Shown piece after piece: positions 1-64,000 of a stretch of 64,000 bases of DNA. Within the stretch, counting starts at the first letter, position 1, and each line of letters opens with the position of its first letter. This stretch comes from Prorocentrum cordatum (lineage: Eukaryota; Sar; Dinophyceae; Prorocentrales; Prorocentraceae), in assembly GCA_963575745.1 (NCBI GenBank), contig CAUYUJ010001403.1, positions 418,501 through 482,500 on the forward strand, read 5' to 3'. The notes under the pieces were generated by a model that was not told the origin of the DNA, searched no databases, and was given only the letters and a program-made list of their open reading frames with translations. Both the position numbers and the translations under genes were made by a program.

Positions 1-283
1 AATACTACGGCATGGGAGCTGATCTCAACAGGTTAGAAATACCTCCTGTGTTCACATGTCTATTGCGTGAAGCCTTAATTTGCCGCCAGCGCGTTGACCT
101 TTTTTTACAATGTGGCTTCTCCATGCAACGCGCTGTTTGGACGGTAGCCAGCGATGCTACCCGACTTGCGTGTCTTGCACCGTGAACGGCAGACGCAAAC
201 ATGCGACCACTCTCGAGAACAGACTACCTGCCGGGTAAGCATTGAGGCTATCACTCAAGCCACTGCAGTAGCCAAAACCAATC

Positions 284-836
284 GTGCACTACGGACCAAG
301 ACTACTATCACGGGTCAGCAGTACTATGACGACGGAAACGTGGCTGACTACCAGCGCCCCACTACTACAATGGACGACGGGGGGGGGATGGAATGGCCCC
401 CTCCCGGTCGTGCGAAATGACCCCGACAGGGGTCGAGTCATCATCGGAGTGGGGAACCGCGATGTACAAGTCCAATACGGCGACGCACGACTTTCACTGT
501 ACATCGAAGCATTGATCGCTCGAGAAACTGGCTCAGACAACGCTGCCCTAAGGACTGCGTTGACATTCGCAACCAGTCTTCCTGCGGGGCGACCTGCAAT
601 GACATTTGATTATATCCCAACCAAAGAGAGAATGCTCCAGATGACGAGTGCGAGCCGACTATCTCCTAAGGTACTTCTTTCGCATCGAGAATTCAGTCTC
701 CGTCAGGTTAGCTGACAGCAGTCACAAGCTACTTCCAGTGGCTTATGCTGGCACTTTTGCACTGGTGCACTATGACAACGACGTGGTTCCAGGCTTCAAC
801 TATGACGAAGCTGAAGAAATTGTCTCAAACATTTAA
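284..836 (+). pseudogene. copia integrase C-terminal-like fragment
   Basis: Two overlapping frames (284-715, then 648-836) give a segment with VVRNDPDRGRVII and GNRDVQVQYGDAR. This resembles the small beta-rich DNA-binding C-terminal domain of copia integrase, where a path of charged residues precedes 'VQYGDAR'-like strands. The upstream peptide YYDDGNVADYQRP at about 330-365 is in another frame and is probably the same protein before a frameshift. The catalytic D,D,E core is absent. Confidence 0.55.
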
Positions 837-1056
837 TATATATTAATGGGCCAGCACCTTCGAGGATCATCCAATGCCTGAAGTCAACGAAACCTCAGGC
901 GGGCTTCGACCAAGACATGGCAAAGTTTGAAGAACTGGCTGATGCACCGACACAAGGCAACGACGCCAGAGAAGCCCCAGTAGCCGAAGCACCACAGGAG
1001 ACGGACTGCTTCCTATCACCCGTGAGGAATCAGAAGCGGACTTTGAGGGGCATATC

Positions 1057-1533
1057 ATGGATGCGTTGCGCACAGATCTGCAGGAGGAAACAGGGCTACT
1101 GGAGGCAACACCACTAGTCGACCTCGACACTATACCCACACAGATGATCACCGACAGTAGTGCGTTGGTCAAAGTAGCTGAAGAACAGCGGGGGCACCTG
1201 CCTACGTGGGGCAATCCACATGGCATCGACACAACGGAGACAGATCACGTCCCACTGTGCTCCACGGACGAAGACGACACTTGCGGGTTGGGCGTTGACG
1301 ATCATGGGCACTATATAGAACTCTTCCTCACTGCAGACGCATCAAAGGTAGCCCCACTCGAACAACATCACACTATATTTGAATTCGGCCGCGTAACCAC
1401 TATGCGAGTATATGTGACCGCTGCAGCTAAACGAGCTGCAGTCGTCAATGAGGACGACCTCCCCGCGAAGGCCGACATCCAGGCGAACCCAGTCGAGGTA
1501 TCTAGAGCCCCCTGCTCTGAACTCAATAGATGA
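1057..1533 (+). pseudogene. copia Pol linker between integrase and RT
   Basis: Open frame of 158 codons rich in acidic and Thr residues, ending with VEVSRAPCSELNR, the kind of sequence that lies just before the copia RT fingers. It contains RVYVTAAAKRAAVVNEDDL, which reads like the conserved pre-RT segment of these elements. No catalytic residues are expected here. A frame change separates it from the RT that starts near 1593. Confidence 0.5.
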
Positions 1534-1592
1534 CAACCAGTGATTTAAAATGTAAGATACACCAAAGGCGTCAAACATCATGACTTCGTGAT

Positions 1593-2180
1593 ATGCATAT
1601 AAGTGGGACATTCGTCAAGAACGAAGTGGGCGAGATGGAGCGGACCATTGGACTACGCCTGGCAATTCAGGGTTACATGGACCTCGGAGCCTTCGACGCG
1701 GAGGCTTTCTCATCGACGGCGCGGCGGTCGAGTCAGAGACTGCTCGCGAGCACGGCTGCGTGCCAGAAGCAATGGATCATCGCTTCGCTTGACATCAACG
1801 TGGTTTTCCTGAGGGGATTTACCCATCAGGAACTTGTTGAAGCAAACGGTGAAAATAAACGCGTGGCGCGCTTTACGCTGCCGCTTGGATCAGCATCTGC
1901 GCTTAGCTTCCTCCCAGGATTTAAGCACCACGATGAGTCGAAGCACTGCTTGCAGTGCCTCAAACCAGGCATCGGCACCAAGGACGCATCGAGAGCCTTC
2001 TCACTGAAGCTCAGAATGACCACCAGGGGGGTTGGTCTCAGACCCGCGCCCCATGACGAGGAGATCGAAACAAGTTCCAACCTTGTTGCAGCCAAGCACG
2101 TCGATGACATCAATATGGCCAGTGATGAGGGCGCCATCGACAGGTACATCAAGTGCGGTGAGGGCGCTCTTGGCAAATGA
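1593..2180 (+). pseudogene. copia reverse transcriptase (fingers and palm)
   Basis: 195-codon frame. Fingers: FVKNEVGEMERTIGLRLAIQG. Palm motif A: IIASLDINVVFLRG keeps the first catalytic Asp. Motif near LQCLKPGIGTKDASRAF matches the copia 'K..YGLKDAPRAW' region with Tyr-Gly changed to Thr/Gly. The catalytic dipeptide is in KHVDDINMASDE, so the usual YVDD is HVDD with both Asp retained. The frame is lost at 2180 and the rest of the domain continues in another frame. RNA-dependent DNA polymerase in origin, now non-functional because the frame is broken on both sides. Confidence 0.8.
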
Positions 2181-2182
2181 AC

Positions 2183-2790
2183 TCAACAACACACACGTCT
2201 ACCAAGTGTGCTGCGAGGTACACAACGGATGAGGACGGTAACGTTACACTTGATCAAGACGAATACATAAAACAGCTCCGTCCTATACAACATCCTGGAC
2301 ACACTTGGCGCAGACGCTGACGCCGAGGCATCAAAGATGGTCACTGACATGCTTGTAAGCCTCAGAGGCGCTTTGGCTTGCGCCGTAATCACACAGGTGC
2401 GGTTGATGCTACATGCTGTATCCCTGCAACGTGTCCAAGAACCGACCAACATGCAAGTGCGACGACTGAACGCGATTACCGGACAGTTGCAGGTTTGCCT
2501 TAAGAAGATCGTCTGCCAACCGATGAACGCAACGGGCGAGGTCGACCTGCACAGCGACTCCGGCTACTGGCGTCTTAGTGGAGATGCCGAGGACGAGGTC
2601 AAAGACTAGGGGCACACTTGCTACGGCGTGGAAAGCTGGTAAACCCGTCGTCCATCTGATCGACGCGCATTGCAAGTCTCACCGCTCGCAGGTCCGGTCG
2701 AGCTACTCAGCGGAAACACTAGCAGCTGCCCGCAACTTGGAGGACTGCTATCCCACGATCGTCTTTCTGCATGAACCCCGCGCAGGGCCG
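2183..2790 (+). pseudogene. copia RT connection and start of RNase H
   Basis: Continuation of the copia Pol in two frames (about 2235-2609 and 2578-2790). It contains DEYIKQLRPIQH, LQRVQEPTNMQVRRLNAITG and GEVDLHSDSGYWRL; the last carries the first RNase H Asp. SYSAETLAAARNLEDCYPTI supplies the conserved RNase H Glu. An internal frameshift occurs near 2600. Confidence 0.75.
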
Positions 2791-2809
2791 CTGATGCCCA
2801 CTCAGTTGG

Positions 2810-2882
2810 TGTGTATATATATATATGTATATATGTATATATACATATATATATACATACATTTCTCTATATATATGTATAC
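2810..2882. repeat. AT/TATA dinucleotide-like tract
   Basis: Almost pure alternating T and A with a few G and C, about 70 bases, inserted inside the RNase H part of the copia remnant, where it replaces coding sequence. It is the only long AT-alternating stretch in the window and is self-complementary. Confidence 0.9.
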
Positions 2883-2885
2883 TTG

Positions 2886-3190
2886 AGATGGGCGGCCTGA
2901 ACATTGAGGTCACCTTGACCATCGATGCGGAATGTGTCTTCAAGTCCTCGTCAAGCAAAGACCTGAAGGAAGCAACTGAGTGAATCCCTTTGGGACACAT
3001 CAGTTGGATATGACCGATGATGGAGCGAGGTGTCATGCAGAGTGCACAGTGGCGCGACACTCGCGACATGACTGCGGATGGCCACACCAAGGGGAGCATC
3101 GACAGAGATATGCTCATACAGGTCATGGGAGGAACACAGTCCTTCAATCACGATTTAAAACGACAGACTCCATACAGGGCTGGCCAGACA
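2886..3190 (+). pseudogene. copia RNase H, C-terminal end
   Basis: Peptides GGLNIEVTLTIDAECVFKSS, then after a frameshift QWRDTRDMTADGHTKGSIDRDML and HDLKRQTPYRAG. The DTRDMTADGHTKG block is the terminal copia RNase H motif with the last catalytic Asp, and the element's coding part ends close after TPYRAG at about 3182. Confidence 0.75.
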
Positions 3191-3260
3191 AGATCGCCTG
3201 AACCGCCTGAGGAGCAATCGCCTGCAAGGTTACTTGCCTGCGAGGCAACTTGCTAGCACG

Positions 3261-4322
3261 GACACTTTCGTTCCGGTCAGTCTTCCTTGTTGAGCCCGCC
3301 TGATGCTGCCTACCTTGTGCACGTAGCGTTGTTCTGTACAGCGGGCGGCAGATTCACGCTTCGTCTCCTCCCCCCCGACTCTAAAGGAGGCTGGGGCAAA
3401 GGCGAGAGATAGCGAGCGTTTGTCCGCGGACGTTTGTTCTCAAGCGGCCGGTCGCCAACACATGATTGCGCCTCATCGCGAGGCACACCTACTTGCCATT
3501 GGGACCGAAAACCGATTCGCTTGACATGGCCCGTCGTTCCAGCGACTATCTCTTACTTTTGGGACTATTGTTACTACGGTACAACAGAGTTGGATATGGG
3601 CTTCGCCTTAGGCGAAAGTTCTGGTTGGGTTTCCCACCCCCTTCAAACTCAGGGAGGTGCGCATCGATCCCGAATCGTTCATATCGCCGGCAGGGGCCCA
3701 CCCCGCAAGGGAAAACGTGTGGTTGTTTTATCGTTATCGGGGGTACGTCGCCGATTCGGGCTCGATCCTCCCCCTCCTTCAACGGAGGAAAAACCACCGC
3801 GACCCCGACAATTGGCGTTTTCCAACCGGTCCTAGGCATTTGCTAAACAGCCCTGCCCTGTTCGATCCCTTCAGTTGGCGCGTTTGCTAAACAGCATCGT
3901 TTGTCGGGGTTCTGACTATGGGGTTGGATCCTCTGCTCTCTGCTCCTGAGTCGGTCGTCCCCCATGTCGCCTCCCCTCAGGACGTGGGACCCCGCCAGCG
4001 GCCAGTTCGTCGAAGATGAGATCCCAGCGGAGGCCGTCGCAGTCGCCGTCGCAGTCGCCCGGCAGCGTGCTCTGCAATTTTTTCGGGCCTCCTTCAGTTG
4101 CCGAAGAAAGGTATACAAAAGCTGGTTTCGCCATAGCGGGCGCCCGCGGTGGTGGCAGGCGGAAGTGTAAACGTTCCAACCGCCTTGGGGCAGGCGCCCC
4201 CGAGGCTGGAAAAGGTCCTGCGGTGTGCCCTTCTTCGCCCGCTGGCTCCCGAAGGGCCCTCGGCGTGGCCACGGCTGAGCGCAGGTGGAAAAGTTGGCGC
4301 GGCCTGGGGCCAGGGTTCAGGC
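3261..4322. other. Non-coding stretch, nothing recognised
   Basis: GC-rich sequence with short C- and G-runs. The open frames here (for example 3434-3846) show no known motif and overlap in several frames, as expected for GC-rich non-coding DNA. No LTR of the preceding copia element was found. Confidence 0.5.
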
Positions 4323-4464
4323 GGCATGTCCCTCTACAGGAGGGATATTCAAAAATAGTCAAAAAACGTCGGTGGACGATTCTTGGATTATTTTTGAATA
4401 TGTTTGAATATTTGTTTGCATATTTTAATGTTTCTTCCAACGTCCGCCTGTAGGAGGACATGCC
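4323..4464. repeat. AT-rich foldback element, family A, copy 1
   Basis: Terminal inverted repeats: 4323-4340 GGCATGTCCCTCTACAGG against the complement of 4447-4464, 16 of 18 matching. Inside, 4345-4370 pairs with 4375-4401 (atattcaaaaata and its complement), so the element can fold into one long hairpin. Strikingly AT-rich against GC-rich flanks. A diverged second copy lies at 39338-39482. Non-autonomous, MITE-like; no coding capacity. Confidence 0.75.
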
Positions 4465-5190
4465 CGACCTAAGGCCACGGGGAGGGGGAGGGCCTGGGCG
4501 GGTGTCTCGTCGGACGCAGCGCGAGGAGGACGGCCTTGTGTGGAGGCACGCCGCCTCTCGCCTCTCCTTGCCCTCGCGAGGCCCTGGCGGGAGCCTCGCG
4601 GGGAGGCGAGGCAGGGGCTTCCAGAGCGCCCCCTCGGCCCGCCCCCCTCTAGCACGCGGCCCGGAGGACGGGCGGCGTTCACCATTCAGGAAGGATAGCA
4701 ACACACACACACAGACACAAAGAATCGTCGATTCCCTGGACAAGATGGGAAGTGGAAGGCAAGACGAACCTCCAGAAAATACAGAAAGCAGAGGGGGTCT
4801 TGGGATCTGTGCCTATTGATTTGTGTGTCCCTGGGCCCCTTGAACCACAGGGGTGGGGCGAGGTGGGGGGCATCCCCAGAGGGCATCGGGGACGCCTCGA
4901 AGACGCCCTCCCGCCCTCGAGGAAGCTTTGTGTTTTGGGGATCGGGGGGCACCGATCTATGTACGGTCGGACCGAGGTAGAAGGTCGAGGAAGTCGTGCT
5001 TGTTGGATGTTCTTGTGCATCCTGGGGGAGCGGGCCTCGAATGTTCTTCAGTTTGACAGGCGGATGGCCTTATATTCGTCAAGGATGTTCTGGATGTTTT
5101 TCTGTCCCAGGCCCAGCCGTACTAGACCTGTCGCCACGCCGATTGTTCCGCCGCGATGCCTTCACTCTTGGGGAATTCGCAGCGGGCACC
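4465..5190. other. Non-coding stretch
   Basis: GC-rich, with a short CA run near 4690-4705. Nothing else recognised; the long opposite-strand open frame across 3916-4743 runs straight through the foldback element and is therefore not a gene. Confidence 0.5.
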
Positions 5191-5192
5191 AG

Positions 5193-5350
5193 AACAGACG
5201 CCGCCTCGGGCGCGGCGGGCTTGCCGTGGGGTTTGCCGCGGTGCCGGCCTCGTCTACTTGGGGCGCGGGACGAAGGGTTTTCTGTGGGTTGGCCGTGGTG
5301 CCGGCGTCGTCCATTTGGGCGCGTTTAGAGCAAATTGCGCGGCGACATAT
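5193..5350 (+). repeat. Dispersed repeat family E, copy 1
   Basis: Shares its layout with 27443-27600: GCCGCCTCGGGCGCGG at the start, an internal GCGCGGGACG...GGTTTGCCGTGG(TG/CGT)CGGCGTCG block, and TTGGGCGCG near the end. Same orientation. No coding function evident. Confidence 0.6.
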
Positions 5351-5554
5351 GTGCCTTCTGGTTTCTGCCCTGTAATGTTTTGCGTTGTCAGCGCATGCGG
5401 CTTCTCCAGCACCACACTGTATACTGCCGGGCGTCGATGTCCGCAGCCGCCCCAGCAGCGCAATGTCCTGCAGGGTGCATGCCCGATCCCGCAGAAAACG
5501 GGCCATACCCGTTGCACCATTAGTGTAATGTGGCTCTGGGATCTACAATGCATT

Positions 5555-5755
5555 CGGCGGCGAGCCCAGGGGGAAGTGAGAAGGAGAAGGCCTTCCCAGA
5601 AGGCTCGGAAGTTCCCCATCCTTCCGAGAAGTGCTCTAAGCCTCCCTTGAGGACACAGAAGACCTCTCAGAAGGCCAGAGGGCTTCTGAGAAGTCCCGCC
5701 GCCTTCTGCGAAAGCCTTCTCCTTCTCACTCCCCCCCCTCGCTGGAGGCGTCCTG
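5555..5755. repeat. Foldback family B (AGAAGGC type), copy 1
   Basis: Ends are inverted repeats: GTGAGAAGGAGAAGGC near 5575 and its complement GCCTTCTCCTTCTCAC near 5715. The interior is built of repeated CAGAAGGC and CTTCTGAGAAG palindromes. Other copies: 7495-7630, 28522-28660, 53815-54000. MITE-like. Confidence 0.7.
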
Positions 5756-5839
5756 GGCTCAGGACTGCGAGGTGGGCCCGGCCGTGACGACGAGGGTTTC
5801 CAGGAGGCTTAGAGAGTAGCAATCGGGCTGGACGACAGA

Positions 5840-5998
5840 GCAGAATAGGGAAAGAGGTGTTACGAAATATGCTGCATGCAGCTGGTTTCCGCCCCGCCGC
5901 CGGGCCCATTCCTCGATACACGGGCGCCTTTGGCGCCAGGAAAACCAGCTACGTGAGCTGATTCTCTACCCTACCCTTTCGTTCCCCCGAATCGAGAA
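5840..5998. repeat. Dispersed foldback family C, copy 1
   Basis: Matches 38520-38690 over most of its length: TACGAAAT.TGCTGCATGCAGC, GGGCCCATTCCTCG, GGCGCCAGGAA and AGCTACGTGAGCTGATTCTC. It contains nested small palindromes (GCTGCATGCAGC, GGCGCCTTTGGCGCC, AGCTACGTGAGCT). The purine-rich start and pyrimidine-rich end are complementary. Confidence 0.7.
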
Positions 5999-6269
5999 GG
6001 AGTCGAGCGCTAATGTCCTCTTCCTCCTCCTACTAGTAGTGATCTCCTTCTCCTCCCCCAGCCCATCCGATCACGCAGCGGCCATCCCCTGCAATCATTG
6101 CACTGCCCTGTGGTCTCTGCCCAGTCTGGTACAGGGCACTCCTCCGAGTGGATTAAGGGCGCGCTCCGTACCAAAGTCAACATCAAACCAAGTCCTCAGC
6201 CAAAGAAGTGGCATCAAGTGTCAACACGAAGTCAATGCCTCTTGTCCTCTTCCTGCTCTTTTCCCCTGA

Positions 6270-6790
6270 AGGAAGCGGATGTCTAGAAGGTAGTCGGGGG
6301 AGGAGGAGAGGGAGGAGGAGGAGGAGGACTAGCGTAAACCAAGGAGTCATCAACGATTTTGGAATTATCCCTCCCTCCAAGCTCCCTCTCCATAAGCCCC
6401 TACAACGGATCATTTCCATTGATGGAACTGCTTCGCTGGAAGACACCCTTGAAGACCCTGAAGCATGCCAAAACATTGTTCTCGGGAAACGCCACGGATC
6501 TACCTGACTGTTGCGTCTTGACGATCCGGAATCGTGCCATAACGCCGTTGTTGGGCTTTCAACACCGCGAATCAACATAACTGCTGCACCCGCATAATCT
6601 TGAATCCAGTTCTACTACGTTGAACATGGCAATCCGTGAAATTGTTTCAAGTTTTATGAAGAAATGCGCGCGACGCTAAGGCGAGAGCCACATTTTGAAA
6701 AGGAACCGCCCTCAATGCGCAATGTCGCTAAGGCGAGAGCCACATTTTGAAAAGGAACCGCCCTGAATCTGTGAAGCTCTCGCACAGTTC
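6270..6790 (-). repeat. 83-bp-repeat element, inverted copy
   Basis: Reverse-complement copy of the family seen at 33897-34850, 54895-55600 and 55615-56215. Two partial 83-bp subrepeats (AGAGCCACATTTTGAAAA twice, at about 6673 and 6735) are followed by the unique part (GAACTGCTTCGCTGGAAGAC; CCCTCCAAGCTCCCTCTCC) and end in a GGA tract at 6297-6330. Confidence 0.75.
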
Positions 6791-6792
6791 TA

Positions 6793-7120
6793 AGAGGAGG
6801 AGGGGGCGGAGGAGGAGGAGGGAGGAGGAGGAGGGAGGAGGAGGGAGAAGGAGGGAGGAGGCGGAGGAGGAGGATCAAGTGGCGGGCCGCCGCTCGCCGG
6901 GAGCTTTCAGGCTTGCTGCAACCGTAGGCTCAAGAGCTCTACGAACCGAAATGTCATGTCTGAGCGGGAGAGAGCAGGCAGCGGCAACAGGCAGACCAAA
7001 TGGGGGGGATGATCGCTGGGGCACTTCAAAAGAGGAAGAGGAGGAAGAGGAGGAGGAGGAGGAGGAGGAGGAGGAGGAGGAGGAGGAGGAGGAGGAGGAG
7101 GAGGAGGAGGGAGGAGGAGG
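6793..7120. repeat. GAG/GGA microsatellites
   Basis: Two purine-only trinucleotide tracts (6793-6872 and 7028-7118) separated by GC-rich unique sequence. They abut the inverted 83-bp-repeat element, as similar tracts abut the other copies. Confidence 0.9.
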
Positions 7121-7494
7121 ACGGGAAACTCCTGCTAATGAAGCGCGGCGCCGAGAGGTGCAGCACCTCATGGGGCTCGGCAAGAGGGCTCGGGCGGGGC
7201 CCGCGCCGGAGCAGACGCAGGGCGCTGCGTGGGGCGAGCTGGCGGGGGCCGCTGGGTGGATCACTGAGATCTGGGACGTTGCATCTTTTTGCACGCCGGG
7301 CGGTCCCGGCCGCTGTCGGGCCCCGGAGCCAAGCACAGATCGATCCCGCGCGGGAAGTGCAGCAGAGAGACGGGGTCTGGGTTTCTGCCCGTGATTCGGC
7401 ACGCTATACGCCGGATCTCAGGGATAACCCCAAGGGGGGGCATCACATGGGGCGCTCCGTCGGCACAGATCGGCGGCGCGGCCAGAGGGGGGGG
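7121..7494. other. Non-coding stretch
   Basis: GC-rich sequence between the GAG tract and foldback family B copy 2. Nothing recognised. Confidence 0.5.
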
Positions 7495-7632
7495 GGGGGG
7501 CTTCTCTAAGGGCTCAGAAGGCCTGCGGCCTTCTGAGAAGTTCTCTGTGCCTTCACCGAAGACACAGAGGGCCTGTCAGAAGGCCGGAGGGTCTCTGAGA
7601 AGCCCCCCTCCCCGCCGTCTGAGAAGGCTTGC
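7495..7632. repeat. Foldback family B, copy 2
   Basis: Contains CAGAAGGCCTGCGGCCTTCTG, a near-perfect palindrome, and GGCTTCTC...GAGAAGCC at its ends. Same internal CAGAAGGC units as the copies at 5555, 28522 and 53815. Confidence 0.65.
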
Positions 7633-8221
7633 TGGGCGCGCGAAATTCCAACGGAAAGATTGGGGACGCAGGCCAGCAGCAGTTCGTGCCCATGTTCTGC
7701 GGGAGTCGCTGTCAGTATCGCCGCGAGCCGTCTGCCAACTTCTGGACGTCACGTCGCCAGCCCAAACAGTGGCCGCTGTCAGTGCTGGACAACATCTGAT
7801 ACCCGGCATCGTCACCCTGTTTCCCCCGTGCCCACTTCGGGCGCGCCACCTCCAAGAAGGGCCCCGCCTTCGGAGCAGGATCGCCCCCAGCGGAAGTGAA
7901 ACGGCGGCGCGTCCGCGGGCGGAAGCCAGCGCAAGGTGGGCAGCTGGCGGTGGAAGAAAGGTTGGTGCGTCGACTCTTTGGGGCTCAGGATTGGAGTCGG
8001 CCTCGTGTATCCAGACCCTCTGGTCGCCCGTGCGGTCGAAGAGGCCCCCTGCGAGGACACGCGTGATGCCCACCCACCCCCTTGGTTCCGCACTCCTGCT
8101 GGCGCCCCCGAGGCGAGGGCCACGGGCTGAAGGATCGGCGGGTGGCCAGCTGAGACCGTCGGCGGCATTCCCAACCCCAGACATCCAACATCAGACGCTC
8201 GCTTTGGGGACCTTCGGGCGG
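7633..8221. other. Non-coding stretch
   Basis: GC-rich; overlapping open frames on both strands, none with a recognisable motif. Nothing else seen. Confidence 0.4.
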
Positions 8222-8390
8222 CCCACCTAGCGGATTTGTTCAGCTTTGGTTCGACTCTAGTTCGGTTCTAGTTCGACTCAGGCTCGACATGAATACGGTT
8301 CAATCTCGATTCAAGTCGTCGGATGTTCGACTCAGCAGCGACACATGAGTGGAGCGAGTGGCTGCAGGAAGGTCCCCAGCACGACCATCT
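8222..8390 (+). repeat. Introner-like repeat family I, copy 1
   Basis: Homologous to almost all of the 197-nt intron at 37927-38123: GCGGAT.TGTTC.GCT, several GTTCGACTC units, CGGATGTTCGACTCAGCA, and GTGGAGCGAG at the end. TTCGACT/TCTAGTTCG units recur every 8-12 bases. No coding exon was recognised beside this copy. Confidence 0.65.
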
Positions 8391-8514
8391 AAGCATCATA
8401 TTGAGAAGCCTGGCTGGTCGCGAGGGGTCGGTCGCCCGCACGGTCGAGAGGGCGGGCGGGTCGTGCCCGGGGCAGGGACGCAGGCAGCCGTTGAGAGAGG
8501 AGCGCGGCCGTCGA

Positions 8515-9040
8515 TGTTGGAGCCTCTTGGCAACTTCGCTGGGCCATCTTGGGCCCCTCCTGGAGCTGGTCTGGAAGCCTTTGGGGCCCTCTTGGGGCCC
8601 TCCTGAGGCCGCCTGGGGCTCTTCTTGGGCACCTCCCGGGGCCCTCTCGGGGGCCTTGCGGCTGCGCCGGGGGCCATCCCGGTGGAAATCTGTCCAAAAA
8701 AGGGGGCGGCGTCAATTGCGCCCCCCCGCCGTCGGGGCCCTCTAGGGGCGGCTGTTGGCGTCGTTGGGGCAGCGTTGGGCGTCTCGCGGGCTCCTCTGTT
8801 GGAGCCATCTTGAGGCCTCGGAGCCCCTCGAAAGCGAGAGGGCGAGAAAGCAAACAACATTGACCAGCACTACTGTTGTGACGGTGCTTGGCCTCTTGGG
8901 GCCTGCTCGGGAAGCCCCGTGGACATGCGGAACCGTCTCGGAGCTGTCTTGGGACTTCTTGGAGGCGTGTTGGATACTATCTTGAACCATCTTCGAATAT
9001 CTTGTGCAGTCTCTGAGGCCTCGTAGACCACCCGGGGCTC
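8515..9040. repeat. Degenerate CTTGGGGCCCTCCTG minisatellite
   Basis: Loose direct repeats of about 15-25 bases built on CTTGGGGCC and CTCCTGGAGC, decaying towards 9040. Open frames on both strands follow the repeat and are not genes. Confidence 0.5.
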
Positions 9041-9784
9041 TCCGTGAGCCGTATCGGGCTATATTGCACGCTATGACCAGTCGCGGGGTGGGGGAGTTTC
9101 AGACCCAGGGTGACGGGATAGGGGGAGCGGTAACCGCCTCTCCCGAAAGGAAACGAAAAGGGGGTCAGCAGAACGAATTCTTTTAACCACCTCCGCCCAG
9201 AAGGCTGGTGAGATCCCCCCCGAATTCATAGTTGAGGCTACTTCCCAGGAGGAGGCGGGCCGGAAAGGGATGAAGCTGTCGACCTCAGGACTCACACAAG
9301 TCATGCACACAAGGACGCGCGTGATACAACGCATCTCTGAATGCGGGCGGGAAGAGAGCGCATAATAATCCCTCAAGTTTCGGGCAGGCCCCTGGTGCCT
9401 GAGCCCTTGGAGGTTGGAAGGGCGTGCGGCGCCCTTCCGTGCCCACCCCGTCCTGCACACACGGAAACGTCCCACTCGCTCCCTCGTGTTGGGGAGGCGG
9501 GCCCAGACATGCGACGTCCTGATTTTTTCAGGACGGCGTCCCCGGAAGTCCCGACCATTTCCCCCGGGACCAGCTTTTCGTCCCGAGTCGTTTTTGGACT
9601 GCCCCGTGGCCCGGCGAGGGTTCCTCGGGGACGAAAATAGCGAAAGACCGCCCGTCCTGATGTTTTGTTTTACGACGCGATCATGTCTGCGGGTGTGCGG
9701 GCTGCCGATGTCTCCCGTGGCCCCCCTCCGCCGGCAGGAGCCCAGGGTGCTGAACCCGGTGGGCCTCGCGCCGCCCCAGTCCAG
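9041..9784. other. Non-coding stretch before the first recognised exon
   Basis: Unique GC-rich sequence with short inverted pieces. A frame is open from 9414 into the first exon but only the part from 9785 resembles the gene's other modules. Earlier exons of the gene were looked for (RWxICD, YFxYWQ signatures) and not found. Confidence 0.4.
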
Positions 9785-9866
9785 GGGGCAGGCGGGCGGG
9801 TCCAAGGTGGCCCACCCCGAGGTGGACAGGAACGCCCCCTCGGTCGAGTACAGAGGGTTCAGCAAG
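9785..9866 (+). CDS. Host gene exon 1 (start of A module 1)
   Basis: Begins after an AG acceptor in phase 2 (codon AG|G) and reads GQAGGSKVAHPEVDRNAPSV then EYRGFSK. The EYRGFSK end corresponds to VEFRGF in exon 4 and to ASFKLLDGK in exon 6. It ends AAG|gtcgtg in phase 0. The next exon resumes after ggcaag|GTCGAC, so GCAAGGTCG is present at both intron ends. The acceptor choice is the least certain part. Confidence 0.5.
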
Positions 9867-9879
9867 GTCGTGCGCAGGA

Positions 9880-10110
9880 GGAGGAGGAGGAGGAGGAGGT
9901 TCGATGATCGAGGGGGAGAGGGAGGATCGAAGAGGGTGGAAGGAGCGAGGATCGAGGAGGCGAAGGAGGGTCGAGGATCAGGCAGGACGATCGAGAAGGA
10001 GAGGATCGAGGGGGAGAAGGATGATGTGGAATCGAGGACCGATGGGGGGTGAGAATCGAGGGGGAGAAGGAGGGTAGATAATCGGCGGATTCGGCCGTTT
10101 TGGACACCTC
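9880..10110. repeat. GAG and GATCGAGG purine-rich repeat
   Basis: Pure GGA units followed by irregular repeats of GATCGAGGGGGAGAAGGA. Lies at the 5' end of intron 1. Confidence 0.75.
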
Positions 10111-10254
10111 TGGTGGTCGCTGGAGGCCTCTGCAGGCGGGTGAGTGGGGGGACGTGGAGGGTGAAGAGTTGCGTTGGGAGGTGGATGTTCCATGCTTCGT
10201 GCTGGCATGACTTGCTTATGGGCTGTGAGCCGTCTCCTTGGGGGCCTCGTCGTC

Positions 10255-10432
10255 GCGGCCAAGCCTGCTTCTACAGTCGGGGCGCTGAGGAAGGAATCCT
10301 TTTCGTTGGGGAGGGGCTCGGTGTTCCTTAGTTGTTCCTTCGTTGTTTTGCTTAGGGCTTCGTTGGGAAATCGAAGTTCATCTTATGGGAAAAAGGGGCC
10401 TCGTTACTTATTTAGGGTTCCATAGGTCAACG
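10255..10432 (+). repeat. Dispersed repeat family H, copy 1
   Basis: Matches 50915-51095: CAGTCGGGGC.CTGA.GAAGGAA, CCTTTTCGTTGGG.AGGGGCT, CGGTGTTCCTT, AAAGGGGCCTCGTT.CTTATT and AGGGTTCC..GGGTCAAC. Same orientation, internal divergence and small indels. Confidence 0.7.
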
Positions 10433-10526
10433 CCCCGACTGTACGTCCTGCTCAGGACGCGCTCCAGGTCTCGGGACTGGGCCAGACGGGGGGGAAAGGG
10501 GACAAGATCAGGAACAGTTGCTCAGT

Positions 10527-10708
10527 GTGTCGCGCCACCGGTTCTTGCCCGCCGAGCTTCGGCGGCGTCCAATTTCAAGCGTCAGTGCCCCAGGCCTTTT
10601 CCAGCCTCCCGCCCGCACCGCGAAGCGGAGCGACACGCTACCCGCTTGCAGGGCACAGCGTGTCACCTGGGCCGCCGCCGCGACACGCTGCGCAAACGGC
10701 TCCGACTG
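10527..10708. repeat. GCGTGTCGC inverted-repeat family G, copy 1
   Basis: Related to 25691-25890, 49848-50050 and 50210-50375. Blocks: GTGTCGCGCCACCGGTTCTTGCC, GAGCGACACGCT..CCGCTTGCAGGGCACAGCGTGTC and GCCGCGACACGCTGCGCAAA. Complementary GCGTGTCGC and GCGACACGC words can pair into two hairpins. This copy lacks part of the first arm. Confidence 0.7.
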
Positions 10709-11055
10709 CACAGTCAACCCGCATAGTAAGGATGAGCGATTTTCCAAGGTTGCCCTTGCATCCCTCCCCTTCAGACCATCCTTGGCCGCTTTCGCTGGCC
10801 GCGCCCCGCTCGCAAAGTGTCGACATGGCCTTCCAAGGCCCTTGCATCCTTGTCGTGCGTCCTTCTTTCGCGGGTCGACCGTGGGGCATGCCCCGAGAAC
10901 AGGGCCTGGCCTCCGCCATCCGCGAGTGCGTGGCCCCGCGCTGTTGCGCTCTGGGCCTCCCCCGCCCCGTGCCGCTTCCGCGCGAGCGGCGACGACCCAG
11001 CGTCTCGATCGCGCCCCCTGCCCCTCGAGGCAGATGTGCTCTCGGGAAGTAGCCA
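10709..11055. other. Intron 1, unique part
   Basis: GC-rich non-coding sequence between repeat G and the GAG tract. A short direct repeat (TTCCAAGG..GCCCTTGCATCC, about 10743 and 10829) is the only structure seen. Confidence 0.4.
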
Positions 11056-11059
11056 TCAA

Positions 11060-11530
11060 GGATGTAAGAGGAGGAGGAGGAGAAGCAGGAGGAGGATGAG
11101 GAGGAGGAGGGGGACGAGGAGGAGGAGGAGGAGGAGGAGGCGGAGAAACACAAAGAGGAGGAGGAGGAGGAGGCGGCGGAGGAAACACGGAGGAGGGGGA
11201 GGAGGAGGATGAGGAGGAGGAGGAGGAGAAGGGAGGACGAGAATGAGAGGAGGAGGAGGAGGCGGAGGAGGAGCAGGAGGGGGGGAAGGACACAGCGGAG
11301 GAGGAGGAGGAGGAGAGGGAGGAGGAGGAGGAGGAGGAAGCAAGAGGAGGAGGAGGACGAGGAGGAGGAGGAGGAGGAGGGAGGAGAGGAGGAGGGAGGA
11401 GGGAGGAGGAGGAGGAGGAGGAGGAGGAGGAGGAGGAGGAGGAGGAGGAGGAGGAGGGAGGAGGAGGAGGAGAGGAGGAGGAGGAGGAGGAGGAGGGAGG
11501 AGGAGGAGGAGGAGAGGAAGAGGAGGGATT
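11060..11530. repeat. Long GAG/GGA microsatellite
   Basis: About 470 bases almost entirely of GGA, GGG and GAG triplets on the + strand, ending next to exon 2. Apparent long poly-Ser/Pro/Arg open frames on both strands (including one of 740 codons on the - strand) are translations of this tract. Confidence 0.95.
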
Positions 11531-11537
11531 TGGCAAG

Positions 11538-11650
11538 GTCGACCTGAACGACCGCTACTTCGAGAGGCAGAACTGCCAGATCAACGGCAGGCCCACGTAC
11601 TGGGGCGTCGACGGGCAGTACTTCATATACTGGCAGGGCCCGCTGTCGAG
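11538..11650 (+). CDS. Host gene exon 2 (A module 1, YW core)
   Basis: Starts after ggcaag in phase 0 with VDLNDRYFERQNCQINGRP and continues TYWGVDGQYFIYWQGPLS, then an Arg codon split by the intron. The TYW...QYFIYWQ signature recurs in exons 4 and 6 with aligned spacing. It ends TCGAG|gcgtgg, a GC donor. The next exon supplies G TGG, giving the R-W junction that both other copies of the module also have. 113 nt, 37 codons plus 2. Confidence 0.72.
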
Positions 11651-12780
11651 GCGTGGGGGTCAGCAAAACATGCGGCCTGCCCCCCCCCCACCCACACACG
11701 CACATCTCCTTGATCCCCTGGCGTCCCAATTTTCGAGCCCCCCCCCCCCACACGCACATCTCCTTGATATCCTGGCGTCCCAATTTTCGAGCCAGGCGTG
11801 TTCGCCCACTTTCAGACCCGGGGACCCTCACGTATCGACCCAGCGCTGATAATTGTGCAGACAGGTGGGGTCCGGGGCTCTGGCTGTGATTTGTCACGAT
11901 GTTGCCATTTTTTTTGCCCAAAGTCAGATCCCTCGGTTCCTCCGGACTCCTTCCCCCACCTCCTCCTCTGCCCCCGCCTTTTTCGCGCGCTTCGCGCCCT
12001 GCCAGGCGCGACGCGCCATGGCAGGACGCACCCCTCCCCCGCCCGCCAAGCCTGGCCTGCGCCCCCTGCGATACCGGAGAGGCGGCCCAGGCGCCGACCC
12101 CCAGGTGCCAGCGAGGGGGCGAGGCGAAAGCGAACCGCTGCCCTTGCGGGGGGGGCCTCGCTGCCCGCGAAGGAGGGAACGGTGAGGGTGAGGAGGGGGC
12201 CGGAGTAGGGGAGGGGCCCAGCGAGGGCCCCCGAGGGGGGGAGAACGGCCTCGCATCTGTGGGCGCGCCTTGTGGGACGACGCCGAGCGTGTCTGCTTGG
12301 CCTCGGGTCTCAGGGCAGAAGGCCGGCTCCTCGCCCCAGCGGCCGTCGCGGGGAGGGGGCCGGAGAAGGAGGGAGCAGGAGGAAGAATTGGCAGGGAGAA
12401 GGGGGGCACGAGGAGGGGGAAGGGGGAAGGTAGAGGGGGAGGTCGGTCGAGCACAGCCCGGAGGCGGATGCTCATGCTGTTTGGTCAGACCGTCGCACGA
12501 CCAACACACGGCGGCCGCGGACCTCCCTCCTCTTGTGAGGCTCGCTTGACACTCCTCCGCCAGGTGCCCCTGGGGAGGGGAGTCAGAACATGAAACTGGG
12601 CCCCGCCTGGGACGCCCAAGGCCCGTCTTGGGTGCCTCCGTCGGATCGCCTCGGCGCGGTTGCTGGTCGTTCGCTCGCTCTGTGCCGTGGTCAGAAGAGG
12701 CGGCGGAGGAGTGGGCGTGGGTGGGAGAGCAAAGGGCGTGTCCGAGAGAGACTCGGCCTGCAGCATCGGTGACACTGTCT
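11651..12780. other. Intron 2, 5' part
   Basis: Contains a 54-bp direct duplication (GCACATCTCCTTGAT...CTGGCGTCCCAATTTTCGAG at about 11700 and 11754) preceded by C-runs, and GC- and GGA-rich sequence at 12340-12440. No gene seen; overlapping frames here are composition effects. Confidence 0.5.
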
Positions 12781-12907
12781 TGGCATCGCTCGGACGTGTG
12801 CATGTTTCTTTCGGCGAGGACCATCGAGAAGCATCCTTGATCATTTGGCGAGAAAACCACGCACGAAACCGAACAAACACAGGGAATGGACGTCCGAGCG
12901 ATGGCCA
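12781..12907. repeat. Foldback family D, copy 1
   Basis: 127 bp. Left end TGGCATCGCTCGGACGT (12781-12797) is complementary to right end ACGTCCGAGCGATGGCCA (12890-12907) apart from one extra C. Interior GACCATCGAG.AGCATCC and ACCACGCACGAAACCGAA is shared with the copy at 21431-21556. A lone right end occurs at 51105-51122. MITE-like. Confidence 0.8.
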
Positions 12908-13036
12908 GCTGTCCTCGTGGGTGGGGTCCTGGGGCTCCGGGGTCGGCCGCGGGCCCAGACCGTCAGGCTCCAGGTGGCGCACTGGGCGGCTCCACCTGGG
13001 CCCCAGGACGACGGAGCCGATGACGCCCGGGATCGG

Positions 13037-13080
13037 CCTCCTCCTCCTCCTCCTCCTCCTCCTCCTCCTCCTCCTCCTCC
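13037..13080. repeat. CTC/TCC microsatellite at LINE-1 5' junction
   Basis: Perfect CTC repeats running directly into the spliced leader; the first TCC of the leader is also the last unit of the tract. A second CTC tract begins at about 20298, after the element's 3' end. Confidence 0.95.
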
Positions 13081-13099
13081 GTAGCCATTTTGGCTCAAG
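13078..13099 (+). other. Dinoflagellate spliced leader, full-length genomic copy
   Basis: All 22 nt match the dinoflagellate spliced-leader consensus: core GTAGCCATTTTGGCTCAAG preceded by CC and a T at the variable first position. It is followed at once by ATGCCT, not by the GT donor an SL-RNA gene would have, so this is a retained (relict) leader of a trans-spliced RNA. Confidence 0.9.
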
Positions 13100-13136
13100 A
13101 TGCCTTTCGTGCGGGCGGAGCCCGCATTGGCCGAAC

Positions 13137-13157
13137 TGGATACCGCTAGTCCGCGGC
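13137..13157 (+). promoter_or_regulatory. 21-nt block shared by both LINE leaders
   Basis: Core GGATACCGCTAGTCCGCGG, identical at 39956-39976, 37 nt after the leader here and 25 nt after it there. A hairpin (TGCGGGC/GCCCGCA, 13110-13126) lies between it and the spliced leader. Role unknown: internal promoter, translation or RNA-binding signal are possible. Confidence 0.5.
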
Positions 13158-13260
13158 AGTGCCAGGGTGCTTGCGCCCAACATCCTCTCTGCGAGGACTG
13201 GTCCGCCCCAGTCCATCGCCTGCCCCCTTCACTGGGAGAGCAGCTTCCCTCGCATCAGCA

Positions 13261-14565
13261 ATGGGAGGCGGCGGCAAGAAGGGCGGCGTTCGCTCGGCTC
13301 CAGCGGCAGGGGCCAAGACGACGTACATCACATGCACTTCCTGCAGATTCCGCTGGAATTTCAAGAACAACCACTGGTGCTACCAGTGCGGAGGCGCCAT
13401 GGTGCCGAGCCCTTCGGAGGACAAGCGCCCCCGCGGCCAGTGGGTTTGGGGCCCACCGCAGGCGGTCGCAACGCCTCCTCCTGAGGCAGAGCCAGCGGCA
13501 GATGCCCCTGCGGCTCCTCCCTGGGCTCAAGCAGGAGGCAAGGGCGCCAAGGGGCCACCTTTGCCCCGGCCCGCACCGAAGGCCCAGGCCGTCCAGCGTC
13601 GGCCATGGGTCTACCAGCAGGCGGGCTGGGTTCCTCATGGTGGCCGTGAAGGGCAGCAGCAGCAGCAGCAGCAGCCTGCTCATGCCGCTGACCCTTTCGA
13701 GTTCTTCGAGAAGGAGCTCGGCTCGGACTGCGACGAGCTTCTCAAGCTCAAGGCGGCGGTGCAGGCCAAGAAGGAGGCGCAGGCAGCTGCTGCTGGCGCG
13801 GGTGCCCCGCAGAAGGCGCCACTCTTTGAGGAGGAAGTGCGGGCCAAAGGCGTGGCTTGCAGGAGGGCGCTGGCGTGGCTTGAGACCTGCTCGGCCCGCG
13901 TTCTGGAGGGCCAGCAGTGGCTCGCCGACGCCCAGGCCGCAGAGGACGAGGCGGCCGCCAGCGCCCATGCGGCGCAGCAGGACTGGGAGGCGGCCTGCGC
14001 CAAGCAGGTCAAGGCCTCGGCGCCGCCGTCAGCAGCGCCACCCTCTTCTTCGGCGATCAACCTTTCGACGCTCGTCGACGAGGGCTCGCTTCAGATCGTG
14101 GACGGGCCGCTGTTCGATCTCTCGGGCCTGGAGCTCGACGAGCAGGCACGCGTGGACTGGGAGCGCATCAAGCAGGAGCTGGCCGACAGCGTCCAGACCA
14201 AGGTCCAGGAAGTCCTCGGCCCCTCGGCGCAGCGCATCCTGGAGCTTCGTGAGGAGGCTCGCAAGCTGCGCGCCAGGGAGGAGGCCAAGCGCAGGCGCGT
14301 GGACGGCAGCGATGCGGCTGGCTCTGCTGCTGGCCCCGCTGCTACTGCTGCTACTGACGGGGCTGGGCCTGCTGGCGCCGCTGCGGCAACAGGTGCTCCA
14401 GCTGGGGCCGAGGCCATGCGCGCTGCTGCCAGGGCCAAGGCCAAGTCGGCCCAGGAGGAGCTCTACGCTCAGCAGGAGGCTGCTTCCTCCTCCGCAGAGG
14501 CCGCCCCTGGTGCTCCTGGCGCCGCCCCCTCCCCTGCAGCATCAGGGGCTCCGTCCACAGCCTAA
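13261..14565 (+). CDS. LINE-1 ORF1 protein, zinc-finger and coiled-coil
   Basis: 434 residues from MGGGGKKGG; this start is chosen because it precedes the finger and begins a coherent protein. Residues 25-43 hold a C-x2-C-x11-C-x2-C finger (TCTSCRFRW...WCYQCG), close to the RanBP2 style. Then an Ala/Pro-rich linker, poly-Gln near residues 122-128, and a Lys/Glu/Ala-rich helical region (about 150-400) with likely coiled coils. The expected role, from other LINEs, is RNA binding and RNP formation. No break is seen. An unrelated frame opened by the ATG at 13100 stays open right through this gene. Confidence 0.75.
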   Translation: MGGGGKKGGVRSAPAAGAKTTYITCTSCRFRWNFKNNHWCYQCGGAMVPSPSEDKRPRGQWVWGPPQAVATPPPEAEPAADAPAAPPWAQAGGKGAKGPPLPRPAPKAQAVQRRPWVYQQAGWVPHGGREGQQQQQQQPAHAADPFEFFEKELGSDCDELLKLKAAVQAKKEAQAAAAGAGAPQKAPLFEEEVRAKGVACRRALAWLETCSARVLEGQQWLADAQAAEDEAAASAHAAQQDWEAACAKQVKASAPPSAAPPSSSAINLSTLVDEGSLQIVDGPLFDLSGLELDEQARVDWERIKQELADSVQTKVQEVLGPSAQRILELREEARKLRAREEAKRRRVDGSDAAGSAAGPAATAATDGAGPAGAAAATGAPAGAEAMRAAARAKAKSAQEELYAQQEAASSSAEAAPGAPGAAPSPAASGAPSTA

Positions 14566-14572
14566 CGCAGAT

Positions 14573-16756
14573 CGAGGGGCGCCACGCCGAGTTTTGTCGG
14601 CTCGCTGTTTCGGCGGGCGCCCCTGGCCCTACCCAGTCGACTTCTTCCTCGACTCGGATGAGGAGCGCGCTTTTGGAAGCGATACAACTACAGCACCGTT
14701 GGAGGTGAGCAGTTCGCCGACTGCGGCTCAAGGCTCGGCGGCACGTGCACCGCAGGCAAGACGTTCATCGCGTTCTGCATCGCGCGGAGCTACGCCATCC
14801 CCGAGTGTGAGGATTTCGGCCACTCGTACTTCTTCGGGCGCATCGGGTCAAGCCTCGCTGACGGGTGCGCTTGGCGGGCTGGCGTATGCTGCCCTTAATG
14901 ACAGCCCTCCCCCGAGGGCTGCGCCTCGCGCATCTACGGGACCGCAGGCCTCTGTCCCTTCAGTTACGACGGCGCACCTGTACGACGCCGAGCTGGATCC
15001 GTTCGAGGATCTGGAGCTTGAGGAGGGCAACGAGCGTTTCCGCCAGGACTCGCCGTTCGAGGCGGAGGGAGGCCCTGCTCCACCTGGCGTCACCGCCAGG
15101 CCCTCCGAGGCTAGGGCGGACCAGGCTGCCTCTTGCGGCGGCCCTACGGGCCTTGAGGCTGGCCTCAGCGCACAAGCAGCGCAGGCTTTGGCCGCTCCAG
15201 CCCCCTCCAAGCTCATATCCGATGAGATAGATTTTTCGATCCTTTACGGTAACATCACTGAGTGGGGGCCTCAAGCGCAGCGCTATGTCAACACAGCCCC
15301 TTACTCTGTGTTTTGTCTGGTGGAGACCCATGTCACCGCCGCCACGTTCCACCCCAAGACGGAGATCGAACTGGACAAAGACGGTTGGAAGGTCTGCGCC
15401 ACAGGGAGCACTCCAACAGGACGAGGAGGTTCGTCTGGCGGTGAATGGGTCATGGCCAAGAAGCACCTGGCTACCACCTCGCTGCAGGCCATTCGGCAGT
15501 ATGCGCAAGCTGCACGCCAACCTGATCTTATGCGCGGGTTCGCCGCCATGATCCTGCATTTGTCCTCGGGCAACCTGGTCTTGGTATCAGTTTATCTTTG
15601 GCCAGGATTGGGAGTTTCTGGCAGAAATCGTCAGGTGCTGGTTGCGTTAGCTTCTTTCCTTCATGGGCTTGCAGACCCTTGGTTGGTTATCGACGACTGG
15701 ACTATTTCACCAACTTCATTGGAAGGATCTGGGTGGCCTGATAAAATTGGGGGCACACTCATTCTACCTGCGGACGTCAGCACCACGTGCGATAAAGGGC
15801 AGGAGGGCTCCCTCATCGATTTCGCAATGGCCAAGTACGGAACATCGTCCAGATACCGAGTTCGGTCGCAGCCTCAGGTCCCGTGGAAGACGCATTGTGC
15901 ACTGCAGGTTGACGTCCACGATGGCATGCGCAGGTGGTGGTACCAGAAACTTTTGTTACCTGAACAGTTTCCAAAGGTAGCCAGACCCGAGCTCGCTTCG
16001 GACCCTAGCAGCAAGAGGTCTATGCTTCGAGCCCAACGGCAAGAGCAAGAACGGGCACGCGTACCACCCGATCTGCTGGAAGACTACGATGCACTACATC
16101 CCTCAAGGAGCACGTTGGATCCTGGGTCCCAGGTCTCCTTTCACATACCTTCAGACCTGTGGGAAGAGCAGCCCTCCATGGAGAGGCTCAGCTCTCAATG
16201 TTGCAGCGTTGTCGAGTCTGAGTTGTTGGGCCATATTAACGCACTCGGCCTTGGTGCCGTCACCAGACAGTACGCGCGGTGGCCCTCAGGAGTGGAACGT
16301 GCTTTCGCACTTCATCATCAACTTGACCTTCGACAACGGGCCCCACGCGCAGCTGGGTTTTCTTTGCAATGGATGCAGACCAGAGCTACCCCAGGGCGAG
16401 TGCACATGACTGATGGAGCTGGAGAATGGTGGGGAACTGTTCTCACCTTGGTTCAAAGAATCATGGCTCTTCTACGACACGGCAAGGATCCTCGCCAGAT
16501 ATCGATTTGTACCGCAGCTCTTGGTCGCTACACCAACGACGCCAGCAGCTTCGACCCATCGGATTTCTTCGGTCCAGGCTCTGAGGGCACCGCTAATCAG
16601 CAGCGGTGGATCTCCTGGTCGCGCGCATTTGCTAGCGCCACGGAGATGGAGCACGACGATTTTGCTTACTTAACTGAGAAGCTGGCCTGTCGCTCTCAGG
16701 CAAGATGTCTGACCTCGAGGCGGCAATCGTTCATCCGTTGGGCCAAGGGAGTTTGA
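14573..16756 (+). pseudogene. LINE-1 ORF2, N-terminal part with EEP endonuclease
   Basis: Endonuclease/exonuclease/phosphatase domain from about 15220 to 15930, in the frame that is open from 13100, so the true start is unclear. Family residues: Asn in YGNITEWG, Glu in CLVETHV, Asp in VIDDWT, Asp in SLIDFAMAKYG, His in WKTHCALQV. The usual GDWN is DDWT, so the Asn is lost. A basic linker follows. An in-frame TGA at 16754-16756 ends the frame. The enzyme would nick target DNA for reverse transcription. Confidence 0.75.
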
Positions 16757-16783
16757 ACGTCTAAGCCAGGACTGCTCCACTCA

Positions 16784-17017
16784 TTGGTGAAGGAACCCAA
16801 GGCGGTCTCTTCCGACCCCTTAGTGGATGGGCGAGTCGTTGGGGACCCAACTATCAGGATGGAACAGACCAGATCCACCTGGGAGAGACTCTGGCACGAC
16901 CCAGTCGACTCTCAGGCCGACATCCTCGCCATGTTCAAGCGCCTGCACGCGCAGAGCCGCGAGGAGGAGCTGGATCCAGTCAGCATCGAGCAGGTGGACA
17001 ATGTTATCAGGGTTTGA
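16784..17017 (+). pseudogene. LINE-1 ORF2, pre-RT linker
   Basis: Same frame as the segments before and after, resuming after the TGA at 16754: RMEQTRSTWERLWHDP, ILAMFKRLHAQSREEELDP. Typical of the stretch just before the RT fingers, here followed by a frame disturbance between about 17010 and 17130, where the peptide continues in another frame (IEEHGVWPAQ). Confidence 0.65.
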
Positions 17018-17128
17018 GGCACCAAGGCATGCGGAGTTGACTCCATCACACCGCTGGACATCCAGCGACTCCCACTCGAAGGTCGGTGTGATTACTGCAG
17101 GCTTCTCAACAGTATTGAAGAACATGGA

Positions 17129-20100
17129 GTGTGGCCTGCTCAGATCTTGGCATCTATTGGAGCATTATTACCCAAACCCAAAGGAGGAGAGAGGGTCATT
17201 GGATTACTTCCAGAGACGGCAAAGATATGGTCCCGCGTGAGAGCAGGCGTCACGTCCACATGGACTAAGGAGCTCTCTGATTTCTGGGGCACTGCAGTGG
17301 CGGGCAGCAGCTCGCTTCGAGCAGGACTCTTGCGAGCGCTGCTCGATGAATCCGCAGTGGCGCTTGGCATCTCGGCGGCGACCCTCCTCCTGGACTTCGA
17401 GAAGTTCTACGACTCGTTGTCCTGGATCCTCATCGGCCAGGCTGCACTCGACCCCAAGTTCCCAGCGATTGTGGTGTTGCTGGAGTTGGAGATGTGTGCT
17501 CGGCCGCGGTTCCTGCGTGGCTCTCTTGGCGTTACAGACGCCATCTACGCCACCAGGTCACTTGTTGCAGGATCCCCGCATGGGGTAAGGATTGCCAAGT
17601 TGTTTTTACATCCATTGATGGAGGCGGCACATCGCAGAGCGAGTTTCAGCACCTTCTGGACCTTCATCGATGACACTGTGGCCCGCGCAGAGGGCACGCA
17701 GGCCAAGGTCCAGACAGAGATCCTTCACGCTACGGTCACTCTGGCCGACCTCGCCAAGCAATTCCGTCTCAAGCTTTCGGACAAGTCTGTGCTCATTGCC
17801 ACCGTTCCGCAGGACGGGCGGAGGACAGCCGCTCAATTGCAGAAGCGGGGTATCCCTGTACGGTTCGGTCTTCACGGCACGGATCTTGGCATCGACGCAG
17901 CCTCTGGCAAACGGCGCACAGTCGCTAAGGCCAGAATGAGGTTGATTGCCAGCAGGAAGAGGGCGGCTCGCATTGCCCGCATACGCAGACATGCTCCTCT
18001 ACGGCGCGAAGCTCAGGGTCTTTGGACCACAGGCGCAGCTCCTCAAGGCCCCTACGGGCACCAGGCCCATGGCATGTCGCCGTCCAACGTCCTCGCCGTC
18101 AGGCGGCAGGCAGCCTTGGCTGGAGCTGGGCCCATGAAGGGCAGGTGTCTTACGACAACACTGGCGGTCCTTTACGGTCTCAAGGATCCAGCCCTGGAGT
18201 TACGACGAGGCCTTCTTTCAGAATTTCTCTGTCTCTGGAAGACCGACACCAGCATTCACCATCGAGTTGAAAATGCTTGGACTGTCATTCATCGGCGGCT
18301 TCTGGCAGTTGGCGCCAACAAAAGATGGAGACTGGTCAAAGGACCGATTGGAGCTGTCATTGCGACTTTGCTTGACGCGGGATGGGAAGTACCCTCGGTT
18401 CTACGTTGGAGGAGGCCCACTGTCGGAGGAATCGAGGAGTGGCTGATCCCAACCGCACGACGTGCAGGCTACGACCCCACTGGGTTCGACATCTCCGAGC
18501 TGCTGGACGACGTGGTCACTGATTTTCGCGCTCAGCTTTGGAGCAATGCGTCGAAGCACATGGCAGGTGATGGCCTGGCTGAGGGAGCTGACCTCTATTG
18601 GGCCAGGCTGGAGCTCAGCCACTTCGCCAAGAAGGGGGAGCTCGACCTGTTCGGCCTCAATTTGTGCGTGGTCACGGGCGCCCAGTGGACGATGGACAGG
18701 CAGCACCCTCTGAGTGAGCCCGCTGACCGCCTGTGTCCGCGATGCCAGCAGGAGGAAGAAACTCTTGCGCATCGCATCTGGCGTTGCCCCTGCAATAAAG
18801 ATCACAGTGATTTCACGTCGACTGATCATTTGATTCCGCAAGCGTTAGCGTCTGTTGAATCTGAACCAAGCCTTTGGCTGAGAGGTGTTCCGCCTACCCG
18901 TGTCACCCACCCTGTTTTCAGGGAGCCGCTGGAGAGCCTGAGCAGAGCCCAACTAGGTGAGGTCCCTCTTGGAGCCTGCTCTAGAGACCCTGGCAGCAGC
19001 CCGTTGATCGGCTTCGGGGACGGATCTGGAGGACGCTTTTCGTCCGACCCTCGTCGCCGTCGTTGCGGCTCCGCTGTCGTTGTGGTCAGGGACGCTCGAC
19101 CTGGGGAGGGACCTTTGCGTTGGGCCGTCTTGGGGGGCATCTCCGAGATTTTGCGAGGCCCCTCGCAAACGGTGCCCAGGTCGGAGCTGCAGGCTTTCGC
19201 CCTCTTTCTGGACAGCACCACTGGTCCTGTCCATTTTGTGACGGACCACAAGCCTCTCATGACGGGGTGGAGTCGGGGCCGACCTTGGAGCTTGGGGGGG
19301 AGGAACAGCGATCTGTGGCTGCGAATTCGTTGCGCCATCGACGACCGAGGCCCAGGGCATGTCTCGGTCGAATGGACGCCCTCGCACCTGTCCCCTGACG
19401 ACTCCTCCCTCTCCCATCACGAAGTTTTTCTTGCCAGTGGTAATCAGTTAGCCGACGAAGCGGCTTCTGAAGCCGCTGAGCGCTCCTGGACTTTGGCCGC
19501 CCAGATTGTCCCCGCCACAGACGCCCGGGACCTCACCGCTGCTCTGGTGCGTCGAAGGGCTCGGCGGGCTCTGGCAGACGCCTCTTCGGCGGACCCCAAG
19601 CGTGCCAAGGCCCCGACGGAGATCGAGCGGCCTAGGCCGAAGACCGCCGAGACCCGACGCCTTGAGCACGCGGCCAGGGCCAGCTCTCACAGATTTATTC
19701 CTGTCGGGTCCCGTTTCAGGTGCCAACTGTGCTCTGTTCTTTCGTCCCGACAGGGCCTCTTAGAGGCCCTGAAGACGGAGTGCTTTTCGCCGCTGGTCGT
19801 CCCTCCTGGGTTCCCTCGGGACGTGGTGGCCGCGGCTCGTTGTGGCGTCGCTGTTGGTGGGCTGGAGCTCGACCCCTCCCACCGTCTGGGATTCTGGGAC
19901 TTGCATTCCTTGCATTTTTGTTTCAGATGTGGTCGGACCGCGACCGTTGACGGTCGCCATTTGGCCGAAGGTTGCGGGCCCCCCACTCGCAAAGGCCGAG
20001 AGAATCTCGGCCGAATTAAACGCGGGCTGTTTCCGAGCTATGCGGGGCCTTCTAAGGCCTCGCAAGCGATTTCGCATGCGAGGTTAGTGGACGCATGCGT

Positions 20101-20209
20101 CGCCGGGGAGACAGCACAGCGTGCCAGGAAACCAAGCCCTGTACCCTCCCACGCGCCCTCTTCCCCTTGCGGGGAGGAGAAGGCGCTGGGGGTGGCTGCT
20201 ACGGAGTAG
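17129..20209 (+). pseudogene. LINE-1 ORF2, reverse transcriptase, RNase H and C-terminal finger
   Basis: 1026-codon frame. RT: LLPKPKGGERVIGLLPETAK (fingers), motif A TLLLDFEKFYDS with catalytic Asp at 17393-17395, and the FIDD form of the YxDD motif at 17663-17674; both Asp present. RNase H: Asp in IGFGDGSGG (19019-19021), Glu in RSELQAF, Asp in VTDHKPLM, His in TPSHLSP, Asp in GNQLADEA, all expected residues present. The C-terminus has CQLC and CFRCG pairs, a possible zinc-binding end. This part is uninterrupted; only the upstream breaks inactivate it. Confidence 0.85.
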
Positions 20210-20297
20210 CCACCTTGGGTGCAGGTGCTTGGCCTCCTCCCTCTGTTTTCCCCTCCTCCTTTTTTAGCACGCTGTGCTGCGCAAAAGGTCCAAAGGT

Positions 20298-20425
20298 CCT
20301 CCTCCTCCTCCTCCTCCTCCTCCTCCTCCTCCTCCTCCTCCTCCTCCCCCTCCTCCTCCTTCTCCTCCTCCTCCTCCCCCTCCCCCTCCCCCTCCCCCTC
20401 CCTCTCCCCCTCCCCCCGGGAGCTC
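20298..20425. repeat. TCC/CCT microsatellite at LINE-1 3' junction
   Basis: Long TCC tract grading into CCCCCT units, beginning after a short 3' UTR (20210-20297). Together with the 5' CTC tract it brackets LINE-1. Confidence 0.95.
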
Positions 20426-20429
20426 CAGG

Positions 20430-20735
20430 CGCGCCTGCAGAAGAACCGGCACGCCTCCGAGGCCGAAGTCTCGAGAAAGTCCCCCTGACCTTTCGGAGCC
20501 AGAGTGCACGCCTTCATCATCGGCGCTGAGCTCCAGGGAAGTGAAATCCGAGACCGTATCGATCATGGCCTCGGCCAGGGCCTCACAAAGGCCGGGGGTA
20601 GACCAACTTGGCCGCCGTGCGAACCTTCCCCCCCTCCCAAGCCTTCAGTAGAATTCTAGTGGTGTGGACCCCTCGTCCATGCGAGCAGCGCCCTCCACCT
20701 GGTGTGGCGGTGAGGCGCAGGTGCAGGTCTCTCAC
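20430..20735. other. Non-coding stretch
   Basis: GC-rich unique sequence between the TCC tract and the methyltransferase-like fragment. Nothing recognised. Confidence 0.4.
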
Positions 20736-20754
20736 TCATAGTCCCACGATGAGC

Positions 20755-21130
20755 AGTGCGGCCGGGACCTGGGTGCTCCAACCATGCCGCCGAGCTTGCT
20801 CGCAGGTGAGCGCGGCACATCAGCAGCACCATCGCCTGCAGCAGCACGTTGCCCAACTGAAGCTGCAGCATCTGCCTCGGCGTCGCGCTGGCGATGCTCC
20901 AGTAGGCCTTGTGTTTGCTCAACGGTGGTGGCCCTGGCTGGTCCGACCATCTTGCCGCACTCCACGTTTGACAAGGCGAGCCGCCGCCGTTGATGAACAC
21001 CTGTCTCGAGTGGATCGCGTCCGTGAAAATTGCCAAGCGTTGGAACTTCATCAGGTCGCACCCGTCGGAGTCCATCGCCGCGTCAATGCTCAATGCGGTG
21101 ATCTGGACCGTCGCGTGCACTTCTGTGTGT
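20755..21130 (-). pseudogene. C5-methyltransferase-like / retroelement-associated fragment
   Basis: Read on the - strand: ALSIDAAMDSDGCDLMKF, then FINGGGSPCQTWSAARW, then LLQAMVLLMCRAHLR and AAWLEHPGP. GGSPCQTWS resembles motif IV (PCQ) and LEHP the position of motif VI of cytosine-C5 DNA methyltransferases; similar 'PCxTWSxAR...EHP' proteins occur in dinoflagellate mobile-element ORFs. No S-adenosylmethionine motif I is visible and the flanking frame is composition-like. It could be another domain that only looks similar. Confidence 0.4.
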
Positions 21131-21430
21131 ATACGCCGTGGAGCTCTGGAGACAGTCCTGGGTGTCGCCACGGCGGCGCACCCCACAGCACAGTTTGAGC
21201 GCCTCTGCCCTCCCCGGTCCTCCACGACACGGAGGAGGTGGAGGTGCCACTGTACTCTCCGGTCCTGACTGGTCCAGGGCGCACCAGTCCGGGGGGTCCG
21301 GCTCTCGCTGCACTGGCTGCTGGAGCTCCGTCGTCGCCCGCAAGGCCTCGGAGCGGGCGCCCAACGCGTCGCCACAGTCAAGCACGGCTTCTCGGGCCTC
21401 GGAGTTCGTCAGTAGCTACCGCCACTGTCT
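21131..21430. other. Non-coding stretch
   Basis: GC-rich, nothing recognised, between the fragment above and foldback family D copy 2. Confidence 0.4.
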
Positions 21431-21556
21431 TGGCATCGCTCGGACGTGTGCATTTTTTCCTCGGTGGGGACCATCGAGGAGCATCCCGATCATTTGGCAA
21501 AAAACCACGCACGAAACCGAAAAAAACACAGGAAATGGACGTCCGAGCGATGGCCA
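21431..21556. repeat. Foldback family D, copy 2
   Basis: 126 bp, same inverted ends as 12781-12907 (TGGCATCGCTCGGACGT / ACGTCCGAGCGATGGCCA). Flanks CACTGTCT and GCTGT are also shared between the copies, so the element may extend a few bases further on each side. Confidence 0.8.
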
Positions 21557-22007
21557 GCTGTATGTTGCCAGCTGCGTCAGGGGCCCAGCCGCTCGCACAG
21601 CCAGGACACCCACCCTTCTCCTGAAGCCCCCCTTGGGGAGGGGCGTTGTTGCTGCAGGTGCCTCGGACTTTGCTGGCAGTCCGTCTTCCACTGTCAGCAC
21701 GAGGCAAAACGGTGAGGCGACTGCAAGTGTGGACTCGTGCCCCCCCCCCTATGTCAGCATAATCACTTGGCACAGCACGGGCAGTGCCAGCGTACCGTGG
21801 CCTGCTGCTGCTGCTGCCGCTGCCGCTGCCGCTGCTGCTGCTGCTGCTCTAGCGGCGGCGGCGACGGCGGCCCATATCGCCTGCCCGGCCGAAGTGACGG
21901 GAGGAGAAGGGAGGAGGGAGGAGGAGGGAGAGCGAGGGAGGGAGGAGCAGGAGGAGGGAGAGGAAGAGCAGGAGCAGTGGACCTCTCCCAGCTGTCCCTG
22001 CCAATAG
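21557..22007. other. Intron 2, 3' part
   Basis: Holds a CTG/GCC trinucleotide run (about 21800-21850) and a GGA-rich tract (21897-21975), then a short pyrimidine-rich stretch (CCTCTCCCAGCTGTCCCTGCC) before the AATAG acceptor of exon 3. Confidence 0.6.
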
Positions 22008-22166
22008 GTGGTCCATCTGCGACGTCGGCAGCTTGGCGGCGGTCCGGGCCGGCCAGCTCCCCGGCTGGGCCTACAAGCAGGACCACCGGCACCTGTCGGG
22101 GGCCGCCGGCTGGATGGAGGCCTGGGACGGCTCGTGGCGGGAGCCGGAGATCGAGGTCTGCTTCAG
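22008..22166 (+). CDS. Host gene exon 3 (B module 1)
   Basis: Begins G|TGG TCC ATC TGC in phase 2, completing the Arg codon of exon 2: R-WSICDVGSLAAVRAGQLPG. Then GWAYKQDHRHLSGAAGWMEA and WDGSWREPEIEVCF. The same WxxCD...GWAY...H...GW...W series is in exons 5 and 7-8. It ends CTTCAG|gccccgg, a GC donor, phase 2, 159 nt. Exon 4 supplies the third base. The intron before it is about 10.4 kb because LINE-1 sits in it. Confidence 0.72.
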
Positions 22167-22349
22167 GCCCCGGGAGCTGGCCGAGACCTCCCGCCGTCGT
22201 CTGCGTCGTCGTCGTGGTTGTGGTCGTTGTTGTCGCTGCGGTCGTCGTCGAGGCCGCTGTCGTCGTCGACGTTGGCTTCTGAGAGGCCCCGGCGCCTTCT
22301 TGGAAGGCCCCTCCCCCTGCCACACGTGTCTCCGTCTATCGCCCTTGCC

Positions 22350-22605
22350 AGCGTTTTTTCTTTCGCGGGGGCCCCGGTGTGGTGACCACGTCGTGTGCTG
22401 AGTCAGATCACCGCACCGTTTTGGGACTCGGGTCGTTCCCGGAGGACGTCTCGGGCGACGGGGGCCGCCAGGGTCCCACAACCGTGCGGTGACGGACCGC
22501 GCGGTGAGGTCTTTTGGGGTCCCGAGGTCCCCGCGCGTTCTGTCACCGCACGGCTTTGGGGCCCCCCACTATCACCGATGTTCGACCTCCAGGGGCCGCT
22601 CCTGG
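22350..22605. repeat. GCGGTGA/TCACCGC repeat family F, copy 1
   Basis: Alternating complementary words: ATCACCGCACCGTTTTGGGA, GTGCGGTGACGGACCGCGCG, TCACCGCACGGCTTTGGGGC. Copy 2 is at 23031-23285 in the duplicated unit; a diverged copy lies at 50515-50740. It can fold through the repeated ACCGCAC/GTGCGGT pairs. Confidence 0.7.
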
Positions 22606-22784
22606 GCCTGCAGAGACCATTCGGCAACGGTCTGGGGTGGACACCTGGCCCAGGGGCAGGGGTTGAACCACGTCGTTCTGCACGCATCCGGAGCAGTGCG
22701 ACGCAGGAGATCTGGGGAGCGGGGCGGGGCGAGGGGGTCGGCCTTCTGATAAGACCGGGGTCTTCGCCAGGATCGGACCTACGC

Positions 22785-22960
22785 TGTCGTCGTCGTCATC
22801 GCAGTCGTCCACAGTCGTCGTCGTCGTCGTCGTCGGAGTCGTCCGCGCCGTCGTCGTCGAAGTCGTCCGCGCCGTCGTCGTCTGCGTCGTCGTCGTGGTT
22901 GTGGTCGTTGTTGTCGCTGCGGTCGTCGTCGAGGCCGCTGTCGTCGTCGACGTTGGCTTC
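22785..22960. repeat. GTC/GTCGTC microsatellite
   Basis: TCGTCG trinucleotide tract with a few interruptions; repeated at 23465-23640 in the second duplication unit. Confidence 0.9.
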
Positions 22961-23690
22961 TGAGAGGCCCCGGCGCCTTCTTGGAAGGCCCCTCCCCCTG
23001 CAGCACGTGTCTCCGTCTATCGCCCTTGCCAGCGTTTTTTCTTTCGCGGGGGCCCCGGTGTGGTGACCACGTCGTGTGCTGAGTCAGATCACCGCACCGT
23101 TTTGGGACTCGGGTCGTTCCCGGAGGACGTCTCGGGCGACGGGGGCCGCCAGGGTCCCACAACCGTGCGGTGACGGACCGCGCGGTGAGGTCTTTTGGGG
23201 TCCCGAGGTCCCCGCGCGTTCTGTCACCGCACGGCTTTGGGGCCCCCCACTATCACCGATGTTCGACCTCCCGGGGCCGCTCCTGGGCCTGCAGAGACCA
23301 TTCGGCAACGGTCTGGGGTGGACACCTGGCCCAGGGGCAGGGGTTGAACCACGTCGTTCTGCACGCATCCGGAGCAGTGCGACGCAGGAGATCTGGGGAG
23401 CGGGGCGGGGCGAGGGGGTCGGCCTTCTGAGAAGACCGGGGTCTTCGCCAGGATCGGACCTACGCTGTCGTCGTCGTCATCGCAGTCGTCCACAGTCGTC
23501 GTCGTCGTCGTCGTCGTCGGAGTCGTCCGCGCCGTCGTCGTCGAAGTCGTCCGCGCCGTCGTCGTCTGCGTCGTCGTCGTGGTTGTGGTCGTTGTTGTCG
23601 CTGCGGTCGTCGTCGAGGCCGCTGTCGTCGTCGACGTTGGCTTCTGAGAGGCCCCGGCGCCTTCTTGGAAGGCCGCTCCCCCTGCCACAC

Positions 23691-23875
23691 GTGCCCATTC
23701 GCGCAGCGCGAGTCCGATAGCAGGGAGGCAGGCCAGTCCCAATGGTAAGGCTGATCAGATATATGAGGGAATTAGCCTGGCGAAGGACCCAACCATATGC
23801 AGCTGCGTGTACCGCACGGATATGAGACGAAGGAGGGGGCACGCAAACTAGGCCCCTTCTTCTCATAGGCACCGC
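23691..23875. other. Intron 3, spacer
   Basis: Unique sequence between the 680-bp duplication and the 89/90-bp array; nothing recognised. Confidence 0.4.
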
Positions 23876-25005
23876 GCCACTGGGGCCTTCGGTGGAGCTC
23901 CCTATGGGGCCACGAAACGTGTGAAGGGTGTGCCGAAATGGGTGGTGGGGAGGCATGCGGACCCTGCCACTGGGGCCTTCGGTGGAGCTCCCTATGGGGC
24001 CACGAAACGTGTGAGGGGTGTGCCGAAATGGGTGGTGGGGAGGCATGCGAACGCAGCCACTGGGGCCTTCGGTGGAGCTCCCTATGGGGCCACGAAACGT
24101 GTGAGGGGTGTGCCGAAATGGGTGGTGGGGAGCCACTGGGGCCTTCGGTGGAGCTCCCTATGGGGCCACGAAACGTATGAGGGGTGTGCCGAAATGGGTG
24201 GTGGGGACGCATGCGAACGCAACCACTGGGGCCCCTTCGGTGGAGCTCCCTATGGGGCCACGAAACGTGTGAGGGGTGGGCCGAAATGGGCGAGGGGCGG
24301 CATGCCAACTCTGCCACTGGGGCCTTCGGTGGAGCTCATTATGGGGCCACGAAACGTGTCAAGGGTGTGTCGACATGGGTGGCGCGGACGCATGCGAACC
24401 CTGCCACTGGGGCCGTCGGTGGAACTCCCAATGGGGCCACGAAACGTGTGAGGGGTGTGCAAAAGTGGGTGGGGGCGGCATGCGAACCCTGCCACGGGGG
24501 CCTTCGGTAGAGCACCCTATGGGGCCACGAAATGCGTGAGGGGTGTGCCAAAGTGGGGTGGGGGCGGCATGCGAACCCTGCCACTGGGGCCGTCGGTGGA
24601 GCTCCCTATGGGGCCACGAAACGTGTGAGGGGTGTGCCAAAGTGAGATGGGGGCGGCATGCGAACCCTGCCACTGGGGCCTTCGGTGGAGCTCCCTATGA
24701 GGCCACGAAACGTGTGAGGGGTGTGCCAAAGTGGGGCGGGGGCGGCATGCGAACCCTGCCACTGGGGCCTTCGGTGGAGCTACCTATGGGGCCACGAAAC
24801 GTGTGAGGGGTGTGCCAAAGTGGGGTGGGGGCGGCATGCGAACCCTGCCACTGGGGCCTTCGGTGGAGCTACCTATGGGGCCACGAAACGTGTGAGGGGT
24901 GTGCCAAAGTGGGGTGGGGGCGGCATGCGAACCCTGCCACTGGGGCCTTCGGTGGAGCTCCCTATGGGGCCACGAAACGTGTGAGGGGTGTGCGGAAATG
25001 GGAAC
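23876..25005 (+). repeat. 89/90-bp tandem array, 13 copies
   Basis: Unit: GCCACTGGGGCCTTCGGTGG, AGCTCCCTATGGGGCCACGA, AACGTGTGAGGGGTGTGCCG, then AAATGGGTGGTGGGGAGGCATGCGAACC-like. Early units are 90 bp (one shortened to 76), later ones 89 bp with AAAGTGGGGTGGGGGCGGCATGCGAACC-type 3' part, so the array has two diverged halves. Thirteen ATGGGGCCACGAAA-type blocks were counted (one reads ATGAGGCC). In the 90-bp half a frame stays open on both strands. No unit resembles a protein domain. Confidence 0.92.
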
Positions 25006-25009
25006 TAAT

Positions 25010-25365
<356 letters not shown>

Positions 25366-25690
25366 ATGACGGCGATGGGAGGAGGGTGGAGAGGAGGAGG
25401 AGGAGAGGAGAGGAGAGGAGAGGAGACGCGGGGCGCTGTCTCTTCAAAACGAGGACCCAACACCACAGGATGGTTGGGAAAAACATGCAATAATCCTCGA
25501 TGGCCACGAAGATCTTGAACATAGGAGAGATGGAAGAGGAAGACGAGCATCCAGAAAGTGTGGGGCATCCTGGAATTTGTGTCTGCTTAACTATCTGTGT
25601 GTCCCTGGGCCCCTTCACCGAAGGCCGGCCGCTGAAGTCGTCAGCCTCTTCTCCTCCACGGAAAAAACTACGCTCGGGAACTGCGGCTTG
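25366..25690. other. Intron 3, non-coding
   Basis: GAG-rich stretch (25380-25430), then unique sequence. CAACACCACAGGATGGTTGGG echoes GACAGGATGGTTGGGAAC near 25235. Nothing else seen. Confidence 0.4.
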
Positions 25691-25890
25691 GCGTGTCGCG
25701 CCGCCGTTTCTGGCCCACCACGCTTCGGCGCGACACGCTAGTCACGTCCCCAATCCCAAGGCGCCAACGTCCGGAGCGTTTCCCAGCCCCCCTCCCCGCA
25801 GAGCGGAGCGACACGCTGCCAGCTCGCTGGGCATAGCGTGTCGCGGGGGCCGGCGCCCCGACACGCGAAGCAAGTGTTCCCGACCGTATC
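25691..25890. repeat. GCGTGTCGC inverted-repeat family G, copy 2
   Basis: Best preserved copy. GCGTGTCGCGCC (25691-25702) and GGCGCGACACGC (25727-25738) are perfect 12-base complements. A second set is GAGCGACACGCT (25806-25817) with AGCGTGTCGCG (25835-25845), and GCGTGTCGCGGGGGC pairs with CGCCCCGACACGC up to 25866. About 200 bp, two adjacent hairpins. Confidence 0.85.
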
Positions 25891-26028
25891 TTTTCGGAGG
25901 GCCGTGCAGAGTTCTTGGTCGACGCTGGACCCCCCGTCCCTGGTGCGCGAAGCACGCCGTGGGCAGAGAGGGTTCAGCGCCAAGAGCTCCGCGCGGACCT
26001 CTGCAAGTGTATTACGCCGTTTCTTGGT
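25891..26028. other. Intron 3, spacer
   Basis: Unique GC-rich sequence, nothing recognised. Confidence 0.4.
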
Positions 26029-26236
26029 AAGGCTTTCTTCGGGCTGCGCACAGACAGCCCCCCGAGGTAGTCCTGGCTGGCCTCAACAAGCCCCCCGAGC
26101 AGTCCAGGGTGGTCTCAACATCTCAACCCAGGGGCGCTCCGCGCCCCAGGGACGACGCCGTAGGCGGCGCCAGCCAGGGCGTTGAGACTGGCCTGGACTA
26201 CTTCGCGGGGGGCTGTCTGTGCGAACCCGAAGCTTT
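26029..26236. repeat. Long-arm foldback element (unnamed, single copy here)
   Basis: GCGCACAGACAGCCCCCCGA starting at 26046 is complementary to CGGGGGGCTGTCTGTGCG ending at 26223, and the match continues inward through GTAGTCC and GGCCTCAAC / GTTGAGACTGGCC, and outward through CTTCGGG / CCCGAAG. Arms of about 43-55 bases, loop containing GGGGCGCTCCGCGCCCC. It lies 130 bp before exon 4. Confidence 0.8.
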
Positions 26237-26367
26237 GCTGTCGCTGCTTGGTCTTCTCTGGCCAGCCCCTACTTTGAAACCATCGTTGCTTGGTGTTCTC
26301 TTGCCAGCCCCTACCTCGAAGACGAGCTCCTGGAAGATCGGTTGTCTGGCAGGCCTGATCCCCTCAG

Positions 26368-26565
26368 GTCGGCAGCGGGCCACAAGCCCCAGTGGGAGGA
26401 CCCCACGGCGCAGCAGGCCGTGAGCGCCGTGGAGTTCCGGGGATTCGCCATGCGGGAGCTCAGCGCCCGCTACCTGCTGAGGCCGTCGGAGATGCTGCAG
26501 GGCAAGCCCAGCTACTGGGACCCCTCTGGCGTGTACTTCTTATACTGGCAGCAGCAGATGAGGAG
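26368..26565 (+). CDS. Host gene exon 4 (complete A module 2)
   Basis: After CCCTCAG, phase 2: SAAGHKPQWEDPTAQQAVSA, VEFRGFAMRELSARYLLRPS, EMLQGKPSYWDPSGVYFLYW, QQQMR and a split Arg codon. This one exon carries what exons 1 and 2 carry separately, which supports the intron between those two. Ends ATGAGGAG|gtccca, GT donor, phase 2, 198 nt. The 5' limit rests on the AG and phase. Confidence 0.75.
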
Positions 26566-27442
26566 GTCCCAGACCTCCAGCGATGTGAGTTTGTTCAATC
26601 CGGATGTTTTTCTCGATGTCGGCCTTCGGGGGCCGTTATCGTCATCGGCCCCGCGAGTGCGGGACCATCAAAAACGGATCCGCGACGAAAGAAATCCCTC
26701 GGGAAAGCGGTCTGGTCTTTTGCGGCCGCGGATTGAAAGACGCATACGTGCATCCCCAGGCCGAGAGTTGTTTTCTCATGCGACTACAATATGAGAACAC
26801 CGATTGATCCAATTGGATCCCTTTTCGGGTATGCGACAGTGTCGTGGATCTTATTTCTGTCTTGCGCGGATCCAATTTCCCGTGTGTGGAAAACGAACAG
26901 ATCCATTCATTTTTCGGGAATGTTTATATATAATTAGTAGCATCCCAGACCCAGGGAAAATGGGATCCGCGGGGCACCACGCGTGAAGCACCATGGTATC
27001 CACGGATGTATGGACCTGCTGACCAAAGCTATGATTCTACGGGGAGGGGGGGGTCTTCCCAGGACGAAGAGTGGAGAGTGGAAGGAGGAGTGAGGAGGCA
27101 CGAGGAGGGGGGTACATGTATCCGCTCACCTGAGGGGCACGTCGCTTCCGACGTTTGGGGCTCCAGAGGAAAATCTTTCGGCCTGCGTAAGTTTTGGCGG
27201 ATGTCAGGGGTCGGAGAAGCCAAGAGATCCCGCAAGCACAGACGCTCCGGCGTCCTGGCTCCGCCCCCGAAACCCTGGCTAGCGCTCTCGGCGCCACCCC
27301 TGGCGCGCACCCTGGACGGGATGTGAAGATGGGGCCCAGGGCCGGCAGAATGAGCGCCTGCGGACGCACGGGGGGACCCGTCCTATGTCGCCACGCTGTT
27401 TGTTCCGACATGCGGCCTCAGGTATTGGGTGAGGACGCCTGG
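26566..27442. other. Intron 4, 5' part
   Basis: Begins gtccca. Contains unique sequence with several GGATCC-bearing inverted pieces (about 26670-26900, CGGATC/GATCCG) and an AT-richer stretch near 26920. No gene or known repeat recognised. Confidence 0.45.
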
Positions 27443-27600
27443 CAAACGCCGCCTCGGGCGCGGTGGATTTGCCGCGGGATTGCAGCGGCGCCAACTGCGT
27501 CTCCTCGCGCGCGGGACGCAGGGTCTGCCGCGGGTTTGCCGTGGCGTCGGCGTCGCCCACATTGGGCGCGTCGAGAACAACCGACGCGGCATCATATCGA
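27443..27600 (+). repeat. Dispersed repeat family E, copy 2
   Basis: Same layout and orientation as 5193-5350, with GCCGCCTCGGGCGCGG, CGCGCGGGACGCAGGG, GGTTTGCCGTGGCGTCGGCG and TTGGGCGCGTCGAGAACAA. Confidence 0.6.
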
Positions 27601-27731
27601 CGATCTCTCGAGGGGTGTCGAAGCCGAGGGGTCCGCAACCTATAGGAAGGCCCACAGCTCCCCCTGGTTGTGGCTGCCCTGGGACGCCCGAAGGCTCGCT
27701 GCCCAGATGTTGGCTCCTGGCCCCCCGCGAG

Positions 27732-27875
27732 GTGGGCCATCTGCGACCTCAAGTGCATCGAGGCGGTCCGGGAGGGCCAGTGCCCCGGCTGGGCGTACCG
27801 GCGCGACTCGGGGCACTTTGCCAACGCCTGCGGCTGGGTGGAGATGAGAGACAGCGAGTGGACGGACGCGAAGGT
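27732..27875 (+). CDS. Host gene exon 5 (B module 2)
   Basis: After CCGCGAG, phase 2: G|TGG, giving R-WAICDLKCIEAVREGQCPG, WAYRRDSGHFANACGWVEMR, DSEWTDAKV. Best preserved B module. The 3' end is ambiguous: AAG|gtgcgg at 27873 (phase 0, GT) or GT|gcggga at 27875 (phase 2, GC); the second agrees with a phase-2 start of exon 6 at 31025. Confidence 0.75.
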
Positions 27876-27879
27876 GCGG

Positions 27880-27984
27880 GAGGATGGGGGCGCCAGAGGA
27901 GCAGGAGGAGGGGGACTTCTCTGGAGGGCCAGTTTTTTGAGCATGCTTGAGCTTTCCGGGGGAGGGGCCGGCGCTGGAGAAAAT
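27880..27984. other. Intron 5, start
   Basis: Purine-rich unique sequence leading into the GAG tract. Confidence 0.4.
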
Positions 27985-28195
27985 GGGGAGGAGGAGGAGG
28001 AGGAGGAGGAGGAGGAGGAGGGAGACGAGGATTGGAGGAGGAGGAGGGAGGAGGAGGGGAGGAGGAGAAGGAGGAGGAGGAGGGAGAGCAGGGTAGGAGG
28101 AGGAGGAGGGAGGAGGAGGAGGGAGGAGGAGGAGGAGGAGGGAGGAGGAGGAGGAGGGGGAGGAGGGGGGGAAAGAGAAGGGAGGAGTTTGCTGG
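27985..28195. repeat. GAG/GGA microsatellite
   Basis: About 210 bases of GGA, GAG and GGG triplets. Open frames on either strand here are composition effects. Confidence 0.95.
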
Positions 28196-28331
28196 ATGTG
28201 GGGCCCCCTGGGTGCGAAGCCTGGCCCGCCAGGGCGACGGCGCACTGGCGCACAAAGTGCCGCGCTCTCTCGCCGTTCTCGGCCTCGCGTCGCGGCGGCG
28301 AGCGAGGGGGGGAAGCGAGAAGGAGCGGGCC

Positions 28332-28522
28332 TACTCGGGGCTCGAAAAGGGGATCGACTGCAGAATTGGTTTACCCCGAAATTCATTTTGCCGTCGGATC
28401 TACGAGAAGTGCGTGGAATGTTCCGTAGACCTCGAAGCATCCTGCGTATTTCTCGTAGATTCGACAAAGAAATGAATGTTGGGGTCAATCAATTCTGTAG
28501 TCGATCCCCTACTCGACGAGTG
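28332..28522. repeat. Long-arm foldback element
   Basis: Arms of about 70 bases: 28332-28408 (with GGGGATCGACTGCAGAATTG, ATTCATTTTG and GGATCTACGAGAA) against the complement of 28450-28522 (TTCTCGTAGATTCG, GAAATGAATG, CAATTCTGTAGTCGATCCCC). The loop is about 40 bases. Foldback family B copy 3 begins at its end. Confidence 0.82.
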
Positions 28523-28660
28523 CGGCGGGGCTTCCCAGAAGGCCTTCAGCCTTCTGAGCGGTTTTCTGCGTTTCCCAGGAGGGCTGAGACAATTTCTCAG
28601 AAGGCCAGAGTTCATTCCGGCCTTCTGAGAAGGCCCGCCCCCCCTCAACTTCCCCCCTGG
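28522..28660. repeat. Foldback family B, copy 3
   Basis: CAGAAGGCCTTCAGCCTTCTG palindrome, TTTCTCAGAAGGCCAGAG and GGCCTTCTGAGAAGGCC. Shorter than the copy at 5555. Confidence 0.65.
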
Positions 28661-28780
28661 GCGCGCCGCCCACCGGGGAACCCTCACCTGACCCCAGGAC
28701 GGCAGAAAGACGGCTCGGGTCGAAAAGCTGGCCCGGGGGAAGGGGTCGGGACATCTCGGGGACCCAGTATGGATCTCTCG

Positions 28781-28973
28781 TCTGCACGTAAGAGTGACCC
28801 CTCGCCGGAGTGACCCTTGGTGCCGGCCCACTCGGGTCCCCCAATCGCCGAACTTGATGGGATAGTAGCGTCTTGCGCGCTTGTGGTTGGTCCCAGTTTG
28901 GTCCCTCCGCGGCACCTAGAAAACCGCGCACCAAAGGTCACTCTTATCCAGTGTCACTCTTGCGTGTAGCCGA
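28781..28973. repeat. Foldback element with TAAGAGTGACCC arms
   Basis: GCACGTAAGAGTGACCC and GGAGTGACCC near 28784-28816 are complementary to GGTCACTCTTATCC and GTGTCACTCTTGCGTG near 28937-28970. About 190 bp, arms about 33 bases with mismatches. Confidence 0.65.
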
Positions 28974-29334
28974 ATCTTCCTGGATGAGGGCGGAGGAGGG
29001 CTCTCCATGGAGGCATGAAAGGGATCCTGAGGGAAACGCGTCCAAGATCCTGGGGCTGCCCCCAGGACCAACTCTTCATCCTGGGGTGGTTCTCTGATGG
29101 TCTTGGGGTCCGTGGAGGGCCCCTGGGGGCCGAAAACGGCCAACCATTTCCAGGACCCCGTTCTTGGTTCCTTCATGCTCTGGGAACGGGGGGAGAGTGG
29201 AGGAAGGTAGAGACCGCGGTGATATCGACGTGCTCGAAGGGCCTGAAGGTCGAGCTGAGCGGGTTCGGTAAGCAGGAGTTGAACACACAGTACGTCGAGA
29301 GGCCAGACGAGGTGCCGTCCTCATCCACGTGCTC
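28974..29334. other. Intron 5, non-coding
   Basis: Unique sequence with loosely repeated TCCTGGGGC/CCAGGACC words. Nothing else recognised. Confidence 0.4.
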
Positions 29335-29630
29335 CCCCTCTGCATTCGTCATCATCATCAGCAGAAGAATCATCGGCATCCTCGGTGCCCTGGCCCTCTT
29401 TGGCGTCGTAATCGCCTCCATCATCATTGTGATACTACCATGTGTCATCATCCTTCTCCTCCTCATCGACACCACCATCATCATCACTATTATCAACACC
29501 AGCATCCGTTTCCTCGTATTCGTCCTCCTGATCGTCATCATCACCAGCATTTGCATTAGCATCCTGTCGTTCCCACTCCCCACTCCTCATCCTCATTGCC
29601 ATCCTCATCAGCATCATCAGCCGTTTTATT
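29335..29630. repeat. ATC-rich low-complexity tract
   Basis: Irregular CATCATC, CCTCATC and TCGTC triplets over nearly 300 bases, interrupted. Open frames on both strands in it (Ile/Val/Met rich) look like membrane proteins but are products of the repeat. Confidence 0.85.
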
Positions 29631-30354
29631 CTACAGCCAGGCACTCCGCCTGCTGAATGCCAGGGCTCCCCACAGAAAATCAGTAGTCCTGGGTGCTGGA
29701 CTTGAAGGGGGGCCCACGAAGTTCTATATAGATGGACGGTGTACCATAAGATTGCATTTAACATGCTTGAGCTCTCAATCGCCTTGCCTTGCAGTCGGAC
29801 CGTCGAGGTAAGGACTTCTTTGTGTTCGAACGTGGCTCCGTTGTCTTCTTTTGAGCTTATCCACGGGGGCGTTGCAGGGAATCCCAGCGTAATCCGTGTG
29901 GTTTACGAGGCGGCTGGCTCCCCCAGACCTCCAACCTCCAGGGTTGTATTCTGGTTCACGTTTCTCACCCCCTTTCTGCGGCCGTCCTCTTCGCTTGTCC
30001 GTTGTGTGCTCGATTCGCGGTTCCTTTGCCTCGGTCGTTGTTCCGACCGCGTTGGGTGTCCGCCAGCCTCGCGACCAACAAGTTTTCACAGGTTTCGTCG
30101 TTTGCACATCGTTTCTGTGCCTTGGACAGTCGAACAAGTACTCTGAACGAGAAGTTGTCCCTGTCAAAGGGGTCGAGATGTCCAAGAGACATTCGACTCG
30201 AAAGCATTGAGTCGCCAGACGGGCACAGCAGGGGGTCGCTGCGTGACTTGAGACGCGGCTCGTCCCCAATGCCCCAATCAGTGATGGCACGTAGGGGCTC
30301 TTGGCTGTGAGGGGAGATTTTGGTATGCTCCCAGCGGTTATAAGCCCGTCATCG
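29631..30354. other. Intron 5, unique sequence
   Basis: About 720 bases of unique, moderately GC-rich sequence. No exon signature, RNA gene or repeat recognised. Confidence 0.4.
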
Positions 30355-30980
30355 TTGGGACCTTCAACAGTCCCGCATGAGACTGGTTCCCGCAAGGGAA
30401 TGTCCCACAACGTGGGGTTCCACACATCGTAGGGTCCCAACCGACAGGGTCAGACGGCCAGACCGAAGTATAAGATCGAGGTCGGTTCGGGGAGGGTACC
30501 TGAGTGGTCTTCGTGTTTGTCGTATGGTCTTTTGCATCCTGGGGGAGGTTGCCCTCGGTGATATAATGTTTGGGGTTGTTTTGGCCGGCTGAGGGTCTCA
30601 TGCTCTTGAAGGATGTATTAAGCCTTTGGCCTGGCTGTACACGATCTGATCCCACACGACAGAGCTCCACACGCTAGGTTGCCACATGGGAGAGTCCCAC
30701 ACGAGCGGGTCTCAACCAGGAGGCTCCCACACTGTAGGGTCCCAGGAGATAGCCCTTTACACGCGACAGAGTCCCACGAGACGGGGTCCGTCACGATAGG
30801 ATCCCACGCGACAGGGTCACACGCAGCAGGGTCCCACGCGCTAGGGTCCCACGCGGTAGGATCACACATGACGGGGTCTCACACACTAAGGGCGCCCGCG
30901 CCGTGCGAGAAGGTCCCACGCGATGGGGTCTCACGATAGGACCTCCTTCCGACATGGTTTCACACGATCGGGCCTTACGA
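30355..30980 (+). repeat. 15-bp minisatellite (GGGTCCCACGCGACA type)
   Basis: Degenerate units of TCCCACGCG-x3-AGGG repeated every 15 bases, densest at 30770-30880, with outlying units at 30360-30450 and 30650-30770. Because the unit is a multiple of three, frames stay open and read GSHAT-like pentapeptides on one strand and WDPxA on the other. Confidence 0.85.
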
Positions 30981-31024
30981 GATAGAGCCCCGTAGATCGC
31001 ACACCATATGTCTATAGGGCACAG

Positions 31025-31228
31025 GGTCACTGTTTGGGGAGCCAAGTCTGCGTCGTTCAAGCTGCTTGACGGCAAGGTACATATTTCGTTCCTCACCAGT
31101 ACAGAGAAGGAAAGAAGGGGAACTACGGACAGTGATAAGAGATTACCGCGCGAGGTGGTCCAGGGCCGCGTGACCTTCTGGGACCCCTCGGACAGTTACT
31201 TCATCTATTGGCAGAGCGCCATGAAGAG
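31025..31228 (+). CDS. Host gene exon 6 (A module 3)
   Basis: From CACAG|G in phase 2: VTVWGAKSASFKLLDGKV, a charged insert of about 28 residues, VVQGRVTFWDPSDSYFIYWQ, SAMK and a split Arg codon. TFWDPSDSYFIYWQ matches the YW core of exons 2 and 4; the insert makes this the longest A module. Ends ATGAAGAG|gtccag, GT donor, phase 2. 204 nt. The 5' end could instead be at 31038 in phase 0 (AAG|TCTGCG). Confidence 0.7.
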
Positions 31229-31249
31229 GTCCAGGGACAACCCCTGCAC

Positions 31250-31640
31250 TCACCAATTCGATGTCTCGCCCGCTTTCCCCCTCGCCCTCCCCATCCCCCC
31301 TCGCCGCCTCCTTCCGATCCCCCTCGCCGTTCCCCCCCATCCTACCTGTCCTCATCCCTTTCCCTCTCCGCCCCCCATCGCACCATCCTTCTTCCGCTCC
31401 CCATCCCCAGTCATGATTATTTGTTTCACGAGCGCCTCTTCCTTCCTGTTTCTCCACCCAGCCCACCCCTTCTGCCCTCCGAGCCCAGCGTCCCACATCA
31501 GAAAGACTGGCTGTCATGTTGGGTGGACTTGCCACCACGGCGTTTGTCGAGGCCGCTCGCCTTTGATTGCTCGGCCGCTTCCCCTCCAGTTCCCCCCTCC
31601 GCCGCCACTTTTCCCCATGCTTCCTCTAGTCCTCAGATGG
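31250..31640. repeat. Pyrimidine-rich CCCCTCGCC / CCCCATCCC tract
   Basis: Irregular C-rich polypyrimidine sequence with CCCTCGCC and CCCCAT words, strongest at 31270-31410. Confidence 0.7.
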
Positions 31641-31679
31641 AATCTGCAGCCTTGTACCACGATGTACCACAACAGCTAA

Positions 31680-32345
31680 TGTGTTGAGAATGCTTTTCAA
31701 AAAAGTGTTGCAAAAAACAGCACTGGGAAAGAGCATTACGACTTTCGCAGCCGCTGAAATAGCGTTGGGAAAAAACCATGCTACTTTCGCTACCGCTGAG
31801 ACAGAGTTGGGAGAGGGCGTTGACACTGCCGCGGGTGCTGCAAGCGAGTATTGACAAATTCGTTATTGGCATTAGTTGCCGCGTGGAGCGCTGCCAGTGG
31901 CGTCGAGAGAATCGCCGTTGCTGTGTGGGGCACTGCAATTGGCGTCGGGGGATGTGGGGCTGCTGCGTGGGCCGTTGGCGTGGCCGCTGTGATTTCGGGC
32001 TTGCCGCATGGACCGTTTCCGCTGCCGTTGGCAATTTCGGGGGTGATGCACGGGTCGTGGCCACGGTCGCTGGCAAGTTCGGGCTTACCTCCAGAAGCAA
32101 CAATTGCCAACAGTAGCGAGCCCCTGCAGCAGCCCAAGAACGATGGAAGACAAGGCTTAAAACAGCCAACATATTTTCAACGGCAATGCCAACGGCCCAC
32201 GCAGCAGCCCTGAATCTCTCAACGACAATGGCAACGCACCACGCAGCAGCCGCGAAATTGTCAACGCCAATACAGCCCATGCAACAGCATCGAAACTGTC
32301 CACGCGAATGACAATCGGCACATGCACCCCCGCCGACATCAGCCG
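31680..32345. repeat. Degenerate GCTGCGTGGGCCGTTGGC repeat
   Basis: Many loose copies, in both orientations, of GTTGGCATTGCC-, GTGGGGCACTGC- and GCAACG-type words spaced about 30-65 bases. Related-looking sequence occurs at 35640-36070 and 53160-53640. No gene; overlapping frames exist on both strands. Confidence 0.45.
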
Positions 32346-33389
32346 CACGATGTGCCACAGGGGAATCCTGGGTTGTCCTGGGAAGTGATGGCGGGGGTGA
32401 ACGTCAATAGTGCTGGGTATCGCGGCGGGGGGGGGCGTGCCATGGGGTCCTGGCGGGCGCTGGAGAGTGCTGCGAAGCGCTGGATGTCTTGGGCACTGGG
32501 GAGACCTGGGAAGGGCAGGAGGGCCCTGGGCAGCCCTGGAGGGCCCCGTGGGATTCTCAGGAGCGTTGGGTGTCCTGCGGGGGCGCGGCTGGGCGGCGCC
32601 CCAGTGCAAGGGTCCGAAGAGCAAGCCCACGCAACTCCGCAGCGGCGATGTGCAGCGCCGCTGCCATCAAACAGGCTTGCAAGTGGCCTGGCACTGCCGA
32701 GACCCCCCCTTCCGGCCCCTTCCCACCCCTTCAAGGACAGGCATCCCTCGTCTCCACTCTTCCTTGTAGTTCTCGAAGCTTGTTCTACATGTGTTTCGCG
32801 CGGCACGGTATACGGTGGGGGCGTTCGATAAGGAACGTGCCCAGGAGGCTTCAGACCCTGGAGGGTTCCGTATCTGATGAGGGCGGCGGTGAATTCCATG
32901 GCCAATCCACGACTGGAGTTCCACTGGCTTCCAGACCCTGGACTTCTCATCGAAGGTTTCCTTATCCAATGCCACCACCGTGTGCGGAGGATTCCCGAGG
33001 CCACAGCCTCCTCCACCTGGTCTTGGAGACGCCCGGGCGTCTGTCCGCAGTGGTGGTCGCTCGCTCGCCCTGCCAGATTGGGCAAAGCTTACAGCCACCC
33101 CCCCAAGTTCACCCCTGCACAAACAAGGGGGGCGGGCCTCTGCAAACAAAAAAACGCAGGGGGTAGGAGGGACGTGACGATCATCTCAGCACAAGGCACC
33201 CCTCTCAGAGGCCCTCTTGAAGCATGTAGGAGCACAGGCTACGTCTAGATCAAGCAGTCAGGAAAGCCTCGCACGCAACTTTCGGGCCCCTTTGGGATAC
33301 TCTTCTGCGCCAAGCAATACACTTGCCTGCAAGTGCCGGTAACCGCTGTGAGTATGCCCCCCACCCCTCTCGTGAACCGTTGTGGGTAT
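32346..33389. other. Intron 6, mostly unique
   Basis: Contains a GGGCCCTGG/GCCCTGGAGG-rich stretch at 32430-32620 resembling the minisatellite at 8515-9040; the rest is unique. Open frames on both strands lack any recognised motif. Confidence 0.4.
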
Positions 33390-33548
33390 GCCCTCCTGGG
33401 AATTGAAAAAAGAGTTCAATGTCGAGTGTGGAGTTGGGAAAACGTTGAATTTCGAGTTGCACGTTGAAGGAAGAGTTGAAGTTAGAGTTGGGCGTTGAAG
33501 AAAGAAATACTTGAAATTCAAGTTGGGAGTTGAAGAAATCTGAATGGA
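33390..33548. repeat. GAGTTG/GTTGAA minisatellite
   Basis: About ten degenerate units of GAGTTGxxAGTTGAA type, 12-24 bases apart, purine-rich and AT-richer than the surroundings. Confidence 0.7.
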
Positions 33549-33769
33549 AATGGTGTGCTGGGAAGTTGCTAGCGGGCCAGTTGGATGCGGTTAATTGGCT
33601 TGTTGGATGTGAGATGATGGGTTGCAGCTCGAGGATCTCAACCAATCGTAACCTCAGGGCCGGATCGGTGTCGGGCACCCTTCCAATCATCCAAGGCAGC
33701 GTTCACTGCAGCCCCTCACCCTCTTCCTCGTCTTCGTGTATCGCCCCCCCGCGCCCTTGTCCCGCGTCT

Positions 33770-33896
33770 CTGACCCTTCTCCTCCCCCTCCGTCTCCTCC
33801 TCCTCCTCCCCCTCCTCCTCCTCCTCCTTCTCCCCACCTTCTCCTCCTCTTCCTCTTCCTCCTCCTCCTCCATTCCTTCTCCTTATAGATAACTCC
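33770..33896. repeat. TCC microsatellite preceding 83-bp-repeat element
   Basis: CTCCTCC tract ending TCCTTATAGATAACTCCTCC. Analogous tracts with ATAAATAACTCC and GATGAATGAATCC ends precede the copies at 54895 and 55615. Confidence 0.9.
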
Positions 33897-34850
33897 TCCC
33901 TGTCGCACCCCGAGGCCAGTTTTTAGGGCGGGCCGGGCGTTTCGCCTGAGACTTCCTCACCACTTATGACTCTGAAGCTTCAAAAGTGACAACAGTTTCA
34001 CAGATGGAGTGCGGGGGAGGGGGGTCAAAATGTGGCTCTCGCATTAGCGCCGCGCAAATTCGTTTTCAAAATTTGCAAGAGCTTCACAGATTGAGGGCAG
34101 GTCGTTTTCAAAATGTGGCTCTCGCTTTTGCGCCGTGCACATTCGTTTTCAGAAATTGCAAGAGCTTCACGGATTGAGGGCGGACGGTTTTCAAAATGTG
34201 GTTCTCGCGTTAACGCCGCGCACACTCTTTGGAAAACATTACAAGAGCTTCACGGATTGAGGGCGGATGGTTTTCAAAATGCGGCTCTCGCTTTAGCGCC
34301 GCGCACATCCTTTGTAAAACATGCAAGAGCTTCACGGATGGAGGGCGGGTGGTTTTCAAGATGTGGCTCTTGCCGTAACGCCGCGCACACCCTTTGTAAA
34401 GAATAGCAAGAGCTTCACGGATTGACGGTGGCTCCTTTTGCAAATGTGGTTCTTGCCTTAGCCCATATTAGCGCCACGCAGATTCGTTGCATAAAATGCA
34501 AGAGTTGCATGGATCCCCATGATCAACGTACCAAAAATGGCGTTCGGGAAGGATTCAGGATTATGCAGGTGTAACAATTGTGTTGGCTCGCTGTGTTGAA
34601 TTGTTTAGAAAATGGCGTTATGGCACGATCCCGGATGGCCAAAACGCACCAGTCAGGTTGATGCGTGGCGTTGAAACCCCGAGAACAATGATTTGGCATG
34701 CTTCAGGATCTTCAAACGGTTGTCTTCCAACGAGGCAGTTCCCTCAATGGAAATGAACCGTTGTATGGGGCATATGAAGAGGGAGCTTGGAGGGAGGGTT
34801 AATTCCAACATTGTTGATGACTCTTGGGTTTACACTGGCCCTCCTTCCTC
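33897..34850 (+). repeat. 83-bp-repeat element, most complete copy
   Basis: Starts CTGTCGCACCCCGA, then GGGCG(T/G)TTCGCCTGAGA, CACCACT.ATGACTC, then six tandem subrepeats (34025-34513), then a unique part (CTTCCAACGAGGCAGTTCCC; AGAGGGAGCTTGGAGGGAGG; GTTGATGACTCTTGGGTTTACAC) and ends at a TCC tract. Other copies: 6270-6790 (inverted), 54895-55600, 55615-56215. No coding capacity recognised. Confidence 0.85.
34025..34513 (+). repeat. Six tandem 82-83-bp subrepeats
   Basis: Unit starts at 34025, 34108, 34191, 34274, 34356 and 34439. Consensus words: TTTTCAAAATGTGGCTCTCG, TTAGCGCCGCGCACA, GCAAGAGCTTCACGGATTGA, GGGCGG. Single subrepeats or pairs occur in the other copies of the family. Confidence 0.92.
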
Positions 34851-34920
34851 CTCATCCTCCTCTTCGTCGTCCTCCTCCTCCTCCTCCTCCTCCTCCTCCT
34901 CCTCCTCCTCCTCCCCCCGT
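34850..34920. repeat. TCC microsatellite
   Basis: TCCTCC tract closing the 83-bp-repeat element. Confidence 0.95.
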
Positions 34921-35640
34921 CACCTGTTTCCTTTTCCAGTTGCTTTTCACAGAAGATAGGGGCGAAAAGGAGTGAGGGAGAAAGGGCGAGGTGGCAATAG
35001 ACGGCGACGGTGCAGAATATGATGCACTAGTCAAGAGGCAGGCGGCAGGAGTAGGGGAGCGAACAAGAGGAGGAAGAGGAGGAGGAGGAAGAGGAAGGGG
35101 AGGAGGATAACGGAGAAGAGCGGAGGATGAGGAGGAGGGGGATGACCAGGAGCCAGAGGGTGGTCGAGAAGGACGGCGCCCAAGCCACGTGCCAATGGGT
35201 GCACAGAGGGCAACGGCGACGAGGATGAGGAGGGGCGGGGTGGCCGAGTCGAACGAGGAGTCCAAGTCAGAGTCCGAGGGAGAAGGTCAAGCTGGGAGGG
35301 GGGTGGGCGGCCAGGGGCCCGGAGGGGAACGCGGGAGAGGGTGGTGAGCGTTTGGTTGTGCGGAAAGTACAAACAGTGCAGCGTGCCGCTACTGCGGGGC
35401 AGACACCGCAGCACAAAACCAAAAACCAAATACAGCAAAATGCAGTACGGCTGCGCAATCTCTGGTGGGCGCAGCAAAACAGCCATGGGACAAAAAGCAA
35501 GCCAACCAGGCTGGGATCCCGTATCGCGTCGCCCGGACCCCGAGTGTCTTTTTGGCAGTCTTGAGGAAGGTCCGCGCTGCATCGAGAGCCCCAAGTCCCA
35601 AGCGCCCGAACGTAGCGATGCACCCCGAACCCAAGTGGCA
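34921..35640. other. Intron 6, non-coding
   Basis: GGA-rich stretch at 35040-35180, then unique sequence. Open frames on either strand show no motif. Confidence 0.4.
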
Positions 35641-36595
35641 CATTAGCTGTCAATGTTCTGCCAACTTGTTCCCCAGCGCGTTCAGCAATCACCACGCGCC
35701 CAACCCTTTTTCGCCAATGCGATCAGCACGCGCGGCGCCCTGGCCACGTCGCTACAAAATATCAACATCAAGCAAACATCTGCCGCAACAGTACCCACAA
35801 GTCATGCAAGATGCCCAATCAACTGTTCCAACGCAAGGAACCTCATTTTTTTACCACATAACTCCGCCGACACATACAGGGCTCCCCATCATTTTGCCAA
35901 TATGCACAGCGAACCCCAACAGGTTAACCAACACGCGTGTTGCGAGTGATGGGGAACCCAACAACTCAACCGACATATAACGAATTCCCAATCACTTCCC
36001 CAACCACTTTGCCAGCACCACGGGGTTTCCAACAATTGTTTCAACAGTTGCCTTACCCAAATAATTCAAAGTCTTAGACGCAGATCCCATCGTAACTCTA
36101 GTCCCCCCGTTCCTCCAATCCCCACCGTTCCCCTTGTTCTCCCCTTCTCGCCCCTCCTTGCTTTCCATGCGATGCCCCCCTCCCTTGCAGTTGACCGAGC
36201 GGAAACGTTCCGAACAGGCAAACTCGCAGCTGTCCACGGGATCGGTCGCATGCAGTTGTCTGGAGCGCAACTTTGGGTCGCGATACGCCGCGCAGGCATT
36301 GACGATGTGGAGGATTCGCAGAGCGGGCGGGTTCTACACTCCTTGCGCAAGTCTTCCTACCCCCGCGGTCGGGGAGCGAAAATAGGCAATGCATAAAGAG
36401 TCCACGAATTCTTAGAGACGACACGACACGATTATTCACCCAGGATACAGCATTCCTGAGCAAGAAAAACTAAATGGCGACGAATAGGGTTCTGGCTCAC
36501 TGCCAACTGTCGCAGCCGGTTTGCGGCCTTGCCGTTTTATGCGAATTCGGTGCCGCAGAATTTAGTTTGATAAAAACCGATGCGTTTGTCTTCGA
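35641..36595. other. Intron 6, degenerate CAACxxGTTGCCA-type sequence
   Basis: Loose short repeats of GCCAACTTG/CCAACACG/CCAATCA words in 35640-36070, then unique sequence to 36595. No gene recognised. Confidence 0.4.
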
Positions 36596-36629
36596 AGCCA
36601 CTTGGATGGGGTCAGAGTAAACGGGGTCA

Positions 36630-36785
36630 GAGAATCGCGCCGCATCGCCGATGCATCGGCGATGCGGCTCGATGTGGAGCCCAACTTGTTCCACGCCGAC
36701 GACGTCGCCGAACCATCGCCGACGCGCCGATGCATCGCCCATGCGTCGGCGATGCATCACCGATGCGGCGCGATCCTCCGACCGT
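36630..36785. repeat. GCATCGGCGATGC palindrome cluster
   Basis: About a dozen GCGATGC/GCATCGC/CGATGCG words in both orientations within 150 bases, e.g. CGCCGATGCATCGGCGATGC at 36646-36665 and CGTCGGCGATGCATCACCGA near 36744. Each is self-complementary or complementary to its neighbours. Confidence 0.8.
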
Positions 36786-36863
36786 AATTGCCCAGGCCCC
36801 ATGTGGGAGGACTCCAGGCTTGGAGGCCCACCTCGAACCATCAGAATCTATGTTGGGCCAGGC

Positions 36864-37072
36864 TGTCCACGCAAGTAGGTCCGGAACGGATATAGTTCGG
36901 TAGATCGACAGTTGAGCGATCGAGAGATCGCCGTCCGTCTACGGAAAAGCATCGTAATCTCTTTTAGGCCAGACTGTCCACGCAAGTAAGTCTTGAGCGG
37001 ATGCAGGTCGGTAGATCGATGGTTGAGCGATCTAGAGATCGCAGTCCGTCTGTGGAAAAGGTCCCGTCCATG
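36864..37072 (+). repeat. 112-bp tandem duplication
   Basis: TGTCCACGCAAGTAGGTC at 36864 and TGTCCACGCAAGTAAGTC at 36976 open two diverged copies sharing CGGTAGATCGA.GGTTGAGCG-type, GAGATCGC.GTCCGTCT and CGGAAAAG/TGGAAAAG blocks. Confidence 0.8.
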
Positions 37073-37197
37073 TGCAGTTCGGCAGGTCGAAGCGGACCTC
37101 CAAGAGGGGGGTGGGGGGCCCCTGCAGATTTCCAGGGGCCCTCACGCACGGTGGGCGCAGGGGCCTCCGCGCTGGCGGATCTCAGAGAATCCGCGAG

Positions 37198-37290
37198 GTG
37201 GGCCGTGTGCGACCTGGTCAGCCTGCCCCAGGCGAAGGCTGGGGACCCCCCAGGCTGGGCCTTCAGGACGGACTCGCAGCACTTCACGAG
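37198..37290 (+). CDS. Host gene exon 7 (B module 3, first half)
   Basis: After CCGCGAG, phase 2: R-WAVCDLVSLPQAKAGDPPG, WAFRTDSQHFT and a split Arg. Corresponds to the first 31 residues of exons 3 and 5. Ends TTCACGAG|gagcac, a GA donor; the acceptor of exon 8 is preceded by TCCACGAG, so CACGAGGAG stands at both intron ends. 93 nt. Confidence 0.7.
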
Positions 37291-37701
37291 GAGCACTGGG
37301 GTCCAGACTCAGAGGAGCGCGAGTTCAGACAGAGGTAGTTGGCCTTCGGGGGGGTCCCTCGTCACCAGGGCTTGACGCAGCTCGAACAACTTATGCGTTT
37401 GGACCAGCAGAGGGGTCTGGGGACCGATTTGAGCTGCCGTTGTCTCAACTCGCCCTTCTCCGATAGACGCACGCCTCCTCCACCTGATTTTGGGCGCTTC
37501 GTGTCTGTGGCTTCACCCCTCTTGGAGAGCTTGCCAGTCCGTTCACCCCCGCCCAGGAACGGTTCGGGCGGACTCGCCTTCGGAGTCCCATCGCCGACCA
37601 TCGCCGATCTGTCGGCTACGCGTCGCAGAGTCCAGCTCGATGTTTCCCCTCCCCTGGGCCAAACCACCCCAACGTTGCCCTCCCACCCCCTCCTCCACGA
37701 G
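37291..37701 (+). other. Intron 7 (GA-AG)
   Basis: 411 nt between CACGAG|GAGC and CACGAG|GAGT. Its interior is unique; CCGATCTGTCGGC is a small hairpin. The boundary direct repeat means the exact splice point can slide, giving GA-AG or alternatives with the same product. Confidence 0.5.
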
Positions 37702-37926
37702 GAGTGCGGGCGTGTGGATGGAGGCCCACGGCCGCGAGTGGAGGAGGGCGGAGGTCGCGTGCACGGTGCTGGAAGGAACCGTCCGCCCCGACGCGGCGGC
37801 GGTGAAGACGGAGCAGGCGGCCGACGACGCCCGGCTGAGCGCGGAGCAGTACAAGACGCTCGTGCGCCGCGTGTACGAGCAGAAGAACCCAGGCAAGTTG
37901 CCCGACCTCCCCGCGATCTTGGACAG
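37702..37926 (+). CDS. Host gene exon 8 (B module 3 end, C module 1 start)
   Basis: Phase 2 start: SAGVWMEAHGREWRRAEVAC matches the GWxExxxxxW end of module B. Then TVLEGTVRPDAAAVKTEQAA, and LSAEQYKTLVRRVYEQKNPG, KLPDLPAILD with a split Arg. The latter half is the first helical part of module C, repeated in exon 10. Ends GGACAG|gtgcgt, GT donor, phase 2, 225 nt. Confidence 0.75.
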
Positions 37927-38123
37927 GTGCGTCAGATGTCCGTTTGAGAACCTTTCCTGGGGCCCAGCTGACGGATCTGTTCGGCTCTAGCTCGACTATG
38001 GTTCGACTCAAGCTTCACTTGAGCTCGACTCGAATTCGGCTCGAGCCGACGGACGTTCGACGCAGCATCGATGCATGGGTGGAGCGAGCTGCTCCAGAAG
38101 GGTACCCAAACCCAGCATCGGAG
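37927..38123 (+). other. Intron 8, a repeat-derived (introner-like) intron
   Basis: 197 nt, gtgcgt...cggag. From 37969 to about 38120 it is homologous to the dispersed repeat at 8222-8390: ACGGATCTGTTCGGCTCTAG, ATGGTTCGACTC, CGGACGTTCGACGCAGCATC, GGGTGGAGCGAG. So nearly the whole intron is one repeat copy. Confidence 0.7.
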
Positions 38124-38309
38124 GTACGAAGGCACGGAGCACGAGCTCTTCAGCATGGTCTGCGAGAAGTACCAGGTCGACGCGGACGAGTTCGCCGCCG
38201 CCGAGGCCGCGGCGAAGGCCGCCGAGGAACAGCCCCCGGGCGGCGAGGAAGAGGAGGAGGAGTACGCCCACCTCGCCGGAGCGGAGTGTCCCGAGCTGAC
38301 GGCGCGGGA
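38124..38309 (+). CDS. Host gene exon 9 (C module 1 end, acidic linker, C module 2 start)
   Basis: After CATCGGAG, phase 2: YEGTEHELFSMVCEKYQVDA, DEFAAAEAAAKAAEEQPPGG, an acidic run, then CPELTARE just before the intron. LTARE-Y corresponds to LSAEQ-Y in exon 8. Ends GCGGGA|gtactc, GT donor; exon 10 supplies G to complete Glu. 186 nt. Confidence 0.72.
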
Positions 38310-38519
38310 GTACTCGGAGGGCGCCGGCCAGACGCCCGCACCGATCCTGGCCACGCCGATCCCCGGCGCCAGGATCGGTCCACAGGTCCCCCTGGCCACG
38401 CGAGGTTGGGCGTCCAGCAGGGCGCAGGCACCCATCCTGGGGCTGGTGGATGGGCCCGGCGAGGATCGGTGCGGGCAGATGCAGACCCAGAGGTCCGAGC
38501 CATCGTTCGGGCCGGACGA

Positions 38520-38690
38520 AAGGGGGGGAATTGGGAAAGGGGGGGGTACGAAATTTGCTGCATGCAGCCGGTTTCGGCCCCACCGAGGGGCCCATTCCTC
38601 GTTACATAACCGCCTCCGGCGCCAGGAAGATCAGCTACGTGAGCTGATTCTCAAACCTCCCCTTTGCTATCCCCCCCTTTCGCCTGACCC
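38520..38690. repeat. Dispersed foldback family C, copy 2 (in intron 9)
   Basis: Matches 5840-5998; purine-rich start GGGGGGAATTGGGAAAGGGG complements the end CCTCCCCTTTGCTATCCCCC. Takes up about a third of the 571-nt intron 9. Confidence 0.72.
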
Positions 38691-38880
38691 GAATCGTGCG
38701 TTTTCATCTGCGGCCCCAGAGATCCCTACACACTCCCCAGGGGCAGTCTTGCGTCGCCGAAGCGCTTTTGATGGTCCTGGGGCCCGATCGCAGGCCCCCG
38801 ACGCCTAAAACTAGGGAGAGCGCCAGGACTGAAGAAACCATGGCGGCGGCGATTTGAGCGTATAGCGGGCGCCCTCCCAG

Positions 38881-38966
38881 GTACGCCACCCTCGTCCAGA
38901 ACGTGTACCTGCGGCACAACGCGAAGAAGCTGTCGGACATGGGGCGCCTTCTGGTGAAGTACAAAG
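38881..38966 (+). CDS. Host gene exon 10 (C module 2, first half)
   Basis: After CTCCCAG: YATLVQNVYLRHNAKKLSDM, GRLLVKYK. Aligns with YKTLVRRVYEQKNPGKLPDL of exon 8. Ends TACAAAG|gtcatg, GT donor, phase 1; exon 11 adds GG to give KYKG. 86 nt. Confidence 0.75.
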
Positions 38967-39019
38967 GTCATGGGCATTTTCAGGGGAGAATGGGCTTAGG
39001 GGGAATTCATCGACCCCCG

Positions 39020-39275
39020 AACGCCCATGCATCACCAAGATGTGCCCGATTGCCCATCCCGCCCAGGGCGGTTCTCGGGGAACAAACCACGACAGAAACG
39101 AAACACCTTCGGAGTTCCGCGCGGATTTCTTGGATAGGCGCCAGACCCCGCTCCCTGGAGCGCGGACCGCGCCAGGGGCTGTGCCGAAGGCGCCGCCAGG
39201 GGGCCACAGCGCAGATCCAAAACAAAGACCCGCGGACCTCAGACAGTTCATGCTTATGAAATTGTTTGTTACCCA
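39020..39275. repeat. Dispersed repeat family J, copy 1 (in intron 10)
   Basis: Shares TTC(C)GCGCGGATTTCTTGGAT and CTGGCGG/CCGCCAGG-rich interior with 49555-49700, and AACAAACC.CGA.A / GTTTTTGTTT ends in inverted arrangement. The interior GGCGCC words are self-complementary. Confidence 0.55.
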
Positions 39276-39337
39276 ACGTGCGGCTTTGCCAGAGGGGGCC
39301 CATCTCACCGATCTGTCGGCGATCTATCGTTAAGTCG

Positions 39338-39482
39338 GTCCTATCCCTCTACAGGAGGAATATCCAAGAATAGTCAAAAATTAGTCTGGCGGCGATGTTT
39401 TGACTATTTTTGCCATTTGGGGGGTATTTTTTGAGTATCCGTTGTTTTTCGCCCAAAATCCCCCCTGTAGGGGGGCACGCCC
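39338..39482. repeat. AT-rich foldback element, family A, copy 2 (in intron 10)
   Basis: CCCTCTACAGGAGGAATATC at 39345 parallels CCCTCTACAGGAGGGATATT at 4330; right end CCCCCTGTAGGGGGGCACGC near 39462-39480. AATAGTCAAAAATTAG pairs with TTTTGACTATTTTTGCC. Diverged from copy 1 but same design. Confidence 0.75.
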
Positions 39483-39543
39483 AATTTAAATCGATCGCCG
39501 ATCCCAGCGTTCGACGTCTCCCCCGACCGCTCCCCCGCAAGAG

Positions 39544-39635
39544 GGCGCGAGCGGGAGCTGCTCCACGAGGTGTGCGCCAAGTACGGCGAGAGCCCCGCGG
39601 TCCTCCACGCGAGATGCGAGAGGGAGAAGCGGCAG
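39544..39635 (+). CDS. Host gene exon 11 (C module 2, second half)
   Basis: After GCAAGAG, phase 1: G-RERELLHEVCAKYGESPAVL, HARCEREKRQ. Aligns with EHELFSMVCEKYQVDADEF of exon 9. A GC donor after CGGCAG (39635) is one possible end; the following sequence soon becomes a TCC tract. Further exons would have to lie beyond LINE-2 and were not recognised. Confidence 0.65.
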
Positions 39636-39654
39636 GCGCCGTCGTGGCCTCCAC

Positions 39655-39908
39655 TCCTTCTCCATTCCCCTCGTCCTCCACCGCCTCCTCCTCCTGCTCC
39701 TGCTCCTGCTCCTCCTCCTCCTCCTCCTCCTCCTCCTCCTCCTCCTCCTCCTCCTGTCGGCTCCTTGCCCACTGCCTTCTCCTCCTCGGCGCTCCCCGGC
39801 CCGGGGCCTCGACGGCCTTGCCCGGCTCCTCTTCGCCCTCTGCTTCCTCCTCCACCTCCTCCTCCTCCTTCTGAACCTCCTCCTCCTCCTCCTCCTCCTC
39901 CTCCTCCT
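39655..39908. repeat. TCC microsatellites at LINE-2 5' junction
   Basis: Two TCC/CTC tracts (39690-39755, 39850-39908) with GC-rich sequence between; the second runs directly into the spliced leader. Confidence 0.95.
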
Positions 39909-39930
39909 TCCGTAGCCATTTTGGCTCAAG
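39909..39930 (+). other. Dinoflagellate spliced leader, second full-length genomic copy
   Basis: 22 of 22 nt as at 13078-13099, again directly followed by ATGCCT, and again preceded by a TCC tract. Not an SL-RNA gene, since no GT donor follows. Confidence 0.9.
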
Positions 39931-39955
39931 ATGCCTGCTTTGCGCAAGCAGGGAA

Positions 39956-39976
39956 TGGATACCGCTAGTCCGCGGC
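39956..39976 (+). promoter_or_regulatory. 21-nt block shared by both LINE leaders, copy 2
   Basis: Identical to 13137-13157 (core GGATACCGCTAGTCCGCGG). Between it and the spliced leader lies CCTGCTTTGCGCAAGCAGG (39934-39952), a hairpin whose stem sequence differs from that in LINE-1. Confidence 0.5.
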
Positions 39977-40028
39977 CAGTTTCCGCCACGCGCGCTGCCC
40001 CTCCGCCCGTGCGCGGCGCTCGTGGCTC

Positions 40029-41198
40029 ATGGCGCCCTCTGCTCCTGGTGGACGGCGAAAGAAGAAGAAGTTCACTGGTGACGCTCGTGGCAGTGGGGCT
40101 CGTGCTGTTGATGACGGTGCTGAAGCAGGTGATGGTCGTGCCGACGAAAGGTCCCGTTCCAGCAGATGCGGCCCTGATGAAGAGAATGATCCAGACATGG
40201 ACCCCAGCGGGTGGGACGACCATGTCAAGGGCCTCATCGATGGCCACCTCCGTAGCACCTTCGCCTCTTTCAAGAATGAGATCACTGGAATGGTCGCCTC
40301 GACAACGTCCGCGGCTGCCTCGCAGGCTGTCGACCCTGTCATGGCCGCAATCCGTGCTGTGGAGGATGCCGTCAAGAACGTTCCAGCCACGTGCCAGCAG
40401 AAGGTGGAGGCCTCGCTTCGCCGCGAGCTGGCCGCGATGGAGCGGCGGTTCCAGACGCAGCTTGACGGTCTCATTGCCTGAGTCTCCGGCCTGGATTCAC
40501 GCACTGAGAAGATGCATGATGAGCTTGGGGGCATGCACAAGCAAATGGATGAGCTGCGCAACGCCTTGGCGCTCGCACATCGTGCCCCGCCACTGCCCAA
40601 GCCTCCAGCAGCTGGATTTCACAGAGAGGTGGATGCGACGGTGCTCAAGATTGTGGCTTCCTCTATGGCCAAGCGTAAGGATGTCCACGACTCCATCAAG
40701 GCCTGGCTGGACAAGTCCAAAATTGAAGGGTGGGAAGTACAGGGAGAAGAACAAGATCGGCTGTTCACGCTGCAGTTCACAGGCCCTGTCGCTGTCGCTG
40801 GTCGGCGCGCGGTGCAGGCCCTTGGTGCACTGCGACTGCCTGGCAAAGGCAACTGGATGCGATTTCCCGTTCCTGCCGCTTCTGGAGGGTCCACGCAGCT
40901 GCACGTCGGTGCCGACAAGAAACCGTTCCAGATCAAGCGCGAGATTGTTGGGAAGAATATCACGGCCGCATTACGAGAGAAGTACCCCGATGCAAAGCTG
41001 TTCTTCGATCGCCAGAATGGATGGATCTCTGAAAGCTGGAACCCGATTCTTCGTCTTGAACCGCAGCCAGGGCAGGAGGCCACAAAATGTTTTTGGAATG
41101 ATGCTGCTCTTGCTACGAGGGGGTGGGCCAGGGACGAGATCAAGGCTGCCATCACCCACATCATCACCCCCAACGGCGAGCCCGAATGGAGTCTTTAG
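40029..41198 (+). pseudogene. LINE-2 ORF1 protein, coiled-coil and RRM-like, one in-frame stop
   Basis: 390 codons counting the stop at 1196-1198 of the frame. Start MAPSAPGGRRKKKKF (basic N-terminus), acidic linker, then SLRRELAAMERRFQTQLDGL-type heptads continuing after the stop as SRTEKMHDELGGMHKQMDEL, a single coiled coil split by TGA at 40479-40481. C-terminal part has VDATVLKIVASSMAKRKDVH, FTLQFTGPVAVAGRRAVQAL and KREIVGKNITAALREKYPDA, a layout like the RRM-plus-C-terminal domains of LINE ORF1 proteins. Single mutation suffices to explain the break. Confidence 0.7.
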
Positions 41199-41231
41199 CC
41201 AGTACGACGACCTTTTTCTCCCAGGCGTTGA

Positions 41232-41741
41232 AGGTGGAATGGCGCCGAAGAAAGGTCAAATGCTAGAGCCTTCTTGAGGTGGCGCAGGGTTCATGCCATT
41301 GCCAAAGCCAACTACCTTCATCAAGCGGGCATCACGAATGCCATCTTTGCCATTCAAGAGGTGCACCAAACGTTGGCAGAGTTCCAGTTCGCCATGTCGA
41401 GGATTGCGCCATCGTCCTCAGTTTTTGATTCATTTGAACTGGAGAGTGATGGCCGCAGGCGTGGTGGCGTGGCGACGGTTGTCCCGCTCGCGCAGGGTGT
41501 GGATGTTGTCGCTGTTCCGTTTGATCTTATCCCTGGACGTGTTTTGCGCTTGGTTCTTCGTTGTGGGCAAGTTGAACTCCGACATTACAATGTTCACAAT
41601 CACGGACTGGAGCGAGGAGACTGCTACAAGTTACGCAACGTATTCAGGAAAACGATGCTTGGGCTGCAGCGGCTCCGTCTTCAAGAATGGTTGTGGTCTG
41701 TGGGGATTTCAACTTTTCTGCGCACGAGGCCCTGGGCCTAG
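41232..41741 (+). pseudogene. LINE-2 ORF2, EEP endonuclease N-half
   Basis: Reads NARAFLRWRRVHAIAKANYL, AIFAIQEVHQTLAEFQFAMS and RVLRLVLRCGQVELRHYNVH. The Asn (NARAF) and Glu (QEVH) of the EEP active site are present. The real peptide leaves this frame near 41680. Confidence 0.75.
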
Positions 41742-42553
41742 CTGATCCTGCCCAAGCGCGAGACGTCAGGGTCACCACCAATGCCAGAACACATATGAAG
41801 CTCTGGCTCTCAGTACTCTCGCAGTCCGTCGAGGTTGCCTCAGAGGACCCCGCTCACTTCTGCAGGGACTCCTCGACGGTGGCGCAGGTCGATCGTGTTT
41901 GGATTTCTGAACCTGGGTGGGTTGCGCGTCAAATTCAACACTCTGGGACGGCTACCTCTACGCCTGAAGAGTTGTCTGGTCGTGAGGTTTCTGATCATGT
42001 TGCTGTCAGGGCTACGCTCAGCAATAGGAGCCAGCGCAAGAAGTACGTTAAAACAGTGCCCACTGCCGTCTACAAGTCTGCCGGTTTCTGCGAACGGCTT
42101 GGGCGGCTTCTCGATTATGAACGGCTCGCCTTCTTGTCTCTCTCCCCCCCACGTCAGATGGAACGCTATAAGGAGTTAGTCAATGCGGCAGCTCTTGACT
42201 CACTCAATCAGTTGCTGGTCGACGGTCCTGGATCCCGTGAGGCACAGAGGATGTTCGCGCGACAACTGGCGAGGGCTGTCTGGCGTCAAGACGCTTGGTT
42301 GGCCACGCGTGTTTGTAATGCATCGGAGACGGCTCGTGACTGTATTGAGATTATTGGGCAGCAGGTGCGACTGGTCCAGCCAGCTGTTTTCTCGGCTTGG
42401 GTAGACGCAGTTCAGCGTGCAGCTGCTGACCATGAGCTTGACGAGCTTCAGCACGCAGCACTTCATGCAGTTGGGCGCGCTCGGCCTTCCGAGGGGTCCT
42501 TTCTGCGAAGTCTCGCAAGGCGCGCCTGTGGGCGCCGTTTGGAAAGAGGCTGA
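41687..42553 (+). pseudogene. LINE-2 ORF2, EEP endonuclease C-half and linker
   Basis: Begins MVVVCGDFNFSAHEALGL with intact GDFN, continues AQVDRVWISEPGW and GREVSDHVAVRATL with intact SDH. Together with the preceding frame all the main EEP residues are kept; only the frameshift between them breaks the domain. Another frame change at about 42540 leads to the RT frame. Confidence 0.75.
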
Positions 42554-42570
42554 CACTTCGGGCCATCTCC

Positions 42571-45500
42571 GTGAACAACTGCGCACACACAGATCCGATG
42601 GCCAAGTTGGACGCATTAGCAGCTTACTGGGCTCCTGTGTCTGCGCCACCTGCAGTGTTCCCCAATGCTATGCGAGTTTACGTCGGCAAATTCGTGCAGC
42701 CTGGCCACTATGAAGATATTCCTTCGCCCTCTCGTCCGTTGCTTGGTCGAGTTCTGCGACGGCTCGCGCCATCTTCGTCAGCCCCGGGTGTTGACGGCCT
42801 GCCTTACTCCGCATGGGCGGCGCATCCGATGGGTGGCGACGTGCTGTGGGACGCCTGCATGTGGCTGATGGATGGACAACTTCTCTTTTCCAGCACTGGT
42901 GACACGTTTCAGGCTTTTCTTCCCAAAGGTAGTCAAGTGGGAGATGACGACAGCAGAGGAGTTATGCGTACACCTGATACGGTGAGGACACTCGGGCTGC
43001 GGAACACTGACATGAAGGTCATTTCGGCCACATTCAATCAGGCCATTGCCCCTATCACACAGCGGACGACGTCCGTCTCGCAGAGGGGCTTCATTGCAGG
43101 ACGACAGCTTACTTCCAACATCCTGGAGCTCGACATGATGGCACGGTTTGCATCACTGCAGCCCGCGGTGCTCGAGGGGAACCCGTTGCTTGTCGCGCTC
43201 GGTTTCGGCCAGGCATTCCCGTCCTCGAGTCAAGAGTTTCTCTTCGCGGTCTTGAATCGTCTTTGCTTCCCGTGCGGTCTTCATGCTGCTATTCGCGGCT
43301 TGTGCTCAGTTGTGACTGCTGTCGGGCGTGCGGATGGGATTGCCAAGCCGCTTTTCCGTATACGTTGTGGAATTATTCAGGGATGTGCGCTGAGTGGTAG
43401 CCTGTTTGCAGCGGCAACGTCGCCATTCTTGGAAGACATCAGGCGTGGCATTGAAGTTCCAGCTCGTGGCGCGTTTCGTGCATGTGCCGACGATATTGGA
43501 GGCATTGTATTTGATATGCTAGACCTTAAATTGTTGGCTCGGGTGATGGCGGTGGCAGAGAAGTTGGCCAATCTCAAATTGAAACCTCCCAAGTGTGTTC
43601 TGGTGCCTCTCGCCGACGCCTTCTCTGAGACCATCCAGGCCAAGACACTTGGTTTTCTTCAACAGCATGTCCCTGGGTGGGCGGCGTTTAAGGTTGAGGC
43701 CATCCTGCTGCACTTGGGCGTCTGGCTCGGGCCTGCTGCAGTACCTATGAGCTCTTGGACTCGACCATGGGCCAAATACAAGATGCGCGTCGGTGCGTTG
43801 GCCGCTTCGTCTGCGCCGCTGTCGCTGAATGCTCTGAACTATGTGATTGGTGCAGTACCGACGCTGAGCTATGTTGCACAATTCTTCGCGTTCCCAGAAG
43901 CCATCCGCAAGTTCGACATTGATGTTCTGGTTCGCCTCCTCCGCTTTCCTGGCGGTGCAGTGGTGCTGGTCGGTTTCTTTGCGCTGAAGGTATGGGGTGG
44001 GCCGAAACTACAAAATATTGTCTCGATGGCAGAGGCTGCGCTCATTCGCTCTGGGCTATCCACGCATCCTGAGCACAATGACTATCTCCGACTTCTTCGG
44101 CGTGCGTCGGAGCGGTGGTTTGATCATCGTCGACTGATTGATCTTACTGGCCGCCTCTCACCGTCGTTCTGGATCATGCCCGCCATCGTGGAGACGCTGG
44201 ACGCTGCGCGTTCATCCCCCTCGCCTGCGGCGGTGGCTGTTCGGGCGTTCCTGGCTGAGCATCCCACTGCGGCTAAAGGCGTCCAACGGGTAGCATACAA
44301 CGCCAGCATGGCCGCCTTCTTGTCCAGATCCAGCACTCCTGGGGACGATCCTCCGCCTTTGGTTGACACCATCTCTAGGCGGTGGGTCAAATGGTTTCCG
44401 TCCTTGGCGATGCAGTTGGACATGATTGATTGGACTCGGCTGCGCAAGAGGCTTCGCGGATACCCTATGGCATGGACGTCCTCGATCTTACGCGGCTTCG
44501 TGGGTGGCTGGCTCACTTCCAGACGCATCTCGTCTTCTTCGGGGCAAAGAAAGTGCACCTTCGGCTGCGAAGGTTGTCTGGGCGAGATTGGACACTACCT
44601 ACAGTGCCGTAGTCTTGCCTGGGGCATTGCGATGGCGAGGTCTGGGGGGCGTCGATTTCTACCTGGTCCAGGCCTGGCACGGTGGGGGCCTAGCGAACCC
44701 AGTGACGACAACTTGATCAACATGCATCCAGCCACAGTTATTTATCATGAGGTGCGGCATCACGACTACGTTCCACCTGATGCTCTCCTCACCGCAGCTC
44801 GCGGTGCTCTCCGTACTCGGGCGCTAGCCAAACCGCATGCTAGGTGGGCGTCTGCGCCAGTGTTTCCGCGTGCGGCTCATATTTCGCCGCCTGATGCACC
44901 ATCGGCCCAAGGCATGAAGTCAGTTGTTGGCGAACTGGCGCTCCCTGATGCTCTTCTTCGGGTGCTCCCGCTAGGCCAGGCAATACTTCACGATCGGCTG
45001 CCTCATCGAGTTCGCTACCCACAAGCTGCTGGCGAACATCAATTTGGTCTCCCGCCCTTAGTCGGAGTCTGGCATGGCATGGGGAGTCTTCTCGCAGCGC
45101 TCGAGCGCCGTTCGGCATCGTGGGCGCGTAACTGGATACCCTCTGTCTTCATACAATGCATAACGCGACCGGACTTCGAAGACTGGATGGCGTGGTGTCC
45201 GAATCAGGTTGCATGCGTATTGGAATTCAGGATCTTTCAAGGCGTGTTTCCTGAGCCACAGGTGGATCGTTGTCGCCGTTACGAGCTTGGGGTGAGCATC
45301 GCACATGCATCTTGGTGCAACACGGTGCACTCCAGGGAGCGGCTCTTGAGGCACTTGACGGGGCCATGGGACAACGAGGGGCTTCGACAAATGGCCATCG
45401 AGCATCGTGGGCATGAGCATATGCTTCTGAGACAATGGAACCCTCAGCAAAGAGTTCTGGTTATTTCTTCCTGTGAGCGAGTGGACACGGCCCTTTCCTC

Positions 45501-46410
45501 GCCAAAGTGCACGTCGGGTTTGCTCGCTGGTACTGTGCCTCATCAACGTGCTGGACATCCGACATGGCCTCTTGACCGCCGTCAGGCCCATGCGATGTAT
45601 CGTGTCTTGGTACATAGGGTTGCTACTTGGGCGCGGCAATGGGTTCCTTCCCTTGTGGTCGCATCGACAGGCAGTGATTTCCAACAGTGGATGGACTGGT
45701 GTGTGGAATATGTATCTGATGTATTGAGGTATCGCGGGTTCCGCGACCTGCTGCGCTGCCCTACGGGTGTCGCCTCGGATCAAGTTGTGCGCTGGGAGGT
45801 TGCCACGGAGATCTGTCTTCGTGGGTGGTACGGCGGCGCCCAGCCTAGGGAAGCATTACGTCGCTCTCTTTCTGAACAATGGCTGGCCCGCGACAACTCG
45901 AGGATCAGTCAGTTACGTCGGCGTGGCGCACAGCACTTACGGCAATTGGGCTGGCTAGCCAATGCCTCTCGCATGCTGCCAGAGGGGCGTCACCGCTTTG
46001 AGCAGGCTCAGGCTGCCCGACCCCCCGCAGTGCTGCCCGCGCTGCTTCCACACCTTCGCAGTCAACGCGTGCCCCGGAATGGTGCAATGGTGGGCACCTT
46101 CGAGAATGGCGAGCCCTTTCCTAACGACTCCAACAACAGCGTGGATGGGGATGGCCTACCGATGCCTACGGACGTGGACCTAGAGATTATGGCGGAAAGT
46201 GGGTGCAATTCGAGCACGGGTGAAGCGGAGCCTCCGCTGTCAGGTTGTCACGACGATGCCGAGATGACCGCAGCCGAATGGGCTCACCATTTTGGCCCCA
46301 TTCTCACTGACGAAGAATTCGAACGCCAAGCACAAGAAGTGGCTCGAAGATCTCGCGAAAGGCATCATTCAGCTGATCGGGATCCTACGGCTGCGTCGTC
46401 TATCGGCTGA
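42571..46410 (+). pseudogene. LINE-2 ORF2, reverse transcriptase, zinc finger and repeats
   Basis: 1279-codon frame. RT: APGVDGLPYSAW, FQAFLPKG, RTLGLRNTDMKVISA, QRGFIAGRQLTSNILELD, motif A reads LLVALGFGQAFPSSSQEF, with Gly (GGT, 43201-43203, codon 211) where related elements have Asp (DF..AFPS). IIQGCALSGSLFAAATSPF and CADDIGG (43483-43494, both Asp present) follow. C-x3-C-x2-C...H-x3-C finger at 44554-44607. Then two related blocks, SWARNWIPSVF...WMAWC (about 45115-45255) and TWARQWVPSLV...WMDWC (about 45620-45755). Ends at a frameshift caused by a 34-bp duplication. Confidence 0.82.
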
Positions 46411-46428
46411 TCGGGATCCTACGGCTCC
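46372..46428 (+). repeat. 34-bp tandem duplication breaking LINE-2 ORF2
   Basis: GCTGATCGGGATCCTACGGC at 46372 and again at 46406. 34 is not a multiple of three, so the frame changes and the stop at 46408 follows; both copies encode SADRDPTA, in different frames. Confidence 0.85.
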
Positions 46429-47488
46429 CTCTGCCCACGACGAGGATCTGCCACAGGCGGAGCCACCCTCGCCCCTTGAACAAGATCAAGTGTCTGACAC
46501 CAGTTCGTCTGATGGCAATTTCGATCGGCTGATGGCTGAGCATGGGTTTGGGGTGATTTACCCTGATGGGACGTTGGGTGGTGTTTTAGCTCCGGGCAGC
46601 GGTGAAGTAGCAGGTGCGAAAGGTCAACCCTCGCATTCATCGTCACAACCTTCATCGGCGGCGACGCCGTCTGACCCGCCTGCTGATGAGATCGTGCCGA
46701 CTTCTGGTCGTGGAGATGATTTTGGCCGGCTTCCCGCATTGCGCTCGGTCAGCTCGTTTGTCTACACTGTGTTGGCTGCGTCTGGCGTGCAAGGTTCTCC
46801 TGGGCGGAGATGGGAAGAGCCTCTCGCGGCGGACCAACTCCAGCGGGCGAGTGACTACTTGGATGCGAACTGTGTGATGTCAGAGGAGCACAGGGAGCTG
46901 GTGGCCTGGTTGCTCTGCCATCCGTCCGCGCTCTTGGAAGATACTGGTGAGGTACCTGGCTCTCCTCCTCTCGACTTGGATGTGGTCTTCGATGATGGCG
47001 CTCCTGCGGACTTCGACGAGCTGATGCTGGCAGAGACTGGTGACGCGTCCCACGACATGATCGAGGACATACCCCAGGAAGAAAGGCTCGCGCTGTTGTG
47101 TCCCGAATCGGAATCAGATCAGGAGGATGTGCACGGGGAGATCCTGGCCCAGACGGTGGCTCCAGTGCGCGGTCATGGATCAAATGACTGTTGTGATAAC
47201 GGCGCGCAGCTTGGCGTTGTTCCTGGCGGCCTGCAAGTGGACCACGACTCCACAGCAGCGGCTTCGGCGCACATTGCCCCCGCTCAAGAACCACCTCAAC
47301 TTAGTCTTGAACCTACTCCCCCATGCTCATCAAGTTCAAGTTCAAGTTCAAGTTCTTCTCGTGGCTCGGACCACTCGGGGCTAGCGGATATTTCACGGCA
47401 GCAGGCTCTGCATGCAGATGCATATGCGAGTCATGCGGCGCCTTATCAAGTGGCAGAGACTGACCCTTTTGCGGACTGGTGGAGCTGA
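46411..47488 (+). pseudogene. LINE-2 ORF2, C-terminal extension, part 2
   Basis: The frame open from 46292 to 47488 resumes the protein after the duplication: LSADRDPTAPSAHDEDLPQA, MAEHGFGVIYPDGTLGGVLA, acidic and Ser/Pro-rich. Contains DYLDANCVMSEEHRELVAWL-LCHPSALLED and a run of 12 Ser from a TCAAGT repeat (47330-47355). No enzyme motif. Unusual as LINEs normally end soon after the finger. Confidence 0.6.
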
Positions 47489-47831
47489 AGGGCATGCTGC
47501 GATGGGTCCTGCTGTGCTGGGTCTCCGCGGTCGCGAACCAATGGATCAAGCTGAGCTCAGACAGCAAGTTCTTATTATTCAACGCGCGCTGGCTGCTGGG
47601 GGCGCTGCAGTCGCACTGGGAGAACAGAGCGGACAGCCTTCTGTCAATGTTGGCGAGGTGGATTGGGACATGTTAGAACCCAACACGGTTCATGCAGTCA
47701 GCATTGTGGTTCCTACGATCTTGCCCGCTAATCCTAACATGCTGCATGGTGTTGCGACTACTTTGTGCTGGTCCTCTTTTTCGTTGGCCCCACTATCTGA
47801 ACGACCACCTTGACATTGGCAAGACCATCTG
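47489..47831 (+). pseudogene. LINE-2 ORF2, C-terminal extension, frame-disturbed part
   Basis: Likely peptide in the 47412-47813 frame: MDQAELRQQVLIIQRALAAG, SVNVGEVDWDMLEPN, then lost again. Acidic/Gln-rich like its neighbours. Confidence 0.45.
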
Positions 47832-48665
47832 GTGACATGTGCTGATCTGTCGGAACCTCAGATTTCGCAAGCTTTGCGGCTACTTCACCATTTATTTCCC
47901 AGGCTGGCAAGGGACAAGCACTGCGAGATTGACTGGATGCTTCGTCACCCTGCTGCGTTTCTTCTCCCTGCCATTGAAGGTCATGATCTCTTTGATCCAT
48001 ATGCTGGAGCAGAGGAAGATGAAGAAGAAGTGGATACACTTGGCACTGGCGGGAGTGGCAGTCCCCCTCTGGTCGGCGAGGCGGGGTCGCTCGAAGCTGA
48101 AGGTGTTCCTGGTGTGAGCGGTGCTGCAGCTGATCTGCCTAGTTGCGGTGCTCCTCTTGAAGGTGAAGCTGGTGAAGGTCCTGTGCCTCCTCAAGGTGAT
48201 GGTGTACTGCCTCCTCGTGAAGATGTGGAACGTGGGAGGGGCGGACGTGGCCAAGTACCACTAGCAGGTGACGCTGCGCCTCAAGTGGAAGATGCTGGAC
48301 ACGTCGGGGTTTCTGATGGTGGTGTGGACTATGGGAGTGCTGGTCGAGTCCAAATGCTGCAAGATGGTGGTGCGGAGCCACAAGGACAGCAACAACAAGG
48401 ACAACAACAACAAGGAAATGTCTCTGGCAATCGTGATGAGGGTGAGGTGGGGCCCACGGACGATGGCTCTGGTCCTGTCGGGTCTTCATCGGTGCCTAAC
48501 GTGGAGGACTCGCTTGTGGTTGAGTACTCGGTGGAGTTGGTCGGCGACGCGAACACGGCCTCCAGCGCCAGCAACTACAACCAGGTGCTCTCCGTGGTCG
48601 CGGACCTGAGGGCTGGCCCCGCGGGGGCTGACGGCGGCGGCGGCGGCGCAGCCGGCGCGGCCTAG
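47832..48665 (+). pseudogene. LINE-2 ORF2, C-terminal extension, end
   Basis: 277 codons: SQALRLLHHLFPRLARDKHC, EIDWMLRHPAAFLLP, which mirrors the HRELVAWLLCHPSALLED block of the previous part; then Gly/Glu/Gln-rich low complexity with GQQQQGQQQQG and a Gly/Ala-rich tail. Ends 35 bp before a TCC tract. The ORF could alternatively be a separate third ORF. Confidence 0.5.
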
Positions 48666-48699
48666 ACAACGACGTGCGCCCTTCAGTGGCGTGGGATCC

Positions 48700-48780
48700 T
48701 CCTCCTCCCCCTCCTCCTCCTCAGGTTCCGCCTCGCCCTCTTCCTCCTCTTCCTTCTCCTCCACTGTTCGCGGCCACGGC
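48700..48780. repeat. TCC tract at LINE-2 3' end
   Basis: CCTCCTCCCCCTCCTCCTCC and further TCC units; counterpart of the tract before the spliced leader at 39909. Confidence 0.85.
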
Positions 48781-48819
48781 GTTCTCCGCCTCCAGGCCCA
48801 GCGCGGCCGCCCCAGGGCC

Positions 48820-49085
48820 TCATCGCGAGCCCGCCAGGGACATTTCGTCCGCGCGGGCGTAGGCGCTGGCAGTGCGCCAGGCCACCGACGCTTGCAAGGC
48901 GATGCTGACCTCCTGCCAGAGGCTTGCGGCAAGCGCGGAGCCCTTCGCCTCATCACCCGCCATGACTGCGAGCGTGCGGATGGCCGCCTGGGCGCTTTCG
49001 CCGGAGCGGCCGCCGATCTCCAGGACGCACGGGGATATGTCGAGTCCCGCGTAGCGCCGCCGCTTGGATCGCTCCCCCTCCGCGG
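48820..49085 (-). pseudogene. Retroelement ORF 3'-end-like fragment
   Basis: On the - strand: RSKRRRYAGLDISPCVLEIG, GRSGESAQAAIRTLAVMAGD, SLWQEVSIALQASVAWRTAS. Similar 'LEIGGRxxxxAxxxxRxLA ... W' ends are found in dinoflagellate LINE-type ORFs. No catalytic residues; assignment from memory of the pattern. Confidence 0.4.
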
Positions 49086-49169
49086 CGGCCGCCCCGTCCC
49101 TGCTGGCCGCTGCCCGGACCCGCGGCGGGTCTGCGCGCGCCCCCCACGACGGCGACGTCAATGGCGACG

Positions 49170-49280
49170 CGCCTCCTCCTGCTCCTGCTCCTGCTCCTGC
49201 TCCTCCTCCTCCTCCTTCTCCTCTCCTTCTCCTCATCCTCATCCTCCTCCTCCTCCTCCTCCTCCTCCTCCTCCTCCTCC

Positions 49281-49311
<31 letters not shown>

Positions 49312-49460
49312 AATCATCCTCTTCCTCTTCCTCTTCCTCTTCCTCATCCTCCTCCTCCTCCTTTTTCCTCCCCCTTTTTCCTCCTCCTTGCTCCTTCCTC
49401 CTCCCTCCTCCGCCCTCCTTCCTCTTTCCTTCTCCTCCTTCCTCCCCCTCCTCCTTCTCG
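49170..49460. repeat. TCC, ATC and TCCTCTTCC microsatellites
   Basis: TCC units, then CATCATCATC (49280-49310), then CTTCCTCTTCC and TCCTCC units; about 290 bases of pyrimidine-rich repeat. Confidence 0.93.
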
Positions 49461-49534
49461 CGGCTCCCTGGCGGGACCTCGCGGCTCCATGGGGGGAGCC
49501 GGAGTTTGATGGGATCCCCACCCCGCCACGTTCA

Positions 49535-49745
49535 TTAACGAATTGTTCGTTCTGTTACCACACGGAATGAACATCCACTGTCGGAGGTTCGCGCGGATTT
49601 CTTGGATTTGCGTTGGGCCCCCCTGGCGGCGCCTCCGGCGCCGCCCCTGGCGCGCTCCGCTCGCATCCGCGCGGAGCTCCGAAGGTTTTTGTTTATACCG
49701 TTTCGTGTTGTTTTGGAATTGCCAGATTTCGATTCTCGGGGGGGG
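49535..49745. repeat. Dispersed repeat family J, copy 2
   Basis: GGAGGTTCGCGCGGATTTCT-TGGAT, CCTGGCGGCGCCTCCGGCGC and CGCGCGGAGCTCCGAAGG-TTTTTGTTT; partner of 39020-39275. TTCGCGCGGA and TCCGCGCGGA words are complementary and flank a GGCGCC-rich loop. Confidence 0.6.
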
Positions 49746-49847
49746 GTTCGGCTACAAGCACTTACGATCCGCACTCAGGCACGGATGTGGCGAAGGGCCC
49801 ACCCAGCGAGGTGTGGTACACAGCAGACGGTCGGATATTTTTGGACA

Positions 49848-50052
49848 GCGCGTCGCTCCGCAGGTTCTGGCCCACCACGCTTCGGCGCGACACGCTATCC
49901 ACATCCCAGCCCCCAAACGTCAATATTCAGGTTTTTTGTCCGAGCCTTCCGCCGCGCGGAGAGGGGCGACATGCTATCCGCTTGCAGGGCATCGCGTGTC
50001 GCCGTGGCCATCGTGGCGACGCGTCATGCGAAGCAGAAGTTCTCGACCCTGT
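49848..50052. repeat. GCGTGTCGC inverted-repeat family G, copy 3
   Basis: GCGTCGCTCCGCAGGTTCTG, CACGCTTCGGCGCGACACGC, TTGCAGGGCATCGCGTGTCG, GAAGCAGAAGTTCTCGACC. Same order as copy 2 at 25691. Confidence 0.8.
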
Positions 50053-50209
50053 CGTCGAGCGGTGCTGCGACCTCCTCCCCAGCATCGCCCCCCCCCCCCC
50101 CCTCGGAGCAGCAGCAGCCAGGAGCGACAGGAGGAGGGGGAACCCAGATCTGCGGCGCTGCGCTCTCTTCGCAGTGTGGACCCCAAGAGGTCTACGGCCG
50201 GGAACTTCG
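50053..50209. other. Spacer with poly-C run
   Basis: C-run of 15 at 50088-50102 followed by CAGCAGCAGCCAGGAGC, a phrase that recurs at 50733-50747. Nothing else. Confidence 0.5.
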
Positions 50210-50378
50210 GCCCAGCGTGTCGCTCCGCTGGTTCTGGCCCACCACGCCCCGGAGCGACGCGCTGTCCACTTTCCGGCCCCCCAGCACCAACGTCCCGAGC
50301 GTTTGTCGATTTGCCGCCCCGCGGAGCGGAGCGTGTCGCCGGGACCGCGCGGCGACACGCTGAGCAAAATGTCCCCGA
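50210..50378. repeat. GCGTGTCGC inverted-repeat family G, copy 4
   Basis: CAGCGTGTCGCTCCGCTGGT, TCTGGCCCACCACGCCCCGG, CCAACGTCCCGAGCGTTTGT, GCGGCGACACGCTGAGCAAA. Lies 160 bp after copy 3 in the same orientation. Confidence 0.8.
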
Positions 50379-50514
50379 CCGTAGACCCATTCCCCAGGAT
50401 GGTCTGTCATCTTGAATCGGTTTTCGACGGCCCTGGGGCCCCGCGAGGGCCTTGGGGGCCGAACAGTGCCAAGCAAACGTCCGTCGTGTTTTTTCCGCGA
50501 CGCTGGGGTGTCTC

Positions 50515-50742
50515 GGAGGCCCCCCATGGGTGCGGTGACCACACCGTGCAGAGATCACCGCACGGTTTTGGGACTTGGGTGGTTTTCCGAGGACATCTCG
50601 GGCGAGTGGGGCCCCCGAGGTCCCAGAACAGTGCGGTGACGGACCGTGCGGTGAGGGTCCATTCGGTTTCGAGGTCAACGCACGGTCTGCCACCGCACCG
50701 GTTTGGGACCCGGGACTCCCAGATGTCAGGGGAGCAGCAGCC
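50515..50742. repeat. GCGGTGA/TCACCGC repeat family F, diverged copy
   Basis: ATCACCGCACGGTTTTGGGA, ACATCTCGGGCGAG, AGTGCGGTGACGGACCGTGC, CCACCGCACCGGTTTGGGAC. Collinear with 22395-22605. Confidence 0.75.
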
Positions 50743-50914
50743 AGGAGCAGAAGGGAGTGAGTGAATGACGCCAGTCGCGAAGCGAGTTCTGCCTCAAGTG
50801 CGACCACCGACGAGCCAACTCAGCCCGACTTCGAACCGTCGGCCAGTTGCCCGACTGCGTGCGATTCGAACCTTACTCGGTACGAGAAGAGTCCGTCGCC
50901 TGGCGGCATGCTTG

Positions 50915-51095
50915 CCCGAGGCCTGTGCAGTCGGGGCCCTGAAGAAGGAACCCTTTTCGTTGGGCAGGGGCTCGGTGTTCCTTGAGTGTTTCAAAGTTTG
51001 CCTCGGGTTTTCCTGAGGTCTCCCATGGGAAATCGAGGTTGAACTTACGGGAGAAAGGGGCCTCGTTCCTTATTCAGGGTTCCTTGGGTCAACAC
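50915..51095 (+). repeat. Dispersed repeat family H, copy 2
   Basis: GTGCAGTCGGGGCCCTGAAG, CCCTTTTCGTTGGGCAGGGG, CATGGGAAATCGAGGTTGAA, GGGTTCCTTGGGTCAAC; partner of 10255-10432. Its end joins the lone foldback D right end. Confidence 0.7.
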
Positions 51096-51104
51096 AGGGA
51101 ATGG

Positions 51105-51122
51105 ACGTCCGAGCGGTGGCCA
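51105..51122. repeat. Foldback family D, right end only
   Basis: ACGTCCGAGCGGTGGCCA, one mismatch to the right end at 12890-12907, preceded by the same ACACAGGGAATGG. The left arm is missing; the junction with repeat H suggests a truncation or a chimera. Confidence 0.7.
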
Positions 51123-51294
51123 GCGGCAGGGAGGCGAGGAGCACGCCAGGCGCCCGCGGCGGTGGCGGAGCCCGTGTGAGCCTCCCCCCCCCCGAGAGGG
51201 AAGCGGTGGCGCGGCGAGGCCCGGGCCCCGCCGCGGGGCCTGTGTCCCGTCTGGGCCGCCGCTGCTCCGACGCGCGCTGCTCGCCCCGGAGGGC

Positions 51295-51660
51295 ACGGGG
51301 GGGGGGGGAGAAGGAGGAAGGAGGAAGGGGGAGGACGGAGGGAGGACGAGGAGGAGGAAGGAGGGCTTAACGGTATGGCAGGTAGGGGAGGAGGCGGAGG
51401 AGGAGGAGGAGGAGGAGGAGGAGGGAGGAGGAGAGGAGGAGGAGGGAGGAGGAGGAGGAGGAGCAAGGAGGAGAGGAGGAGGAGAGGGAGGAGGAGGAGA
51501 GGAGGAGGAGGAGAGGAGGAGGAGGAAGGTTTGTGGCGGGAAGGGAAGGAGAGGAGGAGGGGAGGCGGGAGGGGAGGGAAGGAGGGGGAGGAGGGGGGAG
51601 CAGGAGAATGCAGGAGGGGGGCGGGGATGTGGAGGGGAAGAGGGGGAGGCGAGGGTGATG
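51295..51660. repeat. GGA/GAG microsatellite
   Basis: Purine-rich GGA/GAG/GGGA tract of over 350 bases with few interruptions. Confidence 0.93.
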
Positions 51661-51975
51661 GGAGGAGTCAGGATGCCGAGGAGGACGAACGTCTTCCTCC
51701 AACGCAGGTGCCCGGCACTTGTCTTACTCTTGTCGGAGCCGCGCTCAGCGCACCCTTCCCCCGCAGGCAGGCACGACTTGGAGGATCATGAGAAGGAGGG
51801 GGAGGGGGGGGGAGGGGGACGGAGGCGGCGAGGAGGGTGTAGGTGTAAGGGAGGAGACGAGGGGGGAGAAAGGGGTGGAGGAGGAGGGGGGGAGGACGAG
51901 GAGGAGGACGGTGATGGGAAAGGTGAGGCGAGGAACGACGAGCAGGAGGATGAGGAGGAGGAGGAGGTTGACTGA
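51661..51975. repeat. GGA-rich tract, interrupted
   Basis: Unique sequence at 51661-51785, then GGA/GAC/GAG-rich sequence to 51975. Confidence 0.75.
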
Positions 51976-52195
51976 GACGGTTCCCACCGAATGATCACAC
52001 GACGCGAACAACCAGGAGAAGGATGATAAGGACGAGACCGAGGGGCATGGGCTGCCAGTGTTCCTGACTTGCCGGCCCATCCCCTGCGCCAGCAGCCAAG
52101 GAGGAGTGGTCCGCCAGCTTCCTGTCTTCGCGCCCTGCGCAGCAGCCGCCGTCTCGGGGTCTACGAAAAGCACTGCGTACCGCTGTCCTCTTCAC
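51976..52195. other. Non-coding spacer
   Basis: Unique sequence between purine-rich and pyrimidine-rich tracts. Nothing recognised. Confidence 0.4.
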
Positions 52196-52430
52196 TATCA
52201 CCGGCCTGCTGGATCTACTCCTCCTCCCCCTCGTCCTCCTCCACCTCCACATCCATAACCGCCGCCTCCTCCGCCTTTCGAACCCTTCTTCCTATTCGGT
52301 ATCCATCTTCATCTTCTCCCCCTCCTGCTCCTCTGCCCCCTCTTCGTCCTCCTCCTCCTCGCCATTTTCCTCATCCTCTTCATCCTCCTCCTCCATCTTC
52401 GCCCTCCTCCCCCCTGCCCCCATTCCAGGG
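52196..52430. repeat. TCC/CTT-rich pyrimidine tract
   Basis: CTCCTCC and TTCATC units, complement in character to the GGA tract 400 bp upstream. Confidence 0.8.
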
Positions 52431-52599
52431 CGGGCGGCCCGTTGGGTTGCCCACCAGCTGGAGCGAATGAGAAAATCAGTGCCTCCTCGAGTCCAGGCGG
52501 CCGTTTTGAGCACCATATTCAACAGGTAGACGACTAACAAGAGAATGATTGCGCCGCGGAGGGGGAGACGCAAGTTCGTCCTCGGGTGATCGTGCGCAG

Positions 52600-53090
52600 C
52601 GGGCGACTCCACAGAGCACTTCGTACACTGCGCGGTGGGTAGACCGCAGGCAAGCAGGCAAAGTGTGGCGAAAGAGATGGCAAAGAGAGTACCTGTGGCA
52701 ACTATGGCGGCCAAGAAGTTGCAATGACAGGCACGTTATGAACAGTTTACAGAGGCGTTCTTTGTAACTGCGGAGGGGCTGGCGACCCTTGCGCGGGAAG
52801 TCATGGACCAGCTCCTGCACGAGGCGACCAGACACGATGCGAGGTTGAGGACGCTGTGCCAGTTCACGGCTCGACCGCAGGGGCGTGGTTGCCAGCAGCC
52901 CGACGACGCCGAACGACAAAGAGTGAGCGCCAGGCGCAACCAGATGGGCCAGTAGGGACGGGTCAGCACGGCACGCATTCCAAGACCAGGTTTGACAGTA
53001 GACTCCTCGTGTCGAAGTCTCCCCTCGATCTCTTCTACGTGGCTTGCCTCGTCTCCACCGTCAAACACCTTCTTCGTGCTTGGCCGTCTA
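52600..53090 (+). pseudogene. Possible degenerate coding remnant
   Basis: A frame-shifted reading gives AKRVPVATMAAKKLQ, YEQFTEAFFVTAEGLATLAR, EVMDQLLHEATRHDARLRTL, CQFTARPQGRG, with helical, charged character unlike the flanking low-complexity DNA. Stops interrupt it. No family recognised; it may be a retroelement ORF1/Gag remnant or chance. Confidence 0.25.
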
Positions 53091-53814
53091 CGGCGGCATC
53101 AGCTCCAACGTCCCCCCCCCGACGCCTCCCCTGGCGCCGGCCTGATACCACGCTGATTTTCCACCCAGCCTCAGCCCCCATCCGGCCCGTCTCCGCAGCG
53201 GTCCCCATTCCGACTCCAATTTGGATTTCGTGTTTGCCAAACTTGTGGTTTTGCCCGGCGTCGACCCCGCCAATTTGCGGACAAGCGCCGCGATGATATG
53301 CAACAGCAGCGTCTTGGCATCCATATGTGACGCTTCATTTGGCAACATCACGGGGACCAACGATGAGGACGAGCAACATAAACGCCCCGACATCCACATG
53401 CAACGCTTCTCTGAGCATGCGCCCGTGGGTTAGGAGCATGACAGTGAGCAGCATCCCCGTTCCGACCTACGCATGTGACACGCATGGTAGCATAACTCCG
53501 CCGACCAGCAGCATGACGGTGCGCAGTACCGTGGCTCTTCCTTGTACATGTACCAGGCCCTCTGAGCCAACTGCGCAATTATCACCATTTGCGTGATCTC
53601 CTCTGAGCTCCGCCAATCCCAGTGCTAAGCAGATCCAAGTTCGGCCTCGACTCCCTGGGTGCTGCCAACTGAGAAACTGCCGCGACGTTCGCGACCTCTT
53701 GTGAGGTCCACCGGATCGCGGTGCTACACGACGCCTCGGCCTTCCAGGTGAGCGTCGACGATACGGATATGTTCTATCATGTTGCCCGGGGCGACGGCAA
53801 TGGACAATTCTCTC
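53091..53814. other. Non-coding stretch with loose repeats
   Basis: Degenerate GTTCCGACxxAxxTTTG / GCAACATCACGG / AGCAGCATGACGGTG words recall 35640-36070. Includes a direct echo of AGCATGACAGTGAGCAGCAT and AGCATGACGGTGCGCAGTAC (53436 and 53510). Confidence 0.4.
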
Positions 53815-54000
53815 TAGGCGGCGAGCCTGGGGGGGAAGTGAGAAGGGGCAGGCTCTTCAGAAGGCTCGGAAGTCCCCCCGTGGTCTGAGAAGTTTCCTAG
53901 GCCGTCCCCGAAGACAGAGAAAACTTTCACATGGCCAGAGGGCTTCTGGGAAGCCCCGCCGCTCTCTGAGAAGCCTCTCTCTTTCTCACTTCCCCCCTTG
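53815..54000. repeat. Foldback family B, copy 4
   Basis: GGGGGGAAGTGAGAAGGGG at the start is complementary to the end CTCTTTCTCACTTCCCCCC. Interior CAGAAGGCTCGGAAGT, CCAGAGGGCTTCTGGGAAG and CTCTGAGAAGCC match copies 1-3. Confidence 0.8.
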
Positions 54001-54265
54001 CTTGCCGCCGATTCTCGTGACCCACTGCTTCGATACTCTCTCGGGGGCCGCCCGCGGACCTGATGGCGCGTCTGCAAACGTTTCTGGCGTCCGCGTTTAC
54101 AGTTGCATGGCGCAGGCCGCGACGCTGGCAGAGCAGTTCGGTCTGGCTAGCTTCAGTTCGCAACTCGGCGAAGGAGCCGCCAGGTCGTTTGCGGACACGC
54201 TCATACCCCAGACCCCCCTCGGGGTGTTTTTTTATAGACAGAAGAAACAACATGAAGAAGAAAAC
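54001..54265. other. Non-coding spacer
   Basis: Unique sequence with an open frame on both strands; no motif recognised. Confidence 0.4.
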
Positions 54266-54267
54266 AA

Positions 54268-54432
54268 CATGTGTGTGTGTGTGTGTGTGTGCGTGTGTGT
54301 GTGTGTGTGCGTGTGCGTGTGCGTATGTGTATATATGTGTATTTGTGTATGTGTGTACGTGTGTATGTGTGTGTGTGTATGTGTGTGTGTTTGTGTGTGT
54401 TTGTGTTTGTGTTTGTGTGTGTGTCTGTGTGT
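54268..54432. repeat. GT/TG microsatellite
   Basis: About 165 bases of TG repeats with GC, TA and TTTG interruptions. Poly-CysVal and poly-HisThr frames here are repeat translations. Confidence 0.97.
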
Positions 54433-54835
54433 GATTCGGCTTGCGGGAGCCTTTACCGGGCTTCGGGGCCGCCAAAAAATTATCCAGGACGAAGTGCCGA
54501 TCCCGGGGAAAGGGTCCAGACCTCTGGGGGTCGACGTTCTCAAACAATCACGACGTCGGGGGTATGGGAGGCTACACGGGCACGCGCACAGCTGCGAAAT
54601 TGCAGTGCCTGCGCTGGGCGGGGCAGGGCTGGGACCAACAGGTTGGCTAAAATCCCCAGCCTGGGATCGCCCCTGCACGGGCAATGTCTCAAAAGTTCGT
54701 GCGTCGCCACCGATCGCATGTCATCCCTCCTCGTTGTCCACACCATTATCACGTTGTCCTTTCCCTCTTGCGTATGACACTTTAAGCTCCCCCCGCTCCT
54801 CCATTAACGCACTGTTTCTCCTGAGCCTCCTCCTC
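54433..54835. other. Non-coding stretch
   Basis: Unique sequence. Nothing recognised. Confidence 0.4.
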
Positions 54836-54894
54836 CTCTTCCTCCTCCTCCTCCTCCTCCTCCCCCTCTTCTTACATTCCCTCTCCCTAATAAA
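54836..54894. repeat. TCC tract
   Basis: TCC/CTC repeat ending CTAATAAATAACTCCACC, at the 5' end of the next element. Confidence 0.85.
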
Positions 54895-55600
54895 TAACTC
54901 CACCCTGTCGCACCCCGACGCGTGTCAGTAGAGCAGGCCTGGCGTTTCGCCTGAGAGTTCCACACCACTCATGACTCATGACCATGTAGCTTTTAATTTT
55001 CAACAGCTTCACGGATGGAGGGCGGGTCGTTTTCAAACTGATGTTCTCGCCTCAGCGCCGCGCACATACGTTTTACAACAGTTGTGGGGGGTTCACGGAT
55101 TGAAGGTGGGCCGTTTTCGACAGACAAAACGACGGATCTCGCTTATAGCGGCTCGCATGGTGACGTCGAAAGGGTTTCACTGATGGAGGGCGGCTCCTTT
55201 TCAAAATGTGGCTCTCGTATTAGAGCCTCGCACATGTGTTTGCGGATTTCCAGTTTCAAGGATCATCTCGTATAGAGTTTCAGAAATGATGTTTTGGATC
55301 GGCAAGCGGCTTCAAGGCACACCAGTCACTTTAATTCGCGGTGTTGAAATATTACGAATACTGTTCTGGCACGATTCAGGACTGTCAAGGAACAGGGGTA
55401 AGGTTGATTCGTGGCGTTGAAGGCCCAGGAATGGCGCGATGGCACGGTTTAGGATTTCAAGCGATCGTCCTCCAACGCGGCATTGCCGTCCATTGACATG
55501 AAAATTCGGGGCATGCCAAGAGGGAGTTTGGAGGGAGGGTTTATTTAATCATCGTTGATGGGTCTGGGGTTTTGATTGTTTCTCCTCCTCCATCCTTTTT
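54895..55600 (+). repeat. 83-bp-repeat element, copy 3
   Basis: CTGTCGCACCCCGA start, TGGCGTTTCGCCTGAGAGTT, about three diverged subrepeats (CAGCTTCACGGATGGAGG; TTTTCAAAATGTGGCTCTCG at about 55199), GATCGTCCTCCAACGCGGCA, AGAGGGAGTTTGGAGGGAGG. Ends at CTCCTCC and is followed directly by copy 4. Confidence 0.8.
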
Positions 55601-55614
55601 CCTGATGAATGAAT

Positions 55615-56215
55615 CCTCCCTGTCCCACCCCGGCCAGTCGAATGGGCCGGCCTGTCGCTTCGATTGAGATTTCGTGACGACGTGTGCTCTTGAAGCTGAC
55701 AACTGTGAAACAGATTCAAGAATGGAGTGCGGCCAACGTCCAGAATGAGGTGATCTCTTGAGCGCCTCGCTCATTTGTTTGAAAGGTTTGCAAGAGCTTC
55801 ACGGATTGAGGGCGGCTCCTATTCAGACTGCGTTGATCGACGCACCGCTGCGCACATCCATTTCAGGACGGGACCATCATGGGTAACGTTCCAGAAAAAG
55901 CGTGTTGGCAGGATGCCGACACGTCAGGGCGCAACAGTCACGTTGGTTCGCGGCGTCGAAGTCCAAGGAACGACGTACAGGCAAAATTCCCGATCGTCAG
56001 GACGCAACGGTCAGGGTGATTCGCGGCGTCGAAATCCAAGGACTGATTTTCTGGCGCTGTTTTGGATGTGCAAACGCTTGTTCTTCCAAGGGGGCAATTC
56101 CCACAGTGGAAATGAACCTTTTGTACGGGCCAATGAAGGAGGAACTTGGAGGGAGGGTTCATTACACTACTGCTGACTAGGCCCCCTCCTCATCCTCCTC
56201 CTCCCCCCCATTCCT
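55615..56215 (+). repeat. 83-bp-repeat element, copy 4
   Basis: CTGTCCCACCCCGGCCAGTC start, one clear subrepeat (GCAAGAGCTTCACGGATTGA, 55788-55807), then two units of GGTTCGCGGCGTCGAA-GTCCAAGGA type, TTCCAAGGGGGCAATTCCCA and AGGAACTTGGAGGGAGG before a TCC tract. Tandem with copy 3. Confidence 0.78.
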
Positions 56216-56780
56216 CCTCCTCCTGGTCGGCGTTTCGGAGCGAGCGATTGAGGAATCGACGCGCCCGAAGTGCGCAAGCGCGCACCATGCCGAACCTCAG
56301 GCGCGGGTGATCCCCCGCGGACAAGGCGGGGGAGGGGGAATGGTTTCGTCGCTCCCGCGCTTGCTGCCCCTGCCGCTCAGGAGAATTGATTTCTGTTACA
56401 ATCCGCACACGGCCAGCATTCACGAAACATTTTGGAACATCAGCAGCGAATTGCGCCACTGGGACATGGTACCACTTAGTGGAACACACAAGTGGGCAGT
56501 GGGACCTGAACGCAATCAGACACTTAATGCTCGTTTATACTGGGGATACAACGCGGAGGAAAATAATATCAAATGCATTTCGAAAGTATGTGGTACCACA
56601 AATCCATTTATAACAAAATTCCGAAAACGACATTGAGAAACATGTACACACCACCGTGCAGTATACAAGGTAAAGTGTCAGGAGACAAACGGTGTTGGGA
56701 AGGAGGGGGCCTGGTTCTCTTTGTATTATATTTGGCGCCCACCTAGTACACGAGTGACGAGGACATCGCGAACAGAGCAG
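56216..56780. other. Non-coding stretch
   Basis: Unique sequence, AT-richer at 56400-56660. Nothing recognised. Confidence 0.4.
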
Positions 56781-56799
56781 TGGGATGGGTGGAGGAACG

Positions 56800-57230
56800 A
56801 CGTGGCCAACCGGGAGCTAGGACCACCTCGGCAGGAGGAGGAGACCTCAACACGCAGCTCGGACTTCACAGGGGCCCAGGAGACACACCCTTGAGAAGTA
56901 TCCACGACACAGCTACAGTGGGACCATACGTGGCCAAAGTGGAAAATCAGAATAAAAGGGTATTCAGGACATGCTGCGCCCAGCGTGGACTCTCTTTTGC
57001 GACGCCGCACTGGGGTTGCGGACCGACCTGCCGCATTCCAACAGGAGACGCTAGCAAGATATACCACATTGCCATCCCGACTTCGGCCCTGGGCATAATA
57101 GAAAGGCGCATGGCGTTGCGGAGCCAGGGTAAACGACTGAAGGTTATTAAAAACCAGAGGTCTGATATACCATCCCTCATCAGGTAATGCCCTTCCGACC
57201 ATGACCTCCACCAGGTTCCGAACTCCCCCA
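56800..57230 (+). pseudogene. LINE-3 endonuclease (EEP) fragment
   Basis: GGGDLNTQLGL gives the GDLN form of GDFN; GPYVAKVENQNKRVFRTCCA, GDASKIYHIAIPTS (usual SxIDHI with Asp changed to Tyr), and after a frame stop CPSDHDLHQV gives the SDH. Order and spacing fit a LINE EEP domain, third family in the window. Stops and the Asp loss make it inactive. Confidence 0.6.
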
Positions 57231-58145
57231 ACTCGGCCAGCAGGCCCCGACCGAATGGCGCCCTTGCGGTGTCTGAGGGAAGAGGACAGGAGAGGCGAGT
57301 TCTTCCACCACTTCGCCCTGGAGCTTCAGGACCAGGAGAAGTGGGGCGAAGCGATGAACGGAGCCACGCCCGACTCCGCTTGGTATTGGCGGGGAGGAGC
57401 AGGCAGGGGGGCCACAGGAAGGACGCCCCAAAAAAGAAAGCAGGATGACCCAGCAATGGAGGAGTTCAAGAGGGGAAGAGAGCTGCTCAAACAGAGGAGA
57501 GAGGTCAGAGTGAGGCTGGAAGAAGATGCTGAGGAGGAGGTGCACGTGGAGGTTCAGGAGAACTCGGGAAGGGCGTCTGCGGCGCCGAAGGCAATGGGGG
57601 GCGCGGCGGAGAAAAGAGGGAGGCGAAGATAGCGGAGGAGATCTGGTGGGCATGTGATCAGCAAAAGTTGCAGCGATGCGCGCTTAGGACCCATCATCAG
57701 AACAACGGGAGGGGACATAACAATAACCTTATTACTACTTACCACGAACCTACTGGGACAGGGGTCAGCGGTCGCACGGACTTGGCAGGCACCCTCATCA
57801 GGGAGGACTGGCAGCGGAGACTATCAGCCCCCAGGCCCTGCGAGATGATCACAGAGAAATATACGAATCCAGGCCGCCGCTGGCAGACGACGCGGAGGCG
57901 AGGGCACTGGCAGCATTGGGCGAGAGGAGTACGTTGCAGCATTGCAGGAAAACGAAGAATAGGCGAGCCTTTCCAGACTGGGGGGCGCCGGCGGCACTGA
58001 CCTGGATGACCCTCGACCGCGCCGCCCACCTGGATGACCCGAGCGCGCTCAGCAATCTCATGGGCGCAGCGCAGATCAGAGCTGCTGGGTCGCGGGAGGA
58101 TGAGGAGGGGCTGGAAATGCACGCAAATCTTATTGGATTATAGAT
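57231..58145 (+). pseudogene. LINE-3 linker remnant
   Basis: Frame-shifted helical, Arg/Glu-rich peptide (REVRVRLEEDAEEEVHVEVQ; KREAKIAEEIWWACDQQKLQ; REDWQRRLSAPRPCEMI) such as lies between EEP and RT in these LINEs. Several stops; no catalytic motif. Confidence 0.4.
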
Positions 58146-59220
58146 TATAGAAAGGTAGGCAGATGTTGGAAAATATGGGACGACGGGGCAGCGCCTCGGA
58201 GTTGCCCGGGGGGAGGGGGGGGCGGCGCGGGAAGGGAAGCGCGCGAAAGTGGACCGTGCCGCGCGCGCAGAGGTGCGAGGGCAGGACCGGGTACTTTCCT
58301 GACCCCGACGACTAACTGCGCCCCCTCTCCCCCGTTGACTCGATTGAGGGGCGCGCCGCTGAAGCGTCGCGCATCGCAGACCACCCCGTTGGACCGGCGC
58401 CGCTCGCATGCGCCTGACGCCGACGAACGCGGCGACGCAGACGGCATCGCAGGTCAACGCATCGCGCGCGCAGACTGCAGCGCGGGCACGGCTCTGTTCA
58501 GAGAGGCGCGCAAGAGAGGCCCCCAACCAGACCGCCATTCCCGGGCTCAAGGCGGGCCGGCCCGCAGACGCAGGGAGAACGCGATACTTTGCATCGCCGG
58601 CTCACAGCGGCGGGCTTAGCGAGGGGGGCCAGCGCAGCGCGCCGCAACCGCGACGGCGCGAACGCATGCGCCTGTGCGAAGCGCCCCCTAAACCCCAGGA
58701 AGCGCCCCCCCCTTCCGGAGAAACGACAACGCTTCCGGCACCCTGGAAGCGTTACCTCGGCACCAGGAGGGCCTCAAGAGGGCGCTTCGGGCCTTTCGAA
58801 GCGCTGCTGAGCTCTGCTAAGCTCTACTAAGCACCGCCGAGCCACCCACGGGCTCCGGCGCCTTCCGCGAGCGCACGCGCGGCAGCGCGCCGTCTGAAGG
58901 CCCGGCGGCCGACGCCCGCGGCCGACGCGCGCCTCAGCCGTCGCGCCTCCGAAGAGGGGCCTGCGGCCTCACCCGCGGGGGGGCGCGGAGTGCTCGACCC
59001 CGAAAGGGGGCGTCGGGCGAAGTGGGGGCACGACGAAGTCGCGGGGGGAAGCGGGGGGAGGGTCGGGGGGGGCGGCGAAGGCAGCAACGAGACAGGCGGG
59101 CCAAGATGGGGGGGGGGGGGGCAAGAAAGGGGCGGCAGCGCGCAGAGGCGGGGCACGCTGCCAGCGCGACGCGGGCCCCAGCGCGGCGCGCGCGAGCACG
59201 CGCGCGCGCATGGCGAGAAC
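58146..59220. other. Non-coding stretch
   Basis: Very GC-rich with G-runs, many GCGCGC words. Overlapping open frames in all phases. Nothing recognised. Confidence 0.4.
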
Positions 59221-59221
59221 C

Positions 59222-59525
59222 CTCGGCATTTCCAAGGAAATCATTAACGCGTCTCAGGACATGTTTCGCATGTCCCAGAAACCCATAGGAAATCCAAATA
59301 ATTCAGCATGTCCTCTGGACGCCCCAAGACATGTTTAGCGCTTCCCAGACCATCCGTAGCATGCCACAGGAAACTCCGTTGAAATCCCTTGACTTCTATG
59401 TTTTGTGTCTCCCCTCTGGGGGGGCCGTAGCTTTCTTCAAGAAATCCTTTGGTTTTCTCGCGAAGATCCCCGGCATTTCCCAGGGTGTCCCGGGGGGTTC
59501 CTGCTGAGTTCCATGCGGCAGCGCC
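59222..59525. repeat. Degenerate GGCATTTCCAAGGAAATC repeat, block 1
   Basis: Loose copies of GGCATTTCC, GCATGTCCCAG(A/G)AA and GGAAATCC every 30-50 bases; related to 59945-60195. Confidence 0.5.
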
Positions 59526-59944
59526 TGGGCTGATTAGCTTTCCGAATCAATGCGAGTGCGACGCGCGCTGACGCGCGCCCATGGCCTTGGCTCGGGATAT
59601 TGCTCCGCCCTGCTGGGCGCCGAGATAGCGCTTCGAAGCGGGGGGGGGGGGGGGGGGGCGACGCCCTGGAGTGGGTCGCCCCCTACGAAGGCCAACCATC
59701 AGCCATCTCTCTAAGGGGGGCACAGTAGGAATCGCGCAGGGAAACGGCGACGACATTCCAGCGGAAAACCCGCGATCGGTTCGGCCGTCTCGGGCAGCGC
59801 CGGGGCTTGTCGGAACTCTTCGGAGGCGACCTCAGGGATTTCACGCTGGCCCGCCGCGCAGGGGGGCGCGGCTTTGAAATGGCCCTTCGAACGCGCGCGC
59901 GCATTCGCATGCACGCACAGGTCGCGCGTGGCGCACGCGCGCAG
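59526..59944. other. Non-coding stretch with a G-run
   Basis: G-run of 18 at 59641-59658 after GCGCTTCGAAGC. Nothing else recognised. Confidence 0.45.
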
Positions 59945-60195
59945 GAACCGACAACGGTGCCGAGCATTCCCTGGGGCAGCCTGAGGACCCGCACCAGATC
60001 TGGCATTTCGTAGAAATTACTGGAGAGATCTGAGCCAGATCCGCTGCATTCTTTAGGAGCCCTCCGGGTTTCAACCCAGATCCGTAGCATTCCCAAGGGA
60101 TTCCTAGAGATCTGAGCCACGCTCCTGGCACCCCCCCAGGAAGCCGCCGGGATCTTAGCAAGATCCCTGACATGTCCTGCGGATTCCTTTCTTCG
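59945..60195. repeat. Degenerate AGATCCGTAGCATTCCCAAGG repeat, block 2
   Basis: About six units, 40-50 bases, with GCATT(C/T), AGATC(C/T)G and CCC(A/C)AGG words, some inverted. Confidence 0.55.
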
Positions 60196-60547
60196 CCCCT
60201 CGTGGGCCGCCACCCGGCGGGATTTGTTTTTTGGGTGCTGTCGGTTGCGCGCGGCGCAAACGATATCGCCCCTTGAAAATGCCCCCGTGGAATATGGAAT
60301 AAAACTGCGGTGCTAAGATAGCCCCAGGGGGGCTCTGACATGCTTCCTCGAGGCGCGCGCCGCCTCTGCGCGGCGGCGCGCGGGCGAACAAAAAGACGAG
60401 GCGCACGCAGTAGAGGCAATTCATTCACCCGCGATCAGCACGCAGTGCGCGATGGATGAATCCCAGGAATGATTGCGCAGGGTGCGCGGAAGGGGCGCGC
60501 GTTTTGCACTAGGCAGCCCGATGACATCCACGACATATACGCGAAGA
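60196..60547. other. Non-coding spacer
   Basis: Unique GC-rich sequence before the GGA tract. Nothing recognised. Confidence 0.4.
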
Positions 60548-60662
60548 AATGGGAGGGGGAGGAGGAGGAGGAGGAGGAGGAGGAGGATGAGGAGGAGGGG
60601 GAGGAGGACGAGGAGGAGGAGGAGGAGGAGGAGGAGGGAGAGGGAGAGGAGGAGGAGGAGGC
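60548..60662. repeat. GAG/GGA microsatellite
   Basis: About 115 bases of GAG/GGA with GAT and GAC interruptions. Confidence 0.93.
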
Positions 60663-60698
60663 ATACGCGGCGGGCGAGGCTCACGCGCTGCACGGGCT

Positions 60699-61187
60699 AT
60701 GCAACCTATCGCAGGAGATCCCCGTGACCTCGCACTCAAAGCGTTTATGGATGACGCGACGAACACCGCGACGATCCTCCAGGGGATGAATACAGGACAA
60801 GTAGCGCGCGTGCCCGACAGGAACCCGGAGCTACTTTCCAGGGCCATCGAGACGGGGGGGCGGGCGCTGCACCCTGGGAAGACCAATCGCCTTGTTCGTC
60901 TGGTGGGACAGGGTAGATTTGCCGCGACCATACGACTGCGCACCGCCAGAGGGCCACCAAGCGCGACTTCGCGGGGGATGCGCACGCCAGGGCCCTGCCC
61001 ACCTTCGGATCAGGGACTGGCGGGCGAAATGGGTAGGAGGGGGGAGGCCATGAACATAGTTGTCAGGCAATGTTGTTGCTTCTGGGGCTGTGATGCTTCG
61101 GACAAAGTAGATCGACTCACATTCATCGTTTTCGTGGTTGCAGCGGCTCTTAGTTGTCTCGCGGTACTTGTCACCTCCCCCAACTGA
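60699..61187 (+). pseudogene. LINE-3 reverse transcriptase palm fragment
   Basis: DLALKAFMDDATNTATILQG carries an FMDD form of the YxDD motif; GGRALHPGKTNRLVRLVGQG has the 'L.P.KT..L' segment that follows it in LINE RTs. Motif A and the fingers are not found upstream, where a GAG tract lies. CCCFWGCDASDKVDRLTF may be a decayed zinc finger. Confidence 0.5.
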
Positions 61188-61860
61188 CCGCGGCGCTTGA
61201 CATCGCGACGGGGAGGTTGCCGAGGAGAGCGAGTCAGGGGGGAGGCGCGAGCTGGGGGAGAGAGGGCGGCAGCGTCAGATGTAACACCATCAAGCAAGTT
61301 TCACTGCGCTGGAGATTCGACAGATGTGCTCTCGCACTGAGAGGTCGCCGCCTGGGATGGCGCCAGCTGTGGGCCTGATTCCCGATTGGCAACGGGGGCG
61401 TCTTGGCCGCGGCTTCGGGGGCCACGAAACTGGACGAGGACAGGGGCGCGGAACGACACTGGGGGGGAATGGATCTACGCGAATCTACCCCTTGGGCCAT
61501 GCAGACGATGGAGGATCGACGCACTGGCGAGAGTATGCCCAGACACGGGGGCACGGCGCCCCCACGGAAGATCCGGCTGGGACACGTTTAACTCGGGGAC
61601 AAACGATTGGAAATCATGGGCACAGACGGGCGCCCGCGCATTGAGGAGCTGGGCGCATCGCAACAAGAAGGGCGGCCCACGCTCACAGGCGGAATTCGAG
61701 GAGGCGGAAGAAGAAGGATGAGTAATCGACCAACCGCTCTGGAGAGATTGGGCATGCGCGGGCGCAGAAAGGACAGAGACAGTACGTGGACAGAGATTCT
61801 CGGCGGCTGCTGCCCCACTAGCACACGGGGGGGGGAGGGGGGAAACAAAACAAAACAATT
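61188..61860 (+). other. Probable LINE-3 tail, unassigned
   Basis: Charged peptides (GGMDLRESTPWAMQTMEDRR; WAHRNKKGGPRSQAEFEEAE) in changing frames, perhaps the end of the same ORF2. No motif to prove it. Confidence 0.25.
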
Positions 61861-61866
61861 AAAACA

Positions 61867-63340
61867 ATGAACAAAACAAAAAACGTTAGACGCATCAGTG
61901 CGTATCTGGTATTTACTAACAGACGCCCATGGTGTCGAAGTACTTTCGCCGCGAGAAAAATGGCAGCGGATCGCGCTACTAGAGCAGCGGATGGGCGCGG
62001 CAGATGGCGCGCAGGGTTCACTCGTCGGGCGCGCGAAGCACGGGCGCCCACAACGGAGGAACTAAGTTACAGTGCAAAATACGTGAACACAAGGCTCGAC
62101 ATTTGCTGGGTTTCCAGTTGCGCGCGCGCCCCCGCCACCCAGTCCAAGGGCATTTCAGAGGACCTCAAGCCGAAGCAGAGAATGGCGAAGGACCCCCCCC
62201 CCAGCGCGGCAAGTCGCAGAAGGGAGCGCGGGCGCGCAAGACGCGGGCCTGCAGGAATCCACAACAGCAAGGGAAGGGGGGGCCCCAGAGTAGTCGGCGC
62301 GGCGATGGAGGAGGGGGCGGGGGCCAGCGGATCGCCGGCGGCGGCGTCGGCGCCAGGGGCCCCAGGAGGAGGGGGAGGGCCACCGCGTCGTGGAAGGGGC
62401 CCGCGGACCTCGGCAGCCGCTGGACCTCGCTGCTGCCGCGGGCGGCCCGCCGCGGCCGGCGTCGCGGACGGCGCAGGACACGCGGGCGGCGAAGCAGATT
62501 ATGACGGGCATTTGGCTCGTGCCCCTCCAGATGGCGGCGGCGCAGGCGACGCGGCCCAGCGCCGAGGCGCGCGGGGCGGCTGTCAGAGCGCAAGGGCGAG
62601 GGCGCGACCAATGGTTTCCTCACATCCACGTGGCCAGAGCGTTCTTGACACACGCAGGAGGTCACGGGGAGTGGGGCCGAGCAGGGCGCGGCGCGGCCGA
62701 CGATCTGCATCTCGGAGTGGGCCCCATGGCGGTCGAACCAGCGCTTGGCCAAGCAGTGGGCTTCGAGACGATCGCAATGTTCAGCGCGCAGGAGGCGCGC
62801 ATGCCGAATCAGGAGGAGGGCCTGATGGCCTGGAAACAAGGACGGGGGGAAAGGCCAAAGTGACGTTCGTGGCGAGCCAGCGCCCATAGTTTCCTGATCA
62901 CGACGGAAGTGAGCGAGGAAATTCTGACGGCGTTCGACGGGTTCAGACCGGACCACCTCAGGATGGCGGCAGGCCACCCGTTGACGATCGACGCGCTTCG
63001 GGGGAGAGATGCCTAAGTCAGCGGGCCCGAAGACGGAGGAAGGGAGGACGGTAGGGAAGCAGCTACAGCAGTCACAGAAGACGAGGAGGCCGCCCGCGCG
63101 AGGACGAAGAAACACATCGAGGAGGCGCTAGGCAGTGGACTACAGAGCAGAGCAGCGAGAGTGCCAGCGAGAGCCCCTGGGCCGCCCGCCCCTTCAGCCC
63201 TGCCACGACGGCCCCCCGCCGAGCCCCCGTCGGGCCAAGCCCTCAGGGGAATCGCGAGAGGTTGTAGATTGAACCAGCCAGGACCCAGAACAGCTCGGCA
63301 AACTACGCACCCTCAAAAGAGGTCGCAGCACAAGTGAACA
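61867..63340 (+). pseudogene. Possible LINE ORF1 remnant
   Basis: Peptides in changing frames: AAKQIMTGIWLVPLQMAAAQ, FPHIHVARAFLTHAGG, then SEEILTAFDGFRPDHLRMAA and TKKHIEEALGSGL. The order (helical basic N-part, 'P.HVHV..AFL' segment, C-terminal helical part) resembles ORF1 of dinoflagellate LINEs. If right, it would be the start of a further element running to the window's end. Confidence 0.35.
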
Positions 63341-64000
63341 ATTGCATGATTCAGTCGTGGATTTCAAGAGAGACGCCGAAAACAGCTGACGCATGAAATT
63401 ATGAGGTCTGGGCGACCCGTTTAACAGGTTCGCCAGCTACACACATGGCACCACGCGACCCACTTGGAAAAAACTATTGCGCACATCTTGCGGCCATGAT
63501 TGGCAGTTATGCGCGACGGAGATAGTGGAACAAAGGGGGTCCTAAAAGGATTACGAACGATACCAGCGGCACTATGTCGGCACGCACTGGCTCTGCCCAG
63601 CCCCCCAGCTACCAGCATTGCGGCGATGGCCCCACGCGGCCCAAACAGCAGGGGGAGATCGCGCTCGAGGGCCCCATGCCAGGGAGCAGGGCAAGGGCAG
63701 CGGCAAGAAGAGAAAGGAGAAGGAGGGGCTCGTCCACGGGTTCCGGCGCAGGCCCGACGCCGCCGCCGCCCCCACCCCCGAGAGGCCCGCCGAGATTCTC
63801 CTGGATCCATTGAGGCTGAGACGCAGCTGAGGAAAAACGGACTCGATCGGGATTCGTTGCGAGAGAACCTGCTCCTGGACGGACCGCCGCCGCCGCCCTT
63901 GAACGCGGGGGAAAGCGCCCTGGGGGGATATCCAGCACAGCGAGAGGATGGCCAACAACATTGGGATCATGATGGACACGATGACGGGGCTGTCCAGGTG
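63341..64000. other. Window end, unassigned
   Basis: Unique GC-rich sequence; poly-Pro frame at 63765-63785. MANNIGIMMDTMTGLSR-like peptide at the very end may belong to the putative ORF1 but cannot be judged. Confidence 0.3.

Follow-up and report, generated by a model that had tools for sequence, protein, structure and literature searches.

Host spliced leaders at the 5′ ends of LINE retrotransposons in the dinoflagellate Prorocentrum cordatum

Two LINEs in the genome of Prorocentrum cordatum, called LINE-A and LINE-B in this paper, begin with a complete 22-nt dinoflagellate spliced leader, and comparison with other loci indicates that this leader forms the 5′ end of several LINE families. 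We consider it very probable that the RNA of such LINEs, which carry an endonuclease of the EEP type, is trans-spliced to the host leader and retrocopied, in many cases into microsatellites, and that leaders are re-added over time. Both elements lie in a stretch of 64,000 nucleotides (contig CAUYUJ010001403.1, positions 418,501 to 482,500, forward strand), which is called the window throughout. All coordinates are those of the window and the features are compiled in Table 1.

Results

Two LINEs with complete leaders

When the window was searched for the leader 21-mer CCGTAGCCATTTTGGCTCAAG, exact matches were found at 13079-13099 and 39910-39930. In 100 shuffles no match was obtained, with up to three mismatches allowed. 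A T precedes both 21-mers (13078 and 39909) and ATGCCT follows both leaders directly, so that the full 22-base leaders described in the initial annotation are confirmed by exact matches. The T at 13078 can alternatively be assigned to the CCT array as its last base. The T at 39909 was taken as a leader base because it is out of phase with the array and because T is also present in 9 of the 11 GGA-flanked leaders elsewhere. Both insertions had been claimed to be 5′ complete, and they appear intact right up to the opening base of the leader, which is T in 45 of the 50 sampled leaders (in CCT-flanked leaders, this T is ambiguous with the array). Each of the two copies carries a single leader and no tandem. 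CCT arrays stand directly before both window leaders, a point absent from the initial annotation.

The leaders had also been placed at the 5′ ends of LINEs, and this assignment holds, since reverse transcriptase (RT) homology lies downstream of both. For LINE-B (39909 to somewhere past 44.9 kb), the Pfam scan yielded RVT_1 (PF00078, 1.8e-07) above the curated cut-off and a weak Exo_endo_phos match below the cut-off (0.0033) on 41687-42553. A PF00078-bearing protein of Prorocentrum cordatum matches its RT frame with 38% identity across 49% of the query, and 6 of the 16 protein relatives of LINE-B are named Prorocentrum cordatum. LINE-A (13078 to about 20296) gave no Pfam match of its own, neither for RT nor for endonuclease, and is recognised as a LINE by its homology to locus L049. 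There, a leader is followed by an open frame of 2640 amino acids with endonuclease, RT and RNase H matches in that order (RNase_H 9.5e-08, above the cut-off; RVT_1 9.2e-04 and Exo_endo_phos 0.0049, both below). LINE-A 17027-19387 resembles the RT-RNase H part of this frame (tblastn 2.7e-17, 24% identity). The open frame of L049 reaches the end of the stretch covered. In the relatives L039, L041 and L058, an EEP/APE endonuclease was found above the cut-off upstream of the RT. Judged by these homologies, LINE-A and LINE-B belong to the EEP-endonuclease LINEs with an RT domain. A zinc-knuckle-like CTSC...CYQC motif is visible by eye near the start of LINE-A ORF1.

Table 1. Features of LINE-A and LINE-B in the window
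Feature	Position	Strand	Basis
(CCT)n microsatellite, LINE-A 5′ flank, likely insertion target	13037..13077	+	TRF 13037-13080, 100% matches
Complete 22-nt dinoflagellate spliced leader, LINE-A 5′ end	13078..13099	+	Exact sequence match
LINE-A 5′ structured element: leader-adjacent ATG, hairpin I, box GGATACCGCTAGTCCGCGGC (hairpin II) at 13138-13157	13100..13160	+	Sequence/fold comparison
LINE-A ORF1 (exact start codon predicted)	13261..14565	+	ORF 13159-14565, codon-position analysis
LINE-A frame with RT/RNase H homology	17129..20209	+	tblastn of L049
(CCT)n at LINE-A 3′ end, motif and strand as in the 5′ flank	20297..20413	+	Repeat search
Imperfect CCT-rich tract, LINE-B 5′ flank	39669..39908	+	TRF, 67% matches
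Complete 22-nt spliced leader, LINE-B 5′ end	39909..39930	+	Exact sequence match
LINE-B 5′ structured element: ATG, hairpin I (TGCTT/AAGCA), box/hairpin II at 39957-39976	39931..39980	+	Sequence/fold comparison
LINE-B EEP (APE-like) endonuclease region, stops/frameshifts inside	41259..42553	+	Exo_endo_phos below cut-off; tblastn of L058, L041
LINE-B frame with RT	42571..46410	+	PF00078, 1.8e-07

Genomic leaders and LINE homology

The 4.13-Gb genome contains 14,218 exact leader 21-mers, and the reversed control yielded none. ATGCC follows directly after 468 of these leaders. As a sample we used the first 50 places of the list (L001-L008 and L039-L080; contigs C1 to C35), which were picked without regard to sequence, yet are no random genome draw. 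Two members are short, with 30 nt upstream only (L060) and 30 nt downstream only (L059). Twenty loci (L039-L058) were analysed over 9 kb, about 1 kb upstream and 8 kb downstream of the leader. The initial annotation had asked what fraction of genomic leaders lies at LINE 5′ ends, and homology to the RT frames of LINE-A or LINE-B was found downstream in 13 of these 20 loci, within about 5 kb and on the leader strand in all 13. At the other seven, no LINE homology was found with the two starting queries and iteration. These data suggest that many leader relicts mark LINEs rather than copied host genes.

The leader as 5′ boundary

For boundary comparison, 30 leader+ATGCC loci (L037 and L038 are the window copies) and the 50-leader sample were used with low-complexity arrays filtered; this comparison is conditioned on the leader. 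It gave seven families in which two or more copies match over at least 1 kb. The pair L023/L026 was excluded from the boundary count, L026 beginning at a contig end. In five of the six testable families, homology sets in with the base immediately behind the leader and is lacking just before it. In the family L014/L017, together with L010, homology is also seen upstream of the leader. The initial annotation had named copies that extend past this point without a leader as evidence against its reading; here the upstream homology is present, but the leader is nonetheless retained. L024 and L033 have a common 36-nt stretch upstream, at differing distances from the leader.

A leader-independent test begins from the 20-nt box GGATACCGCTAGTCCGCGGC, of which we counted 2225 exact copies genome-wide and took the first 15 (to contig C108). 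All 15 are preceded by a leader, which is exact in eight cases and decayed in seven, and thus no box copy extending past the 5′ end without a leader was found among them. Exact leaders lie 26 nt in front of the box in six cases and 38 or 41 nt in the others; the decayed leaders keep 14 to 20 of 21 bases and all stand exactly 26 nt before the box. In the window, the distance is 38 nt for LINE-A and 26 nt for LINE-B. On the evidence of these sequence comparisons, the leader is the 5′ boundary of the window LINEs and of other LINE families. The proposal that leader-bearing LINE RNA is copied back finds broad support genome-wide in the 13 of 20 loci, the 15 of 15 boxes and the five of six family boundaries.

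Microsatellite flanks

Directly upstream of the 50 sampled leaders, we found CCT arrays in 24 cases, GGA arrays in 11 and neither in 15; the background for a CCT or GGA array is 4.0% of random positions (window plus 9-kb loci). Some of the 15 array-less leaders adjoin TA-, CA- or TCA-type repeats, as seen by eye. Genome-wide, CTCCTCC lies at most 2 nt from the leader in 2868 of 14,218 cases (1.0% expected from the window); this count covers more than one array phase, a single phase alone giving 440 leaders. Inspection by eye of the leader+ATGCC loci with upstream sequence showed CCT in 25 of 29, both window copies included, and GGA in none. An array of the same motif also follows behind 5 of the 11 RT-bearing CCT- or GGA-flanked loci (L039, L043, L045, L047, L057), and LINE-A has the same CCT array behind its 3′ end as well. 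At the other six, a downstream array with six perfect units of the same motif was lacking in the stretch covered. Since 35 of 50 leaders lie behind (CCT)n or (GGA)n as compared with 4%, microsatellites seem to be the target of many of the LINEs, and this target would appear to be a part of the picture beyond the initial annotation.

Tandem leaders

Tandem leaders, which had been suggested as a check, are present. In 13 of the 50 sampled leaders, a second leader lies directly inside the first (score ≥8), as compared with 0.54 expected by shuffling and 0 of 49 in the control stretch. The outer leaders are exact by selection; among the 13 inner ones, five are exact and eight inexact. L046 and L071 carry an apparent third leader (by eye). 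Genome-wide, we counted 1202 exact tandems of a full and a 15-nt leader, which is the form expected from splicing at the internal TAG of the leader, and 2747 tandems with up to two mismatches, a count in which inner and outer mutations are not separable. The two copies were compared by masked searches that leave seven homologous positions free and are unselected for either copy. Here, the outer copy was intact in 1531 tandems and the inner copy in 1399, the exact 35-mers common to both searches numbering at least 1202. Mutated inner copies outnumber mutated outer ones by 132, whatever the common exact count; the ratio is 329 to 197 if this count is 1202 (p=9e-9) and 281 to 149 if it is 1250. 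Since inner copies are more mutated genome-wide, the inner leaders are older than the outer ones, and together with the tandems in 13 of 50 leaders this argues for re-addition of leaders over cycles.

L006 and L048 share a related stretch of 77 nt (79%), with leader junctions 7 nt apart. The L006 leader joins where L048 has seven further bases, which are the start of an old full leader, and the two loci are best read as two separate splicing events. The RT-bearing loci L039, L044 and L048 have tandem leaders, which suggests that LINE RNA is among the re-spliced RNAs. L008 was rejected as a tandem-leader LINE: RT homology is present, but the frame begins at the locus start, before the leader. 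The initial annotation saw the leader as heritable with the element, which captures only half of the picture; the data indicate repeated re-addition and not inheritance alone.

A two-hairpin 5′ element and the ORF1 frame

In many LINE families, the leader is followed by an ATG, a hairpin of variable sequence and a second hairpin of the form GGATA-CCGC-TAGTCC-GCGG, and between some families homology is limited to the first 60-150 nt. By similarity to the consensus we collected 52 rows, 39 of which score at least 15 of 23; the remaining 13, with scores of 13-14 and 1-3 of 4 pairs, were treated as lacking the box. The alignment comprises 27 rows (22 distinct). Nine near-duplicates were left out, as were L052, L078 and L080, which have 1-2 of 4 pairs and were taken for relict or unrelated sequences. 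The second hairpin covaries. In the 27 rows it pairs in 98.9% of cells (slid versions at most 48.9%) and both sides change in three of the four pairs. For four of five covariation measures, no more than 1 of 500 shuffles reached the observed value; for the remaining one (further pair types) 197 of 500 did, which is unexceptional. The Stouffer sum of −9.4 for the element rows serves only as support, as it covers 33 rows with mononucleotide shuffles, non-independent related families and the wrong-strand L013, and L028 and L083 have positive z.

In six of seven families, variation over the first 600 nt peaks at index 1 mod 3 counted from the leader ATG. This peak is weak for L014/L017, and L016/L019 show too few differences. 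LINE-A ORF1 lies in frame 2 relative to the leader-adjacent ATG. With ORF1 outside the leader-ATG frame, the 5′ element is 5′UTR. The leader-adjacent ATG as start of ORF1 was dropped on account of the codon-position variation, but this does not hold everywhere; at L041 and L049, an ATG at the leader is in frame with the long ORF. A coding reading of the box was also rejected: the leader ATG gives DTASPRP in many loci, but the codon-position variation puts ORF1 in another frame. For this reason, and since L012 keeps the box outside the DTASPRP frame, we treated the box as noncoding RNA. An Rfam scan of the LINE-A 5′ end only, with matches to E 5, returned no ribozyme family and nothing convincing. 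A pseudoknot of GGA/UCC with CCGC/GCGG was dropped as it is absent from L049 and L053 (by eye). For the 5′ element, we favour a putative role either in recognition by LINE proteins or in allowing initiation to bypass the out-of-frame ATG. The 5′ hairpins are a part of the picture beyond the initial annotation.

Discussion

The 5′ boundary, the microsatellite flanks, the tandems with older inner copies, the hairpin covariation and the ORF1 frame are read from the sequences, and from them we infer the following cycle. LINE RNA would be spliced in trans to the host 22-nt leader, and the leader-bearing RNA would be reverse transcribed up to its capped end and then inserted, so that each insertion would begin with a complete leader. 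In many families, the target would mostly be (CCT)n, with the element in one orientation and the choice of target probably made by the endonuclease; other families would use (GGA)n and apparently TA-, CA- or TCA-type repeats. Renewed transcription of a copy would probably proceed by read-through from a host transcription unit. Splicing of a new leader at the TAG inside the old one would leave the known 15-nt relict, splicing upstream of the old leader would leave a full old leader inside, and splicing at its final AG would give one perfect leader per cycle. For this last acceptor, the array before the leader may provide the pyrimidine tract in CCT-targeting families. Such a supply of acceptors cannot be general, since 11 of 50 leaders follow (GGA)n, which offers no pyrimidine tract, and 15 of 50 follow neither array.

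More tentatively, these elements might form a promoterless LINE lineage for which (CCT)n and an AG-ending leader make up a ready trans-splice acceptor, a reading that we regard as possible rather than probable. No 5′ promoter would then be needed, since insertion into (CCT)n would put a pyrimidine tract before the AG-ending leader. Each copy would regain one perfect capped leader per cycle, and the two-hairpin element would single out the RNA, either for reverse transcription or for initiation beyond the out-of-frame ATG. If this is true, leader-tagged retroposition in dinoflagellates would also originate from this machinery.

A single leader in most copies is also what inheritance as DNA would give, for instance if the leader had been captured once and now served as an internal promoter, with RNA starting at the leader and no new leader required, as Song et al. 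envisaged for retrogenes with the TTTG motif. The ATG after the leader in many families fits a single capture as well, and section 7 of PMC6050394 argues that a retroposed DinoSL could act as a promoter. Leader identity across unrelated families is no evidence either way, since the loci were picked by an exact leader. Tandems in 13 of 50 leaders with an inexact inner leader in eight of them, the more mutated inner copies, the differing leader junctions of L006 and L048 and the decayed leaders in 7 of 15 box copies all speak against a single capture, and we consider it unlikely. Trans-splicing and retrocopying of LINE RNA, which we prefer, has further counterweights in the five exact inner leaders among 13, the seven of 20 loci lacking LINE homology, the upstream homology of L010/L014/L017 and the 6 of 11 loci lacking a 3′ array.

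Relict leaders at host genes are well documented (excerpts of PMC3229502 and PMC7245778), and if leaders simply marked retroposed host genes, LINE proximity being mere association, the seven loci at which no LINE homology was detected would be accounted for. The RT homology that follows 13 of 20 leaders always on the leader strand, and the box, which is common to LINE families and has a leader in 15 of 15 copies, argue against this explanation. It is contradicted for the two window copies and, in our view, very improbable altogether. SLACS and CZAR elements of trypanosomes insert into spliced-leader RNA gene arrays, and leader adjacency alone would be compatible with such an origin, the leader then being target DNA. 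However, the sequence before the leader is mostly a microsatellite, ATGCCT and no GT donor follows the two window leaders, and the decayed and tandem truncated leaders fit RNA splicing rather than target DNA. For the window copies this origin is contradicted, and we give it next to no credence.

Relict spliced leaders are used for counting retroposed genes in dinoflagellates. LINE proteins lie behind 13 of the 20 exact leaders sampled here, so that filtering for LINEs may be necessary in such tallies. Full leaders would be an exact marker of 5′-complete LINE insertions, and tandem leaders would count element cycles. Microsatellite-targeting LINEs are known from the R1 clade, with Waldo and Mino as examples. 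Target-specific LINEs are the subject of PMC4640811. The elements described here would resemble the microsatellite-targeting ones in an insertion into simple repeats with a fixed orientation and differ in their CCT/GGA targets, the dinoflagellate host and the spliced leader at the 5′ end.

According to excerpts of PMC6050394, the element that drives leader-tagged retroposition is unknown and LTR elements are favoured; LINEs that begin with a leader are a direct candidate for this driver. PMC10235124, on LINE-mediated endogenisation of dinoRNAV with dinoSL relicts, likewise proposes LINEs as the machinery of leader-tagged retroposition in dinoflagellates; that paper concerns viral genes near LINEs, and its excerpts do not report leaders at LINE 5′ ends. 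Among the matches listed from the open-access literature, titles, opening lines of abstracts and excerpts contained no report of spliced leaders as LINE 5′ ends, nor was there one in the excerpts of PMC12014239, PMC11453091, PMC10666404, PMC7789003 and PMC12460157. For two Symbiodinium genomes, excerpts of PMC8045281 give 496 and 244 putative leader sequences, obtained by another method and far below the 14,218 found here.

DinoSL-tagged retrogenes with relict leaders were described by Slamovits and Keeling (2008; via excerpts of PMC3229502 and PMC6050394). As with these retrogenes, leader-bearing RNA would be copied into the genome, a full 22-nt leader stands at the 5′ end of the copied unit, and tandem relicts are cut at the internal AG of the leader, with the inner relicts more decayed. 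A second leader, found here in 13 of 50 genomic leaders, is given in the same excerpts for about 20-25% of full-length transcripts, and in Polarella for only 0.7-2.3% of all transcripts (excerpts of PMC7245778). In contrast to the retrogenes, whose units are host genes, the units here are the LINEs themselves, often at microsatellites and with 2,225 exact 5′ boxes.

The trypanosomatid L1Tc/ingi elements with Pr77 (excerpts of PMC8190864; see also PMC4035085 and PMC4748587) are likewise non-LTR elements in a host with trans-spliced genes, and a short 5′ hallmark is common to otherwise different families. This is a likeness of arrangement only. Pr77 contains an HDV-like ribozyme, whereas none was among the Rfam matches at the LINE-A 5′ end, the sole region scanned. 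According to excerpts of PMC8190864, trypanosomatid Pr77 provides its own promoter and an unspliced RNA, whereas the 5′ end here is the spliced leader. A trans-spliced LINE 5′ end would thus contrast with the trypanosomatid answer to the same problem, which combines an own internal RNA polymerase II promoter and a ribozyme with unspliced RNA.

Sequences flanking the leader

In one LINE family (loci L010, L014 and L017, each carrying the spliced leader), homology extends directly 5' of the exact leader into sequence that is not a microsatellite (GTGTACAC.GGCGCT...), and this upstream homologous sequence is perhaps a sequence-specific target. The flanks of these loci diverge on both sides of the leader and the leader itself is exact, the loci having been selected by exact leader. 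A leader family with a GCCATG start and CCCGACGAC shortly downstream (L041, L061 and L070) is preceded by TA- or CA-type repeats, not by CCT, and these flanks perhaps represent other target specificities.

Hairpin II and additional features of the window

In several families, the TAG in the conserved loop of hairpin II, the second hairpin of the structured element behind the leader, reads as a stop codon in frame with ORF1; at some loci it is replaced by TGG or other bases. The partial inverted repeat is located about 200 bases 5' of the CCT-rich tract flanking LINE-B. The paired open frames are a recent local duplication.

Features in the window
Feature	Position	Remark
TAG of hairpin II loop, LINE-A	13147-13149	
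TAG of hairpin II loop, LINE-B	39966-39968	
Two near-identical open frames, tandem	22395-23066 and 23076-23720	common start MLSQITAPFWDSGRSRR
Tandem array, 89/90-bp unit	23876-24993	GCCACTGGGGCCTTCGGTGGAGC..., ~12 copies
Tandem array, 83/165-bp unit	34025-34462	
Partial inverted repeat	39361-39480	ATAGTCAAAA ... TTTTGACTAT, spotted by eye
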